Below, piece by piece: positions 1 to 64,000 of a stretch of 64,000 nt of DNA. Location of the stretch: assembly GCF_002943715.1 (NCBI RefSeq), contig NZ_MQUA01000013.1:1481001-1545000 (forward strand), written 5' to 3'. Each line of letters opens with the position of its first letter. The stretch's first letter is position 1. The stretch comes from Polaribacter filamentus (lineage in GTDB: Bacteria > Bacteroidota > Bacteroidia > Flavobacteriales > Flavobacteriaceae). The position numbers and the translations under genes were made by a program. The notes beneath the pieces were generated by a model, which made no database searches, was not told the DNA's origin, and saw only the letters and a program-made list of their open reading frames with translations.

Positions 1-2
1 CA

Positions 3-329
3 ACATACTTTTATAGTACTATGATTAGTGGAGTTATTGGATTAATATTATGGATAATCAGAAATCAACTAATAGGAATAAAGAAATTTTGGAATAGTAA
101 TATTGGAATAATCTTTTATTCTTCAGCAATACTTTTTGCATTATTCCACTTTATGTCAACTAATTTTAATAAAGACAATCTAATATTTGCACCAGTAATT
201 CTTTTACCTTTTGTAGTTTATGGGGTTACCTTTGGCTACGTAAGAATTAGACTTGGGTTAATATATTCAATGGCTCTTCATTTTGTTATTTTAGGAATCC
301 TATTTGGATTACAAGAACTAATAAACTAA
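3..329 (+). CDS. CPBP-type intramembrane protease, 3' part
   Basis: The reading frame is open to the left edge, so the first ATG at 21 is probably internal and the gene begins outside the window. The visible 109 residues are three or four hydrophobic segments. A FALFHF segment followed by a LLPFVVYG helix and a final ALHFVIL helix resembles the second and third His-containing motifs of CPBP/CAAX-type (type II) intramembrane glutamic peptidases; the EExxxR motif would be in the missing part. It is the gene of partial cassette C0, closed by the first attC site. Function is inferred from motif pattern only. Confidence 0.5.
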   Translation, partial: TYFYSTMISGVIGLILWIIRNQLIGIKKFWNSNIGIIFYSSAILFALFHFMSTNFNKDNLIFAPVILLPFVVYGVTFGYVRIRLGLIYSMALHFVILGILFGLQELIN

Positions 330-375
330 CTAAAAAAAATACAAGAAAAAATCACGAAATGAAAAAAGCACTAAA

Positions 376-509
376 AGCCAACACCGTATAAAATTAATTG
401 CTGGCTTCTTGCTTACTTACGAAAGTCCTCGCGGACTTTCTTGGTTGGTAATTATTTACTAAATTATTTGCTTAAAACACGCAACAAACCATATACATAA
501 ACGTTAGCT
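376..509 (+). repeat. attC site 1 (integron recombination site)
   Basis: R'' AGCCAAC and R' GTTAGCT bracket an imperfect inverted repeat with central stem GAAAGTCC-TCGC-GGACTTTC (type A). It separates partial cassette C0 from C1. Confidence 0.85.
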
Positions 510-518
510 ACAAGGCGA

Positions 519-1271
519 ATGAAGAACTTCAAAAAAACATCATTTTTATCTTTGACATTAGGTTGGATTGGCCTAATTATAACTCATATAATTTGGTCGA
601 ATTTAAGATATGAGAATGCTTCAGGAGGAGATACTGGAGTAGTTTTATTTTGGGCTTCTTTTTTCCTTTTAATCTTTTATGGTCTTTTTATTTTAATACC
701 ACAAAAGAGAATTATAAAACTAACTGAAAAACTGAATTTAACTCTATTTACATTTCTTTCAGGAATTTATGCTCTAATTGGATTTACAATTCTTGTTGGT
801 TGGGGTTTTTTAATGGCTGACCATTTCTATGAAGTCTTTTTAGACGCATTTGTTTGCGGACTAATTTTTGGACTGACTTTTCATCTGATTTGGAATAAAA
901 AACGGAACAAATTAAAACAAATGCACTTGATTCCGATTCTCACTTTACCGATTTTATTCCTTTTCATTTATTTGTTCGCTTTTCCAAAATTATTCCCTTC
1001 CATTGCATACAATTTCGTACCACAATATGTGAGACACGACATATTAAAAAATACAATTCCGAAATTCAAAGTTGGAGACGACTTATCTAAATTACAAAAA
1101 GCATTACCAGGTGAATTTGAATTTGAAAATTGTTATGGAAGTCGTGGAGGTAGTATAGAATATTTTCAATATGTAATTGAGGTAAACTGTTGTAAAATAG
1201 TCCGAATTGAATTTGGACCAAGACAAAAAACGGGTTATACAATGGGCGGAAAAAGAAAGCCCTGTAGCTAA
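519..1271 (+). CDS. Multi-pass membrane protein of cassette C1
   Basis: 250 residues, not recognised as a named family. About five hydrophobic segments fill residues 8-165; the C-terminal 80 residues are soluble and contain several cysteines (NCY, NCCK, PCS). The ATG follows the attC R' box by 10 nt. The TAA stop uses the R'' box of the next attC, which is where a group II intron has inserted; because the intron 3' end also supplies an A, the stop codon is kept. The only gene of its cassette. Confidence 0.8.
   Translation: MKNFKKTSFLSLTLGWIGLIITHIIWSNLRYENASGGDTGVVLFWASFFLLIFYGLFILIPQKRIIKLTEKLNLTLFTFLSGIYALIGFTILVGWGFLMADHFYEVFLDAFVCGLIFGLTFHLIWNKKRNKLKQMHLIPILTLPILFLFIYLFAFPKLFPSIAYNFVPQYVRHDILKNTIPKFKVGDDLSKLQKALPGEFEFENCYGSRGGSIEYFQYVIEVNCCKIVRIEFGPRQKTGYTMGGKRKPCS
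1264..1270 (+). repeat. attC site 2, left fragment (split by intron)
   Basis: The first bases of the R'' box (AGCTAAC when rejoined to 3126) lie here; the remainder is displaced by the intron at 1271-3125. Rejoined it is the exact complement of GTTAGCT opening cassette C1. Confidence 0.8.
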
Positions 1272-3125
1272 TCGAGTAGACGGCTGACTACCAAAAAGTA
1301 GCCAGTGCGCCTCTCACACCACCGTACGTACGGGTCTCGTATACGGCGGTTCACCAAATTGAAGTTTGCTTCTTATTTATGTAATCTACCATGGGTTTGT
1401 AACCTTTTCTTTTAAGTATAGAAAGGGTAATTGTAGTTTTAAGTATAGGGCTTTGGGCTACTGCCCAGCCTCCCATTCTTGTTCTACTCCAAGCATACGC
1501 TTGTCCGTTTTCTATTCCTAATCGAATTAGGCTTTTACGTTTTCTTTCTAGTTTTTTCCAATCATGCCAAATGCAATATCGTAACCTATTTCGCAACCAT
1601 TCATCCAACTTTTTAAGTTTAGCATAAATGTTTGTTAATCGGTAATTATTCATCCAGCCCCTGCAAACTTGATTTAGTCGCTCGAGTCTTTCTAGTAAAG
1701 ACATTGGTTTGGTTTTCTTGGTTAAACTTTTAAGATTGCGCTTAAACTTTTCCCAACTTTCCTGTTTTACAACTAGTTGATACTGCCCTTTTATGCCTTT
1801 CTTATAGATTGGCACAAAACCGTGTCCTAGCAATTTAAAATTTACAGGTCTGCGTATACCACTTTTAGCACCATTTATAGGGAGCTTTAATTTGTCTCTA
1901 AGAAACAAATACATGCTATTTCCTATTCGTTTTGCCTCGCTTTTGCTTTTAGCATACATACTAAAATCGTCTGCATAACGCACATATCGTACCCCTTGTT
2001 TTTGCATTTCTTTATCCAGAACGTCTAATATAATATTAGATAGTAATGGACTTATTGGACTGCCTTGTGGAATTCCTTTTCGGCGTTTATAAAGTTTTCC
2101 ATTTATTGAAATGGGAACTCTAAGCCATTTTCGGATTAAACGCAAGGTGGTTCGGCATTGTACTTTGTTGTAAATAAGTTGCAGTAGGATGCAATGGTCT
2201 ACTTCATCGAAGAATCCTTTTAAGTCAATATCTACAATATCCTGATAGCCATCATTGATGTATCGCTGGGCTTGTAGTACTGCCTTTTGGATGTTCTTCT
2301 GTGGGCGAAATCCGTAACTAAAGGTTTCAAATTCGTATTCGAACTTAGTCATTAATTGTTGGTTTACCCCCTGTTGTAACCATCTGTCTACTACCGTTGG
2401 TATTCCTAAAAGTCGGGTTTTACCATTTCCTTTAGGGATCGTTACTCCTAAAATTGCTTGTGGTACATAGCTATTATTACAAATGGATAGCAGTAGTTCT
2501 GACCTATTTTCCCTAATGTATTCAGGGAGTTTTTGATGCGACATACTGTCTATTCCGCTTGCTCCTTTATTGCGCATAACTTGACGTGCTGCTTTATAAA
2601 GATTCGTAGCTTCTAATACTTGGGCAATCATAGTTTTAAATAATTTGTTTACTCCTGTTGAGCTAAGACTAGGCTAGCAATGCCTCCTAGTCGAATTACA
2701 ACGTAATTTAATGTTCAGTCCTTCCTTACTTGTGAGACCGTGAGGGTTTTTCCCTCCTCGTTTCCTGTAAGTACTATGACTTCTGCTGACTTCTCTATAC
2801 AGCCAACTCGTGGCTCTAGAGACCTCCCCAGGTAATGGCATCTTCTTTCACTCAATTCCTGCCGTATCTACATACTTACCCTTTTGTTACTCTTTTGGGC
2901 GTTACAATGATGTGCTTGCTTACCCAAGTAAATATGCCTCTGTATACGATTTCTGTTCGTCAGTACCGAGTTTTGTAGTCTCGCTTTCTTCAGATGTAAC
3001 TTCGCAGTTACCACCCTTGCGACTTACTAATGCTTCAAGACGTTACTCCTGTGCATAAGGGACTTGCACCCTCTAGTTGAATAACTTATCTTGCGATAAG
3101 TTAAAGATGCCCATACTGGGCACAC
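1271..3125 (-). mobile_element. Group IIC-attC intron, copy 1
   Basis: 1855 bp read on the minus strand. The 5' end begins GTGTGCCCAG, fitting the group II GUGYG start. Near the 3' end, about 1305-1353, is a domain V-like hairpin with GTACGTACGG paired to CCGTATAC-type sequence, followed by a domain VI-like stem, ending CTACTCGAT. The encoded RT lacks an endonuclease domain. Insertion is in the attC bottom strand after ACGGTGT and before the R'' box complement, the known habit of class C-attC introns. Two further copies at 14128 and 46528 have the same length and differ by one to three bases. Confidence 0.95.
1351..2631 (-). CDS. ltrA: Group II intron reverse transcriptase/maturase (LtrA-like), copy 1
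   Basis: 426 residues. Reverse transcriptase fingers and palm come first, with the catalytic YADD motif in RYVRYADDF and the GIPQGSPISPLLSN motif just before it; a maturase (X/GIIM) region follows with GWMNNYRL and the W-rich C-terminus WGGWAVAQSPI-like. There is no HNH endonuclease domain, typical of class C introns that use exposed single strands. It should promote intron splicing and retrohoming into attC hairpins. The protein is identical in all three intron copies, so the family is recent and probably active. Confidence 0.96.
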   Translation of the reverse strand: MIAQVLEATNLYKAARQVMRNKGASGIDSMSHQKLPEYIRENRSELLLSICNNSYVPQAILGVTIPKGNGKTRLLGIPTVVDRWLQQGVNQQLMTKFEYEFETFSYGFRPQKNIQKAVLQAQRYINDGYQDIVDIDLKGFFDEVDHCILLQLIYNKVQCRTTLRLIRKWLRVPISINGKLYKRRKGIPQGSPISPLLSNIILDVLDKEMQKQGVRYVRYADDFSMYAKSKSEAKRIGNSMYLFLRDKLKLPINGAKSGIRRPVNFKLLGHGFVPIYKKGIKGQYQLVVKQESWEKFKRNLKSLTKKTKPMSLLERLERLNQVCRGWMNNYRLTNIYAKLKKLDEWLRNRLRYCIWHDWKKLERKRKSLIRLGIENGQAYAWSRTRMGGWAVAQSPILKTTITLSILKRKGYKPMVDYINKKQTSIW

Positions 3126-3253
3126 ACACCGTATATAATTTATTGCTAGTTTTAGCTTACTTACGAAAGTCCTCGTGGTCTTTCTTAGTCGGTAAATATT
3201 TACTCAATTAGTTGCTTGAAACACGCAACAAACCATATACAAAAACGTTGGCA
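3126..3253 (+). repeat. attC site 2, right part
   Basis: Remainder of the attC split by intron copy 1: ends with R' GTTGGCA; central stem is a variant of type A (GAAAGTCC-TCGT-GGTCTTTC). Confidence 0.85.
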
Positions 3254-3288
3254 TTCATTAAGAAACATGAACTAATATAGAATTAAAG

Positions 3289-3951
3289 ATGAGATTTATA
3301 TTTATACTCTTTTTACTAATAACAATATCTTGTACAAACAAGAACAAATCAAAAAAAACCATAACAAGTATTGATAGAACTGAAAATCTTATTGCAGTTT
3401 TAGACACTATTTGGGAAAAAGAACAAACACCAATAAGGTTAAGAGATTCTTTGATAAATATTTATGGAGCAGAATCTAAAGAAGCCGAACTATATCAAAA
3501 AGAATATAGAAAAAATCACACTCTTAATATTAAAAAAATCAAAAAAATCCTTGACAAATCTGATTGGCCTGAATTGACACAAATAGGAGAACAAGGCAAT
3601 AGAACTATTTGCAATGTTCTTCAACATGCTGATCAAGAAACAAGGGAACATTATATTCCTTTAATGAAACAAGCTGTGTTGGACAAAAAATTAGAGCCAA
3701 GGTTTCTGGTTCGTGCTGAAGATAGAATTGCAACTGATAAAGGTGAATTACAAATCTATGGTGGACAAATGAAATACTATCCAGAAACAAAAAGTTTTAA
3801 TATATGGCCAGTTTATGACCCTGTAAATATCGATAAAAGACGAGCTGAAATTGGACTTGAGCCAATCGCGGAATTCCTGAAAAATCGATTTGACTTTGAA
3901 TGGAATCTCGAAGAGCAAATAAAAAGGACAGAAGAATTTGAAAACAAATAA
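3289..3951 (+). CDS. DUF6624-type lipoprotein (cassette C2)
   Basis: 220 residues with a lipoprotein signal peptide ending in a lipobox ITISC (Cys15). The central and C-terminal parts show the pattern of the DUF6624 family: WPELTQIGEQGN, a QHAD motif, a DR(I/V) segment, a YGGQ motif and the final DPVNIDKRRAEIGLEP stretch. Family function is unknown; likely anchored in the cell envelope facing the periplasm. Single gene of cassette C2, ending 5 bp before the R'' box. Confidence 0.75.
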   Translation: MRFIFILFLLITISCTNKNKSKKTITSIDRTENLIAVLDTIWEKEQTPIRLRDSLINIYGAESKEAELYQKEYRKNHTLNIKKIKKILDKSDWPELTQIGEQGNRTICNVLQHADQETREHYIPLMKQAVLDKKLEPRFLVRAEDRIATDKGELQIYGGQMKYYPETKSFNIWPVYDPVNIDKRRAEIGLEPIAEFLKNRFDFEWNLEEQIKRTEEFENK

Positions 3952-3956
3952 CGAAA

Positions 3957-4088
3957 TGCCAACACCGTGTATAATTAATTGCTTGGTCACTGCCGACTTA
4001 CGCACATTCCTGCGGAATATTCTATCTGTGATTTATTTGCTAAATTAGGTGCTTAACCACGCAACTAACCATACACAAAACGTTAGGC
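3957..4088 (+). repeat. attC site 3
   Basis: R'' TGCCAAC, R' GTTAGGC. Central stem is a variant, ATTCC-TGC-GGAAT. R'' is complementary to GTTGGCA opening the same cassette. Confidence 0.85.
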
Positions 4089-4093
4089 AAAAT

Positions 4094-4807
4094 ATGAAAA
4101 AAAATATGAAAATTATTACAGTATTAGTTTTAACAACATTGTTATTTGGGTGTAATACTCAAGAGAAAAAGTTAGATGGATTCATAATCAAAGGAAATGT
4201 TAAAAACTTAAACAATAGTAAACTTTTAGTATTGAAATTTGTGAATGGTGGAATTGAAGGAGACTCTATCTCTGTTGTTAATAATAAATTTGAGTACTCT
4301 GGAAAAGTAAAAGAGCCATATTTTATCCAACTCTTAATAAAAGATGGAAAATCTACTAAAGGCAAACTCACTGAATTTATGATTGAAAACTCTGAAATAC
4401 ATATAGAAGGAAATTCTATTGAATATGATAGTATTAAAGTTTCAGGTTCACAGTCAGATAAAATACTGAAAGAATATCTTGAAAAAGATGAAGTTCTAAA
4501 CTCAAAATGGGATTTATTAAAAGAGGAATATGATAAATATCTAGAATCTAACGATTCAATAAATCGAAAGAAAACAGGAAAAAAATTGAATAAAATTTTA
4601 CAAATCGAAAGAGTTGGCTTACTTAAAAAGTATGTCGCTAATAATTCTAACACAACTGTCGGAGCCTTATTGCCATCATTTTGCACTATTGAAAACACAT
4701 TGACTGAAAAAGATTTTAAAGAGATTTATAACACTTTATCTCAGCAAATACAAAAGACAAATTATGGTCAAAGAATATTTGGGAAATTTAACGAAACAAA
4801 TGAATAA
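4094..4807 (+). CDS. DUF4369 lipoprotein without thioredoxin domain (cassette C3)
   Basis: 237 residues from ATG 4094 (an ATG at 4106 is equally possible; the open frame further upstream is attC). Lipobox LLFGC follows a hydrophobic stretch. Residues 30-120 match the DUF4369 fold that precedes the thioredoxin domain in Bacteroidota TlpA-like proteins (FIIKGNVKNL, GDSISVVNNKFEYSG), followed by a helical linker ending near NYGQRIFG. In full-length relatives a TlpA thioredoxin domain follows here; it is absent, so this is an N-terminal-half protein. Compare the complete version at 24558. Confidence 0.7.
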   Translation: MKKNMKIITVLVLTTLLFGCNTQEKKLDGFIIKGNVKNLNNSKLLVLKFVNGGIEGDSISVVNNKFEYSGKVKEPYFIQLLIKDGKSTKGKLTEFMIENSEIHIEGNSIEYDSIKVSGSQSDKILKEYLEKDEVLNSKWDLLKEEYDKYLESNDSINRKKTGKKLNKILQIERVGLLKKYVANNSNTTVGALLPSFCTIENTLTEKDFKEIYNTLSQQIQKTNYGQRIFGKFNETNE

Positions 4808-4814
4808 ATACTTT

Positions 4815-4948
4815 GCCTAACACCGTGTATGGTAAATTGCTATATTTAACATAAACTAAAACTTGTTGCTCTTTTGCAAACTTCTGAATTTCCGCTGGAA
4901 ATTCCTCGTTCACAAAACCGCAACTTTCAATACACAACAACGTTGTGC
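4815..4948 (+). repeat. attC site 4
   Basis: R'' GCCTAAC, R' GTTGTGC, central stem GAATTTCC-GCT-GGAAATTC (type B). Confidence 0.88.
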
Positions 4949-5012
4949 CTCATGCAGAAAAATGACAATTCCTGAAATAGGTTGACAAAAAATTAAACAC
5001 TTTTAGCAACTT

Positions 5013-5423
5013 ATGACACTAACAAAAAAACACCCCTGTCCAAAAAAGAAGTATCAAAAAATTGGTTTTGATCTCAAACTTTCCATCATTGACCAAATTA
5101 CAAACGGTCAGATTTCTGTAAATTATGCAGCTAAATTGCATGGAATTTCTCGATCATCTATTACCTATTGGATGAAAAAATTGCGTTCCTTTGAACAAAA
5201 TTCTAAAACAATGAGTAAAAATCAAGAACTTAAAAAACTCAAAGAACGTGTCGAAGAACTCGAGTTCGTTAAAGACTTTCAACAAATGATAATCGCTGAT
5301 TTTGAGAATAGTACAAATCTTGGATTCGCAAAAAAGTTATTGCCCGAAGCACTGTACAAAGAAGTGGAGAAAAAAATGAAAGACCTTTCAAAGAGAAATG
5401 GATCCACCAATGCTTCGGTATAA
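5013..5423 (+). CDS. IS3-A transposase OrfA, copy 1
   Basis: 136 residues. Helix-turn-helix (ISVNYAAKLHGISRSSITYW) at residues 30-50 followed by a leucine-zipper-like coiled coil (LKKLKERVEELEFVKDF). A run of seven A near 5371-5377 allows -1 frameshifting into OrfB to give the OrfAB transposase. Confidence 0.93.
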   Translation: MTLTKKHPCPKKKYQKIGFDLKLSIIDQITNGQISVNYAAKLHGISRSSITYWMKKLRSFEQNSKTMSKNQELKKLKERVEELEFVKDFQQMIIADFENSTNLGFAKKLLPEALYKEVEKKMKDLSKRNGSTNASV

Positions 5424-6259
5424 GCAGACAGGCTTATTACAAAAGAATCAAAAAACAAGAATTAGAACAAAAACAAGCACTTATTATCTTTGAGCTAATA
5501 AAGCCCATTAGGCTTTTACAGCCTCGTTATGGTTGTGCAAAAGTATATTTGGATATCAAGGGTGATTTAATCAAAAACGGCATTAAAATGGGGCGTGACA
5601 AGTTCTACGCCTTAATGAGAAACTATGGCTTATTGATTAAGAAAACTAAAAAATATCATATTACAACTGACTCTAATCATGGCTTTTACAAATCAGAAGA
5701 TTTAACTGTAAACCTTGAAATTATAAACGCAGAACAAGTATTTGTAAGCGATATAACCTACATTAAATTAGCATCACAACATGCCTATTTAGCGCTGGTT
5801 ACGGATGCCTATTCTAAAAAAGTAATGGGCTATAAAATAGATACAAATATGAAAGTAAAACTAGTAAAAGATGCTCTGGAAATGGCTGGCAATAATCGAA
5901 TTTACAAACATCAAAACACAATTCATCACTCTGATAGAGGGATACAATATTGCTGTCCTGATTTTGCAGATTTTGCCAAAGCAAAAAACATGACTTTAAG
6001 TACAACTCAAAACTCAAGCCCATACGAAAATGCTGTAGCTGAAAGGATTAATGGAATTCTAAAACAAGAATTTGGATTAGGGAAAACGATTCCAAACTTT
6101 AAAACAGCTCAAAAAATGGTCAAACAGGCTATTGAAATTTATAACAACCATAGAAGACATTACTCAGTAGAGTTGAAAACACCCGAGTTTGCTCACAAAA
6201 ACCAACAACACAAATACAAATCTTATAGAAAAATGAAAAAATCTATTTTAAATACGTAA
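5399..6259 (+). CDS. IS3-A transposase OrfB (DDE integrase core), copy 1
   Basis: Read in the -1 frame relative to OrfA; the start given is the Trp codon of WIHQCFGISRQAYY, the usual beginning of OrfB homology, because it is made as a fusion (a TTG at 5549 could start a shorter form). rve integrase core with the three acidic residues in VSDITYIK, HHSDRGIQY and ENAVAERINGILK. Confidence 0.93.
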   Translation, partial: WIHQCFGISRQAYYKRIKKQELEQKQALIIFELIKPIRLLQPRYGCAKVYLDIKGDLIKNGIKMGRDKFYALMRNYGLLIKKTKKYHITTDSNHGFYKSEDLTVNLEIINAEQVFVSDITYIKLASQHAYLALVTDAYSKKVMGYKIDTNMKVKLVKDALEMAGNNRIYKHQNTIHHSDRGIQYCCPDFADFAKAKNMTLSTTQNSSPYENAVAERINGILKQEFGLGKTIPNFKTAQKMVKQAIEIYNNHRRHYSVELKTPEFAHKNQQHKYKSYRKMKKSILNT

Positions 6260-6320
6260 GGAATGTTGGTAACTTTTTTAAAACCCGGAGGGAATTTTTT
6301 AAAAAAGTTATCAATGTTCC
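6260..6320 (+). terminator. Long hairpin after OrfB in IS3-A
   Basis: A stem of about 24 bp starting GGAATGTTG and returning to CAATGTTCC around a CCCGGAGGG loop region. The same hairpin in altered sequence follows OrfB in IS3-B (11193-11252). It may end transcription or be a structural part of the element; each IS copy has it. Confidence 0.5.
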
Positions 6321-6401
6321 GATTACTAAACACTATTTTTGATCATAAAATTCATAACAAAAATTGACAACCTATTTCAGGAGAAGACAAAAAGGAAATC
6401 A

Positions 6402-8662
6402 ATGAATAAGATTGAAGCGATTCAAAACATTAAAAGAGTTGGAAAATTTGTTGATTGTCAAGCTGCAGGTTCGCAATTCCAAGACAATACAATAATTTAC
6501 GGACGAAACACCTTAGGCAAAAGCACTCTTACTGCTATTTTCAGGTCGATTCAAACAGGTGACAAAAAAATAATTGAAGGGAAAAAATCATTCGGAGTAA
6601 CAGGAGACCCAGATATAAAAATCCGATTCACGGATGGCTCCAATAGAACAATTCTTGATTTTAATAGCAATCGATGGACGGAAGGAAATCCAAATATTCA
6701 AATTTTCGACACTCAATTTATTACTGAGAATGTTTTTCAGGGAGAAGAAATTACCTTCGACAACCAAAAGAGTTTAAATCAAATTATTATTGGCGAAAAA
6801 GGAATCGAATTAAACTCTGACATACAAGAGCTTCAAAAGGAGTTGAATGAATTAACCGAAAACAAACGGAAGCTTACTAATAACTTTAACAAGCTTTTGC
6901 CTAGTTCAGATTATGGAAATATCACAATTGAAAAATTTTGTGCCATACCTGAAACAGACAACCTTGATTACCAAATTAAAGCAAAAAAAGAAGAATTACA
7001 ACGCCTTAAAAACAAGGAAGTAATTACCACAACTATTCGTAAACATTTGTCTTTTTTCAATTCCCTCACAGGCTTAGATATCAATAAGATATTAACTAGT
7101 AGAATAAATTTCAACCCTGAAGAAATTAACCACCATATTTCGACACATTGGAAAAACAAGGATGCGAGCAAAGATTTTTTAAGACAGGGACTTGACCTAA
7201 CAAAAGAAGAAAAGGAGTCTTGTGTGTTTTGTGGTCAAAACCTAAATGCAAAAGAGTTGAGCTTATTAGAAACCTATGAGCAGTTCTTTAAAGGCGAATA
7301 TCAATTCCTGCAAAGACAAGTCCAACAAACAAAAAGAAAATTGGATTCAGCTAATTTCGAAAACACTATAAATCTTTTGAAAGCTGACTTTGAAAAATAT
7401 TCTCTTGAATCTAAATTAACCCAAGAGTTCTTTGAACAGATAATCTTAGCGTTTGATTCGTTGAAAAAGGACTTTGAAAGTAAATTTCGAGACTTGTATT
7501 TTACTCCTACAAATGACTATAGTATATTATTTGAACAGCCACTTAAAACCCTGATTGACGAAATTGAAAGAGTTCTTGAAAAATATTTTCCTACGGATGG
7601 TAAAACGATAAGTCAATCACAAATCATTTCAGAAATCAATGAATTAGAATTGCAAAAGCAGAGAATTAGCAAAGCTTTTAAAGACATATGCCAAGAGTTT
7701 GAACAAATAAATAGTTCATTTAACAACAAGAGAACTAAAAGGGAAAATAAAAGAAAGGAATTAGAAGATTACTCATTAGAAGTCTTTGGTTTACATAAAA
7801 TATCAATCAATTACTATTTAAAACGAATGGGGCAAACTTTATGATTGACGACTTACAACCAATAAAGAAGCTCAAAGGTTCTGATGAAAGACTATTCACT
7901 ATAAAGTTCTATGATAAGCACCTTGTAAGTCTTAATTCTGAAAATAACGACATTCCAAACTTCAAAAATTCATTAAGCGAAAGTGATAAGCGTGTTTTGG
8001 CATTTGCCTTTTTCCTTTCTCTTTTAAAGCACGATGAAAGATTAGATAAAAAGATTTTAGTGTTTGATGACCCCTTTTCTTCATTTGATGAAGAAAGGAA
8101 AAGGGATACTATTCAATTACTTGCTGATGTTAAATATGAAAATTTAGGGGTTGAAAAAAAGCCATTGCAGAAGATTATCCTAACACATGAAAAAACTTTC
8201 TATAGGGATGTTTATCTTAAGTCCTTTAGCGACTCTTCAACTCAAACTTTAAAAATCGACTTTGACAAAGTAATTGATGGTATTAATACAAGTAGAATAG
8301 ACTATTGCAATATAGATGAAGAATTCCCAGATGATAAAATAATTGCCAAAATCAAACGAGTAAAGGAAATTCATGACAACCAATCCTATAATGAAAAGTA
8401 CGATGGTGATTGTAGAGTAATTTTAGAAAACATTTTTAAACGGAAATATTATTTTCTGCTTGAAGACGATATTAAATCAAGAAAGAGTGTAAGAACATTT
8501 ACGACTTCTTTAGAAGAGAAATATCCGACAGAAGATTATAACAAGCTATTACGATTATGTAATGACTTGAACATAGAACTACATGACAATGATTCAAATC
8601 CTTCAAATGGCGACCACGGTTCAATTTTGAGAGATTTTTTCGAATGTATTGAGATAATATAA
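6402..8662 (+). pseudogene. RloC/AAA_13-like ATPase with zinc hook, frameshifted (cassette C4)
   Basis: The two reading frames 6402-7844 and 7841-8662 are halves of one ABC/SMC-like ATPase of about 753 residues. First half: Walker A GRNTLGKST (residues 34-42), long coiled coil, and a CVFCGQ zinc-hook motif (Cys274/277) at the hinge. Second half: signature LSESDKR and Walker B KILVFDDPFSSFD. The join reads KRMGANFMIDDL if one G is restored to the GGGG run at 7829-7832, matching the family, so a single-base deletion separates them. Relatives include RloC/PrrC-type anticodon nucleases and other antiphage ATPases; I cannot assign the C-terminal effector. IS3-A lies just upstream in the same cassette. 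Confidence 0.82.
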
Positions 8663-8673
8663 AAAGCACGAAG

Positions 8674-8804
8674 GCACAACAATGTATATAAAAAATAGGC
8701 GAATTAGTAATGAATTCAATGCCTTTGGCTCGTATCAAAGTTTGTACTTAACCGAAAGTTTAGTTCTTCGTAATCGCCTACTTTTCATATACTAACCGTT
8801 GGGC
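8674..8804 (+). repeat. attC site 5 (divergent)
   Basis: R'' GCACAAC, R' GTTGGGC. The arms (ATGTATAT / ATATACTAACC) and an AGGCGA/TCGCCT pair differ from the common types and resemble attC 24. R'' complements the GTTGTGC that opens C4 before the IS. Confidence 0.78.
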
Positions 8805-9185
8805 AAAACTGCGGAAATTAGCAAAATTCAGAACATTTTTAAACAAATTAAAATTTAGAATTTCTGAATAATTTAGCAACTGAATTCTTTAATAAAAAAC
8901 AAAAATTACGGAAAAATCTCACGCGAATGGAATTTTACAAGAATTGGAAAAATTTTAGTAATAAATAAAATTGAAATCACTCAAATTCTGAAAAACCAAT
9001 ATTGCGGAATTGAGCAAAAAAAGGAATTCTCACTCTTGCGGAATTCTTACTCAAACGCTGAATTTAAAAAGTTTGCGGAATTTTGTAAAACTTGAATAAT
9101 GCAATTACAGAATTTTCTCTTTCTAAACGGAAAAAAATAAAATGGGAAATGAAAAAATGTAAAAATGGAAAAAAAATACAGCTGT
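8805..9185 (+). other. Cassette C5 without a recognisable gene
   Basis: About 380 bp of A-rich sequence with the word GCGGAATT recurring, bounded by matching GTTGGGC and GCCCAAC ends. I see no ORF of coding character on either strand. A 16-nt string beginning TTACTCAAACG is shared with the non-coding tail of cassette C19 near 27110. Confidence 0.6.
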
Positions 9186-9318
9186 GCCCAACACCGTGTA
9201 TTAAATATTGCTATATTTGGCTAAACTAAAACTTGTTGCTTCTTTGCAAACTACTGAATTTCCTTTGGAAATTCCTCGTTCACAAAGCCGCAACATTCAA
9301 TACACAACCACGTTGTGT
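9186..9318 (+). repeat. attC site 6
   Basis: R'' GCCCAAC, R' GTTGTGT, type B stem (GAATTTCC-TTT-GGAAATTC). Confidence 0.88.
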
Positions 9319-9371
9319 GTAATTTAACGCAACCAAATCGAAATTTGAACATCTAGTAAAAAAATAGAATT

Positions 9372-9737
9372 ATGAAAAATTTGAAAATAATCGCATTACT
9401 CTTTTTAGTCGGAATTTACTCTTCTTGTAATAATGACGACGATAATAGCCCTCTAACGTTAAGTGGAATCTATTCAGAAACTTCACCTGTAAGCGGACGA
9501 TCTCAATTGAATTTTATAAACGGAAATACAGTAGTCAAATCGGAACCTAATAACTCAAACGAAGATGAATTTAATTATGAAATAATCGGAAACGTGATTA
9601 AATTAACACCGACTTGGTACAATACTACAACTCAAGAGTTTGAAATTGAAATTATGAATAACTCGAAATTTGAAATTGAAAACCTCTATCCAAGTGTTGG
9701 AGTAAATCCGACTACTTATATGACTTTTGAAAAATAA
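9372..9737 (+). CDS. Small lipoprotein (cassette C6)
   Basis: 121 residues. Signal peptide with lipobox YSSC (Cys19) followed by an Asp/Asn-rich linker NNDDDN, which fits surface-directed flavobacterial lipoproteins. The rest is a short beta-rich domain, unrecognised. Only gene of its cassette. Confidence 0.75.
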   Translation: MKNLKIIALLFLVGIYSSCNNDDDNSPLTLSGIYSETSPVSGRSQLNFINGNTVVKSEPNNSNEDEFNYEIIGNVIKLTPTWYNTTTQEFEIEIMNNSKFEIENLYPSVGVNPTTYMTFEK

Positions 9738-9745
9738 AAAACTAC

Positions 9746-9879
9746 ACACAACACCGTATATAATTTATTGCTTGCTTCTTGCCTACTTGCGAAAGTCCTC
9801 GCGGCCTTTCTTGGTCGGTAAATATTTACTAAATTAGTTGCTTAAAACACGCAACAAACCATATACAACAACGTTGTGC
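9746..9879 (+). repeat. attC site 7
   Basis: R'' ACACAAC (complement of GTTGTGT opening C6), R' GTTGTGC, type A stem. Confidence 0.88.
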
Positions 9880-9943
9880 GTAAGCTGAAAAACTGTATCG
9901 TCCTAAAATAGGTTGACTAAAAATTAAACACTTTTAGTACACT

Positions 9944-10327
9944 ATGGAAACACCAACAAATCAGGCCTGTCGAAAAGACAGCTATCAAAAAGTTACTTTC
10001 GAGTACAAACTTTTTGTCATTGACCAAATCAATAATGGTCAAATATCCGCTAACTTTGCTTCTAAGAAGTACAATATTTCACGAACAACAATACACTACT
10101 GGATGAAAAAATTAAGCAACTATTCCAATCAAAAAACCTTTATTTCAAAAGATGATGAGATTAAAAAACTCAAGGAAAGAATCGAGGATCTAGAAGGAAT
10201 CAAAGAATTTCAACAAGAATTAATTGTTGAATTTGAGAAAGTTACGGGGGAGGAACTCTCAAAAAAGTACTTGCCCGAGGGATTGGCAAACGAAATTCAA
10301 AGAAAGAAGAAAAAGCTTTCAAAATAA
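9944..10327 (+). CDS. IS3-B transposase OrfA, copy 1
   Basis: 127 residues. Helix-turn-helix (ISANFASKKYNISRTTIHYW) then a coiled coil (IKKLKERIEDLEGIKEF). An A-rich stretch close to its end allows a -1 shift into OrfB. Confidence 0.93.
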   Translation: METPTNQACRKDSYQKVTFEYKLFVIDQINNGQISANFASKKYNISRTTIHYWMKKLSNYSNQKTFISKDDEIKKLKERIEDLEGIKEFQQELIVEFEKVTGEELSKKYLPEGLANEIQRKKKKLSK

Positions 10328-10329
10328 AA

Positions 10330-11193
10330 TGGATTTACGAATCGCTCGGGATTACAAAACAAGCCTATTATCAAGGTGTTGAAAGGGAAAAAGTAAAAGA
10401 ATTGGCAAGAGAAAAAGTGCTGAATTTAGTGCTTGAATACCGAAAAACACTACCCAAAACTGGAACAAGAAAGCTGTACGAATATTTAGAACCAAAACTA
10501 ATGGAAATCAATATCAAAATGGGGCGAGATGCCATAAACGATTTACTACGCTTAAGAGGAATGCTGATTAAAAAAACCAAGCGTTATTTTATTACAACAG
10601 ACTCCAAACACTTCTTTTATAAATCGCCTAATTTATTGACTGACTTGAAAATAACTCATAGCGAACAAGTCTTTGTAAGCGATATTACTTACATTAAAAC
10701 CGATTCGGGTCACGCCTATTTAGCCCTTGTAACCGATGCGTATTCTCGTAAAATTATGGGCTGGAACTTGCAAGACAATATGAAAGTTTCGATGGTAAAA
10801 GAAGCATTAAGTATGGCTCATAAAAACTGCATTTTTAATCACAAAAACATCATTCATCATTCCGACAGAGGAATCCAATATTGCTGTCCAGATTACTCAC
10901 AATATGCACAAAATAAAGGATTTATATTAAGCACAACCCAACAGTATGACCCTTATGAAAACGCAATTGCAGAACGAATAAATGGTATTTTGAAGTACGA
11001 ATTTGCATTAAAAAACACTATTAAATCTGTAGAAATCGCTCAAAAAATGGTGAAAGAAGCTGTAGCACTTTACAACAACCAAAGAATGCATTGGAGTTTA
11101 GATTTAAAAAAACCACAAGAAGTTCATTTACAATACAATCAACATGAAAACAAAAATTATAAACGAGTTAAAGTTACTACTTTAGCGCCGTAG
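10330..11193 (+). CDS. IS3-B transposase OrfB, copy 1
   Basis: Given from the Trp codon of WIYESLGITKQAYY in the -1 frame; TTG 10402 is the first stand-alone start. rve DDE core: VSDITYIK, HHSDRGIQY, ENAIAERINGILK. Confidence 0.93.
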   Translation, partial: WIYESLGITKQAYYQGVEREKVKELAREKVLNLVLEYRKTLPKTGTRKLYEYLEPKLMEINIKMGRDAINDLLRLRGMLIKKTKRYFITTDSKHFFYKSPNLLTDLKITHSEQVFVSDITYIKTDSGHAYLALVTDAYSRKIMGWNLQDNMKVSMVKEALSMAHKNCIFNHKNIIHHSDRGIQYCCPDYSQYAQNKGFILSTTQQYDPYENAIAERINGILKYEFALKNTIKSVEIAQKMVKEAVALYNNQRMHWSLDLKKPQEVHLQYNQHENKNYKRVKVTTLAP

Positions 11194-11347
11194 GAATGTT
11201 GATAAGTTTTTAAAACCCGAAGGGAAATTTTTAAAAAACTTATCAATGTTCCGGCAATAAAGTATAAATTTGAAAAGCAATTATTAACCTTAAAAAAGGT
11301 CAACGTATAATAGGATAAGACAAACAGAACGTAAAATACTGAAATTA

Positions 11348-11875
11348 ATGAGCCAAACTAAAATATTTACAACTCGAAAACTGGAAAAAGTTACGAAAGA
11401 ATTTATATGTGAAAATGACAAAATTGAAAACGAATATTTAGGCGATTGGACTTCTACTCTATTTTATGTAAGTCATAAAAAATGTTGGTTGTTAATTAAC
11501 AAACTGACCAAATATCTTCTGATTTTACCAAATGTAAAAAAAACTGATTTGAAAAATTTATCTTCTATTTTCAAAGAAACTTTTTATGCGCAATTAATCT
11601 ACGACGGAATTATAATTGAATATGAATTGGTTGAAAAAATAATAGGAGAAACTAAATTGTATGAAACAAATAATGACCGAAGTACGAATGGTTCTCTAAA
11701 TAATTGTCTGTTATTTCTTGAAGATTGGAAATATGAATTTGGTGATTATGATAATATGAATTTTAGAGATTTAAATGGTAGACTAAATAGCTCACCGAAT
11801 AAAATGCTAAAATGGAAATATCCGAAAGAGAAAATGGACGAAACAATAAAAGCCTACGCACAACACCGTATATAA
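11348..11875 (+). CDS. Unrecognised soluble protein (cassette C7)
   Basis: 175 residues, no signal peptide, no membrane segment; mixed alpha/beta with several Trp. The ATG lies 25 bp after the IS3-B right end, so the IS occupies its 5' leader. The last residues (AQHRI) and the stop are encoded by the attC arm, so the natural C-terminus depends on the recombination site. Confidence 0.72.
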   Translation: MSQTKIFTTRKLEKVTKEFICENDKIENEYLGDWTSTLFYVSHKKCWLLINKLTKYLLILPNVKKTDLKNLSSIFKETFYAQLIYDGIIIEYELVEKIIGETKLYETNNDRSTNGSLNNCLLFLEDWKYEFGDYDNMNFRDLNGRLNSSPNKMLKWKYPKEKMDETIKAYAQHRI

Positions 11876-11991
11876 TTTATTGCTGGCTTCTCGTCTACTT
11901 ACGAAAGTCCTCGCGGACTTTCTTGGTCAGTAATTATTTACTAAATTAGTTGCTTGAAACACGCAACAAACCATATACAACAACGTTGCCA
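11858..11991 (+). repeat. attC site 8
   Basis: R'' GCACAAC, R' GTTGCCA, type A stem GAAAGTCC-TCGC-GGACTTTC. Confidence 0.88.
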
Positions 11992-12003
11992 TTAATTTAC
12001 GAA

Positions 12004-12690
12004 ATGAAAAAAATCATTCTATTAATTTTTATATTTAGTTTTAATATAAATTCTCAAATTAAAGGAGAATATTCAAGCGGAAATGGGGACGATTATACAA
12101 TTATTATTTTCCAAAAAGATTTTACTTTTCAGTATTTATCAGGAGGTTGTGTAAGTGAATCATATGGAAAAGGTTATTATGAAATAAAAGACAAAATACT
12201 TTACTTAAAGTTTAAAAACCAAAGTGCTGAATTTAATTCTAAATACTATTCAAGTTCGCATAAAATCATTAAGACTACACCTAATAAAAAAGATAATATA
12301 ACTTTAAATGTAAAAGTATTAGATGAATACAAAAATCCTTTTCCGCATTCATATTTAAAACATATAACTGAAAATTTAGGTGTTTCAGACTCAAATGGAC
12401 AAATTAAATCAATTAATGGAAATACTGAAATTAAAATTCCTTTTTCCGAATCTAATTATTTTATTCAGCTTTCATCAATGGGTACTGAAAATTACCCTTT
12501 TAGCATTATTCCGAATAAAAATTATGAAATTGAAGTAACATTAAAAGCACATTCTGACAGAAAAGAAATTATACAAGGTATTACTCTTAAATATGAAATA
12601 ATAAAAATGAAAAAGAAAATAATGGAATTAAAATTAGGAGAATCATCATACATTTATAAAAAAACTAATGGCAACACCGTACAAAATTAA
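12004..12690 (+). CDS. Secreted protein, unrecognised (cassette C8)
   Basis: 228 residues from ATG 12004; the frame upstream is attC sequence. Signal peptide (hydrophobic ILLIFIFSFNIN, cleavage near NSQ). The N-terminal half has the look of a small beta-rich stress/lipocalin-like domain (GKGYYEIKDKILYLKF); the second half (NVKVLDEYKNPFPHSYLK) resembles a carboxypeptidase-regulatory-like beta sandwich. The final NGNTVQN and stop are encoded in the attC. Confidence 0.68.
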   Translation: MKKIILLIFIFSFNINSQIKGEYSSGNGDDYTIIIFQKDFTFQYLSGGCVSESYGKGYYEIKDKILYLKFKNQSAEFNSKYYSSSHKIIKTTPNKKDNITLNVKVLDEYKNPFPHSYLKHITENLGVSDSNGQIKSINGNTEIKIPFSESNYFIQLSSMGTENYPFSIIPNKNYEIEVTLKAHSDRKEIIQGITLKYEIIKMKKKIMELKLGESSYIYKKTNGNTVQN

Positions 12691-12803
12691 TTGCTTGCTT
12701 ATTGCTTACTTACGAAAATCCTCACGGATTTTCTTAGTCAGTAATTATTTATTAACTTTATTGCTTAACCTACGCAACTAAATCTTGTACAACAACGTTG
12801 GCA
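12669..12803 (+). repeat. attC site 9
   Basis: R'' TGGCAAC, R' GTTGGCA, stem GAAAATCC-TCAC-GGATTTTC (type A'). Confidence 0.88.
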
Positions 12804-12824
12804 TTCATTAAAAATTGAAAACAT

Positions 12825-13313
12825 ATGAAAATATTTAAAATAATTTTAATAAGTTTAATTTTCATCTCATGTTCAGAGTCAGATGATAATAGTGATTTTT
12901 ATACTTATCGTTTTTTTAAGAATAAAAATTTAAATATCGTATCAAATGATAATACTTATATAAAATACGGAGAAATTAAAGAAGGAAATAACTTGGTTTT
13001 TGAATATCAGTTCTCAACTCAAGGAGACGTTGATGTTATAGATGATGAATATTCTGAATTTATACGTTTTGAAATTAATAACAGTATTAATAAATTCAAT
13101 TTTGTGAATGAAGAATTAACTACTAATTCAAAAATTGTTTTATCGAAATCGTGTGAATGCTTTTTTGAATATGACCCAGATAAAGATATTTTACCTACAG
13201 GAAATATAAGTGGAGAAAAAATATCTGAAACGGAATGGAATATTTCTATTGATGTTACTTTTTATGGAAGTGAGAATAGAAACATAACAAATAAATTTAA
13301 ACTGAAAGAATAA
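12825..13313 (+). CDS. Lipoprotein, unrecognised (cassette C9)
   Basis: 162 residues. Lipobox FISC (Cys16) followed by SESDDNSD, an acidic linker typical of flavobacterial surface lipoproteins. Beta-rich remainder with a CEC motif. Single-gene cassette. Confidence 0.72.
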   Translation: MKIFKIILISLIFISCSESDDNSDFYTYRFFKNKNLNIVSNDNTYIKYGEIKEGNNLVFEYQFSTQGDVDVIDDEYSEFIRFEINNSINKFNFVNEELTTNSKIVLSKSCECFFEYDPDKDILPTGNISGEKISETEWNISIDVTFYGSENRNITNKFKLKE

Positions 13314-13318
13314 CGAAA

Positions 13319-13451
13319 TGCCAACACCTTGTATAAAAAATTGCTGCATTTAGCTTTATTATAGTTTGTTGCTTTTTTGCAAACTTCTGAATTTCCGCTG
13401 GAAATTCCTCGTTCACAAAACCGCAACTTTCCATACAAAACAACGTTAGGC
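13319..13451 (+). repeat. attC site 10
   Basis: R'' TGCCAAC, R' GTTAGGC, type B stem. Confidence 0.88.
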
Positions 13452-13459
13452 ATAATTAA

Positions 13460-14118
13460 ATGAGCAACAAAACTAAAATTGGGAATTTATTAAAGAAATA
13501 CTCTGACAATACATCATTACGTGCTGGAGTAAATGCTATACCATATGTTGGCGGAACGTTAGACATCCTTTTAACTTCGGGTATTCAAAAAAAATCTCAT
13601 GAAAGGTTTTTGTTTTTCTCAATGAGTTGGAAGAACAAATAAAAAGCATTGAGGAGAATAAATTGGACTACAAGTATCTGGAATCAGAAGAGTTTTATGA
13701 CCTTTTTCTTCAATCATCAAATTTGGCAGTTAGGACACGTTTAAAAGAAAAGATAAAAGTTTACGCAGGAATTTTGACATCCTCATTAATTTCAGATTTT
13801 AAACACAATTTGAATGCGGAAGATGTACTAAATATAATTGAAGGATTGACTGAAAATGATATAAAGTTAATTAAACTAATATCAGAATATTTAGAATTAG
13901 AAGATGCTGATACTATAAATACAGATAAGGTATTCGGAGCAAGTTCTTTCTCTAAAATATCAGAAGATTATACAGACGAATTCATATTATTTGGATTGTT
14001 AAGATTATTGAAAAGCAGTCTAATAATTAAACATCATGTGAAATCTGCACCATTAGAAAGATTGAGTTTTGCAACGACACCAATGTTTGATATAGTAAAG
14101 GAATTTATAATAAAATAA
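13460..14118 (+). pseudogene. Unrecognised helical protein, frameshifted (cassette C10)
   Basis: Frames 13460-13642 and 13627-14118 join into one protein of about 219 residues if one T is added to the T5 run at 13613-13617, giving HERFLFFLNELEEQIK. The N-terminal part has a glycine-rich hydrophobic motif NAIPYVGGTLD; the rest is charged and helical. Function unknown. Intron copy 2 interrupts the attC that follows. Confidence 0.68.
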
Positions 14119-14121
14119 CTA

Positions 14122-14127
14122 TGCCTA
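14122..14127 (+). repeat. attC site 11, left fragment (split by intron)
   Basis: Start of R'' GCCTAAC, completed at 15983. Complements GTTAGGC opening C10. Confidence 0.8.
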
Positions 14128-15982
14128 ATCGAGTAGACGGCTGACTACCAAAAAGTAGCCAGTGCGCCTCTCACACCACCGTACGTACGGGTCTCGTATA
14201 CGGCGGTTCACCAAATTGAAGTTTGCTTCTTATTTATGTAATCTACCATGGGTTTGTAACCTTTTCTTTTAAGTATAGAAAGGGTAATTGTAGTTTTAAG
14301 TATAGGGCTTTGGGCTACTGCCCAGCCTCCCATTCTTGTTCTACTCCAAGCATACGCTTGTCCGTTTTCTATTCCTAATCGAATTAGGCTTTTACGTTTT
14401 CTTTCTAGTTTTTTCCAATCATGCCAAATGCAATATCGTAACCTATTTCGCAACCATTCATCCAACTTTTTAAGTTTAGCATAAATGTTTGTTAATCGGT
14501 AATTATTCATCCAGCCCCTGCAAACTTGATTTAGTCGCTCGAGTCTTTCTAGTAAAGACATTGGTTTGGTTTTCTTGGTTAAACTTTTAAGATTGCGCTT
14601 AAACTTTTCCCAACTTTCCTGTTTTACAACTAGTTGATACTGCCCTTTTATGCCTTTCTTATAGATTGGCACAAAACCGTGTCCTAGCAATTTAAAATTT
14701 ACAGGTCTGCGTATACCACTTTTAGCACCATTTATAGGGAGCTTTAATTTGTCTCTAAGAAACAAATACATGCTATTTCCTATTCGTTTTGCCTCGCTTT
14801 TGCTTTTAGCATACATACTAAAATCGTCTGCATAACGCACATATCGTACCCCTTGTTTTTGCATTTCTTTATCCAGAACGTCTAATATAATATTAGATAG
14901 TAATGGACTTATTGGACTGCCTTGTGGAATTCCTTTTCGGCGTTTATAAAGTTTTCCATTTATTGAAATGGGAACTCTAAGCCATTTTCGGATTAAACGC
15001 AAGGTGGTTCGGCATTGTACTTTGTTGTAAATAAGTTGCAGTAGGATGCAATGGTCTACTTCATCGAAGAATCCTTTTAAGTCAATATCTACAATATCCT
15101 GATAGCCATCATTGATGTATCGCTGGGCTTGTAGTACTGCCTTTTGGATGTTCTTCTGTGGGCGAAATCCGTAACTAAAGGTTTCAAATTCGTATTCGAA
15201 CTTAGTCATTAATTGTTGGTTTACCCCCTGTTGTAACCATCTGTCTACTACCGTTGGTATTCCTAAAAGTCGGGTTTTACCATTTCCTTTAGGGATCGTT
15301 ACTCCTAAAATTGCTTGTGGTACATAGCTATTATTACAAATGGATAGCAGTAGTTCTGACCTATTTTCCCTAATGTATTCAGGGAGTTTTTGATGCGACA
15401 TACTGTCTATTCCGCTTGCTCCTTTATTGCGCATAACTTGACGTGCTGCTTTATAAAGATTCGTAGCTTCTAATACTTGGGCAATCATAGTTTTAAATAA
15501 TTTGTTTACTCCTGTTGAGCTAAGACTAGGCTAGCAACGCCTCCTAGTCGAATTACAACGTAATTTAATGTTCAGTCCTTCCTTACTTGTGAGACCGTGA
15601 GGGTTTTCCCCTCCTCGTTTCCTGTAAGTACTATGACTTCTGCTGACTTCTCTATACAGCCAACTCGTGGCTCTAGAGACCTCCCCAGGTAATGGCATCT
15701 TCTTTCACTCAATTCCTGCCGTATCTACATACTTACCCTTTTGTTACTCTTTTGGGCGTTACAATGATGTGCTTGCTTACCCAAGTAAATATGCCTCTGT
15801 ATACGATTTCTGTTCGTCAGTACCGAGTTTTGTAGTCTCGCTTTCTTCAGATGTAACTTCGCAGTTACCACCCTTGCGACTTACTAATGCTTCAAGACGT
15901 TACTCCTGTGCATAAGGGACTTGCACCCTCTAGTTGAATAACTTATCTTGCGATAAGTTAAAGATGCCCATACTGGGCACAC
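14128..15982 (-). mobile_element. Group IIC-attC intron, copy 2
   Basis: 1855 bp, same ends as copy 1 (5' GTGTGCCCAG, 3' CTACTCGAT on the minus strand) and same insertion point inside the attC R'' box. Differs from copy 1 at a few non-coding positions (for example C at 15538 where copy 1 has T). Confidence 0.95.
14208..15488 (-). CDS. ltrA: Group II intron reverse transcriptase/maturase, copy 2
   Basis: 426 residues, identical to the copies at 1351 and 46608: RT palm with RYVRYADDF, maturase X domain, no endonuclease domain. Confidence 0.96.
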   Translation of the reverse strand: MIAQVLEATNLYKAARQVMRNKGASGIDSMSHQKLPEYIRENRSELLLSICNNSYVPQAILGVTIPKGNGKTRLLGIPTVVDRWLQQGVNQQLMTKFEYEFETFSYGFRPQKNIQKAVLQAQRYINDGYQDIVDIDLKGFFDEVDHCILLQLIYNKVQCRTTLRLIRKWLRVPISINGKLYKRRKGIPQGSPISPLLSNIILDVLDKEMQKQGVRYVRYADDFSMYAKSKSEAKRIGNSMYLFLRDKLKLPINGAKSGIRRPVNFKLLGHGFVPIYKKGIKGQYQLVVKQESWEKFKRNLKSLTKKTKPMSLLERLERLNQVCRGWMNNYRLTNIYAKLKKLDEWLRNRLRYCIWHDWKKLERKRKSLIRLGIENGQAYAWSRTRMGGWAVAQSPILKTTITLSILKRKGYKPMVDYINKKQTSIW

Positions 15983-16111
15983 ACACCGTGTAAAAAAAAT
16001 TGCTGGTAAAAGCCTACTTACGAAAATCCTCGTGGATTTTCTTGGTTCGTGTTTTATTTACTAAATTCATTGCTTAAACCACGCAACTTTCCATACACAA
16101 ACACGTTGCCA
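15983..16111 (+). repeat. attC site 11, right part
   Basis: Continues the attC split by intron copy 2; ends R' GTTGCCA; type A' stem. Confidence 0.85.
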
Positions 16112-16192
16112 GTAATTAAAAACCGAATCCGACAAATTCAAAATTGTAACAAAAATGAACTTTAATCGCCTTCATATTAAATATATGAAAAA

Positions 16193-17040
16193 ATGAAAAT
16201 ACTTTATAAATCACTATTCTTTTCTTGTTTACTTTTTTCCCTTACTTCTTATTCTCAAATAAAAGGAAAATGTATAGACGAATCTGGAAAAGGAATTTCT
16301 TATGTGAATATATCTGTTAAAGGAAAATCTATTGGAACAGTTAGCAATATGAAAGGAAATTTTTCTTTTGAAAGTTTATCTGTCAAAAAAAATGATTCTT
16401 TAATTTTTTCGCATTTGAATTTTGAAAAAAAAACAATCGGAATTCCTTTAAAAATAAACAAAATTCAACTCGAATCTAAAGTTGAGAACTTGGAGGAAAT
16501 TGTTATTTCTAATAAAAAAAGAAGATTTAAAGAAAAAACTGTTGGGACTAAAACAAAAAGTGGCAATGTTGTGCTTTCTTTTACTTCAAAAAGTTTAGGG
16601 ACAGAAGTCGGAAAAATAATTAAAGTAAGAAAAAATAAAGTTTATGATTTAAAAACGTTCAATTTAATATTGATGAATTGGGGTATAAATCTGCAACTTT
16701 TAGAATCAATTTTTATAATATTTCAAATAATAAAATTGATTTATTGAAAACAAATGGAATTGATAATATTGTAAAAGTAAGAAAGAAAGGAATGATTAAG
16801 TTTGATCTATCAAATCAATATTTATCATTTGAAAATGATTTTTTAGTGTCTATAGAATGGATTGATTTTGAGAACAATGAAAATATTGAAATTGAAAACA
16901 AAACTATTTTCTTTTCTTCAACTGTTTTCAGTGGTCCTTTTGTATGGAGGAATAACACAAACCTTGAATGGAATAAAAAAAGACAAAAATATAATGTAGG
17001 AGTTGGAATTCATTTGAAAGTGGAGAGATATTCCAAATAA
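16193..17040 (+). pseudogene. Carboxypeptidase-like regulatory domain protein, frameshifted (cassette C11)
   Basis: Frames 16193-16747 and 16678-17040 rejoin into about 282 residues with one T added at the TTT at 16663-16665 (reading TFNFNIDELGYKSATF). Signal peptide ending SYSQ, then the CarboxypepD_reg-like beta sandwich (IKGKCIDESGKGISYVNISV, IGTVSNMKGNF) used by Bacteroidota outer-membrane and secreted proteins. The C-terminal domain is a conserved but unnamed partner seen with this domain in flavobacteria. Confidence 0.72.
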
Positions 17041-17046
17041 AACTAC

Positions 17047-17180
17047 TGGCAACACCGTATATAATTTATTGCTGGCTTCTAGCCTACTTACGAAAGTCCT
17101 CGCGGACTTTCTTTGTCCGTAATTATTTACTAAATTAGGTGCTTAAAACACGCAACAAACCATATACAACAACGTTGTGC
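17047..17180 (+). repeat. attC site 12
   Basis: R'' TGGCAAC, R' GTTGTGC, type A stem. Confidence 0.88.
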
Positions 17181-17244
17181 GTCATTTGAGAAAATGACAA
17201 TTCCTGAAATAGGTTGACAAAAAATTAAACACTTTTAGCAACTT

Positions 17245-17655
17245 ATGACACTAACAAAAAAACACCCCTGTCCAAAAAAGAAGTATCAAAAAATTGGTTT
17301 TGATCTCAAACTTTCCATCATTGACCAAATTACAAACGGTCAGATTTCTGTAAATTATGCAGCTAAATTGCATGGAATTTCTCGATCATCTATTACCTAT
17401 TGGATGAAAAAATTGCGTTCCTTTGAACAAAATTCTAAAACAATGAGTAAAAATCAAGAACTTAAAAAACTCAAAGAACGTGTCGAAGAACTCGAGTTCG
17501 TTAAAGACTTTCAACAAATGATAATCGCTGATTTTGAGAATAGTACAAATCTTGGATTCGCAAAAAAGTTATTGCCCGAAGCACTGTACAAAGAAGTGGA
17601 GAAAAAAATGAAAGACCTTTCAAAGAGAAATGGATCCACCAATGCTTCGGTATAA
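17245..17655 (+). CDS. IS3-A transposase OrfA, copy 2
   Basis: Identical to the protein at 5013: helix-turn-helix plus coiled coil. Confidence 0.93.
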   Translation: MTLTKKHPCPKKKYQKIGFDLKLSIIDQITNGQISVNYAAKLHGISRSSITYWMKKLRSFEQNSKTMSKNQELKKLKERVEELEFVKDFQQMIIADFENSTNLGFAKKLLPEALYKEVEKKMKDLSKRNGSTNASV

Positions 17656-18491
17656 GCAGACAGGCTTATTACAAAAGAATCAAAAAACAAGAATTAGAAC
17701 AAAAACAAGCACTTATTATCTTTGAGCTAATAAAGCCCATTAGGCTTTTACAGCCTCGTTATGGTTGTGCAAAAGTATATTTGGATATCAAGGGTGATTT
17801 AATCAAAAACGGCATTAAAATGGGGCGTGACAAGTTCTACGCCTTAATGAGAAACTATGGCTTATTGATTAAGAAAACTAAAAAATATCATATTACAACT
17901 GACTCTAATCATGGCTTTTACAAATCAGAAGATTTAACTGTAAACCTTGAAATTATAAACGCAGAACAAGTATTTGTAAGCGATATAACCTACATTAAAT
18001 TAGCATCACAACATGCCTATTTAGCGCTGGTTACGGATGCCTATTCTAAAAAAGTAATGGGCTATAAAATAGATACAAATATGAAAGTAAAACTAGTAAA
18101 AGATGCTCTGGAAATGGCTGGCAATAATCGAATTTACAAACATCAAAACACAATTCATCACTCTGATAGAGGGATACAATATTGCTGTCCTGATTTTGCA
18201 GATTTTGCCAAAGCAAAAAACATGACTTTAAGTACAACTCAAAACTCAAGCCCATACGAAAATGCTGTAGCTGAAAGGATTAATGGAATTCTAAAACAAG
18301 AATTTGGATTAGGGAAAACGATTCCAAACTTTAAAACAGCTCAAAAAATGGTCAAACAGGCTATTGAAATTTATAACAACCATAGAAGACATTACTCAGT
18401 AGAGTTGAAAACACCCGAGTTTGCTCACAAAAACCAACAACACAAATACAAATCTTATAGAAAAATGAAAAAATCTATTTTAAATACGTAA
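17631..18491 (+). CDS. IS3-A transposase OrfB, copy 2
   Basis: DDE core identical to the copy at 5399; expressed by -1 frameshift from OrfA. Confidence 0.93.
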   Translation, partial: WIHQCFGISRQAYYKRIKKQELEQKQALIIFELIKPIRLLQPRYGCAKVYLDIKGDLIKNGIKMGRDKFYALMRNYGLLIKKTKKYHITTDSNHGFYKSEDLTVNLEIINAEQVFVSDITYIKLASQHAYLALVTDAYSKKVMGYKIDTNMKVKLVKDALEMAGNNRIYKHQNTIHHSDRGIQYCCPDFADFAKAKNMTLSTTQNSSPYENAVAERINGILKQEFGLGKTIPNFKTAQKMVKQAIEIYNNHRRHYSVELKTPEFAHKNQQHKYKSYRKMKKSILNT

Positions 18492-18627
18492 GGAATGTTG
18501 GTAACTTTTTTAAAACCCGGAGGGAATTTTTTAAAAAAGTTATCAATGTTCCGATTACTAAACACTATTTTTGATCATAAAATTCATAACAAAAATTGAC
18601 AACCTATTTCAGGAGAAGACACAAACT

Positions 18628-19455
18628 ATGAAAAATTTGACATTTGTAATTTTATATATTTTTATTTCAGGAGTACAAACCACATTGGGACAGAGTGAAA
18701 CAGATATTATAATAGGAAGTAAGTTTGTTATTAAATCTAATATTTTAGATGAAAAAAGAACTTGTTTAATAAGTCTTCCTGATTCATACAATCATTCATC
18801 TGAAGTTGATAAAAAATATCCAATTATCATATTATTAGATGGATATACTCATTTTAAAACAGCATCTGGAATAGTACATTTTATGAGTTCCAATAGGAAT
18901 CGAAACAATTTAATGCCTGAAAGTATTATTATAGCCATAGAGAATATTGACCGTGAACGAGATTTTACCGTTACAAAAATTAAGACCAAACGACCTAATA
19001 ATATGGGAGGTGGAAGGAATTTTTTGAATTTCATTGAGAAAGAACTAGTACCTTATATTGATAAAAAGTATAAGACAGAACCGTTTAGAACTCTCGTTGG
19101 ACACTCTTTAGGAGGACTACTTGTACTAAATTCCTATATGGATAAAAATAGCGTATTCAATGCTTACATTTCTATAGACCCAAGTATTTGGTGGAATGAG
19201 GAGATGATGAAAAACAAGGTTGATTCTATTTCTTCAATATCATTAGATAAAAAGCTTTATATAGCTACTGCCAATCAAGGAGAGACTAATTACGAAAGGA
19301 ATAAACAAAGACACGACTCTCTCTATACTTTAATAACAAAGAAATCGGATAAACCTCAAAATGTCGAAATAGAATATTTTGAAAAAGAAAACCATCGCTC
19401 TGTACCATTAGTAGCTTTGTACGAAGGGTTAAAATATATTAATCAAGAGGAATGA
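18628..19455 (+). CDS. Secreted esterase, alpha/beta hydrolase fold (cassette C12)
   Basis: 275 residues from ATG 18628; the upstream frame is IS end. Signal peptide ends TTLGQ. Putative-esterase (IroE/esterase D-like) family: YPIIILLDG strand, nucleophile elbow GHSLGG with Ser160, a WWNE segment, and a C-terminal ENHRSV carrying the probable catalytic His. Likely periplasmic or secreted ester hydrolysis. A second esterase of the same family is at 40054. The start lies 7 bp after the IS3-A end, so the IS replaces its leader. Confidence 0.82.
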   Translation: MKNLTFVILYIFISGVQTTLGQSETDIIIGSKFVIKSNILDEKRTCLISLPDSYNHSSEVDKKYPIIILLDGYTHFKTASGIVHFMSSNRNRNNLMPESIIIAIENIDRERDFTVTKIKTKRPNNMGGGRNFLNFIEKELVPYIDKKYKTEPFRTLVGHSLGGLLVLNSYMDKNSVFNAYISIDPSIWWNEEMMKNKVDSISSISLDKKLYIATANQGETNYERNKQRHDSLYTLITKKSDKPQNVEIEYFEKENHRSVPLVALYEGLKYINQEE

Positions 19456-19487
19456 TTTCGAAGCTGGTAATATCAAAAAAATACGTT

Positions 19488-19620
19488 TGGTAACAACGTG
19501 TATAATTAATTGCTTGGTTTTAGCCAATTTACGAAAGTCCTCGCGGACTTTCCATCTGTGTTTTATTTGCTAACTTTAGTGCTTAAACCACGCAACTAAT
19601 CATACACAAACACGTTGGCA
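19488..19620 (+). repeat. attC site 13
   Basis: R'' TGGTAAC, R' GTTGGCA, type A stem. R'' does not complement the GTTGTGC that opens this cassette, the only clear mismatch in the array. Confidence 0.86.
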
Positions 19621-19636
19621 GCAAGTAAAAAAATGA

Positions 19637-20944
19637 ATGAAAGAAAAAGAAAAAATAGCAGATTTACCACAATACTCAGAGATTAGAAATAATGTTCAAG
19701 CTGCAGATTCAATTCGAAAAATTGTAAAATTCATTTCATTCTTTGGATTTAAAAATAAGAAATTAAATGAGGTTTTTTTAAAAATTCCTGATTTAAAAAA
19801 ACAAATTGAACATATTTCTACTATTCCTGACAAATTCAATTCACATTTTTCAACTCGCGGTTGGATTTCTCACGAATCAATGAATTCTCCATTAATGGAG
19901 AAAGCTGTTGAGCTAGCCGAAAATGGGGAAATCGAAAAAGCAGAGAAAATATTGTCAGAGCATTTCACTTCAAGTGAAATAAAATGGTTGCAAAACAGAT
20001 TTAGAGTTTTACCAGAATTTTCTGTTAGATTTGACATAATCCAAAAAGCATATCAAGACACTTTAGAAAGAAGATTTTACTCGTGTGTACCGCTACTATT
20101 AATAATAATTGATGGAGTTGTAAATGATATTAGTAAAAGCAAAGGCTTTTTTACCGAAAACACTGATTTAACTGCTTGGGATAGTGTTGCTGCTCATAGT
20201 AGTGGATTAACGGCTATAAGAGATATTTTTAATACTTCAAGGAAAAAAACAAATACTGAAGAAATCTTTTTACCATATAGAAATGGAATTCTACACGGAA
20301 GAGATTTGAAGTTTGATAATATACTTGTTGTAGGAAAATGTTGGGCAACATTGTTTGCTATTAATGATTGGGCAAGAGCATTAAAAAAGGAAAAAGAAAA
20401 CCCTCCTACTCCGGAAAAACAACTTTCCCTAAAAGAAAGTCTTAGAGATATTAAAAAAACAATTATAGAGCATAATGAGTGGAAAATAAAGCATAATAAG
20501 ATTATGCAAGAATTGGAAGACTGGAAACCAAGAAAAAAAGAAGATTTAAATCTTAATCCATTAACTTTTAAAAAATTTAGTCCCGAGAAACAAGCATATG
20601 ATATTGCTAACAACTGGCTAAATAAAAATTATGGAAAGATTGCGATTCAATTGCATCGAATTGGAGATAGTGAAATAAATATTGGCAAAGAAGCTGGAGA
20701 AATTAGGAGTGAAATTCAAAATAAAATACTCAAGGAATTTAAAATTATTAACATTGAGGATAAAACTCCTGCAATATCAGAAATAACAATGAGTATAACT
20801 TATGATTTAGATTCATCAGAAATGAAAAAAGAGATAATTATGAGGATGATTTGTAAATCACCATATGGAGAGATTGGAATGAATGGAAATGAAGATATAA
20901 TATGGGAAATGATTGACAATTTTTTCTATCGATTAGAATTCTGA
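19637..20944 (+). CDS. Large protein with HEPN-like motif (cassette C13)
   Basis: 435 residues, soluble, helical, charged C-terminal half. Not recognised as a named family. The segment PYRNGILHGRD contains an Arg-x4-His arrangement (Arg215, His220) like the catalytic motif of HEPN ribonucleases, set in a helical region (RFYSCVPLLLIIIDG upstream, CWATLFAINDW downstream). A HEPN role, often in defence or toxin systems, is inference. Only gene of its cassette. Confidence 0.7.
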   Translation: MKEKEKIADLPQYSEIRNNVQAADSIRKIVKFISFFGFKNKKLNEVFLKIPDLKKQIEHISTIPDKFNSHFSTRGWISHESMNSPLMEKAVELAENGEIEKAEKILSEHFTSSEIKWLQNRFRVLPEFSVRFDIIQKAYQDTLERRFYSCVPLLLIIIDGVVNDISKSKGFFTENTDLTAWDSVAAHSSGLTAIRDIFNTSRKKTNTEEIFLPYRNGILHGRDLKFDNILVVGKCWATLFAINDWARALKKEKENPPTPEKQLSLKESLRDIKKTIIEHNEWKIKHNKIMQELEDWKPRKKEDLNLNPLTFKKFSPEKQAYDIANNWLNKNYGKIAIQLHRIGDSEINIGKEAGEIRSEIQNKILKEFKIINIEDKTPAISEITMSITYDLDSSEMKKEIIMRMICKSPYGEIGMNGNEDIIWEMIDNFFYRLEF

Positions 20945-20954
20945 TAAAACCAGC

Positions 20955-21087
20955 TGCCAACAACTCATAAAATTTATGCTTACATTTAAACTAAATAACG
21001 AACCGACAAACATTCAACAAACGATTTGCTACGTCCGAAAAATCTCCGATTTCCCAGTCGCACAAATCTTATAAAAACACGTTGTGC
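20955..21087 (+). repeat. attC site 14 (divergent)
   Basis: R'' TGCCAAC, R' GTTGTGC. Arms ATAAAATTTATGC and CAAATCTTATAAAA differ from types A and B and resemble attC 23. Confidence 0.78.
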
Positions 21088-21105
21088 AACATTTGAAATA
21101 CGATT

Positions 21106-21384
21106 ATGGACATAGATGATTTTATTAATGACAAAAACGAGAAAGGGTTTAACGTAAACGTTGGAAACGCTTTATTAAGGATTCTCGAAATTTCAAACCG
21201 AAACCAAAGATATGTTAGAACCATATTACAAACGCAATTAGAAATAAAAGAATTACTAAAAGGAAAAGTAGAATCGGATTTAGACGATAACTTTTACGAT
21301 AAGGTTCACGATTTAGAGAAAAAGGTTTGGAAGTTAGCCGAATCTGACTATCACGACCTTCTCGATAAAGTTCTTGACAAGTAA
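21106..21384 (+). CDS. Small acidic helical protein (cassette C14, first gene)
   Basis: 92 residues, unrecognised, almost all helix with a coiled-coil tendency (VHDLEKKVWKLAESDYHDLLDKVL). No signal peptide. Shares its cassette with the membrane protein 57 bp downstream, so the two may act together. Confidence 0.65.
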   Translation: MDIDDFINDKNEKGFNVNVGNALLRILEISNRNQRYVRTILQTQLEIKELLKGKVESDLDDNFYDKVHDLEKKVWKLAESDYHDLLDKVLDK

Positions 21385-21440
21385 AAACATCACTTTCCTT
21401 TACAAATACTTTTATTTCTTTACACATAAATTTTTAATTA

Positions 21441-21815
21441 ATGTTTAATTTTCCAAAACACGAAATGCCAAAAATAAATCCTGAAATATTTATGGATTTA
21501 CGAGACCCTGATGAAGTTACTAGAGAAATATTAGGGTTTCTAACAACGCAAGGCGAAACAGCTGAAAAACAATTCAAAACATCTCGTAATTTAATTATCG
21601 CCACCATATTCATAATGATTTTTCAAATTGGATGTGCTATTTGGATTAATTATGAATCGAATACCAAACAGAATAACCTAACAACAATAATTGAACTACA
21701 ATCAAAACAATCTGAAACAATATCACGTATGTCATTGAGTTTATTCGACCTTGAAACCCAAGTGCGGACTTTGGAACAAGAAAACGCACGACTGAATCAA
21801 GAGTTGAATAATTAA
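21441..21815 (+). CDS. Single-pass membrane protein with coiled coil (cassette C14, second gene)
   Basis: 124 residues. One transmembrane helix (LIIATIFIMIFQIGCAIWI, about residues 52-70) followed by a C-terminal coiled coil (LFDLETQVRTLEQENARL). Unrecognised. In phase with a two-gene cassette. Confidence 0.65.
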   Translation: MFNFPKHEMPKINPEIFMDLRDPDEVTREILGFLTTQGETAEKQFKTSRNLIIATIFIMIFQIGCAIWINYESNTKQNNLTTIIELQSKQSETISRMSLSLFDLETQVRTLEQENARLNQELNN

Positions 21816-21822
21816 AAACGTT

Positions 21823-21953
21823 GCACAACAACGTGTATAATTAATGGCTAGTCCTCGCCTGCTTACGAAAATCCTCGCGGATTTTCTATTCGGTTTTTAT
21901 TTGCTAAATTAGGTGCTTAAACACGCCACTAATCATACACAAAACCGTTGTAA
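21823..21953 (+). repeat. attC site 15
   Basis: R'' GCACAAC, R' GTTGTAA, type A' stem. Confidence 0.87.
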
Positions 21954-21965
21954 AACATTAAAAAA

Positions 21966-22691
21966 TTGAGTGATTATTATTTAAGAGTAGATAAACCAAA
22001 AGTATTTGAATCCAAAAGAAATTTATCTTTAAATAAACAAGTTTTTTTGTTAGGAACTGAAAGAAATCTTTCTACACCACCAATTTTATACAAATATTTC
22101 GAACTCGGAAATGATGGTGAAAACGGTTTTACAAATAGAATTTTAGACACAATAACTGAGGGAGCTTTATGGTTTTCAACTAAACGATACTTGAACGACC
22201 CTTGTGAAATGTCCTATGTAAATGTAGCAGCAAATAGTTTTCCTCCTCCAGACCCTAGAGTTTCATTTTCTATTGAACCTCTATCTAAAAAAGTTGCGGA
22301 AAATTTTAATAAGTGTCGAATATCTTGTTTCTCCGAATATTGGAACATTGGGCCAATGTGGGCGAACTATTCTGGTGGACAAAATGGAATTTGCATTGGA
22401 TTCGAAACAAAAAATCTAATCGATTGCTTTTTCCCAGTTATATATAAAAGTAAAGTTAACAAGGAATTCTTAAGCGGAGAACAGGGATTGCTCAATGCGT
22501 TCTCGTTAAAAGATGAATCTTGGTCATATGAGGCGGAATGGAGATTAATATATCCATGGAATCCTCTTCGAATAAAAGAAAATTCTAATAACGACGGACT
22601 ACTTCAATCATTGAATTTATCCATAAAGGAAATTGTTTTTGGAAATCAAGTCAATTCAGACATAAAAAATTTAATTGAGTTAGTCATTTAA
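21966..22691 (+). pseudogene. DUF2971 protein interrupted by IS1595 (cassette C15)
   Basis: Starts at TTG 21966. DUF2971 pattern: LYKYFELG, FSTKRYLNDPCEMSY, RISCFSEYWN, MWANYSGGQNGICIGFE, WSYEAEWRLIYP and KEIVFGNQV. The IS at 22675 supplies the last codons and stop. Removing the IS and one 8-bp repeat restores a frame that runs on for about 30 codons (NLIINNHLTKENCEIF...) to a stop at 23727-23729, 4 bp before the R'' box. DUF2971 proteins are often in defence-related contexts, but their activity is not settled. Confidence 0.8.
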
Positions 22692-23632
22692 TTTCCATAT
22701 ATTATAACCTTTAAAACAAGAGATATGGAACAATTTGAAGGTCAAGATATACTAAACTTTATAAAAGAATTACCAAATGATGCTGCGTGTAAAGCATATT
22801 TAGCCAAAATAAAATGGCAAGATGGATTTACTTGTATGAAATGTGGTCATACCAAAGGCTGTGAAAAAGTAGATTATAGATACCATTGTTATAACTGTCA
22901 ACACGTAGAAAGCGCCACTGCAAACACCTTATTTCATAAAGTTAAATTTGGATTGCAAAAAGCCTTTTGTGTGGTTTTTGAAATGAGTACAAGTAGTAAA
23001 AGTATTTCAAGTATTCAAATGGGAAAACGTTTTAGCATTCGCCAAGGAACAGCGTGGTATTTCATGCAAAAAGTGCGTAAAGCAATGAAAAGCAGTCAAA
23101 AATATCCTTTAGAGAAATTAATCCATGTTGATGAATTTACTGTTGGAGGGAAAGAAGAAGGCAAACAAGGAAGAAGTTATGATACGAAAAAGAAAAAGGC
23201 TGTTATCGCAGTAGAATTAACAGATGGCAATAAAGTTAAAAGAGTTTATATCAGATCCATCAAAGACTATTCTGCAAAATCATTAACCCCGATATTTGAA
23301 GAGCATATAAGCACATCTGCTAAAATAGTAACTGATAAATGGAGAGGTTACCAACCTTTAAAACAGATGTATGACATTGACCAAATATATAGTAATAATG
23401 GTGCTAATTTCAAACAATTACACATTGTGATTATGCAAGTTAAGTCATGGTTGAGAGCAATACCAACTCATGTAAGTAAATGGCATATTCAAGCATACTT
23501 TGATGAGTTTTGTTTTAGAATTAATCGCTCTCAATTTAAAACCAGCATATTTCATAAAACGATTAATAGAATGGTAGAAAGTAAACCAATATATCAAAAT
23601 CAAATAAAACAGACGCTAAGCGTATAACTCAA
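22675..23632 (+). mobile_element. IS1595-family insertion sequence
   Basis: 958 bp. Right end reverse complement TTGAGTTATACGCTTAGC; left end TTGAGTTAGTCATTTA is a diverged match. An 8-bp duplication AAATTTAA (22667-22674 and 23633-23640) flanks it, the size made by this family. The MITE at 60624 has the same ends. Confidence 0.9.
22725..23627 (+). CDS. IS1595-family transposase
   Basis: 300 residues. N-terminal zinc ribbon (CMKCGHTKGC and CYNCQHVE), then the ISXO2-like DDE domain with IHVDEFTVGG, KIVTDKWRGY and the C-terminal HIQAYFDEFCFRINR signature. Full length and apparently intact. Confidence 0.94.
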   Translation: MEQFEGQDILNFIKELPNDAACKAYLAKIKWQDGFTCMKCGHTKGCEKVDYRYHCYNCQHVESATANTLFHKVKFGLQKAFCVVFEMSTSSKSISSIQMGKRFSIRQGTAWYFMQKVRKAMKSSQKYPLEKLIHVDEFTVGGKEEGKQGRSYDTKKKKAVIAVELTDGNKVKRVYIRSIKDYSAKSLTPIFEEHISTSAKIVTDKWRGYQPLKQMYDIDQIYSNNGANFKQLHIVIMQVKSWLRAIPTHVSKWHIQAYFDEFCFRINRSQFKTSIFHKTINRMVESKPIYQNQIKQTLSV

Positions 23633-23640
23633 AAATTTAA

Positions 23641-23729
23641 TAATAAATAATCATTTAACAAAAGAGAATTGTGAGATTTTTGAAACAACTATAAATAGTA
23701 AAATAGAAAGAAAACCATTAACAAAATAA
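23641..23729 (+). pseudogene. 3' remnant of the interrupted DUF2971 gene
   Basis: Continues the frame of 21966 after removal of the IS and one AAATTTAA repeat; ends at TAA 23727-23729. Confidence 0.7.
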
Positions 23730-23733
23730 CGTT

Positions 23734-23867
23734 TTACAACACCGTACAAAATTAATTGCTTGCTTTTTGGTTACTTGCGAAAATCCTCGCGAATTTTCTT
23801 TGTCAGTAATTATTTATTAACTTTATTACTTAACCAAAGCAACTAATCTTGTACAAACACGTTGGCA
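23734..23867 (+). repeat. attC site 16
   Basis: R'' TTACAAC (complement of GTTGTAA opening C15), R' GTTGGCA, type A' stem. Confidence 0.87.
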
Positions 23868-23929
23868 ATAATTAAAATGACGAACATAAATTCAACATTA
23901 AAACAAATGAATAATTAAAATTCTATACT

Positions 23930-24402
23930 ATGAAAAAATATTATTTATTCTATTAATTTCAATATTTACTCAATCGTGTGTTGAAAAAAACAAAGAGAGT
24001 AAAAGCAAAATTAGTATAGATTATTCAGGAGAATATATAGGAACTTTTACCGATATAAAAAATAAGGGAGGAGAAATTGAATTGAGTCTTTTTCAATCGC
24101 GAAATGGTCAAACTGGAGGAACTATAAGCATAAAAAAGAAAGACGAGAATTTAATTACAGGAATTGTAAATATTAACGGAGATGAAAATGGGTTTAATGG
24201 AAATTTAATTCCATCTGTTGTAAAATATCAAACAGTACCGAAGGAAAATGGAGAGAATATGGCACGATATGATTCTTATAGTTGTGGCTGGAGTTTGTAT
24301 GGGAAAATTAAAAATGAGGGAAAAATAATTATAATAGGAAAAGCAGTGCCTATGAATTGTTCGGAATCGAATATTATGGAATTTACTTTAGAAAAAAAAT
24401 AA
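23930..24402 (+). pseudogene. Small lipoprotein, frameshifted at the signal peptide (cassette C16)
   Basis: ATG 23930 is followed by A6 (23933-23938); adding one A gives MKKILFILLISIFTQSC, a normal lipoprotein signal, continuous with the frame running to 24402 (about 157 residues). Without it the frame stops after eight codons. Mature part is beta-rich, with GTFTDIKNKGGEIELSL and a C-terminal FTLEKK; unrecognised. Confidence 0.68.
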
Positions 24403-24406
24403 CTAT

Positions 24407-24539
24407 TGCCAACACCGTGTATAATTAATTGCTCGGTTTTAGCCAATTTACGAAAGTCCTCGCGGACTTTCTATCTGTGTTTTATTTACTAACTTTAGTG
24501 CTTAAAACACGCAACTAATCATACACAACAACGTTGTGC
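24407..24539 (+). repeat. attC site 17
   Basis: R'' TGCCAAC, R' GTTGTGC, type A stem. Confidence 0.88.
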
Positions 24540-24557
24540 AACAGTTAAAAAAAAATC

Positions 24558-25673
24558 GTGAAAGCATTAATATTTATAATTTTGATTTCAATTTCGTCTT
24601 GTAAAACCGAAAATATTGAAAAATCAATTAGTGGAAATTTTACAGGAATGAATGGTGAATTTTCAATTACACTTGACAGTATTGATTCTGATGGAAAAAG
24701 CTTCAAAATAGATTCTATAAGAGTAATTAATAATTCGTTTGAATTTAAGAACCTTAGAAGTAAAAAAACAAAAAAGTATCAAATTAAAGTTATTAGCGAT
24801 TCTTTAAAAAGAACAATTTCTTATATCACAATCTGGTTTGAAAATGAAGATGTTTTTATTGATGGTTTATTAAATAAGGAGAATACATACTTCGATACAA
24901 TAAAAGTAAAAGGAGGAAAACTAAATGAAATTCAGGCTGGATTTAGTAATATTATGCAAAAACACGGTGATGAATTTGAGAGAAAATTAGCTTTACCTGA
25001 AAATAAAGGAAAAGGTGATTCACTTTTTAAAAAGCTAGTAAAATTAATTGAAATTGACCAAATAAACTTCATCTACCTAAAACCAAATAATGAAATTTCA
25101 TTAGAAAACATAATAAGATTGTCTAGTCAAATATCAAATGATAGTTTAGAATTATATTACAACTTACTTGATAGTAATTTAAAGTCATCTAAAAATGGAG
25201 AAATTCTTTTTGAACAAAAAAAGTTGGATAAATTAAAAGTTGGTGATTATATTCAGAATTTTACTGCACGTGATTTAAATAATAAAGAAATAGCAATATC
25301 AAAATTTAAAGGAAAAATTATATTGTTAGATTTTTGGGCTTCTTGGTGTATGCCTTGTCATGAACAGAATCAAAAAGAATTTTCTAAAATTTATGAAAAA
25401 TTTAAAGATGAAAATCTTGTTATAATTAGCTATTCTTTAGACAAAAAAGATGCTAAAGAAAAATGGAAAGAAGCCTCTAAAAAAGATAATATTACTTGGG
25501 TAAATATTTCAAATTTGAAAGGTTTTAATGACCCAATTTCAAGACAATATAACATATCTTCTATACCTAATAGTTTTTTAATAAACCAAAAAGGAATTAT
25601 TGTAAAATCTTTTAAAGATTATAATCCTGACAATGAAGTTATAGAAAGTGAAATTTTAAAATTAATAAAATAA
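24558..25673 (+). CDS. TlpA-like thiol:disulfide reductase lipoprotein (cassette C17)
   Basis: 371 residues from GTG 24558. Lipobox ISSC at the end of a short hydrophobic signal; DUF4369 domain about residues 20-120; helical linker; C-terminal AhpC/TSA-Redoxin (TlpA) thioredoxin fold with active-site WCMPC (Cys264/Cys267) in LLDFWASWCMPCHEQ and the cis-Pro region SSIPNSFLI. Acts in the periplasm, reducing disulfides or handling apo-proteins; family function in Bacteroidota is general. Compare the domain-truncated version at 4094. Confidence 0.88.
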   Translation: MKALIFIILISISSCKTENIEKSISGNFTGMNGEFSITLDSIDSDGKSFKIDSIRVINNSFEFKNLRSKKTKKYQIKVISDSLKRTISYITIWFENEDVFIDGLLNKENTYFDTIKVKGGKLNEIQAGFSNIMQKHGDEFERKLALPENKGKGDSLFKKLVKLIEIDQINFIYLKPNNEISLENIIRLSSQISNDSLELYYNLLDSNLKSSKNGEILFEQKKLDKLKVGDYIQNFTARDLNNKEIAISKFKGKIILLDFWASWCMPCHEQNQKEFSKIYEKFKDENLVIISYSLDKKDAKEKWKEASKKDNITWVNISNLKGFNDPISRQYNISSIPNSFLINQKGIIVKSFKDYNPDNEVIESEILKLIK

Positions 25674-25679
25674 AACTAC

Positions 25680-25813
25680 ACACAACACCGTGTATAAAAA
25701 ATTGCTAAATTTAGCATAAACTAAAACTTGTTGCTTTTTTGCTAACTTCTGAATTTCCGCTGGAAATTCCTCGTTCACAAAATCGCAACTTTTAATACAC
25801 ATATACGTTGGCA
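25680..25813 (+). repeat. attC site 18
   Basis: R'' ACACAAC (one mismatch to the complement of GTTGTGC opening C17), R' GTTGGCA, type B stem. Confidence 0.86.
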
Positions 25814-25847
25814 ACAAGCACAAATCTGAACGCTGAAAAATAAAAAC

Positions 25848-26294
25848 TTGAAGAAAAATAAAAGGAATTCAATAATACTGACAATAATTTTACATTCGTT
25901 TATAATTCTTGGAGTTGGTCACGGAATTGGAATAATGGGAATTATAGATATTGCAAGTATTCCAAATTTGATTGAGAATTATGGTTTTACTTTGAATGGA
26001 GAATTTAGTAATAAAATTATGACAATCGGACTTATATCATTAATTGGAAAAATATTATTAATTATTAGTTTATTTCTCAAAACTAAATTGTGCGAACGAA
26101 TTCTGGAAATTGTTGGAATTCTTCTTTTGTGGATTTCTGTCTATTTTCTAACTTCTGGAAATTGGAATTATAATTCTGTTTATGAAATTGCTTTCTGGAC
26201 AAGTATTCCATTTCTAATTTCATCTTTATGTTTAGCATATCTAATAATCCAAAAAACTGAACTGAATGCAAAAATCGGAAAAAAATTTGAATGA
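25848..26294 (+). CDS. Four-helix membrane protein (cassette C18, first gene)
   Basis: 148 residues from TTG 25848. Four hydrophobic segments (residues about 8-28, 53-75, 82-103, 113-135). Unrecognised. Overlaps the next gene by 29 nt, so the two are probably translated together. Confidence 0.65.
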   Translation: MKKNKRNSIILTIILHSFIILGVGHGIGIMGIIDIASIPNLIENYGFTLNGEFSNKIMTIGLISLIGKILLIISLFLKTKLCERILEIVGILLLWISVYFLTSGNWNYNSVYEIAFWTSIPFLISSLCLAYLIIQKTELNAKIGKKFE

Positions 26295-26622
26295 AAAACT
26301 TAAATTAAAACACTTATTAGAATCTGAAAATTTTCGAATAAGAACAGCAATGTTTATAGGAGAAAAAAGAATATCTACATTGAAAAGTTTTTTTGATGGA
26401 ATTTATTATTCATTTGATATATATAATATAAAAGAGGAAAATATATTTTTAGGATTAAACGAATGGACAATAAAACACTATAACTGGAAAGAAACATCTG
26501 CCGGTTGGAAAGATATAATTTTGAAAGAATGTGAAAATGATGAAGAAAAAGCAGTAGACGAATTTTTTAGAATATATGATAAATTTAAACAAAAGCCAGT
26601 TGCCAACACCGTGTATAATTAA
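26266..26622 (+). CDS. Small soluble protein (cassette C18, second gene)
   Basis: 118 residues, unrecognised; central segment alternates aromatic and charged residues (FFDGIYYSFDIYNIKEE). The last residues ANTVYN and the stop are read from the attC R'' arm. Confidence 0.62.
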   Translation: MQKSEKNLNEKLKLKHLLESENFRIRTAMFIGEKRISTLKSFFDGIYYSFDIYNIKEENIFLGLNEWTIKHYNWKETSAGWKDIILKECENDEEKAVDEFFRIYDKFKQKPVANTVYN

Positions 26623-26733
26623 TTGCTTGGTTTTAGCCAATTTACGAAAGTCCTCGCGGACTTTCTATCTGTGTTTTATTTACTAACTTTAGTCCTTAAA
26701 ACACGCAACTAATCATACACAACAACGTTGCCA
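26601..26733 (+). repeat. attC site 19
   Basis: R'' TGCCAAC, R' GTTGCCA, type A stem. Confidence 0.88.
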
Positions 26734-26771
26734 TTCATTGGCCGAAAACGCTCAAAACCGAAAAATAATAT

Positions 26772-27026
26772 ATGATTAAAAAAATCACAGGAATTGCATT
26801 TTTATTAATTGCATCTTATTTTACAACATATAGTCTTTATAAAATTTTATCAAATCCGAATCATTTGTGGTTAGGTATTAAAGAGTTTTTAAGTGGTAAT
26901 TTTGGAACATTTAGCATTGTTATTTTGGCAATTTACGGAGCATATCTTTTCATTATTTTCTTATTATTTAAATATGGTCTTAAATGGACAAAATTATTAC
27001 AACGACTAAAATTAAAAACGAACTGA
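26772..27026 (+). CDS. Small two-helix membrane protein (cassette C19)
   Basis: 84 residues, two hydrophobic segments (GIAFLLIASYFTTYS and FSIVILAIYGAYLFIIFLL). Unrecognised. About 145 bp of A-rich non-coding sequence with GCGGAATT-like words separates it from the attC and resembles cassette C5. Confidence 0.62.
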   Translation: MIKKITGIAFLLIASYFTTYSLYKILSNPNHLWLGIKEFLSGNFGTFSIVILAIYGAYLFIIFLLFKYGLKWTKLLQRLKLKTN

Positions 27027-27172
27027 ATGCGGAATTTAGAAAGTTACGGAATTGCTAACTCAAACGGAATTGAAAATATTGCGGAATAAAACGCTGACTG
27101 CATTTACTCAAACGCTGAAAATCTGAAAATGGAATTTAGCAGAATAAATTGAACTCTGAAAAAACAACGAAA

Positions 27173-27303
27173 TGGCAACACCGTGTATAATTAATGGCTA
27201 GTCCTCGCCTACTTACGAAAATCCTAGCGGATTTTCTATTCGGTTTTTATTTGCTAACTTAGTTGCTTAAACACGCCACTAACCATACACAAAACCGTTG
27301 GCA
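27173..27303 (+). repeat. attC site 20
   Basis: R'' TGGCAAC, R' GTTGGCA, stem GAAAATCC-TAGC-GGATTTTC. Confidence 0.87.
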
Positions 27304-27313
27304 TTAATATAAA

Positions 27314-29206
27314 ATGACAGAAGACCTAACTAAAAGAATAACACAATTTTTAGAAATTGATACTAATTATGCAGTAATAATTAGTGGTGACTATGGAATT
27401 GGAAAAACTTATTATTTTAAAAATAAATTATTCCCAATAGTCCGAAAAACTTCAGTTCCAAATTCTGAAAATGAGGAGAAATATCGTCCGATGCTAATTT
27501 CCCTTTTCGGAATTAAAAGTGTTGAAGAAATCCAAAAACAAATATTCCTAGAGTTATTCCCACTATTAAAAAATAAAGGAGTAAAAATTGCTTCTGATAT
27601 TGGTAAATCATTAATAAAAGTATTCTCAGGATTAGATATTGAGCAATATATAACTGATGCAGACACTTCTTCTTCTGATGTCATAAATTATAATAAATTA
27701 CTACTATGCTTTGATGATATTGACCGAAAAAGTGATGATTTGCAGATTAAGGAATTATTCGGGTTTATTAATAATCTTGTTGAAAACTCAAATACCAAAG
27801 TAATAATTATTGCAAATGAGGACGAGTTAAGAAAAGAAGGAGAGAAAAAAGATAAAGATACTTATTCTGTATTAAGAGAAAAAGTTATCGGCGTTTCAAT
27901 AAAATTCAACACTAATGTTCCAGTAATTTATGAGCAAATTATTAATGTAAAATATAAGGAACAGTTACCAGATTATTTCAATTTCTTGAATGAGTATGGT
28001 AAGAATATCATTGCTAGAATTGAACAAAACAATAATAACTTAAGAAACCTAATATTCTTTTTAGAACATTTTAAGATAATATTCAATTCACTAAATGAAT
28101 ATCTAAAAAATGATGAAAACCTAAAACCTTTAGAAAAAGAAATATTTGAATTGATACTAAATTTCACATTGCCTATTTCAATCGAATATAAAATGGGTGA
28201 TTTAAAACCAGAATTCTTTGGAGATGTAAAGGACTTATATGTTGGAGGCTTATTTAATATATCAGCTTTTTTAAGCGATGAACCGTCCCTTAAAATAAAA
28301 TCCAAAGAAGAAAAAATCGAAACTTACCAAGAAGTTTACAAGCGAAAGTATCTTGACGAAAATAATCAAAAGCAGAAAAGTTTTTTTGAATCAATATTCA
28401 ACTATATAACTGGTAGTTCATCATTTGATATAGGTAACTTGGTAAGTGAGATAAAATCAATTTATATAATTGAAGACAACAAAGTTCCAACAAGAGAGAA
28501 AGTTTTAGGTAAACTATCTTACTGGCAATGTATAGACTTACCGATGTCAGAATACAGAAAGCTAACAAGTGAAATGCTTAAATATGTTGACAGTGCTGAG
28601 TTTAAACTGGAACAATACCCAACAATATTTCATTATGCAACTCGGTTTAATAATGTACTAAACTACAATTTAGAAAATCTTAAAAAACGATTTAAAAAAG
28701 GAATAAAAAAAGGAACATTTCAATATAAGCCTAGTTTACATTTTCATTTATCAATAAGTGCTAGCATTGAATTTTACGAAGATGTAAAAGAGATAGGTGA
28801 ATACTGTATAGAAGTAAATAAAAAAATAAAGGCGCAATCTGAAAAAGAAGAACTAGAGTCGCTATTTGAACTATTTAAAAGTGACTTTAAAGCATTCTTA
28901 GAAAAAGTAAATGAGCCAAATACTCAATTAAGATACTCGCCAATATTTTCTAAATTTAATTTTATCAAATTTTGGTCAATATTCAAGAAAGCAAAAAATA
29001 CAGAATTAATAGAATTTGGTTTTGATTTAAAAAGTCGCTATACAAAGTCTGTTTACCCAGATTTAAATCCTGAAAAACAGTTTTTAGAGCAACTGAAAGA
29101 AAAACTAGAACTCGAAATAGTAAAATCAAAAACAAAAAAATTAGATAAAATTGCATTTGAATTTTTAGTTACAAAAATTACCGAGTCCATAGCAAATTTT
29201 GAATAA
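27314..29206 (+). CDS. KAP-type P-loop NTPase (cassette C20)
   Basis: 630 residues. Walker A GDYGIGKT (residues 25-32) and Walker B LLLCFDDIDR (about 132-141), followed by NTKVIIIANEDEL, which fits the KAP family of STAND-like P-loop NTPases. No signal peptide or clear transmembrane helix in contrast to many KAP proteins; a long helical C-terminal region without recognisable effector domain. Many KAP NTPases occur in antiphage loci, so a defence role is plausible but inferred. The largest intact cassette gene in the array. Confidence 0.78.
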   Translation: MTEDLTKRITQFLEIDTNYAVIISGDYGIGKTYYFKNKLFPIVRKTSVPNSENEEKYRPMLISLFGIKSVEEIQKQIFLELFPLLKNKGVKIASDIGKSLIKVFSGLDIEQYITDADTSSSDVINYNKLLLCFDDIDRKSDDLQIKELFGFINNLVENSNTKVIIIANEDELRKEGEKKDKDTYSVLREKVIGVSIKFNTNVPVIYEQIINVKYKEQLPDYFNFLNEYGKNIIARIEQNNNNLRNLIFFLEHFKIIFNSLNEYLKNDENLKPLEKEIFELILNFTLPISIEYKMGDLKPEFFGDVKDLYVGGLFNISAFLSDEPSLKIKSKEEKIETYQEVYKRKYLDENNQKQKSFFESIFNYITGSSSFDIGNLVSEIKSIYIIEDNKVPTREKVLGKLSYWQCIDLPMSEYRKLTSEMLKYVDSAEFKLEQYPTIFHYATRFNNVLNYNLENLKKRFKKGIKKGTFQYKPSLHFHLSISASIEFYEDVKEIGEYCIEVNKKIKAQSEKEELESLFELFKSDFKAFLEKVNEPNTQLRYSPIFSKFNFIKFWSIFKKAKNTELIEFGFDLKSRYTKSVYPDLNPEKQFLEQLKEKLELEIVKSKTKKLDKIAFEFLVTKITESIANFE

Positions 29207-29213
29207 ATACTAA

Positions 29214-29345
29214 TGCCAACACCATATATAATTTATTGCTAGTTCTAGCCTATTTACGAAAGTCCTCGCGGACTTTCTTGGTCGGTAATTATTTACTAAA
29301 TTAGTTGCTGAAACAAGCAACAAACCATATACAAAAACGTTGTAG
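29214..29345 (+). repeat. attC site 21
   Basis: R'' TGCCAAC, R' GTTGTAG, type A stem. Confidence 0.88.
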
Positions 29346-29409
29346 CCAATTTGAGAAAATGACAATTCCTGAAATAGGTTGACAAAAAATTAAACACTTT
29401 TAGCAACTT

Positions 29410-29820
29410 ATGACACTAACAAAAAAACACCCCTGTCCAAAAAAGAAGTATCAAAAAATTGGTTTTGATCTCAAACTTTCCATCATTGACCAAATTACAA
29501 ACGGTCAGATTTCTGTAAATTATGCAGCTAAATTGCATGGAATTTCTCGATCATCTATTACCTATTGGATGAAAAAATTGCGTTCCTTTGAACAAAATTC
29601 TAAAACAATGAGTAAAAATCAAGAACTTAAAAAACTCAAAGAACGTGTCGAAGAACTCGAGTTCGTTAAAGACTTTCAACAAATGATAATCGCTGATTTT
29701 GAGAATAGTACAAATCTTGGATTCGCAAAAAAGTTATTGCCCGAAGCACTGTACAAAGAAGTGGAGAAAAAAATGAAAGACCTTTCAAAGAGAAATGGAT
29801 CCACCAATGCTTCGGTATAA
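29410..29820 (+). CDS. IS3-A transposase OrfA, copy 3
   Basis: Identical to the protein at 5013. Confidence 0.93.
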   Translation: MTLTKKHPCPKKKYQKIGFDLKLSIIDQITNGQISVNYAAKLHGISRSSITYWMKKLRSFEQNSKTMSKNQELKKLKERVEELEFVKDFQQMIIADFENSTNLGFAKKLLPEALYKEVEKKMKDLSKRNGSTNASV

Positions 29821-30656
29821 GCAGACAGGCTTATTACAAAAGAATCAAAAAACAAGAATTAGAACAAAAACAAGCACTTATTATCTTTGAGCTAATAAAG
29901 CCCATTAGGCTTTTACAGCCTCGTTATGGTTGTGCAAAAGTATATTTGGATATCAAGGGTGATTTAATCAAAAACGGCATTAAAATGGGGCGTGACAAGT
30001 TCTACGCCTTAATGAGAAACTATGGCTTATTGATTAAGAAAACTAAAAAATATCATATTACAACTGACTCTAATCATGGCTTTTACAAATCAGAAGATTT
30101 AACTGTAAACCTTGAAATTATAAACGCAGAACAAGTATTTGTAAGCGATATAACCTACATTAAATTAGCATCACAACATGCCTATTTAGCGCTGGTTACG
30201 GATGCCTATTCTAAAAAAGTAATGGGCTATAAAATAGATACAAATATGAAAGTAAAACTAGTAAAAGATGCTCTGGAAATGGCTGGCAATAATCGAATTT
30301 ACAAACATCAAAACACAATTCATCACTCTGATAGAGGGATACAATATTGCTGTCCTGATTTTGCAGATTTTGCCAAAGCAAAAAACATGACTTTAAGTAC
30401 AACTCAAAACTCAAGCCCATACGAAAATGCTGTAGCTGAAAGGATTAATGGAATTCTAAAACAAGAATTTGGATTAGGGAAAACGATTCCAAACTTTAAA
30501 ACAGCTCAAAAAATGGTCAAACAGGCTATTGAAATTTATAACAACCATAGAAGACATTACTCAGTAGAGTTGAAAACACCCGAGTTTGCTCACAAAAACC
30601 AACAACACAAATACAAATCTTATAGAAAAATGAAAAAATCTATTTTAAATACGTAA
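29796..30656 (+). CDS. IS3-A transposase OrfB, copy 3
   Basis: DDE core as at 5399, read by -1 frameshift from OrfA. Confidence 0.93.
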   Translation, partial: WIHQCFGISRQAYYKRIKKQELEQKQALIIFELIKPIRLLQPRYGCAKVYLDIKGDLIKNGIKMGRDKFYALMRNYGLLIKKTKKYHITTDSNHGFYKSEDLTVNLEIINAEQVFVSDITYIKLASQHAYLALVTDAYSKKVMGYKIDTNMKVKLVKDALEMAGNNRIYKHQNTIHHSDRGIQYCCPDFADFAKAKNMTLSTTQNSSPYENAVAERINGILKQEFGLGKTIPNFKTAQKMVKQAIEIYNNHRRHYSVELKTPEFAHKNQQHKYKSYRKMKKSILNT

Positions 30657-30789
30657 GGAATGTTGGTAACTTTTTTAAAACCCGGAGGGAATTTTTTAAA
30701 AAAGTTATCAATGTTCCGATTACTAAACACTATTTTTGATCATAAAATTCATAACAAAAATTGACAACCTATTTCAGGAGAAGACACAA

Positions 30790-31440
30790 ATGTTAATTGA
30801 AGATAAACTTTGTGATGAAATAATATCCTATCCGAAAATTGACAATCAAACTACAGTCTCTATTTGTGGAGCAGCCGATTTAGGAAAATCATATCTGTCA
30901 AAAAAAATTGCCGAATCGCTAAGCAAACGGAATTTAAAAACGAATCATTTGACTTTGGACTCCTATCTTATGGATAGAAAAACTCGGAACAAAAAAGGAT
31001 TGAGTGGTTATGATATTGAAGCTTACAATAAAAAAGAAGCTCTGAACAATCTGATAGAGTTAAAAAATGGAAAATCAATTGAATTTAAACCCTACAACCA
31101 TAAAGATGGAGAAAAGGGGTTTGATTCTATGAAAATGAATCCTGCGGACATCTTAATCTTTGATGGATTGCACTCAATGCACTCATCTTTTTTACCTTAT
31201 GTTGACATTACTATTTTCATATACACCAAAGATGAATATTTAAAAAAAATACGACGACAAGCTGATTTAATAAAACGGAATTACACAACTGAATTTTCCG
31301 AAAAAATATCTGAAAACGAATTTAATCTATATAAAACCAATATTGAGTCATATAGAGAGAAAGCTAATTATCTATTATTTTTAGAATCTAAATGGAAATA
31401 TAAATTAATAAAAACTGGCTACAACACAGTGTATAATTAA
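30790..31440 (+). CDS. Uridine kinase-like P-loop kinase (cassette C21)
   Basis: 216 residues from ATG 30790, 3 bp after the IS3-A end. Walker A GAADLGKS (residues 27-34), then a LDSYLMDRKTR segment and PYNHKDGEK / ADILIFDGLHSMHS, which follow the uridine kinase/phosphoribulokinase pattern (FDGxH). Phosphorylates a nucleoside or similar small alcohol using ATP; substrate not determinable. The last residues NTVYN and the stop come from the attC arm. Confidence 0.78.
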   Translation: MLIEDKLCDEIISYPKIDNQTTVSICGAADLGKSYLSKKIAESLSKRNLKTNHLTLDSYLMDRKTRNKKGLSGYDIEAYNKKEALNNLIELKNGKSIEFKPYNHKDGEKGFDSMKMNPADILIFDGLHSMHSSFLPYVDITIFIYTKDEYLKKIRRQADLIKRNYTTEFSEKISENEFNLYKTNIESYREKANYLLFLESKWKYKLIKTGYNTVYN

Positions 31441-31547
31441 TTGCTACGGAATTCCTTCGCAGGAATTCTCTCGAAATTAATTACTTTTGAGTACGTCGGA
31501 AAATCCTAACGGATTTACCGCAACTAACCATACACAAACCGTTACCC
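31419..31547 (+). repeat. attC site 22 (divergent stem)
   Basis: R'' CTACAAC, R' GTTACCC. Outer arms as in type A, central part with a GGAATTCC/GGAATTC stem instead. Confidence 0.82.
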
Positions 31548-31566
31548 AACATTAGAAAAATTAGCA

Positions 31567-32442
31567 ATGAATAATAATTGTATTGGATGTAGAACTAAAC
31601 TTAATTTCTTCACCAAACCAAATTTTGGAGGAGGAAAATTAAGTGATGGAAATCGAGTGTGTAGAAATTGTTTTAAAGCTTTAACCAAAATTGACATTAA
31701 ATTTGGAATTACCTCCAAAACGAAGTATGATTCTGAGACAGTGTTAAAAATTTTAAACAGTAAAAATCACAATGAATTAACGACTGAACAAATTTTAAAA
31801 ACTTCCACTAAGTCAATAGATGAAAATACATCGGAACATACATTTCAATTAAACGCTGAAAAACTTATTCCATTTATAAATCAACAACAAGAACAAAGGA
31901 AGGAGGAAATCAAAAATTTTAATTACGAACCAATACAAATTCAGCGGCAAGGAATACAATTACTGGAAAGCCTGAATATCATTGATAATACAAAAAACAG
32001 TGATACAATTAAATCACGTTTTGAGTTTGTTGAAAAAATTTATGATGTTTTCATAAAAGCTTCATACAACAAAAGATATATTACCGACTTGCAGATTGCA
32101 GTTGATGAATATAAGTCTACGTATTATGACAAGGTCATCAATGATTATGAACTTGCGTTACTCGTGAAACCAGAATTCGAAAAGTTAAGTGTATTTTACG
32201 GAGAAAGTTTAATGAAATGTTTTAGAAGATTTTTCAAGGAACAGGGAGAGCAAATATCAAATTTAAAACAACAAACCGCAATTGATAAAAGACTTGATAA
32301 AATTCTAAAAGAAATTGATGTAATTAATCTTGAGATGGTATCGAATGGATTGAGTACACCTAATTATGATAAATACCATTCAGAATTAGAAATGGTGAGA
32401 AAGAAAATTCTTGAAAACAAGTATCGCAAGAACGTTGGGTAA
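31567..32442 (+). CDS. Zinc-ribbon helical protein (cassette C22)
   Basis: 291 residues. N-terminal CIGC...CRNC pair (residues 5-8 and 32-35) forming a probable zinc ribbon, then about 240 residues of helix with Gln/Glu-rich stretches. No membrane segment. Unrecognised; resembles in outline DUF4428-type zinc-ribbon proteins. The TAA stop lies in the R'' box of the following attC. Confidence 0.66.
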   Translation: MNNNCIGCRTKLNFFTKPNFGGGKLSDGNRVCRNCFKALTKIDIKFGITSKTKYDSETVLKILNSKNHNELTTEQILKTSTKSIDENTSEHTFQLNAEKLIPFINQQQEQRKEEIKNFNYEPIQIQRQGIQLLESLNIIDNTKNSDTIKSRFEFVEKIYDVFIKASYNKRYITDLQIAVDEYKSTYYDKVINDYELALLVKPEFEKLSVFYGESLMKCFRRFFKEQGEQISNLKQQTAIDKRLDKILKEIDVINLEMVSNGLSTPNYDKYHSELEMVRKKILENKYRKNVG

Positions 32443-32653
32443 CAACGTATAAGAATTTATGGCTTACATTTTCAATAATTGAATAATTTGAACAAATAAT
32501 AGTAAATTGTACTTCCGATAAATACGAACTCGCTTGCCCTTCTGATTCGCACGCGGCTCGGAACTTTTGGAACAAAAAATAATAATAAAGGTTTCGCCGC
32601 TTCAAGCCGCACGCTGCGCCAGACGCCACAAATCTTATACAAACACGTTGTCC
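32437..32653 (+). repeat. attC site 23 (long, 217 bp)
   Basis: R'' GGGTAAC, R' GTTGTCC, with arms CGTATAAGAATTTATGGC and CACAAATCTTATAC. Longest attC in the window, with an expanded GC-rich centre (GCACGCGGCTCGG, CAAGCCGCACGCTGCG). Similar arms to attC 14. Confidence 0.78.
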
Positions 32654-33139
32654 TGCATAATCCTTACAAAGAATGTTTAGTTTTTATCTAAGATAATTAT
32701 AGTTTCAATTCAACTTTGTTAAAGCACGTATGGGGAATAAAATAAAAAGCTTTTAATTCAACATATTATCTACCATTTGTACATTTTACCTGAGAACTTT
32801 TTAACTACAATTCAACTTTCTGATTTGGTGTGCGTCTAAAAAAAAACTCGGATTCAAGATATTAGCTACCATTCGTACATTTTACCTGAGGGCTTCTTAG
32901 CTTCTATTCAACTTTCTGATTTGGTTTACGTCTAAAAAAACCTATAATTCTAGATCTTAGCTACCATTCGTACATCTTACCTGAGAACTTCTTAGCTTCT
33001 ATTCAACTTTCTGATTTCGTTTGTGTCTAAAAAAAGACCTCGAATTCAAGATATTATCTACCATTCGTACATTTTACCTGAGAGCTTCTTAGCTTCTATT
33101 CAACTTTCTGAAAAAATTACAGGATGAATAATTACGTCA
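32654..33139 (+). other. Cassette C23: no gene, tandem 96-bp repeats
   Basis: No ORF of coding character on either strand. Four units of about 96 bp, each containing TACCATTCGTACATTTTACC (starts at 32771, 32867, 32962, 33059; the first has TTTGT), then TTCTTAGCTTCTATTCAAC, then a TCTAAAAAA tract; a weaker partial unit precedes them. Cassette ends GTTGTCC and GGACAAC match. Confidence 0.75.
32771..33111 (+). repeat. Tandem repeat, about 96 bp x 4
   Basis: Repeat spacing is 96, 95 and 97 bp. Units are about 85-90 percent alike by eye. A possible structured RNA, a regulator-binding array or a passenger repeat; nothing in the sequence decides. Confidence 0.8.
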
Positions 33140-33270
33140 GGACAACAATGTATATAAAAAATGTGTCAAATTTTGCTATCTTTGAGTTCTCCCCTACTTT
33201 TAAAAAACAATTACATCTGAAAAATTCGTCTCCACAAAAGACACACTTTTCATATACCAATCCGTTGGCA
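33140..33270 (+). repeat. attC site 24 (divergent)
   Basis: R'' GGACAAC, R' GTTGGCA. Arms ATGTATATAAAAAATG and CATATACC, closely related to attC 5. Confidence 0.78.
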
Positions 33271-33281
33271 ACAAGCAAAAA

Positions 33282-33782
33282 ATGAAATATAAATTAAACA
33301 TATTACTTCTGATTATAACTTTAATTTCTACAAAAGCAATTGCTTGTAATTGTTCTATTCCGAAAAGTTTGAAAGCTGTTCAAGATTACGAATTTGAAAA
33401 TTCTGAATGTATTTTTATAGGAGAAGTTTTGAAAATTGATTCTGAAAAAAACACTTTTGAAATTAGAGTTGTGGAATCTTTTAACGGAGATGAAATTGGA
33501 AAAATATATAGTGGAATTTACGACAATCAATGTGGACCAACAATTGACGGAAAAGGAAAGTGGTTGATTTACGCAAATTCGTACGAAAATAAAATTGAAA
33601 TAAATACTTGTGGACTAACTCGTAGTTTTGAATATCCTGAAAGTAATATAACTGCAACATCTGAATTTTTAAAAACATATGAAAAGGAATATAAACAGGA
33701 AAAACGAGATTCTGACTTAAAATTCAGAGCGCAATTAGATTTAAAAAATGAAATAATTAATTTAAGGAAAAGAAGGAAGTAA
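33282..33782 (+). CDS. Secreted TIMP/NTR-like protein (cassette C24)
   Basis: 166 residues. Signal peptide ending KAIA, so the mature protein starts at Cys-Asn-Cys (CNCSIP). That start followed by ENSECIFIGEVLKI and a later CG pair (NQCGP, NTCGL) is the pattern of small bacterial proteins annotated as tissue-inhibitor-of-metalloproteinase-like (netrin-like fold). Inhibitor activity is not implied by sequence alone. Lysine/arginine-rich tail. Confidence 0.68.
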   Translation: MKYKLNILLLIITLISTKAIACNCSIPKSLKAVQDYEFENSECIFIGEVLKIDSEKNTFEIRVVESFNGDEIGKIYSGIYDNQCGPTIDGKGKWLIYANSYENKIEINTCGLTRSFEYPESNITATSEFLKTYEKEYKQEKRDSDLKFRAQLDLKNEIINLRKRRK

Positions 33783-33793
33783 AGAAAGCCAGT

Positions 33794-33926
33794 TGCCAAC
33801 ACCGTGTATTAAATATTGCTATATTTGGCTAAACTAAAACTTGTTGCTTTTTTGCAAACTACTGAATTTCCGCTGGAAATTCCTCGTTCACAAAATCGCA
33901 ACATTCAATACACAACCACGTTGCCA
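33794..33926 (+). repeat. attC site 25
   Basis: R'' TGCCAAC, R' GTTGCCA, type B stem. Confidence 0.88.
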
Positions 33927-33931
33927 TCCAT

Positions 33932-34345
33932 TTGAGAAAAACAGTTCTAATATTGATTTTTGGTCTTCTGACCAACTTTGTGGTTTCACAGGAAATCCAC
34001 TCTGAATATGTATTCAAAAAAGAAAAAACTAAATCAAAAATTGGAAGTGGCATTAAATGGAATTATGTCGATTCTGACAGTTTAGTACTTTACGAAAACG
34101 GAACTTTTCATCGGACTAAATTCTATCACTATCACGAAATAATTTACTCGGAATTAAAAGGAGAATGGAAAATTGAAAACGACACTCTAATTCTGAATAT
34201 AAGACTGGAGAAAGAAAGTAAATCGGACAAAAAATGGACTGAAATTAATTCGACCATAAGTTACCGAATAAAAAGACGGAAAATAAAACCAATAAACGGA
34301 TTTGAATTCTATGCGATACGGAATTTGAAACGTGTGAAAAAATAA
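33932..34345 (+). CDS. Secreted protein, unrecognised (cassette C25)
   Basis: 137 residues from TTG 33932. Signal peptide VLILIFGLLTNFVVSQ, then a beta-rich mature domain (SLVLYENGTFHRTKF, GEWKIENDTLILNI) resembling small periplasmic lipocalin-like domains. Unrecognised. Confidence 0.65.
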   Translation: MRKTVLILIFGLLTNFVVSQEIHSEYVFKKEKTKSKIGSGIKWNYVDSDSLVLYENGTFHRTKFYHYHEIIYSELKGEWKIENDTLILNIRLEKESKSDKKWTEINSTISYRIKRRKIKPINGFEFYAIRNLKRVKK

Positions 34346-34352
34346 AAACGTA

Positions 34353-34484
34353 TGGCAACACCGTATAAAAATAATGCTTAGTTTATTGCTTAATCAAGAG
34401 TCCGTGCGCTTTTGTTACATCTGATTTTCCTGCGGAAAATCCTCTCACACAAAACCGCACTATTCTTATACATAAACGTTGGCA
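34353..34484 (+). repeat. attC site 26
   Basis: R'' TGGCAAC, R' GTTGGCA, variant stem GATTTTCC-TGC-GGAAAATC. Confidence 0.84.
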
Positions 34485-34541
34485 AACATTAAAAAAAACT
34501 GTAACAAACAAGAAAAAGACTAGTCTTTGTAACAAAAAACA

Positions 34542-35627
34542 ATGAAGAAAACATCATTATTAATCAGCCTACTTTTTATAATCACACTTTTTGCTTGTAA
34601 AGAAAATAACCGAAAGGAGAATACAATTTCTGAAAAAAGAGAACCAAATAAAGTCATATTCAAAGTTGATGACCGAATAGAAGTTTTAAGAATTGCTTTT
34701 AATTTGGCAGTTCAAGACTATATTGACCCAAAAATGCTTCCTTGCGATACGGACTATTCAAAACGTGTAAATAATCACTTTAAGGAATTTAAAAATCATC
34801 AACTTATTAAATACATTGACGAATTACCAAACATACATTTCGATTTTGCAACAATAGGTTTAATGTACGAAAATTGTGAATCGTTTGAATTTGAAAATAT
34901 TTATTCAAAAGAACTTTCAAGTTTTGGAATTACAAAAGGCGAAATAGACTCATTAAAACCACTTTTGGTTGACTTTTATAAAATATCTAATTTTAAAACT
35001 TTCTTTAGTGAAAACAAAAAATATTACGGAAATGCTATCGAAAAAATCGAAAAGCAGGTTAATGATGAAAAACTTTTTGATTATGTTTTAAACTTTTTTC
35101 AATCGAAAGAACAAGGTTTAGAAATGGAGGTTTTTGTTGAACTAACCAATTCTTCTAATAATAAAGCCATTTCTTTTTATGATAACTACAATCCAAAAAA
35201 AAGAGCAACATTGTTAGGAAACATCTGCGAAAAGAAAGATAGTATAACAACTACAAACGAAATTCTGGAATTAGATAATAACAGACGAGGAACTTTATAT
35301 CACGAAACCTCACATCTTTTTACAGACAAATTATTAGACAAATATATTGGCGAATTAAATCAATACAAATCGCTATGTAAAAATTGTAACGATACGCAAA
35401 TAAAAGATGAAATTGACCATCTAATTGTTTACCCTTTACAAGAATTATTGTCCTATAGACAATTCGGAAAAGATGATGGACACAGTTTTTATCTAAATAA
35501 ATGTAAAGATGTAAGAAAAGATATTTACATCAAGTTAAGTGAATATAAACCTGAAAATGGAATTCCGTTTGAGAAAACTTATATGGAATGTATGGAATTA
35601 ATAAAACAATCAGCATCTGAAAAATAA
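34542..35627 (+). CDS. DUF4932-like zinc metalloprotease lipoprotein (cassette C26)
   Basis: 361 residues. Lipobox LFAC (Cys19). An HETSH motif at residues 254-258 fits an HExxH zinc-metalloprotease centre; the segment order is that of the DUF4932 family common in Bacteroidota. Periplasmic or surface peptidase is the reasonable inference. Single-gene cassette, full length. Confidence 0.75.
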   Translation: MKKTSLLISLLFIITLFACKENNRKENTISEKREPNKVIFKVDDRIEVLRIAFNLAVQDYIDPKMLPCDTDYSKRVNNHFKEFKNHQLIKYIDELPNIHFDFATIGLMYENCESFEFENIYSKELSSFGITKGEIDSLKPLLVDFYKISNFKTFFSENKKYYGNAIEKIEKQVNDEKLFDYVLNFFQSKEQGLEMEVFVELTNSSNNKAISFYDNYNPKKRATLLGNICEKKDSITTTNEILELDNNRRGTLYHETSHLFTDKLLDKYIGELNQYKSLCKNCNDTQIKDEIDHLIVYPLQELLSYRQFGKDDGHSFYLNKCKDVRKDIYIKLSEYKPENGIPFEKTYMECMELIKQSASEK

Positions 35628-35632
35628 CGATT

Positions 35633-35766
35633 TGCCAACACCGTATATAATTTATTGCTAGCTTTTTGCTTACTTGCGAAAGTCCTCGCGGACTTTCTTG
35701 GTTGGTAATTATTTACTAAATTAGTTGCTTGAAACACGCAACAAACCATATACAACAACGTTGTAG
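35633..35766 (+). repeat. attC site 27
   Basis: R'' TGCCAAC, R' GTTGTAG, type A stem. Confidence 0.88.
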
Positions 35767-35830
35767 CCAATTTAAGAAAATGTATCGTCCTAAAATAGGT
35801 TGACTAAAAATTAAACACTTTTAGCACACT

Positions 35831-36214
35831 ATGGAAACACCAACAAATCAGGCCTGTCGAAAAGACAGCTATCAAAAAGTTACTTTCGAGTACAAACTTT
35901 TTGTCATTGACCAAATCAATAATGGTCAAATATCCGCTAACTTTGCTTCTAAGAAGTACAATATTTCACGAACAACAATACACTACTGGATGAAAAAATT
36001 AAGCAACTATTCCAATCAAAAAACCTTTATTTCAAAAGATGATGAGATTAAAAAACTCAAGGAAAGAATCGAGGATCTAGAAGGAATCAAAGAATTTCAA
36101 CAAGAATTAATTGTTGAATTTGAGAAAGTTACGGGGGAGGAACTCTCAAAAAAGTACTTGCCCGAGGGATTGGCAAACGAAATTCAAAGAAAGAAGAAAA
36201 AGCTTTCAAAATAA
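35831..36214 (+). CDS. IS3-B transposase OrfA, copy 2
   Basis: Identical to the protein at 9944. Confidence 0.93.
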   Translation: METPTNQACRKDSYQKVTFEYKLFVIDQINNGQISANFASKKYNISRTTIHYWMKKLSNYSNQKTFISKDDEIKKLKERIEDLEGIKEFQQELIVEFEKVTGEELSKKYLPEGLANEIQRKKKKLSK

Positions 36215-36216
36215 AA

Positions 36217-37080
36217 TGGATTTACGAATCGCTCGGGATTACAAAACAAGCCTATTATCAAGGTGTTGAAAGGGAAAAAGTAAAAGAATTGGCAAGAGAA
36301 AAAGTGCTGAATTTAGTGCTTGAATACCGAAAAACACTACCCAAAACTGGAACAAGAAAGCTGTACGAATATTTAGAACCAAAACTAATGGAAATCAATA
36401 TCAAAATGGGGCGAGATGCCATAAACGATTTACTACGCTTAAGAGGAATGCTGATTAAAAAAACCAAGCGTTATTTTATTACAACAGACTCCAAACACTT
36501 CTTTTATAAATCGCCTAATTTATTGACTGACTTGAAAATAACTCATAGCGAACAAGTCTTTGTAAGCGATATTACTTACATTAAAACCGATTCGGGTCAC
36601 GCCTATTTAGCCCTTGTAACCGATGCGTATTCTCGTAAAATTATGGGCTGGAACTTGCAAGACAATATGAAAGTTTCGATGGTAAAAGAAGCATTAAGTA
36701 TGGCTCATAAAAACTGCATTTTTAATCACAAAAACATCATTCATCATTCCGACAGAGGAATCCAATATTGCTGTCCAGATTACTCACAATATGCACAAAA
36801 TAAAGGATTTATATTAAGCACAACCCAACAGTATGACCCTTATGAAAACGCAATTGCAGAACGAATAAATGGTATTTTGAAGTACGAATTTGCATTAAAA
36901 AACACTATTAAATCTGTAGAAATCGCTCAAAAAATGGTGAAAGAAGCAGTAGCACTTTACAACAACCAAAGAATGCATTGGAGTTTAGATTTAAAAAAAC
37001 CACAAGAAGTTCATTTACAATACAATCAACATGAAAACAAAAATTATAAACGAGTTAAAGTTACTACTTTAGCGCCGTAG
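36217..37080 (+). CDS. IS3-B transposase OrfB, copy 2
   Basis: DDE core as at 10330, made by -1 frameshift from OrfA. Confidence 0.93.
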   Translation, partial: WIYESLGITKQAYYQGVEREKVKELAREKVLNLVLEYRKTLPKTGTRKLYEYLEPKLMEINIKMGRDAINDLLRLRGMLIKKTKRYFITTDSKHFFYKSPNLLTDLKITHSEQVFVSDITYIKTDSGHAYLALVTDAYSRKIMGWNLQDNMKVSMVKEALSMAHKNCIFNHKNIIHHSDRGIQYCCPDYSQYAQNKGFILSTTQQYDPYENAIAERINGILKYEFALKNTIKSVEIAQKMVKEAVALYNNQRMHWSLDLKKPQEVHLQYNQHENKNYKRVKVTTLAP

Positions 37081-37215
37081 GAATGTTGATAAGTTTTTAA
37101 AACCCGAAGGGAAATTTTTAAAAAACTTATCAATGTTCCGGCAATAAAGTATAAATTTGAAAAGCAATTATTAACCTTAAAAAAGGTCAACGTATAATAG
37201 GATAAGACAAAAATC

Positions 37216-38292
37216 GTGAAAGAAAGAATAATCGGAATTGATATTGCAAGAGCATTAGCGGTTATCGGAATGATAATCGTTAATTTTAAAGTCGTACTTG
37301 GCGAAAATGGATTGAGTTGGGTTAAATCATTTGCAAGTGCTTTTGATGGAAAGGCAGCAGCAACTTTTGTGGTTTTAGCAGGAGTTGGACTTGCTTTAAT
37401 GACAAATTCCGCATTGAGAAATAATGATAGTCAAAAATTAAAAACCGCCCGAATAAGAATTGCAAAAAGAGCCTTGTTCCTTTTCATTGTCGGACTTTCA
37501 TATATAGTAATATGGCCAGCAGACATTTTACATTTTTATGGTATTTATATGCTTGTTATTTTACTTTTACTATCAAGCAATGAGAAAATAATTTTAATTT
37601 CAACAATTGCATTAATACTACTTTACCCATTAATTTTTGGCTTTTTGAATTACGAAACAGGTTGGAATTTTGACACTTTAGATTATCTCGATTTTTGGAC
37701 ATTTAATGGCTTTTTCAGAAACCTATTCTTAAATGGTTTTCACCCAGTAATTCCTTGGACTGCTTTTATGCTTTTTGGCTTTTGGTTTGGTAAACAGGAT
37801 TTGAAAAGCGACCGATTTATCAAAAAAGCATTTTGGGTTAGTTCAATTGCTTTTGTTGTAATTCAAATTTTATCATACTTGACCATTTCATTTTTATCAG
37901 AAGGAAGCCAACAAACTGCAAGTGAATTGTCAGAAATTATTGGAACAAACCCAATGCCACCATTACCAATTTATATGTTTAATGGAATTGCAATTTCCAT
38001 ATCAATAATATCAGCTTGTATCATAATCGGAAAAAGATTTTCAACGAACAAAGTAATTTTAGCTCTAAATAAAACGGGACAATTAGCTCTAACGTTTTAT
38101 GTAGCTCACGTAATTTTAGGAATGGGAATTATTGAAGCAATTAACCCAGAAAAAATGGGAAATTATCCAATAGAATTTTCAGTAGCATATGCTCTAGCTT
38201 TTAGTTTATTATGTGTATTGTTTGCAACTTACTGGCTGAAAAAGAGAAAAAATGGACCAGTAGAATGGGTAATGAAAAAAATAATCGGATAG
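37216..38292 (+). CDS. DUF418/HGSNAT-like polytopic membrane protein (cassette C27)
   Basis: 358 residues from GTG 37216, 7 bp after the IS end. About ten hydrophobic helices. N-terminal RIIGIDIARALAVIGMIIVNF and the loop HPVIPWTAFMLFG followed by the C-terminal GQLALTFYVAHVI and WLKKRKNGPVEWVMKK match the DUF1624/DUF418 (heparan-alpha-glucosaminide N-acetyltransferase-like) superfamily. Probably a membrane acyltransferase; substrate unknown. Confidence 0.82.
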   Translation: MKERIIGIDIARALAVIGMIIVNFKVVLGENGLSWVKSFASAFDGKAAATFVVLAGVGLALMTNSALRNNDSQKLKTARIRIAKRALFLFIVGLSYIVIWPADILHFYGIYMLVILLLLSSNEKIILISTIALILLYPLIFGFLNYETGWNFDTLDYLDFWTFNGFFRNLFLNGFHPVIPWTAFMLFGFWFGKQDLKSDRFIKKAFWVSSIAFVVIQILSYLTISFLSEGSQQTASELSEIIGTNPMPPLPIYMFNGIAISISIISACIIIGKRFSTNKVILALNKTGQLALTFYVAHVILGMGIIEAINPEKMGNYPIEFSVAYALAFSLLCVLFATYWLKKRKNGPVEWVMKKIIG

Positions 38293-38301
38293 AAAAACTG
38301 G

Positions 38302-38433
38302 CTACAACACCGTATATAATTTATTGCTAGTTCTAGCCTACTTACGAAAATCCTCGCGGATTTTCTATTCGGTTTTTATTTGCTAAATTAGGTGCTTAAA
38401 CCACGCAACAAACCATATACAACAACGTTGTAC
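38302..38433 (+). repeat. attC site 28
   Basis: R'' CTACAAC, R' GTTGTAC, type A' stem. Confidence 0.88.
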
Positions 38434-38442
38434 AACATACGA

Positions 38443-39137
38443 ATGAACAAACTGCTAACATTAAATATTCTGATTTTATTACTCGTTTCTTGCGTTAGTA
38501 AAGAAAAAAAAGAAGTGGAATTTTATGTGGAAAATCAAACTTCATTTTTCGGATTAAATCACTCGGATTGGACAAAAAGTTCGTGGATTAGAAAACCAAA
38601 AAATCTTAAAATGGTTCACGAATCATTTAAAAAATTCGGATATGGAAAACTCGAAAACCTGATTTCTAAAAGTGAAGACCATTTCTTAATTCAAGGAATT
38701 TACATAAAGCGGAATTTTAAGAATGTAGTGGACAGTTTAGAGTTGACCTACAACAAACCTAAAATTCAAAGCAAATATTACGCTGAATTTTGGAATCGCA
38801 GAAAAGCGGAGAAAAATGACTCAATCGTTTATAAAATAATACGAGAATTTAACTCTGTAAAATCGGAAAAAAACAACTGAATTATGAAAATCAGTTTGTA
38901 AATGACACTTTGGTTGACTTATTGAAAATGGAATTTGACAACGACAATCTAAATTCGGAAAAAGCGAAATCAGATTTTTATACATTAAAGAAATACGGAC
39001 TTCATCAATCAGCCTATAACCTACTCTATGAACGAGCGGAATATTCTGAATTGGAATTAGACCGAGAAAAATTAAAAAAGGAATTAACAAAAGCAACGGA
39101 ATTTACTTATCCTTGGTTAATGGATACGGAAAAGTAA
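38443..39137 (+). pseudogene. Lipoprotein, frameshifted (cassette C28)
   Basis: ATG 38443 (upstream frame is attC). Lipobox LLVSC. Frames ending 38880 and 39137 rejoin if one A is added to the A7 run at 38867-38873, reading SEKKQLNYENQFVNDTLVDLL, for about 231 residues. Unrecognised; soluble after the lipid anchor. Confidence 0.66.
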
Positions 39138-39144
39138 GTACGTT

Positions 39145-39277
39145 GTACAACACCGTATAAAATTAATTGCTAGTTTCTAGCCTGTTTACGAAAGTCCTCG
39201 CGGACTTTCTATCTGTGATTTATTTGCTAACTTTAGTGCTTAAAACACGCAACTAATCTTATACATAAACGTTACCA
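39145..39277 (+). repeat. attC site 29
   Basis: R'' GTACAAC, R' GTTACCA, type A stem. Confidence 0.88.
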
Positions 39278-39282
39278 CACAT

Positions 39283-39905
39283 TTGAAAAAAATAATCGTC
39301 ATAGCATCATTAATTCTAATCGGAACGACTGTATTCGGACAAAATAAAACCGAAATTCAATATGAATTGACCAAATTCGATAATCTTATACATATAGAAA
39401 TATATCGAATTGAGGTTGCTGAATATCAAAGATTAGAATTAATTGAACTTAGGAATGGCGAATTTGAAGGTGATTTAATCCATTCTGTCTGGAAAACAAA
39501 CAGAAAAGAAGAACAAAAGAAAAAATTACCCAAAAAATAAGAATACCTGAAAAAATGGTAAAAAAATTAATGGTAGAATTGAGGAATAGAGGGTATGAAA
39601 ACTTGAAAGACTGTAGCGAAATTACAGATTGTATTGTTGGACTGGATGGAACTACAATTACTTTCAATATGCTGAAAAACGGAATTAATAAAAGTGCGTC
39701 ATACTGGGAATTGGAATTGGACTATTACTACAAAACAAATTCAGTAGAAATACCAAAAGAAGTTTTTGAAGCAAGAAAAATATTTGAAATTATAAACGAA
39801 GAAATTGACTTAAAAAAACAATTTGAAAATTATACAAGTCGATTACCAATTGGAAAATATATGTTCAACGGAATAATTATGGAAAAGAAAAAAAACGTGT
39901 GGTAA
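39283..39905 (+). pseudogene. Secreted protein, frameshifted (cassette C29)
   Basis: TTG 39283 starts a signal peptide (IVIASLILIGTTVFGQ). Frames 39283-39540 and 39555-39905 rejoin with one A added to the A6 run at 39520-39525 (EEQKKKITQKIRIPEKMVKK), about 207 residues. Unrecognised. The stop lies in the attC R'' box. Confidence 0.65.
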
Positions 39906-40032
39906 CACCGTGTATTAAATATTGCTATATTTGGCTAAACTAAAACTTGTTGCTTCTTTGCAAACTTTTGAATTTCCGTAGGAAATTCCTCGTTCACAAA
40001 GCCGCAACATTCAATACACAACCACGTTGTGC
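39900..40032 (+). repeat. attC site 30
   Basis: R'' TGGTAAC, R' GTTGTGC, type B stem. Confidence 0.88.
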
Positions 40033-40053
40033 ATAATTTTACAGAATACATAT

Positions 40054-41457
40054 ATGAAATTGATAATTAATATTTTTAGTTTTTTGCTAATTACATCATT
40101 TGCTTTTGGTCAAACGAAAAGTAAAATCGAAATAAGTTCTTTAGAATATAATATAGTCGAATTAAAATCAGAATATTTTCCAAATGAAAATAGAATTATA
40201 AAAATATTTTTGCCTAAAAATTACGATATCACAAAAAAATATCCAGTTATCTATACTTTGGACGGATATAGTCTTTTTGATTTAACAGCAAAATATGTTG
40301 ACCAATTAAGCAAACTAACCATAGAGAATGATTATGATGTTGCGACAGATGTCATTCCTCAATCAATAGTTGTTGGAATTTATCATAATAATAGAAATAA
40401 GGAAACAACACCTAATTTTAGTAAATACTCAGATGGAGATGAAACTATTTATTTGGAGGGTTCTGAAAAACTAAAAAACTTCTTGTTCGAAGATGTTGTT
40501 CCTTACATAAACACAAAATACAATACTTCAGGATATAATTCAATTATAGGACACTCAAATACAGCTCACTTTGTAATATGTTTACCATTTCAAAAAAACA
40601 ATGCATTTAATGGGATTATCTCACTTTCATTGAGCGGAGAATCCGAAAATTTTAAAAGAAAAATAGAGCCTTATTTAACCACAAATAAAAAGACAAATAT
40701 ATTTATTGGCTATGGCACGAAAGATTATGATTTTAATGAATTTGCAAAAGACTTAAAAGGCAAAGTTTTTAATAACAATTTAAAAATTAGTGAATTTAAT
40801 GCTAACCATAATGAAATGCCAGCAATATCTTTGATACAAGGCATAAAATTCCTCTTTAATGAATACAGAAACATTGAAGATTTCTATATAGAATCGAATA
40901 AAGAAAATTTTGACATAAGAGAATATCTTAAACTTTATCATTCAAAGAATAAAAAGCTCTATGGAATTGAAACTCAAATTAAAGAAGTTGATTTTTATTC
41001 TTTAATACAAATGAGTATAAATACCAAAAATAAAAAAGCACTCAATCAAATTATTGAATACGATTTAAAAGTAAATGGATATCCAACACAAACTCACACT
41101 CTATTTTTTTATAATAAGCAAATTGGTGATTTTGAAAAAGCTAATTATCTTGCAAATAAAATAATGAACAGTAAAGACGATTTAGAAAATAGAATTCTAA
41201 ATGCAAATTTGGAATCTTATTATGATTTCTATATTAATGATCTTAAAAATACCGAAATGGGAATTGCTTTTTTTCAACAAGGTCAAAAGAAATTTAAAGA
41301 CAATCAACTTGAATTCAGTTATTTCATAGCTAAGGCTTCTGTTGAAAACAATACCCAAAAAAGATTAGGGAAAACTAATTTAGAATATTGTTTAAAAAAC
41401 TATAAAGAGAATAGATATTTTAGAGAAATTGATTTGAAGGAATTAAAAGAAGAGTAA
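40054..41457 (+). CDS. Secreted esterase with C-terminal helical repeats (cassette C30)
   Basis: 467 residues from ATG 40054. Signal peptide ending SFAFGQ. Putative-esterase alpha/beta hydrolase: IKIFLPKNYD, YPVIYTLDGYS, nucleophile elbow GHSNTA (Ser168), and a HNEMP His region. Residues about 290-465 are helical and TPR-like. Paralogue of the protein at 18628, with a different elbow and an added C-terminal part. Confidence 0.8.
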   Translation: MKLIINIFSFLLITSFAFGQTKSKIEISSLEYNIVELKSEYFPNENRIIKIFLPKNYDITKKYPVIYTLDGYSLFDLTAKYVDQLSKLTIENDYDVATDVIPQSIVVGIYHNNRNKETTPNFSKYSDGDETIYLEGSEKLKNFLFEDVVPYINTKYNTSGYNSIIGHSNTAHFVICLPFQKNNAFNGIISLSLSGESENFKRKIEPYLTTNKKTNIFIGYGTKDYDFNEFAKDLKGKVFNNNLKISEFNANHNEMPAISLIQGIKFLFNEYRNIEDFYIESNKENFDIREYLKLYHSKNKKLYGIETQIKEVDFYSLIQMSINTKNKKALNQIIEYDLKVNGYPTQTHTLFFYNKQIGDFEKANYLANKIMNSKDDLENRILNANLESYYDFYINDLKNTEMGIAFFQQGQKKFKDNQLEFSYFIAKASVENNTQKRLGKTNLEYCLKNYKENRYFREIDLKELKEE

Positions 41458-41466
41458 AAAAACTAT

Positions 41467-41598
41467 GCACAACACCGTATATAATTTATTGCTAGTTCTA
41501 GCCTACTTACGAAAGTCCTCGCGGCTTTCTTTGTCGGTAATTATTTACTAAATTAGTTGCTTGAAACACGCAACAAACCATATACAACAACGTTGGGC
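41467..41598 (+). repeat. attC site 31
   Basis: R'' GCACAAC, R' GTTGGGC, type A stem. Confidence 0.88.
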
Positions 41599-41620
41599 AT
41601 AATTTAAGAAAAATCCGAAA

Positions 41621-42123
41621 TTGAATAGAATAATAGGAATTATATTTACTTTTTTACTTCTGAATTCTTGCAAGAATTTGGAAAAAAAAGAAACGAAAAA
41701 AATACTGAAACAAAAAAGGAACTAACTCAAGCGGAATTTAAAAAGGTGGAATTTAAAAATTCTCTTAACTTGGAATATCAGCTTTTGGGAGAAAATAATG
41801 AACAAATAAAATTTTCGAGTTTAAGAAAAATGGCTGAATTTCCAGGCGGATTTGACTCGCTGACTGTTTTTATTCAGAAAAATTTTGAATTACCAAAAGG
41901 AGATTATAAGGAAATTGCAGGAAAAGTTAAATCAACTTTTATTATTGACACACTTGGAAAAGTAGTTGATATAAAAATTGTCGAAAAATTGGAAAAAAAT
42001 TATGATTTTGCTACATATGAAGTAATATCAAAAATTCCAAATTGGAAACCAGCAGAAATTGCAAACGGAAAAAAAGTTAGAATAAAAATTCTAATTCCAT
42101 TCAAGTTTGTTTTAGAAGAATAA
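41621..42123 (+). pseudogene. TonB C-terminal-like lipoprotein, frameshifted (cassette C31)
   Basis: TTG 41621 opens a lipoprotein signal (IIGIIFTFLLLNSC). The frame is lost in the A8/A7 runs at 41682-41702 and continues, with one A restored, to 42123. Residues after the linker match the TonB C-terminal domain of Bacteroidota envelope proteins (AEFPGGFDSL, GKVKSTFIIDTLGKV, NWKPAEIANGKKVRI). A lipid-anchored TonB-box-free domain rather than a true energy transducer. Confidence 0.7.
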
Positions 42124-42131
42124 AAAACTAT

Positions 42132-42264
42132 GCCCAACACCGTGTATTAAAAATTGCTATATTTAGCTTAACTAAAAGTTGTTGCTTTTTTGCAAACTCC
42201 TGAATTTCCGTTGGAAATTCCTCGTTCACAAAACCGCAACATTCAATACACAACAACGTTGGGT
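42132..42264 (+). repeat. attC site 32
   Basis: R'' GCCCAAC, R' GTTGGGT, type B stem. Confidence 0.88.
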
Positions 42265-42293
42265 TTAATACAAAACGAAAATTTAGAATAATA

Positions 42294-42974
42294 ATGAAGT
42301 TTTGGAAAATACTTATTTTAAATTTATTTATTTCCGTGACTTACGGACAAAATAGCCAACCGAAAAAGTTTGTTTTTAAAAAATCAATAGTTTCTTCCGA
42401 AAATGGAATATCTAATTTGAAATCAAAAACGGACTCTTTAATTAATACTAATTATAAACCAAATGGAAATGATTCTTTGATAAATATAAAACTTAAAGAA
42501 ATACAAATGAATGAATTTCTAACTCAAACACCGGAAACACAAATTTATATTGAAATTCAGAATAATTACATTTGGCGTCATACTGAACAAAAAAATAAAA
42601 TGATTGGAGATTATTTAATGATAGAAAAAAATAGTGGAATTTTAAACTTTTACAACAAATCCAAATCAGTTAATTATAAAAAATATGACCTTTTTGCTGA
42701 AAATTATGAATATAAAATAATTAAAAACCGAAAAGACAGAAAAAAGATAAAGGGTTTTGACTGTTACAAATTGACTTTAATAAAGAAGGACAAAGAAAGC
42801 GATTTAGAAAATACAATTTATGAAATGTATGTAACTGAACAAATTGAATTACCAATTCATTCAGTAATAAACTTGTCTAAATATTTCCCTAACAACTTTC
42901 CAATGGAAATTAAAATTTGGGAAGAAAAACTTTCTGGAATAATTGAATTCTATGAATTAATAGAAATTGAATAA
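42294..42974 (+). CDS. Secreted protein, GLPGLI-like outline (cassette C32)
   Basis: 226 residues. Signal peptide ending TYGQ. C-terminal half KKIKGFDCYKLTLIK and YEMYVTEQIELPIHS follow the pattern of flavobacterial GLPGLI-family secreted proteins (a cysteine-bearing conversion segment followed by a membrane-facing strand). Family function unknown. Confidence 0.62.
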   Translation: MKFWKILILNLFISVTYGQNSQPKKFVFKKSIVSSENGISNLKSKTDSLINTNYKPNGNDSLINIKLKEIQMNEFLTQTPETQIYIEIQNNYIWRHTEQKNKMIGDYLMIEKNSGILNFYNKSKSVNYKKYDLFAENYEYKIIKNRKDRKKIKGFDCYKLTLIKKDKESDLENTIYEMYVTEQIELPIHSVINLSKYFPNNFPMEIKIWEEKLSGIIEFYELIEIE

Positions 42975-42982
42975 AGCACTAA

Positions 42983-43116
42983 ACCCAACACCTTGTATAA
43001 AAAATTGCTATATTTGGTTTAAACTAAAACTTGTTGCTTTTTTGCAAACTTCTGAATTTCCGTTGGAAATTCCTCGTTCACAAAACCGCAACTTTCCATA
43101 CAAAACAACGTTGTGC
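42983..43116 (+). repeat. attC site 33
   Basis: R'' ACCCAAC, R' GTTGTGC, type B stem. Confidence 0.88.
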
Positions 43117-43158
43117 TTAATATATCTCCAAAGCATATTCTTATTTACAATTATATGA

Positions 43159-43196
43159 TTTGCCTGTAATAATTTCTAATTTACGCCACTAACTAA
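43159..43196 (+). promoter_or_regulatory. Candidate ECF promoter motif, copy 1
   Basis: A 38-bp block, TTTGC-x-TGTAATAATTT then CCACTAAC-x-AA, ending 14 bp before the sigma factor start. The same block, ungapped, precedes the gene at 44445. Two copies next to an ECF gene suggest autoregulation and a target promoter. Confidence 0.6.
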
Positions 43197-43210
43197 TAAA
43201 AACAATACTA

Positions 43211-43702
43211 TTGAGTAGCGATTTTTATAAAACATCCATTTTACCGTTTGCAGGAATAATCATCAAATTATGTCGAGCTTATACTAACTCGCAAGAAGAT
43301 TTTGAAGATTATTATCAAGAAGTGTGCTTACAAATTTGGAGGAGTAAAGACAACTTTCGTGAAGAATCTCAATGGAGCACTTGGGTGTATCGGATTTCAT
43401 TAAACGTTTGTTTAACCTTACTTAAGAAAAAGAAAAATAATGTTCAACATTTTGTATCTGATTCTATAACTGATGAAGAAACCGAAGACAACTTCTCGTT
43501 TTCAGACGAATCTCTAAATTTATTATACGATGCTATTAGAAAACTGTCAGAAATAGATAGAGCAGTTATTATGCTTTATTTAGAAGAAAAATCGCAAAAG
43601 GAAATTGCTGAAATTATTGGAACTAACCCCAATAATATTGGTGTACGCGTTAAAAGAATTAAAATTAGATTAAAAAAAATATTAGATGGAAAAATCAATT
43701 GA
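43211..43702 (+). CDS. ECF sigma-70 factor (cassette C33, first gene)
   Basis: 163 residues from TTG 43211. Region 2 (EDFEDYYQEVCLQIWRSKDNFREESQWSTWVYRISLN, residues 25-70) and region 4 with helix-turn-helix (LSEIDRAVIMLYLEEKSQKEIAEIIGTNPNNIGVRVKRIK, about 112-155). Overlaps the next gene by 17 nt, the usual arrangement with a regulator. A duplicated promoter-like motif suggests it drives itself and the gene at 44445. Confidence 0.88.
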   Translation: MSSDFYKTSILPFAGIIIKLCRAYTNSQEDFEDYYQEVCLQIWRSKDNFREESQWSTWVYRISLNVCLTLLKKKKNNVQHFVSDSITDEETEDNFSFSDESLNLLYDAIRKLSEIDRAVIMLYLEEKSQKEIAEIIGTNPNNIGVRVKRIKIRLKKILDGKIN

Positions 43703-44342
43703 AAATATATGGAAAGAAGGTTTTCTTGAAAGCGACGCATTAGTGGCTCCAAAAGTAAACAACCTTTACAACCAAAAATCAATTCATATTATTGATAAAT
43801 TTAAAAGAATGTTTAAAATAAATTTGATTGCAATTGTTGCATTCTCATTTGTTTTCTTAGTGGTCTCATTTTTTGTCGGAATACCAATAACTGGTGTCAT
43901 ATTTTTTGTCACACTTTCTGTGCTTGTTATTATTAATAAGAGGTTATTAATCGATTTGGATAAAATAGATATGGGTGTAAGTAGTTATCAATACTTAAAG
44001 GCATTTAATCAATGGATAATAAAACAAGTCGATATCAATAAGAAAATTTCAAGATTTTTGTATCCTATTATATTTATTTCAATGCTTTTGGGCTTTTGGT
44101 TTAAAGATGCAGAAGGTGTTCCTTTAGGTGAAAGGCTTGTAAGTGAAATTCTTTTTGGTTTTCCAGACACGTATCTCATATTCGGAGTTCCAGTAATAGG
44201 AATCGTTATAGCATTAGTAATAATTGGTTTACTAGCCCTTTTTGGAGCTCGAATTTATAAATGGGATTTAAATATTGTTTATGGAAGAGTATTCAAAAAA
44301 CTAAAAGAATTAATGACAGATATAGAAAGTCTAAGGAGTTAA
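43686..44342 (+). CDS. Membrane protein following the sigma factor, possible anti-sigma (cassette C33)
   Basis: 218 residues. Short cytosolic N-terminus, then about four hydrophobic helices in two pairs (residues 42-84 and 135-195). Start overlaps the ECF stop. Position and topology fit a membrane anti-sigma or partner protein, but no zinc anti-sigma motif is visible, so this is inference. Confidence 0.68.
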   Translation: MEKSIENIWKEGFLESDALVAPKVNNLYNQKSIHIIDKFKRMFKINLIAIVAFSFVFLVVSFFVGIPITGVIFFVTLSVLVIINKRLLIDLDKIDMGVSSYQYLKAFNQWIIKQVDINKKISRFLYPIIFISMLLGFWFKDAEGVPLGERLVSEILFGFPDTYLIFGVPVIGIVIALVIIGLLALFGARIYKWDLNIVYGRVFKKLKELMTDIESLRS

Positions 44343-44389
44343 GCACCTCTTAAAACACCTAATTATAGCGCTTTAAAAAAAAAACGGGT

Positions 44390-44427
44390 TTTGCATGTAA
44401 TAATTTTTGATATGGACCACTAACCAA
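44390..44427 (+). promoter_or_regulatory. Candidate ECF promoter motif, copy 2
   Basis: Ungapped match to the block at 43159, 17 bp before ATG 44445: TTTGC-x-TGTAATAATTT and CCACTAAC-x-AA are conserved, the middle is not. Confidence 0.6.
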
Positions 44428-44444
44428 GAAAACAATAAAAAATT

Positions 44445-44893
44445 ATGACACTAAAAAACGCACTTAACTTTTTTGAAGGTTTAAAAACTGAAACAACTAA
44501 AAAATCTGAACTTAAGATTTACGAGAAATTTATTTATACACTAGCAGAATTAGAAAATAGAGAATTTTTAAAAGGTGAAATTCAATCTATAGAAACAGAA
44601 TTGGATAGTTTACAATTAGAATCAAATCCTGAAAACAGAAAAAATTCTTCAAAAAAACACTTAATAAATTTGAGAACTATTTAAAGGAGACTTTCTATCT
44701 AACTAACAAAGGCTATTACACTCAATTGTATGGTGGTTTAGGATTATCATTCGGTTTAATGTGTGGTGTTGCTATTTTATCTAATCTTGGTTCTTTAGGT
44801 ATTTCACTGGGTTTAATAGGAGGAATGGTAGTAGGTGCAATTATTGGACGTAACAAAGATGCTGAAGTTAAAGCAGCTGGAAACATGCTATAA
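44445..44893 (+). pseudogene. Small coiled-coil/glycine-zipper protein, frameshifted (cassette C33)
   Basis: Frame 44445-44684 continues to TAA 44891-44893 if one A is restored in the run at 44639-44644 (NPENRKKFFKKTLNKFENY). N-terminal charged coiled coil; C-terminal glycine-rich hydrophobic pair (YGGLGLSFGLMCGVAIL, LGLIGGMVVGAIIG). About 149 residues. Probable ECF target given the promoter motif; function unknown. Confidence 0.62.
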
Positions 44894-45083
44894 TTAGCAT
44901 CTAAACAAAATATTTCCTTACAGAGATTAGTAACGCTATTTTTTTTAAACATTGATAATTAAAATTTGAAAAGGAAGGATAGTTACTAGCAAACTTCAAC
45001 ACTCAAGGAAACACTAATAATAACATTAATTTTCAAAAAATTTAAATGCCGAATAATTTTCGGTAAGATAAAAACTGACTAAA

Positions 45084-46487
45084 ATGAAAACAATAATAGT
45101 ATTTGCAATTGTAGTTACAATGTCAATAGTAAGCGCATTCTCTCAAGATATATCAGGAGATTGGAATGGAGAAGCCAAAAGAGGAGAGAAATTAATCACC
45201 TTCGTTTTTAAAATAGAAAAGGAGAATTCTAAATATTCAAGTACAATGAGTGTACCTACTTTTAGAGTTTCTGGTATAAAACCTTCAACAACAACTTTTA
45301 TAGACGGGAAGTTAATAATTGATGGTTCTAATGTTGGAATGAACTATAAGGGCATTTTTAATAAGGAATCGCAACAATTTGAAGGCACTTATAAAGAAGG
45401 TGGACTAGAAATGACCTTAAATTTAAAAAAAGGAGCTATAAAAATAGAAGATTTAAGAAGACCTCAAGAACCTGTAAAGCCTTATCCATATTATGAAGAA
45501 GACGTAGTTTTTAAAAATATAGAAGCAAAGGTATCGTTGGCAGGTACTTTAACATTACCAAATAAAAACGAAAAATTTCCAGTGGTAATTTTAATTAGCG
45601 GAAGTGGTCCACAAGATAGAGATGAAAGTTTTATGGGACACAAACCTTTTTTAGTGTTGGCAGACCATTTAACAAAACAAGGCATTGGAGTATTGCGTTT
45701 TGATGATCGTGGTCATGGAGAATCTACAGGTGATTTTGGAAACGCTACAACAGAAGATTTTTCTAAAGATGTATTGAGCGCAATTACATATTTAAAAACT
45801 AGAAACGATGTAGACATAAAAAACATTGGCTTGATTGGTCATAGCGAAGGTGGTATTATAGCTCCATTAGTAGCAAATAACTCAAAAGATGTTGCTTTTA
45901 TGGTGTTGCTAGCGTCTACAGGAATATCTGGAACTGAATTGTCTGTTATGCAATCTAAAACATTAAGGCAATTTCCTGTTAAAGATGAAATAGCTTATGA
46001 AAAAAACACAAGAAAAGCAATTGCAATTGTAACTTCTAATAAGAGTGATTTAGAAATTAAAAATGAATTAACGACGCATTATAATGCTTTTATAAAACCA
46101 ATTCTAACGTCTTTAAATGTTCCAGAAGAGAAGATCAATTTATTTATAGAAAGTCAGTTAAAAACAAGTTTAAAACCATGGTCACGCTATTTTTTACAAT
46201 ATAATCCAGCAGATGAAATTGAAAAATTGCAAATGCCAGTATTGTCATTAAATGGTTCTAAAGATACTCAAGTAAATGCAAAAATAAATCAAGAAGGCAT
46301 AAGAAAAGCATTGATAAAAGGCGGTAATAAAGATTATGAAATAATAGAATTAGAAAATTTAAATCACTTTTTTCAAGAGTGTGAGACAGGAAATATGGAT
46401 GAATATAGAAAAATAGAGCAAACATTTTCTCCAACGGCTTTAAAAGAAATTTCTAATTGGATTTTTAAAAGAATCGATGTGAATTAA
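45084..46487 (+). CDS. Secreted alpha/beta hydrolase (cassette C33)
   Basis: 467 residues. Signal peptide ending SAFSQ; an N-terminal beta domain (ISGDWNGEAKRGEKLITF); then a serine-hydrolase domain with VVILISGSGPQDRDE, GIGVLRFDDRGHGES, nucleophile elbow GHSEGG (Ser254) and LNHFFQ carrying the probable His. Same family as widespread Bacteroidota prolyl-oligopeptidase-like hydrolases. Last gene of the large cassette. Confidence 0.85.
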   Translation: MKTIIVFAIVVTMSIVSAFSQDISGDWNGEAKRGEKLITFVFKIEKENSKYSSTMSVPTFRVSGIKPSTTTFIDGKLIIDGSNVGMNYKGIFNKESQQFEGTYKEGGLEMTLNLKKGAIKIEDLRRPQEPVKPYPYYEEDVVFKNIEAKVSLAGTLTLPNKNEKFPVVILISGSGPQDRDESFMGHKPFLVLADHLTKQGIGVLRFDDRGHGESTGDFGNATTEDFSKDVLSAITYLKTRNDVDIKNIGLIGHSEGGIIAPLVANNSKDVAFMVLLASTGISGTELSVMQSKTLRQFPVKDEIAYEKNTRKAIAIVTSNKSDLEIKNELTTHYNAFIKPILTSLNVPEEKINLFIESQLKTSLKPWSRYFLQYNPADEIEKLQMPVLSLNGSKDTQVNAKINQEGIRKALIKGGNKDYEIIELENLNHFFQECETGNMDEYRKIEQTFSPTALKEISNWIFKRIDVN

Positions 46488-46520
46488 AAAACCCTAAAAA
46501 TTCAATAGAAATAAAATACT

Positions 46521-46527
46521 AAGCACA
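46521..46527 (+). repeat. attC site 34, left fragment (split by intron)
   Basis: Start of R'' GCACAAC, completed at 48383; complements GTTGTGC opening C33. Confidence 0.8.
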
Positions 46528-48382
46528 ATCGAGTAGACGGCTGACTACCAAAAAGTAGCCAGTGCGCCTCTCACACCACCGTACGTACGGGTCTCGTATA
46601 CGGCGGTTCACCAAATTGAAGTTTGCTTCTTATTTATGTAATCTACCATGGGTTTGTAACCTTTTCTTTTAAGTATAGAAAGGGTAATTGTAGTTTTAAG
46701 TATAGGGCTTTGGGCTACTGCCCAGCCTCCCATTCTTGTTCTACTCCAAGCATACGCTTGTCCGTTTTCTATTCCTAATCGAATTAGGCTTTTACGTTTT
46801 CTTTCTAGTTTTTTCCAATCATGCCAAATGCAATATCGTAACCTATTTCGCAACCATTCATCCAACTTTTTAAGTTTAGCATAAATGTTTGTTAATCGGT
46901 AATTATTCATCCAGCCCCTGCAAACTTGATTTAGTCGCTCGAGTCTTTCTAGTAAAGACATTGGTTTGGTTTTCTTGGTTAAACTTTTAAGATTGCGCTT
47001 AAACTTTTCCCAACTTTCCTGTTTTACAACTAGTTGATACTGCCCTTTTATGCCTTTCTTATAGATTGGCACAAAACCGTGTCCTAGCAATTTAAAATTT
47101 ACAGGTCTGCGTATACCACTTTTAGCACCATTTATAGGGAGCTTTAATTTGTCTCTAAGAAACAAATACATGCTATTTCCTATTCGTTTTGCCTCGCTTT
47201 TGCTTTTAGCATACATACTAAAATCGTCTGCATAACGCACATATCGTACCCCTTGTTTTTGCATTTCTTTATCCAGAACGTCTAATATAATATTAGATAG
47301 TAATGGACTTATTGGACTGCCTTGTGGAATTCCTTTTCGGCGTTTATAAAGTTTTCCATTTATTGAAATGGGAACTCTAAGCCATTTTCGGATTAAACGC
47401 AAGGTGGTTCGGCATTGTACTTTGTTGTAAATAAGTTGCAGTAGGATGCAATGGTCTACTTCATCGAAGAATCCTTTTAAGTCAATATCTACAATATCCT
47501 GATAGCCATCATTGATGTATCGCTGGGCTTGTAGTACTGCCTTTTGGATGTTCTTCTGTGGGCGAAATCCGTAACTAAAGGTTTCAAATTCGTATTCGAA
47601 CTTAGTCATTAATTGTTGGTTTACCCCCTGTTGTAACCATCTGTCTACTACCGTTGGTATTCCTAAAAGTCGGGTTTTACCATTTCCTTTAGGGATCGTT
47701 ACTCCTAAAATTGCTTGTGGTACATAGCTATTATTACAAATGGATAGCAGTAGTTCTGACCTATTTTCCCTAATGTATTCAGGGAGTTTTTGATGCGACA
47801 TACTGTCTATTCCGCTTGCTCCTTTATTGCGCATAACTTGACGTGCTGCTTTATAAAGATTCGTAGCTTCTAATACTTGGGCAATCATAGTTTTAAATAA
47901 TTTGTTTACTCCTGTTGAGCTAAGACTAGGCTAGCAATGCCTCCTAGTCGAATTACAACGTAATTTAATGTTCAGTCCTTCCTTACTTGTGAGACCGTGA
48001 GGGTTTTTCCCTCCTCGTTTCCTGTAAGTACTATGACTTCTGCTGACTTCTCTATACAGCCAACTCGTGGCTCTAGAGACCTCCCCAGGTAATGGCATCT
48101 TCTTTCACTCAATTCCTGCCGTATCTACATACTTACCCTTTTGTTACTCTTTTGGGCGTTACAATGATGTGCTTGCTTACCCAAGTAAATATGCCTCTGT
48201 ATACGATTTCTGTTCGTCAGTACCGAGTTTTGTAGTCTCGCTTTCTTCAGATGTAACTTCGCAGTTACCACCCTTGCGACTTACTAATGCTTCAAGACGT
48301 TACTCCTGTGCATAAGGGACTTGCACCCTCTAGATGAATAACTTATCTTGCGATAAGTTAAAGATGCCCATACTGGGCACAC
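46528..48382 (-). mobile_element. Group IIC-attC intron, copy 3
   Basis: 1855 bp, same ends and insertion point as copies 1 and 2; one substitution from copy 1 (an A in CTCTAGATGAATAAC near 48333). Confidence 0.95.
46608..47888 (-). CDS. ltrA: Group II intron reverse transcriptase/maturase, copy 3
   Basis: 426 residues, identical to the copies at 1351 and 14208. Confidence 0.96.
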   Translation of the reverse strand: MIAQVLEATNLYKAARQVMRNKGASGIDSMSHQKLPEYIRENRSELLLSICNNSYVPQAILGVTIPKGNGKTRLLGIPTVVDRWLQQGVNQQLMTKFEYEFETFSYGFRPQKNIQKAVLQAQRYINDGYQDIVDIDLKGFFDEVDHCILLQLIYNKVQCRTTLRLIRKWLRVPISINGKLYKRRKGIPQGSPISPLLSNIILDVLDKEMQKQGVRYVRYADDFSMYAKSKSEAKRIGNSMYLFLRDKLKLPINGAKSGIRRPVNFKLLGHGFVPIYKKGIKGQYQLVVKQESWEKFKRNLKSLTKKTKPMSLLERLERLNQVCRGWMNNYRLTNIYAKLKKLDEWLRNRLRYCIWHDWKKLERKRKSLIRLGIENGQAYAWSRTRMGGWAVAQSPILKTTITLSILKRKGYKPMVDYINKKQTSIW

Positions 48383-48511
48383 ACACCGTATAAAATTTAT
48401 TGCTGGCTTTTTGCTCACTTACGAAAGTCCTCGAGGACTTTATTGGTTGCTAATTATTTAGTAACTTTACTACTAAACCAACACAACAAAGCTTATACAA
48501 ACACGTTAGCA
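48383..48511 (+). repeat. attC site 34, right part
   Basis: Ends R' GTTAGCA; type A stem (GAAAGTCC-TCGA-GGACTTTA). Confidence 0.85.
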
Positions 48512-48539
48512 CCAATATGAAAGCAACAAACTGAAAACT

Positions 48540-48959
48540 ATGATTTTATCAATTTTACTAAGCATAATACTTATTGGACTTGGAGTGATTCATTTCTATT
48601 GGGTTCTCGGAGGGAAATTTGGTATTGAGGCATCGTTGCCGACAAAGGAAAGTGGAGAAAGAGTATTGAATCCGAAAAAAATTGATACCGCAATCGTTGG
48701 AATAGGATTAACAGCATTCGGAATTTTTTATGTTCTTAAATCTGAACTTTTTGAATACAATTTACCTGTATGGATTATGAAATACGGAAGCTGGATAATA
48801 CCAATAATATTTATTTTTCGAGCAATTGGGGAATTTAAATATGTCGGATTTTTCAAAAGTATAAAGAAAACTGATTTCGGGAAATTGGACACAAAATTAT
48901 TTTCGCCTCTATGTTTGATAATTGGAATATTTGGAATTATAATTCAACTAATGAAATAA
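48540..48959 (+). CDS. DUF3995 membrane protein (cassette C34)
   Basis: 139 residues, four hydrophobic helices. N-terminal GLGVIHFYWVLGGKFG, the polar P(T/N) loop and FIFRAIGEFKYVGFFK are characteristic of DUF3995. Function unknown. Single-gene cassette. Confidence 0.8.
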   Translation: MILSILLSIILIGLGVIHFYWVLGGKFGIEASLPTKESGERVLNPKKIDTAIVGIGLTAFGIFYVLKSELFEYNLPVWIMKYGSWIIPIIFIFRAIGEFKYVGFFKSIKKTDFGKLDTKLFSPLCLIIGIFGIIIQLMK

Positions 48960-48967
48960 AAAACTGG

Positions 48968-49097
48968 TGCTAACACCGTGTATAATTAATGGCTAGTTCT
49001 CGCTTACTTACGAAAGTCCTCGCGGACTTTCTAGTTAGTTTTTATTTGCTAAATTAGGTGCTTAAACACGCAACAAACCATATACAAACCGTTGGCA
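48968..49097 (+). repeat. attC site 35
   Basis: R'' TGCTAAC, R' GTTGGCA, type A stem. Confidence 0.88.
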
Positions 49098-49168
49098 ACA
49101 ATTAATGCTGAACGTAAATTGAATAGAAATCAAACCGGAGCTATAATTATTATAGAATTTGTGCTTTC

Positions 49169-50635
49169 TTATCTATTTTTAGATTCCAGTTTTGTAACCA
49201 TATCTTTTGCATAACTATTTTCTGAATCCAGTGCAAATGCTTTTTTATATGCCTTTAATGCCTTTTTTTTATTACCACTAGAATAATATATCTGACCTAA
49301 ACTATCCCATATGTTACTATTATTAGGAAATAATTCAATGTTTAATTCAGCGATTATTATGGCTTTATCAAGCTTATTATTTCTCGAAAGTATTCCGCCC
49401 AATCTACTCAAATAAAAGGGTTTGTCTATTTTATCACCAAATTTCATTTTGATGCTAGATGCTAGTTCGTTGGGTGCTCCTTTATAGTGATATGCAAAGT
49501 CTAAAAGTGTACTTACAAAATTTACTTCAATGTTTTTTGGGGTATATGTTGGATCAAAAAACATTTTATCAACCCACCACCCAATTCTAGACACACTATC
49601 TGTTAATGAAGAGGTCGCGTATAAAATCACTATATCTTCCTCAGGAAACCATCTAAAATCGTAAAAGAAAGTTGCATTGCTACCATCATGAGCGACCATA
49701 TTTGTTCCTCGTGGAGTTTTAAAAATTACCCATCCGTATGCATAATAACTTGTTTCTCCCTCAAATTCGAGAATATAGGGAGTGGTTAACTTCTTTGTGG
49801 CAGATTTGGATAGCACTTTATTTGACCTTAAGGCTAGATACCATTTAAACATATCTTCTTGAGTAGAGTTAATTCCTCCATTTCCAAGTAATACCCGAGA
49901 TACTTTACCATCCTGTTGGTAACGTGATACCATACTTCCTGTATTTATAACTTGATAATTATAGCCTTTAGCTAGAATACAGTTTTCCCATTTTGGCAAC
50001 AGATACCCTGTATGATACATTTCAGCAGGTAGAAATAAATACTCATTTAAAAATGACTCATAAGATTGCCGAGAAACCAATTCAATAATTCTTGCTAAAA
50101 TACTATAGCCTGCATTAGAATATTCGTGCTTTTGACCTGGTTGATGTAATAATTTTGTTGCAAACAATTGTTTAAAATAATCATTAACAGAAATATGATC
50201 AAAGTCACTATTACCAATACCCTGAGTAATGCCTGCTGAATGAATTAATAATTGATGAATTGTGATATTTTTTTTGTCTTCTGGTAAATTTTTAAAAAAC
50301 TTACTAATTGGATCTTCCTCTTTTAATTTTCCTTGTTCCTCTAATTTTAAAATTGCCGTTGCAGTAAATTGCTTAGAAACTGAGCCAATGTCAAAAACTG
50401 TTTTGGTAGTATTTCTAACATTCTTTTCTTTATCTGCCATTCCAAAAGCTTCATTATAAAGAACCTTATCACCCCTTGCTATTAGAACAGCTCCAGTTAG
50501 TCCATTTTTTTCACTTTCCTGTAAATAGGCTGATATTCTATCAATAGCTTGCTTATCCTCATTTTGCTGAGCAGTTACCATAAATGTGCCTGTAGTTAAA
50601 TAAGCAAGCAGGATGGTTAATTTTGTAATTTTCAT
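49169..50635 (-). CDS. Serine hydrolase, beta-lactamase/class C fold with TPR (cassette C35)
   Basis: 488 residues on the minus strand, the only non-mobile cassette gene so oriented. Signal peptide (MVTAQQ); catalytic SxxK Ser85-Val-Ser-Lys88 in DIGSVSKQF, YSN at 172-174, HDGS near 315. C-terminal part (KLDKAIIIAELNIELFPNNSNIWDSLGQIYYSSG) is TPR-like. Periplasmic serine hydrolase of the beta-lactamase-related (DUF3471-free) group. Divergent from the histidine kinase across 198 bp that would hold both promoters. Confidence 0.88.
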   Translation of the reverse strand: MKITKLTILLAYLTTGTFMVTAQQNEDKQAIDRISAYLQESEKNGLTGAVLIARGDKVLYNEAFGMADKEKNVRNTTKTVFDIGSVSKQFTATAILKLEEQGKLKEEDPISKFFKNLPEDKKNITIHQLLIHSAGITQGIGNSDFDHISVNDYFKQLFATKLLHQPGQKHEYSNAGYSILARIIELVSRQSYESFLNEYLFLPAEMYHTGYLLPKWENCILAKGYNYQVINTGSMVSRYQQDGKVSRVLLGNGGINSTQEDMFKWYLALRSNKVLSKSATKKLTTPYILEFEGETSYYAYGWVIFKTPRGTNMVAHDGSNATFFYDFRWFPEEDIVILYATSSLTDSVSRIGWWVDKMFFDPTYTPKNIEVNFVSTLLDFAYHYKGAPNELASSIKMKFGDKIDKPFYLSRLGGILSRNNKLDKAIIIAELNIELFPNNSNIWDSLGQIYYSSGNKKKALKAYKKAFALDSENSYAKDMVTKLESKNR

Positions 50636-50833
50636 TTTACTATATATTTTAAATTATTCATCAAAGAAACAAGCATTTAGTCTTTTAAAATTTATAAAGT
50701 TATATACTTCCCAGTATTGGTTACTAAACCCTTAAAAAAAGGGATATCTTGTTTTTATAGACTTTCATAACATATTTTAGCCCTTAGCTACCAAATCTTA
50801 AAATGAATTGATTTAAAGATATATCTTAGCCTT

Positions 50834-51892
50834 ATGAATAAAAAATGGGTTGAAATAATTATCAATATTCTGTTCTGGATATTTAGCTCATGGCTAATAG
50901 TGTATTCATTTTCCATCACTGGACATCTTGTAGAAGTTCGAGAAGGAGTGATTACTGGGAATATAGAACACAGCTATTCACTAATTAGCTTCTTTATGAT
51001 TGGTCAGCCTTTTTTCGCCATTTATTTTTATGCCCAAGTCTATTTAATACAAGGATTAAAAAAGAGATCGAATATTCTTCCATTATTCATAAAATCTACC
51101 CTGTTTGCATTATTATTTTTAGGGCTTTTTAATGCGATTGTTTTTTTATTTTTCAAAAGCTACATCCATGTTATTTGGTTTCCCTCACTATGGTATGGCA
51201 TATTTATTTTCTATACAACAATCGCCGTAGGATACGGGTTTGTTAAGGTTTGGTTTACTATAGAACGAGACAAAAGGCAATTGGAATTGGTGAAAAATCA
51301 AACCGAGCTAAAGCTTTTAAAATCCCAATTACAGCCTCATTTTTTATTCAATACCATGAATAACTTATTGGCGATGGTCGATCAGAAGAACAATCCAAAG
51401 CTTGCAAAGAGCATTGATAAACTATCTGGTTTATTGCGTTATGTAGTTTACGATACTAAAAATGAAAAAGTACCTATCACACAAGAAATTCTCTTCCTTC
51501 AAAATTTTGCTGAATTGCATTTATTGCGATTTGAAGAAGATGAAATCGATTATACTTTTACTATTAAAGGAGAATACGACCAACAAGTCATTGAACCTGG
51601 AATCTTATTATGTTATATTGAAAACGCCTTTAAACACGGCGTGCAACCCGAAGAAAAATCGTTTATTAGCATACATATAGACATAAGCAATAAGGATAAA
51701 TTAAACTTTAGTATAAAAAATTCGATCCCCTCCTTTACTCCTAATCATGAAAAAGGTGGCTTTGGAATCGCATCCAATACCAATCGATTAGAATTAGCAT
51801 ATCCCAATAAACATAGCTTAGAAATTAGCAAGACATCTGAATATAAGGTGGAATTAAAAATTGAAACCGATGAAAGTAATCATAGTAGATGA
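50834..51892 (+). CDS. LytS-type sensor histidine kinase (cassette C35)
   Basis: 352 residues. Four hydrophobic helices (residues about 8-150), then the His_kinase domain with QLQPHFLFNTMNNLLAMV, IEPGILLCYIENAFKHGVQ and a GGFGIAS(N) nucleotide loop. Overlaps the response regulator by 23 nt, so they form one transcript. Confidence 0.92.
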   Translation: MNKKWVEIIINILFWIFSSWLIVYSFSITGHLVEVREGVITGNIEHSYSLISFFMIGQPFFAIYFYAQVYLIQGLKKRSNILPLFIKSTLFALLFLGLFNAIVFLFFKSYIHVIWFPSLWYGIFIFYTTIAVGYGFVKVWFTIERDKRQLELVKNQTELKLLKSQLQPHFLFNTMNNLLAMVDQKNNPKLAKSIDKLSGLLRYVVYDTKNEKVPITQEILFLQNFAELHLLRFEEDEIDYTFTIKGEYDQQVIEPGILLCYIENAFKHGVQPEEKSFISIHIDISNKDKLNFSIKNSIPSFTPNHEKGGFGIASNTNRLELAYPNKHSLEISKTSEYKVELKIETDESNHSR

Positions 51893-52559
51893 TGAGCCAA
51901 AAGCGTTAGAATTAATCGCTTCTTATTTAAAACATTTCGCAAGTTTTGACTTGGTAGCAACTTTTAGAAATGGTTTAAAAGCATTGGAGTTTCTTAATAC
52001 CAATACAGTAGATGTGGTTTTTCTAGATATAAATATGCCACATTTAAGCGGTTTATCTTTGTCCAAAATGATAGCACCAAAAACGGCTATTGTATTTACA
52101 ACCGCTTATTCTGAACATGCCCTAGAAAGTTATGATGTAAACACCACCGATTATTTATTAAAACCCATTAGTTTGGAGCGTTTTTCAAAAACTATTACCA
52201 AGCTAATCGATAAGCAAGAGCAGCAAAATAGTACTATACCAAACAATCTTGAAGCATCCCCTACTCTTTTTGTAAAGAGTGGATTAGAAACACATCAATT
52301 GCAAATTGTAGACATTAATCACCTTCAAAAAGACGGAAATTATATGTACTATTTTGTGAACGATAAAAAAATAATGGCTAGACAAAGTATTGGAGAAGCC
52401 TTAAATACTTTGCCAGAAAATTTTATCCAAATTCAAAAATCCTATATCGTTAATTTATCTAAAATAGATTCGGTTACCTCTACGCATGTACATATTGGTA
52501 ACACTCAAATACCTATGGGCACTCAATATAAGCCCATTGTAATAAATAAATTTAAGTAA
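51870..52559 (+). CDS. LytTR response regulator (cassette C35)
   Basis: 229 residues from ATG 51870 (TTG 51861 also possible). Receiver domain with DDE acidic pair, FLDINMP phosphoacceptor region and K in LLKPIS; C-terminal LytTR DNA-binding domain (YMYYFVNDKKIMARQSIGEAL, IQIQKSYIVNLSKIDS). Probable target is the divergent serine hydrolase. An intact two-component pair inside a cassette is unusual. Confidence 0.92.
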   Translation: MKVIIVDDEPKALELIASYLKHFASFDLVATFRNGLKALEFLNTNTVDVVFLDINMPHLSGLSLSKMIAPKTAIVFTTAYSEHALESYDVNTTDYLLKPISLERFSKTITKLIDKQEQQNSTIPNNLEASPTLFVKSGLETHQLQIVDINHLQKDGNYMYYFVNDKKIMARQSIGEALNTLPENFIQIQKSYIVNLSKIDSVTSTHVHIGNTQIPMGTQYKPIVINKFK

Positions 52560-52588
52560 TTATAGCTACCGTATTAATGAATAACTGT

Positions 52589-52718
52589 TGCCAACACCGT
52601 GTATAATTCATTGCTAGTTCTAGCTTACTTACGAAAACCCTCGCGGATTTTCTATTCAGTTTTTATTAACTAAATTAGATGCTTAAACACGCAACAAACC
52701 ATATACAAACCGTTGGCA
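52589..52718 (+). repeat. attC site 36
   Basis: R'' TGCCAAC, R' GTTGGCA, type A' stem. Confidence 0.88.
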
Positions 52719-52742
52719 AACATTTAGAAAAATTGAAGATTT

Positions 52743-53447
52743 ATGAAAATTATTACTTTAATTATACTTTTAGCTTCTTTAAATGCTTTTTCTCAAGAAA
52801 TCGGAATTTCAGACTTGGAAAAGTTAAAACAAAACTTGACTTCTGAAATAAATAAGCTAAATGATTCTTTAAAAAAAGTTAACATTCAAATAGCCGTCTT
52901 GAAATCTAAAGAAATCAAAAAAATGGTTTCGGATTCATCTTTAGTTTCTACAGCAAGAAAAGGAGCTTATATAAAAAAATCGTCTAACGTAATGGGAAAA
53001 ATAATCACCAAGTTGACAGAAAAAAAACAAGTGACTTTATTGGATTATTTTGATGGCTATTTTGGTGTTTGCACTGATTCAATTTGTGGATATATGAACG
53101 AATTATGGATTGAAAAGAACGAAAAAATATATGAATTTATAAAAGTAAAAAAGCAAGAACAAAAAGAACTTAAAAGATTAGAATACGAAAGTAATCTTAA
53201 ATTAAAAAAAGCAGAATATGCTAAATTAGAAAAAAATTATATTAAAAAATATGGACAGAAAACTTATAATAAACTAAAAGAAGGACATTACTGGATTGGA
53301 ATGAATAGAGAAATGGCTACAATCTCATTGGGAAGTCCTAAAGACATCAATAGAACTGTTGGCTCTTGGGGAGTTCACGAACAATGGGTTTATGAAAACA
53401 GATATCTATATTTTGAAAACGGAAAATTGACTTCTTACCAAAATTAA
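52743..53447 (+). CDS. Secreted coiled-coil/SH3-like protein (cassette C36)
   Basis: 234 residues. Signal peptide ending NAFSQ; coiled coil (residues 22-60); an SH3-like segment with a CGY; a second charged helix; and a C-terminal HYWIGMNREMATISLGSP that resembles the SmpA/OmlA (BamE-like) turn. Envelope location likely; function unknown. Confidence 0.7.
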   Translation: MKIITLIILLASLNAFSQEIGISDLEKLKQNLTSEINKLNDSLKKVNIQIAVLKSKEIKKMVSDSSLVSTARKGAYIKKSSNVMGKIITKLTEKKQVTLLDYFDGYFGVCTDSICGYMNELWIEKNEKIYEFIKVKKQEQKELKRLEYESNLKLKKAEYAKLEKNYIKKYGQKTYNKLKEGHYWIGMNREMATISLGSPKDINRTVGSWGVHEQWVYENRYLYFENGKLTSYQN

Positions 53448-53456
53448 AAAACGATT

Positions 53457-53589
53457 TGCCAACACCGTGTATGGTAAATTGCTGGTAAAAGCCTACTTAC
53501 GAAAATCCTCGGGGATTTTCTTGGTTTGTGTTTTATTTACTAAATTTAGTGCTTAAACTTGCAACTTTTCCTACACAACAACGTTGCCA
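53457..53589 (+). repeat. attC site 37
   Basis: R'' TGCCAAC, R' GTTGCCA, type A' stem. Confidence 0.88.
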
Positions 53590-53605
53590 TTAATACGAAA
53601 AAAAC

Positions 53606-53646
53606 TTTGCGGATTGAATAAAATGTAGTAACTTTGTAATTACAAA
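53606..53646 (+). promoter_or_regulatory. Bacteroidota-type promoter with palindromic operator for mazEF
   Basis: TTTG at 53606-53609, 19 bp, then TAACTTTG (53629-53636), the TTTG / TAnnTTTG pattern. A perfect 14-bp palindrome TTTGTAATTACAAA (53633-53646) overlaps the -7 element and would be a natural operator for autorepression by the MazE-MazF complex. The antitoxin ATG follows at 53655. Confidence 0.72.
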
Positions 53647-53654
53647 ATAAAGTT

Positions 53655-53900
53655 ATGGAAACAGCAATTATACAAATCGGAAATTCAAAAGGTCTGCGTT
53701 TAAGTAAGACTATTTTGGAAAAGTACAATATAAAAGACAAAGTTGAAATGATTTTGGAAAAGGGACAAATTATCCTAAAACCAATTGATAGCCCAAGAAA
53801 AAATTGGGAAAAAGCCTTTGAAAAAATGCGTGAGAATAATGACGACAGATTACTTTTCAATGATGTATTCGAGGATGAAAACTTTGAGGAATGGAATTAA
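53655..53900 (+). CDS. mazE: MazE-like antitoxin (cassette C37)
   Basis: 81 residues. AbrB/MazE swapped-hairpin start (AIIQIGNSKGLRLSKTILEKY) at residues 4-24, then an acidic C-terminal tail (NDDRLLFNDVFEDENFEEW) that would wrap MazF. Overlaps mazF by 10 nt. Confidence 0.9.
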   Translation: METAIIQIGNSKGLRLSKTILEKYNIKDKVEMILEKGQIILKPIDSPRKNWEKAFEKMRENNDDRLLFNDVFEDENFEEWN

Positions 53901-54214
53901 AGCAATACTCAATAGTACTTGTAAATCTTGACCCGACAATTGGTAGTGAAATTAAAAAAACTCGTCCTTGCGTGATTATATCGCCAAATGAAATAAATAA
54001 GTTTCTGAAGACAATTGTTGTTGCGCCAATGACAACAAATTTGAAAAAGTATCCGACCAGAATCGAAGTCAAGCATAACGACAAAAAAGGAATGATTGCA
54101 ATCGACCAAATTCGGACAATTGACAAATCGAGAATACTAAAAAAGTTTGACCGACTATCAAAATCTGAAATACAGAAATGCAAAGATATTATACGAGAAA
54201 CGTTTGTGGATTAA
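53891..54214 (+). CDS. mazF: MazF-like endoribonuclease toxin (cassette C37)
   Basis: 107 residues. MazF/PemK fold: DPTIGSEIKKTRPCVIISP at residues 15-33, the T/Q core VVAPMTTN and MIAIDQIRTIDKSRI. Cleaves single-stranded RNA. Translation is coupled to the antitoxin. Confidence 0.92.
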   Translation: MELKQYSIVLVNLDPTIGSEIKKTRPCVIISPNEINKFLKTIVVAPMTTNLKKYPTRIEVKHNDKKGMIAIDQIRTIDKSRILKKFDRLSKSEIQKCKDIIRETFVD

Positions 54215-54251
54215 AATCATAAACTGACAATAATAACGCTGAAAGTACTAA

Positions 54252-54382
54252 TGGCAACACCGTATATAATTTATTGCTAGTTCCAGCCTACTTACGAAAA
54301 CCCTCGCGGATTTTCTATTCAGTTTTTATTAACTAAATTAGGTGCTTAAACACGCAACAAACCATATACAAGCACGTTAGCT
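54252..54382 (+). repeat. attC site 38 (last recognised)
   Basis: R'' TGGCAAC, R' GTTAGCT, type A' stem. Opens C38, for which no closing R'' AGCTAAC is seen to the right. Confidence 0.86.
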
Positions 54383-54446
54383 TTAATGCTAAAAAATGTA
54401 TCGTCCTAAAATAGGTTGACTAAAAATTAAACACTTTTAGTACACT

Positions 54447-54830
54447 ATGGAAACACCAACAAATCAGGCCTGTCGAAAAGACAGCTATCAAAAAGTTACT
54501 TTCGAGTACAAACTTTTTGTCATTGACCAAATCAATAATGGTCAAATATCCGCTAACTTTGCTTCTAAGAAGTACAATATTTCACGAACAACAATACACT
54601 ACTGGATGAAAAAATTAAGCAACTATTCCAATCAAAAAACCTTTATTTCAAAAGATGATGAGATTAAAAAACTCAAGGAAAGAATCGAGGATCTAGAAGG
54701 AATCAAAGAATTTCAACAAGAATTAATTGTTGAATTTGAGAAAGTTACGGGGGAGGAACTCTCAAAAAAGTACTTGCCCGAGGGATTGGCAAACGAAATT
54801 CAAAGAAAGAAGAAAAAGCTTTCAAAATAA
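54447..54830 (+). CDS. IS3-B transposase OrfA, copy 3
   Basis: Identical to the protein at 9944. Confidence 0.93.
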   Translation: METPTNQACRKDSYQKVTFEYKLFVIDQINNGQISANFASKKYNISRTTIHYWMKKLSNYSNQKTFISKDDEIKKLKERIEDLEGIKEFQQELIVEFEKVTGEELSKKYLPEGLANEIQRKKKKLSK

Positions 54831-54832
54831 AA

Positions 54833-55696
54833 TGGATTTACGAATCGCTCGGGATTACAAAACAAGCCTATTATCAAGGTGTTGAAAGGGAAAAAGTAAA
54901 AGAATTGGCAAGAGAAAAAGTGCTGAATTTAGTGCTTGAATACCGAAAAACACTACCCAAAACTGGAACAAGAAAGCTGTACGAATATTTAGAACCAAAA
55001 CTAATGGAAATCAATATCAAAATGGGGCGAGATGCCATAAACGATTTACTACGCTTAAGAGGAATGCTGATTAAAAAAACCAAGCGTTATTTTATTACAA
55101 CAGACTCCAAACACTTCTTTTATAAATCGCCTAATTTATTGACTGACTTGAAAATAACTCATAGCGAACAAGTCTTTGTAAGCGATATTACTTACATTAA
55201 AACCGATTCGGGTCACGCCTATTTAGCCCTTGTAACCGATGCGTATTCTCGTAAAATTATGGGCTGGAACTTGCAAGACAATATGAAAGTTTCGATGGTA
55301 AAAGAAGCATTAAGTATGGCTCATAAAAACTGCATTTTTAATCACAAAAACATCATTCATCATTCCGACAGAGGAATCCAATATTGCTGTCCAGATTACT
55401 CACAATATGCACAAAATAAAGGATTTATATTAAGCACAACCCAACAGTATGACCCTTATGAAAACGCAATTGCAGAACGAATAAATGGTATTTTGAAGTA
55501 CGAATTTGCATTAAAAAACACTATTAAATCTGTAGAAATCGCTCAAAAAATGGTGAAAGAAGCTGTAGCACTTTACAACAACCAAAGAATGCATTGGAGT
55601 TTAGATTTAAAAAAACCACAAGAAGTTCATTTACAATACAATCAACATGAAAACAAAAATTATAAACGAGTTAAAGTTACTACTTTAGCGCCGTAG
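54833..55696 (+). CDS. IS3-B transposase OrfB, copy 3
   Basis: DDE core as at 10330, read by -1 frameshift from OrfA. Confidence 0.93.
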   Translation, partial: WIYESLGITKQAYYQGVEREKVKELAREKVLNLVLEYRKTLPKTGTRKLYEYLEPKLMEINIKMGRDAINDLLRLRGMLIKKTKRYFITTDSKHFFYKSPNLLTDLKITHSEQVFVSDITYIKTDSGHAYLALVTDAYSRKIMGWNLQDNMKVSMVKEALSMAHKNCIFNHKNIIHHSDRGIQYCCPDYSQYAQNKGFILSTTQQYDPYENAIAERINGILKYEFALKNTIKSVEIAQKMVKEAVALYNNQRMHWSLDLKKPQEVHLQYNQHENKNYKRVKVTTLAP

Positions 55697-55848
55697 GAAT
55701 GTTGATAAGTTTTTAAAACCCGAAGGGAAATTTTTAAAAAACTTATCAATGTTCCGGCAATAAAGTATAAATTTGAAAAGCAATTATTAACCTTAAAAAA
55801 GGTCAACGTATAATAGGATAAGACAAAAAATACTTCCATTCAATAACT

Positions 55849-56921
55849 TAACGCAACAAATCTAAATTTATAGATTTGTAAAATGATAGTAAAAAAACAC
55901 AGACGACTTACCCTTAAAGAAAGAGTCCAAATTCAGACACTTTTAAACGAAAAAAAGACCAAAACATACATTGCTAAAACTCTTGATAGAGCACCTTCTA
56001 CAATCTCCAGAGAAATCAATAAATGGGTGCTAGATAATAATGATATTTATGATGCTGAACTAGCACATTGGAATGCAAAAGATGAGTACGCTAACAAAAG
56101 GAATAGAGATAAAATAAGTACATATTCTCTGTTAAGATTTTTTGTATATAAAGGACTTTTATCCAATTGGACTCCTGAACAAATTTCTGGGAGACTTAAA
56201 GAATTGTATCCGAATGATCCTATAATGGCTATTTCTCACGAAGCAATATATAGACACATTTATACAAGACCACAAGCTAGTTTAAATAAAAAACTAATCA
56301 AGCTGCTCGTTCGTAAAAAAACAACAAGAAACCACTCTAAAAAAAGACGTGGTGGAGGAAGTAAAATAGTCAATCAAGTCAGTATTGACAATAGACCTGG
56401 ACATATTGAACTTAGACTTGAAGCTGGACATTGGGAAGGTGATTTAGTCATTGGAAAAGATCATAAAAGTGCTATTGGAACCATTGTTGAACGCAAAATA
56501 AGATTTACTATAATAGTAAAATTAAACTCTAAAAAAGCAGATGAAGTGGCTAAAGAATTTTCTAAAAAGTTAAATCAATTAAACAATAATCTTAAAAAAT
56601 CTATGACTTACGACAATGGAATTGAAATGGCAAGACATGAAAAAATTACTGAAAATACCGGTATGAAAATTTACTTTGCTCATCCATATTCTTCTTGGGA
56701 AAGAGGTACTAATGAAAACACAAATGGACTCATAAGAAGGTATCTACCTAAAGGAACAAACTTTAATGAAATTAGCGAAAATCAACTCCAAATTATTCAG
56801 GAAAAACTTAATAATAGACCACGAAAAATTATTGGGTATAAAACACCTCTTGAAATGATCAATATTGAACTAAAATTAGTAGCTTAGTAACATCAAAAAG
56901 TAATAACGTTTTGTTGCGTTA
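55849..56921 (+). mobile_element. IS30-family insertion sequence
   Basis: About 1.07 kb bounded by inverted repeats TAACGCAACAAA (55849-55860) and TTTGTTGCGTTA (56910-56921). Exact ends and target duplication are not certain. It sits beyond IS3-B copy 3 at the distal end of the cassette array. Confidence 0.85.
55883..56887 (+). CDS. IS30-family transposase
   Basis: 334 residues. N-terminal helix-turn-helix (YIAKTLDRAPSTISREINKW); DDE domain with LEAGHWEGDLVIGK, MTYDNGIEMARHEKI and the C-terminal SSWERGTNENTNGLIRRYLPKGTNF, the IS30 signature. Apparently intact. Confidence 0.95.
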   Translation: MIVKKHRRLTLKERVQIQTLLNEKKTKTYIAKTLDRAPSTISREINKWVLDNNDIYDAELAHWNAKDEYANKRNRDKISTYSLLRFFVYKGLLSNWTPEQISGRLKELYPNDPIMAISHEAIYRHIYTRPQASLNKKLIKLLVRKKTTRNHSKKRRGGGSKIVNQVSIDNRPGHIELRLEAGHWEGDLVIGKDHKSAIGTIVERKIRFTIIVKLNSKKADEVAKEFSKKLNQLNNNLKKSMTYDNGIEMARHEKITENTGMKIYFAHPYSSWERGTNENTNGLIRRYLPKGTNFNEISENQLQIIQEKLNNRPRKIIGYKTPLEMINIELKLVA

Positions 56922-57073
56922 CAACGTTGAATCCAAGATTCTTCAACTGTACTTTGTTCACAAATTACATTGGTAGATAAAAATAGATTGTAGAAAATTT
57001 GTACAATCTGAATAGGATTAAGCTTATTAACCTACTGACTTTCATTAAACTACACGATATAATAAATTTATAG

Positions 57074-57460
57074 CTACTTTTTGAAATAGCTTTCTATTAA
57101 AGTGACTAATTCTAATCTATTAACTGGTTTAGCCAAGTAGTTGTTGCAGCCTGCTTCAATTAGTTTTTCTTTGTTAGTAGGTAATGCTATACCTGTCTGT
57201 GCAATTATAATAACGTCTTTGTTAAATTCTCGAATTTTTCGGGCTGCTTCATCTCCATTTAAGCCTGGCATCTGAATATCCATCAAGATTAAATCAATAT
57301 CAGGATTCTTGTAGCAAATATCTATGGCTTCAATACCTGTTTTTGCTCTAAATACTTGTTCTTGGAATTCTTTAACGTTGATTGTTAAAAGCATTGCAGA
57401 CACTTCATCATCTTCCGCAATTAATATTTTTAAACCAGAGACTTTAGGGTTTTTAATCAT
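57074..57460 (-). CDS. Response regulator receiver protein
   Basis: 128 residues, a receiver domain alone: acidic EDD at 16-18, phosphoacceptor Asp61 in LMDIQMPGLNG, and K110 in LAKPV. No output domain, so it acts by protein contact. Overlaps the 3' end of the upstream histidine kinase gene by 8 nt and is its probable partner. Confidence 0.93.
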   Translation of the reverse strand: MIKNPKVSGLKILIAEDDEVSAMLLTINVKEFQEQVFRAKTGIEAIDICYKNPDIDLILMDIQMPGLNGDEAARKIREFNKDVIIIAQTGIALPTNKEKLIEAGCNNYLAKPVNRLELVTLIESYFKK

Positions 57461-59825
57461 TTTCTATAAGTTCTTTTTCCTTAGGGTTCGTCAGGTACGG
57501 CAGTGTGAAATAGAATACAGAACCTTTTCCTTCTTCGCTTTCTACCCAAATATTTCCACCAAGAAGCTCTACATAGGCTTTAGAAATAGACAAGCCTAAA
57601 CCTGCTCCCTGATAAGCCATTTTACTCGCAATATCAGCTTGTATAAAACGGTCAAAGATTGGTAATTGTCTGTCGTTGGGTATCCCTATTCCTGAATCTT
57701 TTACGTAAAATAGCAATTCTGAAAGACCACTTACATTCCTTAATGTGTATCCCAATTCTATAGTTCCTTCCTTTGTGAATTTAAGAGCATTTTTAACAAG
57801 ATTGGTCATAATACCATATATTTTTTCAGGGTCTGATTGAATAATAGCCTCTTTTTCTACCAAGGGTTTTTTTATTAAAAAATGCAATCCTTTTTCTTCA
57901 ACCTCTGGCTTAAAGAAGGAAAAAACAAAATCCATTTGGTTATTAATATTTGCCTCCTGAATATTCACCTCCATAAGCCCAGATTCAATTTTCGAAACAC
58001 TCACTATGTCATTCAAAATATTAAGCATTCGTTTACCACTTTTCTCGATAATGTTAATGTACTGCTTTTGCTCTTTCCCGGAAAGATTAGGTGTTTTAAG
58101 TAAGTCTGAAAAACCAAGAATGCCATTCATAGGCGTACGAATCTCGTGTGACATGTTAGACAAGAAGGCAGATTTTAAACGGTCACTTTCTTCCGCTTGT
58201 TCTTTGGCTATAAGCAACTCTTCTGCATGTTTTCTCTTTTCTTCGAATTGAAAGAGCAGCTCTTTGTTAGCAATAATTAACTTTTTGGTTTTTTCCGAGG
58301 TAATATCTCTTGCGGCGGCAAACACGCCTAAAACCTTCCCTTTATCGTCTTTATAAATGGATGCGTTGTATGATACGTCGGTTAATTTTCCGTTTTTATG
58401 ACAAACCGTAAGTGGATAATCGGCAACAAATCCTTTTTCAAAGACCTGCTTATATGCTTCTCGGGCTTTATCTGGTTCGGTAAAGTAATCCGAAAAATCA
58501 GTGCCAATTAATTTATTTCTAGACACTCCAGTTACTTTTGTTGATGCTTGGTTTACATCGGTAATTTTCCCTTCAGGCGAAATAGTAACAAGTGGGTCGA
58601 GTGATACCTCTATTAGGCTCCGTGCATATTGAGACGATTGTTTTAATGCGGTAACATCTCTTGCCGCGGCAAACACACCTAAAACATTCCCTTTATCATC
58701 TTTATAAATGGATGCGTTGTATGATACGTCGGTTAATTTTCCGTTTTTATGACAAACCGTAAGTGGATAATCGGCAACAAATCCTTTTTCAAAGACCTGC
58801 TTATATGCTTCTCGGGCTTTATCTGGTTCGGTAAAGTAATCCGAAAAATCAGTGCCAATTAATTTATTTCTAGACACTCCAGTTACTTTTGTTGATGCTT
58901 GGTTTACATCGGTAATTTTCCCTTCAGGCGAAATAGTAACAAGTGGGTCGAGTGATACCTCTATTAGGCTCCGTGCATATTGAGACGATTGTTTTAATGC
59001 GGTAACATCTCTTGCCGCGGCAAACACACCTAAAACATTCCCTTTATCATCTTTATAAATGGATGCGTTGTATGATACGTCGGTTAATTTTCCGTTTTTA
59101 TGACAAACCGTAAGTGGATAATCGGCAACAAATCCTTTTTCAAAGACCTGCTTATATGCTTCTCGGGCTTTATCTGGTTCGGTAAAGTAATCCGAAAAAT
59201 CAGTGCCAATTAATTTATTTCTAGACACTCCAGTTACTTTTGTTGATGCTTGGTTTACATCGGTAATTTTCCCTTCAGGCGAAATAGTAACAAGTGGGTC
59301 GAGTGATACCTCTATTAGGCTCCGTGCATATTGAGACGATTGTTTTAATGCGGTAACATCTCTTGCCGCGGCAAACACACCTAAAACATTCCCTTTATCA
59401 TCTTTATAAATGGATGCGTTGTATGATACGTCGGTTAATTTTCCGTTTTTATGACAAACCGTAAGTGGATAATCGGCAACAAATCCTTTTTCAAAGACCT
59501 GCTTATATGCTTCTCGGGCTTTATCTGGTTCGGTAAAGTAATCCGAAAAATCAGTGCCAATTAATTTATTTCTAGACACTCCAGTTACTTTTGTTGATGC
59601 TTGGTTTACATCGGTAATTTTCCCTTCAGGCGAAATAGTAACAAGTGGGTCGAGTGATACCTCTATTAGGCTCCGTGCATATTGAGACGATTGTTTTACA
59701 GAATTAATGAATGCTTCAAGTTTTTTATACCTATCATCGCTTGCATCTTTTAAAGCCTTATTCTCTTTCCGTAATTCCTGCAACTCACTTAGAAGTTTTC
59801 TTTTAGTTTTTCCACTAATCTCCAT
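57453..59825 (-). CDS. PAS sensor histidine kinase with four tandem PAS repeats
   Basis: 790 residues. N-terminal coiled coil (1-45), four PAS domains of 117 residues each that are almost identical (about 46-513), a short helix, then HisKA (SHEIRTPMNGI) and HATPase_c with N box (NLVKNALKFT), G1 (DSGIGIPND) and G2 (GAGLGLSISK). No transmembrane segment, so probably cytoplasmic. Pairs with the receiver at 57074. Confidence 0.93.
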   Translation of the reverse strand: MEISGKTKRKLLSELQELRKENKALKDASDDRYKKLEAFINSVKQSSQYARSLIEVSLDPLVTISPEGKITDVNQASTKVTGVSRNKLIGTDFSDYFTEPDKAREAYKQVFEKGFVADYPLTVCHKNGKLTDVSYNASIYKDDKGNVLGVFAAARDVTALKQSSQYARSLIEVSLDPLVTISPEGKITDVNQASTKVTGVSRNKLIGTDFSDYFTEPDKAREAYKQVFEKGFVADYPLTVCHKNGKLTDVSYNASIYKDDKGNVLGVFAAARDVTALKQSSQYARSLIEVSLDPLVTISPEGKITDVNQASTKVTGVSRNKLIGTDFSDYFTEPDKAREAYKQVFEKGFVADYPLTVCHKNGKLTDVSYNASIYKDDKGNVLGVFAAARDVTALKQSSQYARSLIEVSLDPLVTISPEGKITDVNQASTKVTGVSRNKLIGTDFSDYFTEPDKAREAYKQVFEKGFVADYPLTVCHKNGKLTDVSYNASIYKDDKGKVLGVFAAARDITSEKTKKLIIANKELLFQFEEKRKHAEELLIAKEQAEESDRLKSAFLSNMSHEIRTPMNGILGFSDLLKTPNLSGKEQKQYINIIEKSGKRMLNILNDIVSVSKIESGLMEVNIQEANINNQMDFVFSFFKPEVEEKGLHFLIKKPLVEKEAIIQSDPEKIYGIMTNLVKNALKFTKEGTIELGYTLRNVSGLSELLFYVKDSGIGIPNDRQLPIFDRFIQADIASKMAYQGAGLGLSISKAYVELLGGNIWVESEEGKGSVFYFTLPYLTNPKEKELIEND
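58287..59690 (-). repeat. Four 351-bp tandem repeats encoding PAS domains
   Basis: The word GAGACGATTG recurs at 58631, 58982, 59333 and 59684, exactly 351 bp apart. Three units are nearly base-identical; the one nearest the kinase domain has a few changes (for example ACCTTCCC for ACATTCCC). The domain count may vary between strains by slippage or recombination. Confidence 0.95.
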
Positions 59826-60623
59826 AGTATTGTTCGTTAATCATTTAAACTTCTATATATACGCACTAATTGTGCAACTGTTTATGTTTCTCAATTATAG
59901 TTTTTTTTTCGAAGATGATAAAGTTAAGAAAAAAACCAAGCTATTAGTTTTAACTATGCAAATAGTTCTCTTTTGATTACTTCACATTTTATCACTTTTT
60001 TACAGACTGAAGAATTCAACTTATTATGCAAAAAGTCTTTGCAAAATACCCACTTCTTTTTTCAATTACAAAACTGTATTATACTTATATAGGTTGACCT
60101 TTTTTAGGTTTAATTTATAACGTTCAAAGTATTTTTTTAGCCGTTTAGAAGGCGAAAAATAATTTGAACTAGCTATTTTCTAAATTAGAAGTTCAGGTAA
60201 ATTTGCATTATTTCTACGATATGATTTATATTTTATATTCGGATTCAAAAATACTAGTTAGTATATGCTTAAATGTTATATTATTTTATAAATAAATTAC
60301 ATGATTATTGTAAACTAAATCTTATTTTCAACTCAAACCAGTTGCTGGTCTATTTTTTGGTCTCCATGCAAGTTAGAATAAGATTACTTAAATGGTTTTG
60401 ATAAAAAACTACTGAGTTATACGCTTAGGCAATATAGTTTAATTAATATTTCATTTGGTTTAAAAGTGTTTACATAAATTTTAATCCATAATTACAGACT
60501 TCAATTAATCTGTTTATTTATTTTTAAAGAAAAGTCGATTCTAATTATCTGGAAAACAGAATACAAAATAACGGCAACTAACTGACTAACTCTAAAATAC
60601 TATTTACATTATGATTAAATTTT
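59826..60623. other. Intergenic region without recognised gene
   Basis: About 800 bp of AT-rich sequence before the MITE. I see no coding pattern. A solitary IS1595-like end, TGAGTTATACGCTTAGGCAA, starts at 60413 with no partner to its right that is not already used by the MITE. A short stretch near 60090 (GTTGACCTTTTTTA) resembles an inverted IS3-B right end. Confidence 0.5.
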
Positions 60624-60786
60624 TTGAGTTATACACTTAGTTTTTTTACTGATAATCAGCTGATTGAGGTATTGTTTTGTATTTAAAAACCTAAACTATT
60701 ATAGAGATTCACCTTGAAACAGCAACTAATAAAAATAAATACCTAATAATAAGCACTTTATAAAATTGCTTAAGCGTATAACTCAA
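60624..60786. mobile_element. 163-bp MITE with IS1595-type ends
   Basis: Left end TTGAGTTATACACTTA, right end reverse complement TTGAGTTATACGCTTA, flanked by the 8-bp direct repeat TAAATTTT (60616-60623 and 60787-60794). No ORF. Ends match the IS1595-family element at 22675, which could mobilise it. Confidence 0.85.
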
Positions 60787-61059
60787 TAAATTTTATTAGG
60801 TTTGTTGTTGGCATATAAGGATGAAAAAATGCATACACAAAATTTGATGGAGGCAATGTGCTACAATTCATATTGAAGTCCTGGGATATTTGTGTCTAAT
60901 TGTAAAGATTAAGGGAAAATGAGCTCTAAAAAAGGCATTTATTCAATTAAATTAGAAAAAAAATAGCATAATCGATGTTTTAGCTGAAAAAAGGGAACCC
61001 TAAAAAGTAAAATTAATTAAGTTCGCTTTTTGCAACGGTCTTAATTATTGAGTAGAATA

Positions 61060-61084
61060 CAAAAAAAGGTTGCTCAGCAACCTT
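61060..61084 (-). terminator. Rho-independent terminator of lplA
   Basis: Read on the minus strand: AAGGTTGC-TGA-GCAACCTT followed by a T7 run, 24 bp past the lplA stop codon. Confidence 0.88.
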
Positions 61085-61107
61085 ACATTTTTAAGTAACA
61101 CTCACCG

Positions 61108-62103
61108 TTAAAAAAACAACACGACCAACTCCTCCTCAGAAATATTATCGAAGTACTCGCTGCTCTTAATTTCCTTTAATTTCTCTAATACGGCCTCCTC
61201 TTGGTGCTCCACTCCTATCAAGGCTTGTTTTACTTCGTCTATGTCGCGGTTCACGAAGAAATCACCAAAAATATCGAGTTCAATAATTACCCCTTTATAC
61301 ACATTTAGGTGCACCTCCACATGACCTCCATCGGTTTTTACTCCTTTCTTTAAACTATACTTGGGAGAGTAGCCATAGTTCCATGACCAGGTGCTGTACT
61401 TTTCATCCGCTAGTTTTTGAATAGCGGCTTTATCCTTTACCGTTAATTGGTAAGGAATAGCATCAGGGTACATTTCAGTAATGTGGCGCATCACCTTTTG
61501 GCGAAACTGGTCTATGCCAATATCGTCTTTTAAATGGCTAGAAATATTTGTCACCCTACTCCTTACCGACTTTCGAGCTTTCCCTTCAAACTTTAAAGGA
61601 TTTACATTCAAGGCATCCGATATATCCTGAATTTCAGAAGCATAAAGTAAAGTACCATGGTGCAATACTCTTTGTTTTTTATGATAGATGTGTTCAGCAT
61701 TACCAGAAAACTTCTGGTCATCAATCAGGATATCATTTCTTCCAGAAAAATGAGCCTTTACTCCCAATCCCGCTAAAACATCAATAATAGGCTGATTATA
61801 TTTTTTAAAATCTACTTTTGCCCCTTCCTCGCCATAACCCATTATAAAGGTATAGTTAATGTTTCCCAAATCGTGAAAAACAGCTCCACCACCTGTAAGG
61901 CGTCTTACGACCTTTATCCCACGATGTTTTACATGGTTTACGTTTATCTCGGCAAGCGTATTTTGATGTTTACCTACAATAATAGCGTTGTCATTCCGCC
62001 ACAGCATGAAAATGTTATCATCAAAATTTTTGAGGAAGTACTCCTCTACCGCTTGGTTAAAATAAGGATCAAGACTCTGATTATCTATACAAAACATCTG
62101 CAT
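61108..62103 (-). CDS. lplA: Lipoate-protein ligase A
   Basis: 331 residues. Lipoate ligase core with RRLTGGGAVFHDLGNINYTFI and GRNDILIDDQKFSGNA, and a C-terminal accessory domain (GGHVEVHLNVYKGVIIELDIFGDFF). Activates lipoate with ATP and attaches it to lysines of 2-oxoacid dehydrogenase and glycine-cleavage subunits in the cytoplasm. Length is normal for the two-domain bacterial form; monocistronic with its own terminator. Confidence 0.95.
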   Translation of the reverse strand: MQMFCIDNQSLDPYFNQAVEEYFLKNFDDNIFMLWRNDNAIIVGKHQNTLAEINVNHVKHRGIKVVRRLTGGGAVFHDLGNINYTFIMGYGEEGAKVDFKKYNQPIIDVLAGLGVKAHFSGRNDILIDDQKFSGNAEHIYHKKQRVLHHGTLLYASEIQDISDALNVNPLKFEGKARKSVRSRVTNISSHLKDDIGIDQFRQKVMRHITEMYPDAIPYQLTVKDKAAIQKLADEKYSTWSWNYGYSPKYSLKKGVKTDGGHVEVHLNVYKGVIIELDIFGDFFVNRDIDEVKQALIGVEHQEEAVLEKLKEIKSSEYFDNISEEELVVLFF

Positions 62104-62334
62104 GAAAATAAAATTTAAGATGGGTTAAAAAATTAAAGTTATACGTTTTGGAAAAATATTTACAGCTCTATAATCTTTTTGCCTCAACATTTGTGCTAGA
62201 GACCCTTTACTCTTTTCGTCTATTTTAAACTGGCCAGCAAACTCAAGCAGATTATGTCCTTTACATATCTCCGTTATACACCCTGTTTATTGATTCTAAA
62301 ATACGTATTTATATATTGACCTCAATATATGTAA

Positions 62335-62780
62335 TCAAAATACTCGTTCAATAATTATCTCAGTTAAAACCGCGTTTACAATAAAACATTCTTTAAGTTC
62401 ACGGTGATGCATTTCATTTATTATCGTTTTATATATAATTCTATCTACTATAAATGTTATTTTTGGCCTCAAAAAAAGTTTTGTTATTGTCATTCTTGAT
62501 TTTTTTCTAGCACAACTACCGCATTATCTTCATAAATTTCTATGATGTATTTTTTCATTGCCGCAAAAGCAAAAAAGATGGGCATCTGGCAACTTACCAA
62601 TGAAGCGAAAAAAGCCTCTTCAAGGTTTATAAATTCCTTTTTACCAAGATATTTGGAGTAGCAGATTCCTTAATAACAATACCGCCTTATAATTAGGAAC
62701 TTTACGCACGATTACACCTTTTTATAAGAAAAATCTTCTGACTCATTTTCCCAAAGTAAATTAATTTTATGTTGTGACAT
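62335..62780 (-). pseudogene. Decayed OsmC-family gene
   Basis: Fragments in order on the minus strand: MSQHKINLLWENESEDFSYKK from ATG 62780, then after a stop and a shift YLGKKEFINLEEAFFASLVSC and FAAMKKYIIEIYEDNAVVVL, then in another frame LRPKITF and HHRELKECFIVNAVLTEI, ending near 62335. Order and motifs (ASLVSC, the late His-x-x-Cys equivalent) are those of OsmC/Ohr-like peroxide-handling proteins. Several stops and shifts make it non-functional. Confidence 0.8.
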
Positions 62781-62782
62781 GA

Positions 62783-63757
62783 TTATTTTTTTAATGTGTT
62801 AGATTTATTATTGAGGTTTATGGTTATTTTTTTCTTGTTATTTTTTTTACCTTTCTTTTCTTTATTATCAAAACGAGTTATGCTGTCCTGGCCTACAACG
62901 TTTGTGTAAAAAAGAGGCTTGGCTACTAAAGATTTACTATTTTTTCGAGTTTTATCCTTCAATTCATCCAATATGCTACCGTCTTTATTCAATGTCTCAT
63001 CGTTGATGTAGCACTGAAATTTGCGGCCTTCCGACTTGGAAATGTTTTGATAACGGGTCTCAAAAGGAGAATCAGTTTTAAAATTAGTAGACCAAGTATG
63101 ACAGCATATATAACTTCCACAAGGACCAATATCGCCAATGCGAGAGGCTTCCTCACGTATTCCGATTTGACGCATTTCAATGCGTATATGAAAGGCTTTG
63201 GACAAGTCTTTAATTAACTCCCGATAATCAACACGCCCTTTGGCGGTATAATAAAATGTGGCTTTAGATGTATCGCCCTGATAATCTACATCGGTTAGTT
63301 TCATAGATAAGCCAAGTGCATTAGTTAGAACACGTGCTTTATACAAAGTATCCAATTCCATCTCTTTGCCAAGCTTCCATTTAGTTATATCACCAGGAGT
63401 GGCTCTGCGATAGATTTTTTTAACTACTTCCTTTGTACGCACATTTTTTTTCCTGAGTTGCATATTAACTAGCTCACCTGTTAAGGAAACATGCCCAACA
63501 TCATAACCTCCTAGAGTACCCTCAACAACAGCCAATTCTCCATTTTTAAAATATATGTTTTGATGATTAAGATAGAATTCCTTGCGGGATCCTTTAAATT
63601 TAATCTCTATAATCTTGGAAACTTTATAATCAGGAGGCATAACAATATCTGACATCCAGTCATATACATCTGATTGGCTGCTGCCATACATAAAGCTCGA
63701 CCCATTACTTTTGAAACCCTTAAGAACAGAAGAACCTTCCGTTGAATAATCATCCAT
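62783..63757 (-). CDS. RicT-like PSP1-domain protein
   Basis: 324 residues. PSP1/RicT region with GRVDYRELIKDLSKAFHIRIEMRQIG, REEASRIGDIGPCGSYICCHTW, giving the first Cys cluster C-x4-CC. The second cluster normally found after this (GQCGKLKCC-type) is not recognisable; the region instead reads SEGRKFQCYINDETL. A Lys-rich tail follows. Relatives bind iron-sulfur clusters in RicAFT-like complexes or act with gliding and DNA-handling genes; this one looks divergent. Followed 2 bp later by the OsmC pseudogene. Confidence 0.78.
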   Translation of the reverse strand: MDDYSTEGSSVLKGFKSNGSSFMYGSSQSDVYDWMSDIVMPPDYKVSKIIEIKFKGSRKEFYLNHQNIYFKNGELAVVEGTLGGYDVGHVSLTGELVNMQLRKKNVRTKEVVKKIYRRATPGDITKWKLGKEMELDTLYKARVLTNALGLSMKLTDVDYQGDTSKATFYYTAKGRVDYRELIKDLSKAFHIRIEMRQIGIREEASRIGDIGPCGSYICCHTWSTNFKTDSPFETRYQNISKSEGRKFQCYINDETLNKDGSILDELKDKTRKNSKSLVAKPLFYTNVVGQDSITRFDNKEKKGKKNNKKKITINLNNKSNTLKK

Positions 63758-63833
63758 ATTTACCTATATTTTTAGTCCCTTTCGGGAGTGAATAAAACGC
63801 TAAACTTATCTGTTTAATAAACAGAGGTGGCAA

Positions 63834-64000
63834 TTAAAAGTCATCTTCATCAATTTCTGTGAGCATATTATAAGCTTCCTGTAATTCTAACAGCGTTTTT
63901 TTATTCTCACTTTTTTGGGCAATCTTAATTCCCTTTTTATAAATTTCTCCTGCTTTTTCTGTGTCATTCAGCGACTCATATAATTTTCCCAATTGATAGT
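63834..64000 (-). CDS. TPR protein, C-terminal end
   Basis: Runs off the right edge. The visible C-terminus YQLGKLYESLNDTEKAGEIY, KKGIKIAQKSENKKTLLELQEAY is a tetratricopeptide pair ending in an acidic tail, as in small Bacteroidota TPR proteins. Upstream of, and in the same direction as, the RicT-like gene. Confidence 0.72.
   Translation of the reverse strand, partial: YQLGKLYESLNDTEKAGEIYKKGIKIAQKSENKKTLLELQEAYNMLTEIDEDDF

Follow-up and report, generated by a model that had tools for sequence, protein, structure and literature searches.

Insertion sequences aimed at the attC sites of integron cassettes have been described within the IS1111 elements, e.g., ISKpn4 and ISPst6; in the parts of the source drawn on here, these code for a DEDD transposase of the IS110/IS1111 type that is guided by a seekRNA, and one end of the attC itself is the target (PMC11187229). 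Among retroelements, group IIC introns are located at terminators, and the related IIC-attC introns enter the bottom strand of attC at R'', opposite to the cassettes, as far as the cited sections describe them (PMC7923331). IS3-family elements that use palindromes have also been described, as IS1397, ISKpn1, and ISPsy8 insert within REP palindromes, according to the portion of the work used here (PMC1525189), and an IS3-family element has been found within the coding sequence of a V. cholerae cassette (PMC11023631, cited in part). The initial annotation of the DNA analyzed here held that the known attC-targeting insertion sequences belong to the IS1111 group and that no attC-linked IS3 group was known. 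This is consistent with the open PMC literature, in which, surveyed mostly by listing, we found no attC-targeting IS3 element or group; nor did we find there an IS3 group with terminators as targets.

The two elements described here, IS-A and IS-B, work like the IS1111-attC group and the IIC-attC introns without belonging to either. Like the first, they are insertion sequences aimed at cassette attC sites (PMC11187229, in the part cited), but they have an rve (DDE-type) IS3 transposase and cut 20 to 21 nt past the GTT, outside the attC, and their open reading frames gave only rve and IS3 matches, with no DEDD transposase among them. Like group IIC and IIC-attC introns in the sections cited (PMC7923331), IS-A, IS-B, and a sister lineage of IS3 elements stand beside the stem-loop of attC sites or terminators; unlike the IIC-attC introns, IS-A and IS-B lie beyond R' and in the cassette direction, and we detected no RVT domain in their open reading frames and no Rfam intron inside them. 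With the REP-targeting elements they share the IS3 family, a palindromic target, and, in part of the copies, a 3-bp duplication, the last reported for ISPsy8 in the portion used (PMC1525189). However, IS-A and IS-B insert outside the stem at a set distance, 20 to 21 nt past the GTT, and their target is attC. In the V. cholerae case, as in ours, IS3-family copies in a cassette array recombine with each other, but one of the two copies there transposed into a cassette coding sequence and the two are opposed, and an attC rule is not mentioned in the part of the source that we cite (PMC11023631).

The window, i.e., the whole stretch of 64,000 nt that was analyzed, is part of a large integron cassette array, and a predicted integron integrase of 384 aa is encoded ~31 kb upstream of it (221.8 bits for NF040815, with a cut-off of 220, and 205.9 bits for TIGR02249, with a cut-off of 265). 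To call attC sites we built a covariance model, R1, from the 23 IS-free attCs of the window only; in their alignment, R''/L'' pairs with L'/R' over 17 pairs, 8 of which have changes on both sides. R1 called 38 attCs in the window, every one of them on the plus strand, and six are followed by an IS. The 23 training sequences are among these 38 matches, and none of the 23 precedes IS-A or IS-B. An attC ending at its R' box was called before each of the six IS copies (Table 1). A hand-made score of the attC stem was dropped for R1, as it did not separate positive-control attCs from random GTTs.

Table 1. Positions in the window of the IS-A and IS-B copies, their genes, the attC sites that precede them, and the group II introns
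Feature	Position (nt)	Strand	Evidence and remarks
Group II introns, three, nearly identical	~1271-3125, 14128-15982, 46528-48382	-	RT/maturase of 426 aa; Rfam RF02001, RF00029
attC before IS-A copy 1	4815-4948	+	GTT 4942; R1 91.4 bits
IS-A copy 1	4963-6389	+	Ends and flanks; 4-nt flanking repeat AAAA
IS-A copy 1, OrfA	5013-5423	+
IS-A copy 1, OrfB	5420-6259	+	Open frame
attC before IS-B copy 1	9746-9879	+	GTT 9873; R1 131.7 bits
IS-B copy 1	9894-11322	+	Ends and flanks; 3-nt flanking repeat AAC
IS-B copy 1, OrfA	9944-10327	+
IS-B copy 1, OrfB	10402-11193	+
attC before IS-A copy 2	17047-17180	+	GTT 17174; R1 140.4 bits
IS-A copy 2	17195-18621	+	Flanking repeat absent
attC before IS-A copy 3	29214-29345	+	GTT 29339; R1 131.9 bits
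IS-A copy 3	29360-30786	+	Flanking repeat absent
attC before IS-B copy 2	35633-35766	+	GTT 35760; R1 138.5 bits
IS-B copy 2	35781-37209	+	Flanked on both sides by an A-run (AAAA)
attC before IS-B copy 3	54252-54382	+	GTT 54376; R1 137.5 bits
IS-B copy 3	54397-55825	+	A-run flanks on both sides; presumed IS30-like transposase gene next

The initial annotation placed the start of all six copies 21 nt past the G of the attC GTT, in a single orientation, and both statements are correct for every copy. Its claim that each insertion leaves an intact cassette gene downstream holds for five of the six, after which the next open reading frame matches a non-mobile Pfam family, but not for the IS-B copy that ends at 55825, where the next gene codes for a transposase (HTH_38 and rve) that we take to be IS30-like. 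The element to which this gene belongs (window ~55840 to 56940) adjoins the IS-B copy, and two relatives of the IS in other loci (L055 and L078) also adjoin, by eye, the end of a similar element. The orientation of the three group II introns is opposite to that of the cassettes, and each of them ends at the expected R'' box of an attC, as IIC-attC introns do; introns and insertion sequences occupy opposite ends of the attC. At three loci (L008, L013, and L014), an attC has the same intron end sequence before it and an IS after it.

IS-A (1427 bp) and IS-B (1429 bp) are 66% identical at the DNA level, and the view that they are two different IS3-family elements was borne out, as both are ordinary members of this family. 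Each of them codes for an OrfA with a helix-turn-helix match (HTH_Tnp_1 in IS-A) and for an OrfB with an rve domain (PF00665), and both have inverted repeats of the type TG...CA at their ends. The OrfB of IS-A passes the NCBIfam IS3 profile NF033516 with 211.7 bits (cut-off, 160), and its frame is -1 relative to that of OrfA, with a presumed frameshift leading to OrfAB. The closest OrfB to that of IS-A (91% identical) was found in Flavobacterium sp. 28A. Flanking duplications of at least 3 bp, identified by eye and including CGA, AAT, and AAC, are present in 8 of the 14 copies found in this genome and absent from the other 6; among 63 full elements, 21 have duplications of at least 3 bp, and 37 lack any duplication of 2 bp or more.

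These 14 copies (seven of IS-A, six of IS-B, and one A/B hybrid) are distributed over two contigs, and every one of them begins exactly 21 nt past the G of the attC GTT, in the cassette direction. That the intervening bases vary, as noted for the window copies, is true of the entire set, as the 14 copies follow 14 different 21-mers, some of which do not have a terminal A-run (GTTGTAACACATTGTTAACGA and GTTGTGTTTAATACAAATTAC). Five more left ends in this genome come from diverged elements, with the GTT at 20 nt in one and at 21 nt in none.

Such uniformity could have been produced by a few events at +21, with cassette shuffling and flank exchange between IS copies making the rest. There are signs of this kind of traffic: the hybrid element (L008) combines a left end of IS-A with a right end of IS-B, one cassette is found behind both an IS-A copy (L007) and an IS-B copy (window 9894 to 11400), which share their right flank but not the left 21-mer, and six copies are duplication-free. 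IS copies thus also recombine and reshuffle their flanks. However, the duplications are kept in 8 of the 14 copies, all of the left 21-mers differ, and the same offset is seen again with diverged elements from other genomes and families. A handful of ancestral events accounts for the missing duplications but not for the offset rule, and we consider it very improbable as the source of the pattern.

The evidence from other genomes comes from a search for left ends with a 26-nt pattern (up to 2 mismatches) that was blind to attC. Across 397 Flavobacteriaceae genomes, 48 were positive, including this one, and together with loci found earlier they provided at least 111 distinct left ends outside this genome, those with fewer than 60 nt upstream being left out. 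The distances to the GTT, proposed earlier as a check in relatives, are not scattered: among the 111 left ends listed, 85 have the GTT at 20 or 21 nt (48 at 21 and 37 at 20), with a background of 0.008 per position calculated over offsets 24 to 32 and 38 to 53, i.e., without a second peak at 34 nt, which corresponds to the L' region and comprises 14 of the 111. Other offsets account for at most four left ends each, and the antisense triplet (AAC) was found at 20 or 21 nt in none of the 111 listed. The 26 listed left ends that have no GTT at 20 or 21 nt include clear non-attC sites (L059 and L141), and the rule, although strong, thus has exceptions. An offset of always exactly 21 nt is therefore accurate for this genome, whereas in relatives it is 20 or 21 nt and not all copies obey. 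A wider search covered 395 genomes of the class, 10 of which, besides this one, held 14 left ends, with the GTT at 21 nt in seven and at 20 nt in none; as one of these sites (L251) is the same as one already counted (L046), 6 of 13 new ends are at 21 nt. The seven ends at 21 nt belong to six genomes from five families other than that of the window. Many insertions are kin by descent or through cassette shuffling, and these counts are not all independent events.

An alternative put forward in the initial annotation was that the IS prefers an A-tract, located as a run 16 to 21 nt into the leader, while selection keeps the cassette genes and other insertions are lost. A is frequent in the leaders from about +15 to +24, and several insertions do lie in A-runs, but in this respect the IS-bearing leaders and the IS-free cassettes of the window are alike position by position. 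At least three A's in the last 4 nt were found at 48 of 100 IS sites (this genome included) versus 12 of 27 IS-free cassettes of the window when the corresponding positions are compared, so the IS sites are no richer in A. In 23 of the 100, these four positions hold at most one A, which means that the insertions do not share only an A-tract. In addition, the A-rich zone is wide, yet the insertions fall on two positions, and the preference would leave unaccounted for the single orientation (antisense, 0 of the 111 left ends listed). The A-tract is cassette background, and we give almost no credence to it as the target. With neither scattered offsets nor sharing of an A-tract alone, an attC-linked IS3 group is supported, even if 26 of the 111 listed left ends lack the GTT at 20 or 21 nt. 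In the 27 IS-free window cassettes, a motif [AC]A[TG] is nearly fixed at +10 to +12 from the GTT, beyond the R' box, and IS-bearing leaders look alike.

We also searched with R1 upstream of the left ends (E up to 2), leaving 7 partial or weak non-window matches out of the final count over 111 sites. An attC was called directly upstream at 68 of the 111 listed, with the GTT at 21 nt in 34, at 20 in 29, at 23 in two, at 19 in one, at 14 in one, and no GTT in the remaining one. R1 called no attC at the other 43 listed, 22 of which nevertheless have the GTT at 20 or 21 nt; some resemble diverged attCs and others secondary sites, and a full-sensitivity search returned weak attC signals at a few of these 22. 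A strong short hairpin is present at only 1 of the 43, and at some GTT sites no stem is visible (e.g., L076, L087, and L165), from which it may be that a short sequence, and not the structure, is enough for targeting. None of the 14 class-level sites was called by R1, and several of them show, by eye, long stems that end in the GTT box.

These elements belong to an IS3 clade found mostly 20 to 21 nt past the G of the attC GTT, in one orientation, and we regard it as likely that its transposase recognizes the R' end (the predicted foot of the stem) and cuts at a measured distance, whatever the bases found there. A set distance from a conserved mark, together with free sequence at the cut, suggests that the transposase, or a complex containing it, would bind the mark, reach beyond it, and cut at that distance. 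Tn7 behaves in this way at attTn7, where a conserved mark is bound and spared and insertion takes place at a set distance beyond it, with a separate target protein. IS-A and IS-B resemble Tn7 in outline but carry no gene for a target protein, and their recognizer would presumably be the transposase itself, with the distance measured from the foot of the stem. The attC would probably stay usable after insertion, with the core boxes and the crossover base whole on the left side, while the IS would become the head of the downstream cassette, and the integrase could then move it along with the gene. If this is true, the elements that target integron cassettes would include an IS3 (DDE-type) group, one that spares the attC and rides inside the downstream cassette, with a bearing on the remodeling of the large cassette arrays of Bacteroidota.

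The targets of a sister lineage provide a point of comparison. Of the outgroup elements, four whose left flank could be read (L063, L064, L092, and L095; OrfB, 42 to 45% identical) are preceded by terminator-like hairpins. When sister left ends were searched for in 249 genomes, 25 were positive; together with further stretches and known loci, this gave 52 left ends. Counting as strong only the hairpins within 60 nt upstream that exceeded the 95th percentile of control windows drawn from their own loci, 34 of the 52 have a strong terminator-like hairpin upstream and 18 have none. The distance from the last G-C pair to the IS is 16 nt in 6 of these 34, 17 nt in 8, 18 nt in 8, and 19 nt in 3, i.e., 16 to 19 nt in 25, with 9 elsewhere, and the 8 nt after the stem contain on average 6.7 T's. 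In the attC sites, the stem modeled by R1 closes with the first four bases of R', which places its foot 16 to 17 nt from the IS, or 17 to 18 nt from it when the count is made from the GTT. The distance from stem to IS is thus alike in the two lineages, 16 to 18 nt for the attC foot and mostly 16 to 19 nt for the G-C stem of the terminators.

In a tree of 60 OrfB proteins, rooted at the midpoint and with a very long outgroup row, the attC-type clade comprises 50 rows (support, 99/98), 33 of them with the GTT at 20 or 21 nt, 8 classified as other, and 9 as unknown, and IS-A and IS-B fall in one of its subclades (99/98). The terminator-type clade contains seven rows (100/99), with L064 outside. 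The class "other" (8 rows) groups copies with an offset of 19 or 23 nt, those that are off-site, and relics of this genome, and "unknown" (11 rows in the tree) those with an unreadable flank. The label for GTT at 20 or 21 nt (33 rows) requires 11 changes because of these two classes, and the hairpin label (8 rows) requires 2. In the simplest history, an ancestor would have inserted after terminator hairpins and one of its descendants would have switched to attC, like the group IIC introns; given the midpoint rooting and the long outgroup, the direction from terminator to attC is one that we infer.

That the distance is similar in both lineages favors recognition of the stem, while the GTT sites that have no strong hairpin favor recognition of the sequence. 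We find it plausible, although somewhat short of probable, that this is an IS3 lineage using hairpins as rulers, which would read the foot of a hairpin, belonging to an attC site in one branch and to a terminator in the other, and cut ~17 nt beyond, independently repeating the shift of the group IIC introns and colonizing arrays while sparing both the attC and the gene. A different possibility is that the transposase is kept in place by a helper, which could be the integron integrase or some other protein bound at the R'/L' boxes, so that the IS follows a protein rather than the DNA. The mark does lie within the core box of the integrase itself, and the predicted integrase is encoded at ~31 kb from the window. 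We nonetheless judge a helper unlikely, as the spacing is similar at the terminator-like hairpins of the sister lineage, where the integrase is not expected, and as GTT sites without an attC by the model are also used (22 of 43). The transposase, moreover, sets the target in IS1397 and ISKpn1, as cited in the part of PMC1525189 used here. The terminator and attC lineages make a ready pair for learning how an IS3 transposase reads its target and measures distance, and convergence would be plain if DNA transposons and unrelated retroelements had both come to use these two targets.

Last, some minor features of the elements and of the array can be described. The motif TAnnTTTG, presumably the -7 box of Bacteroidota, is located 56 to 58 nt from the right end in both IS-A (window 6325 to 6405) and IS-B, with AGGA near the end of the element, and the two could act as promoter and ribosome site for the downstream cassette gene. 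We rejected an outward promoter as a feature of the family, as the spacing of 56 to 58 nt is found in only four elements (IS-A, IS-B, L043, and L015). TAnnTTTG appears near the right end in 6 of 32 right-end clusters, versus 1.57 expected from shuffles and 1 in the reverse direction. The window also contains, at 49169 to 50635 on the minus strand and thus opposite to the direction of the array, a gene for a beta-lactamase-family protein (PF00144) with TPR repeats, and at 57453 to 59825, also on the minus strand, a gene for a PAS histidine kinase of 790 aa that includes four nearly identical repeats of 351 bp.
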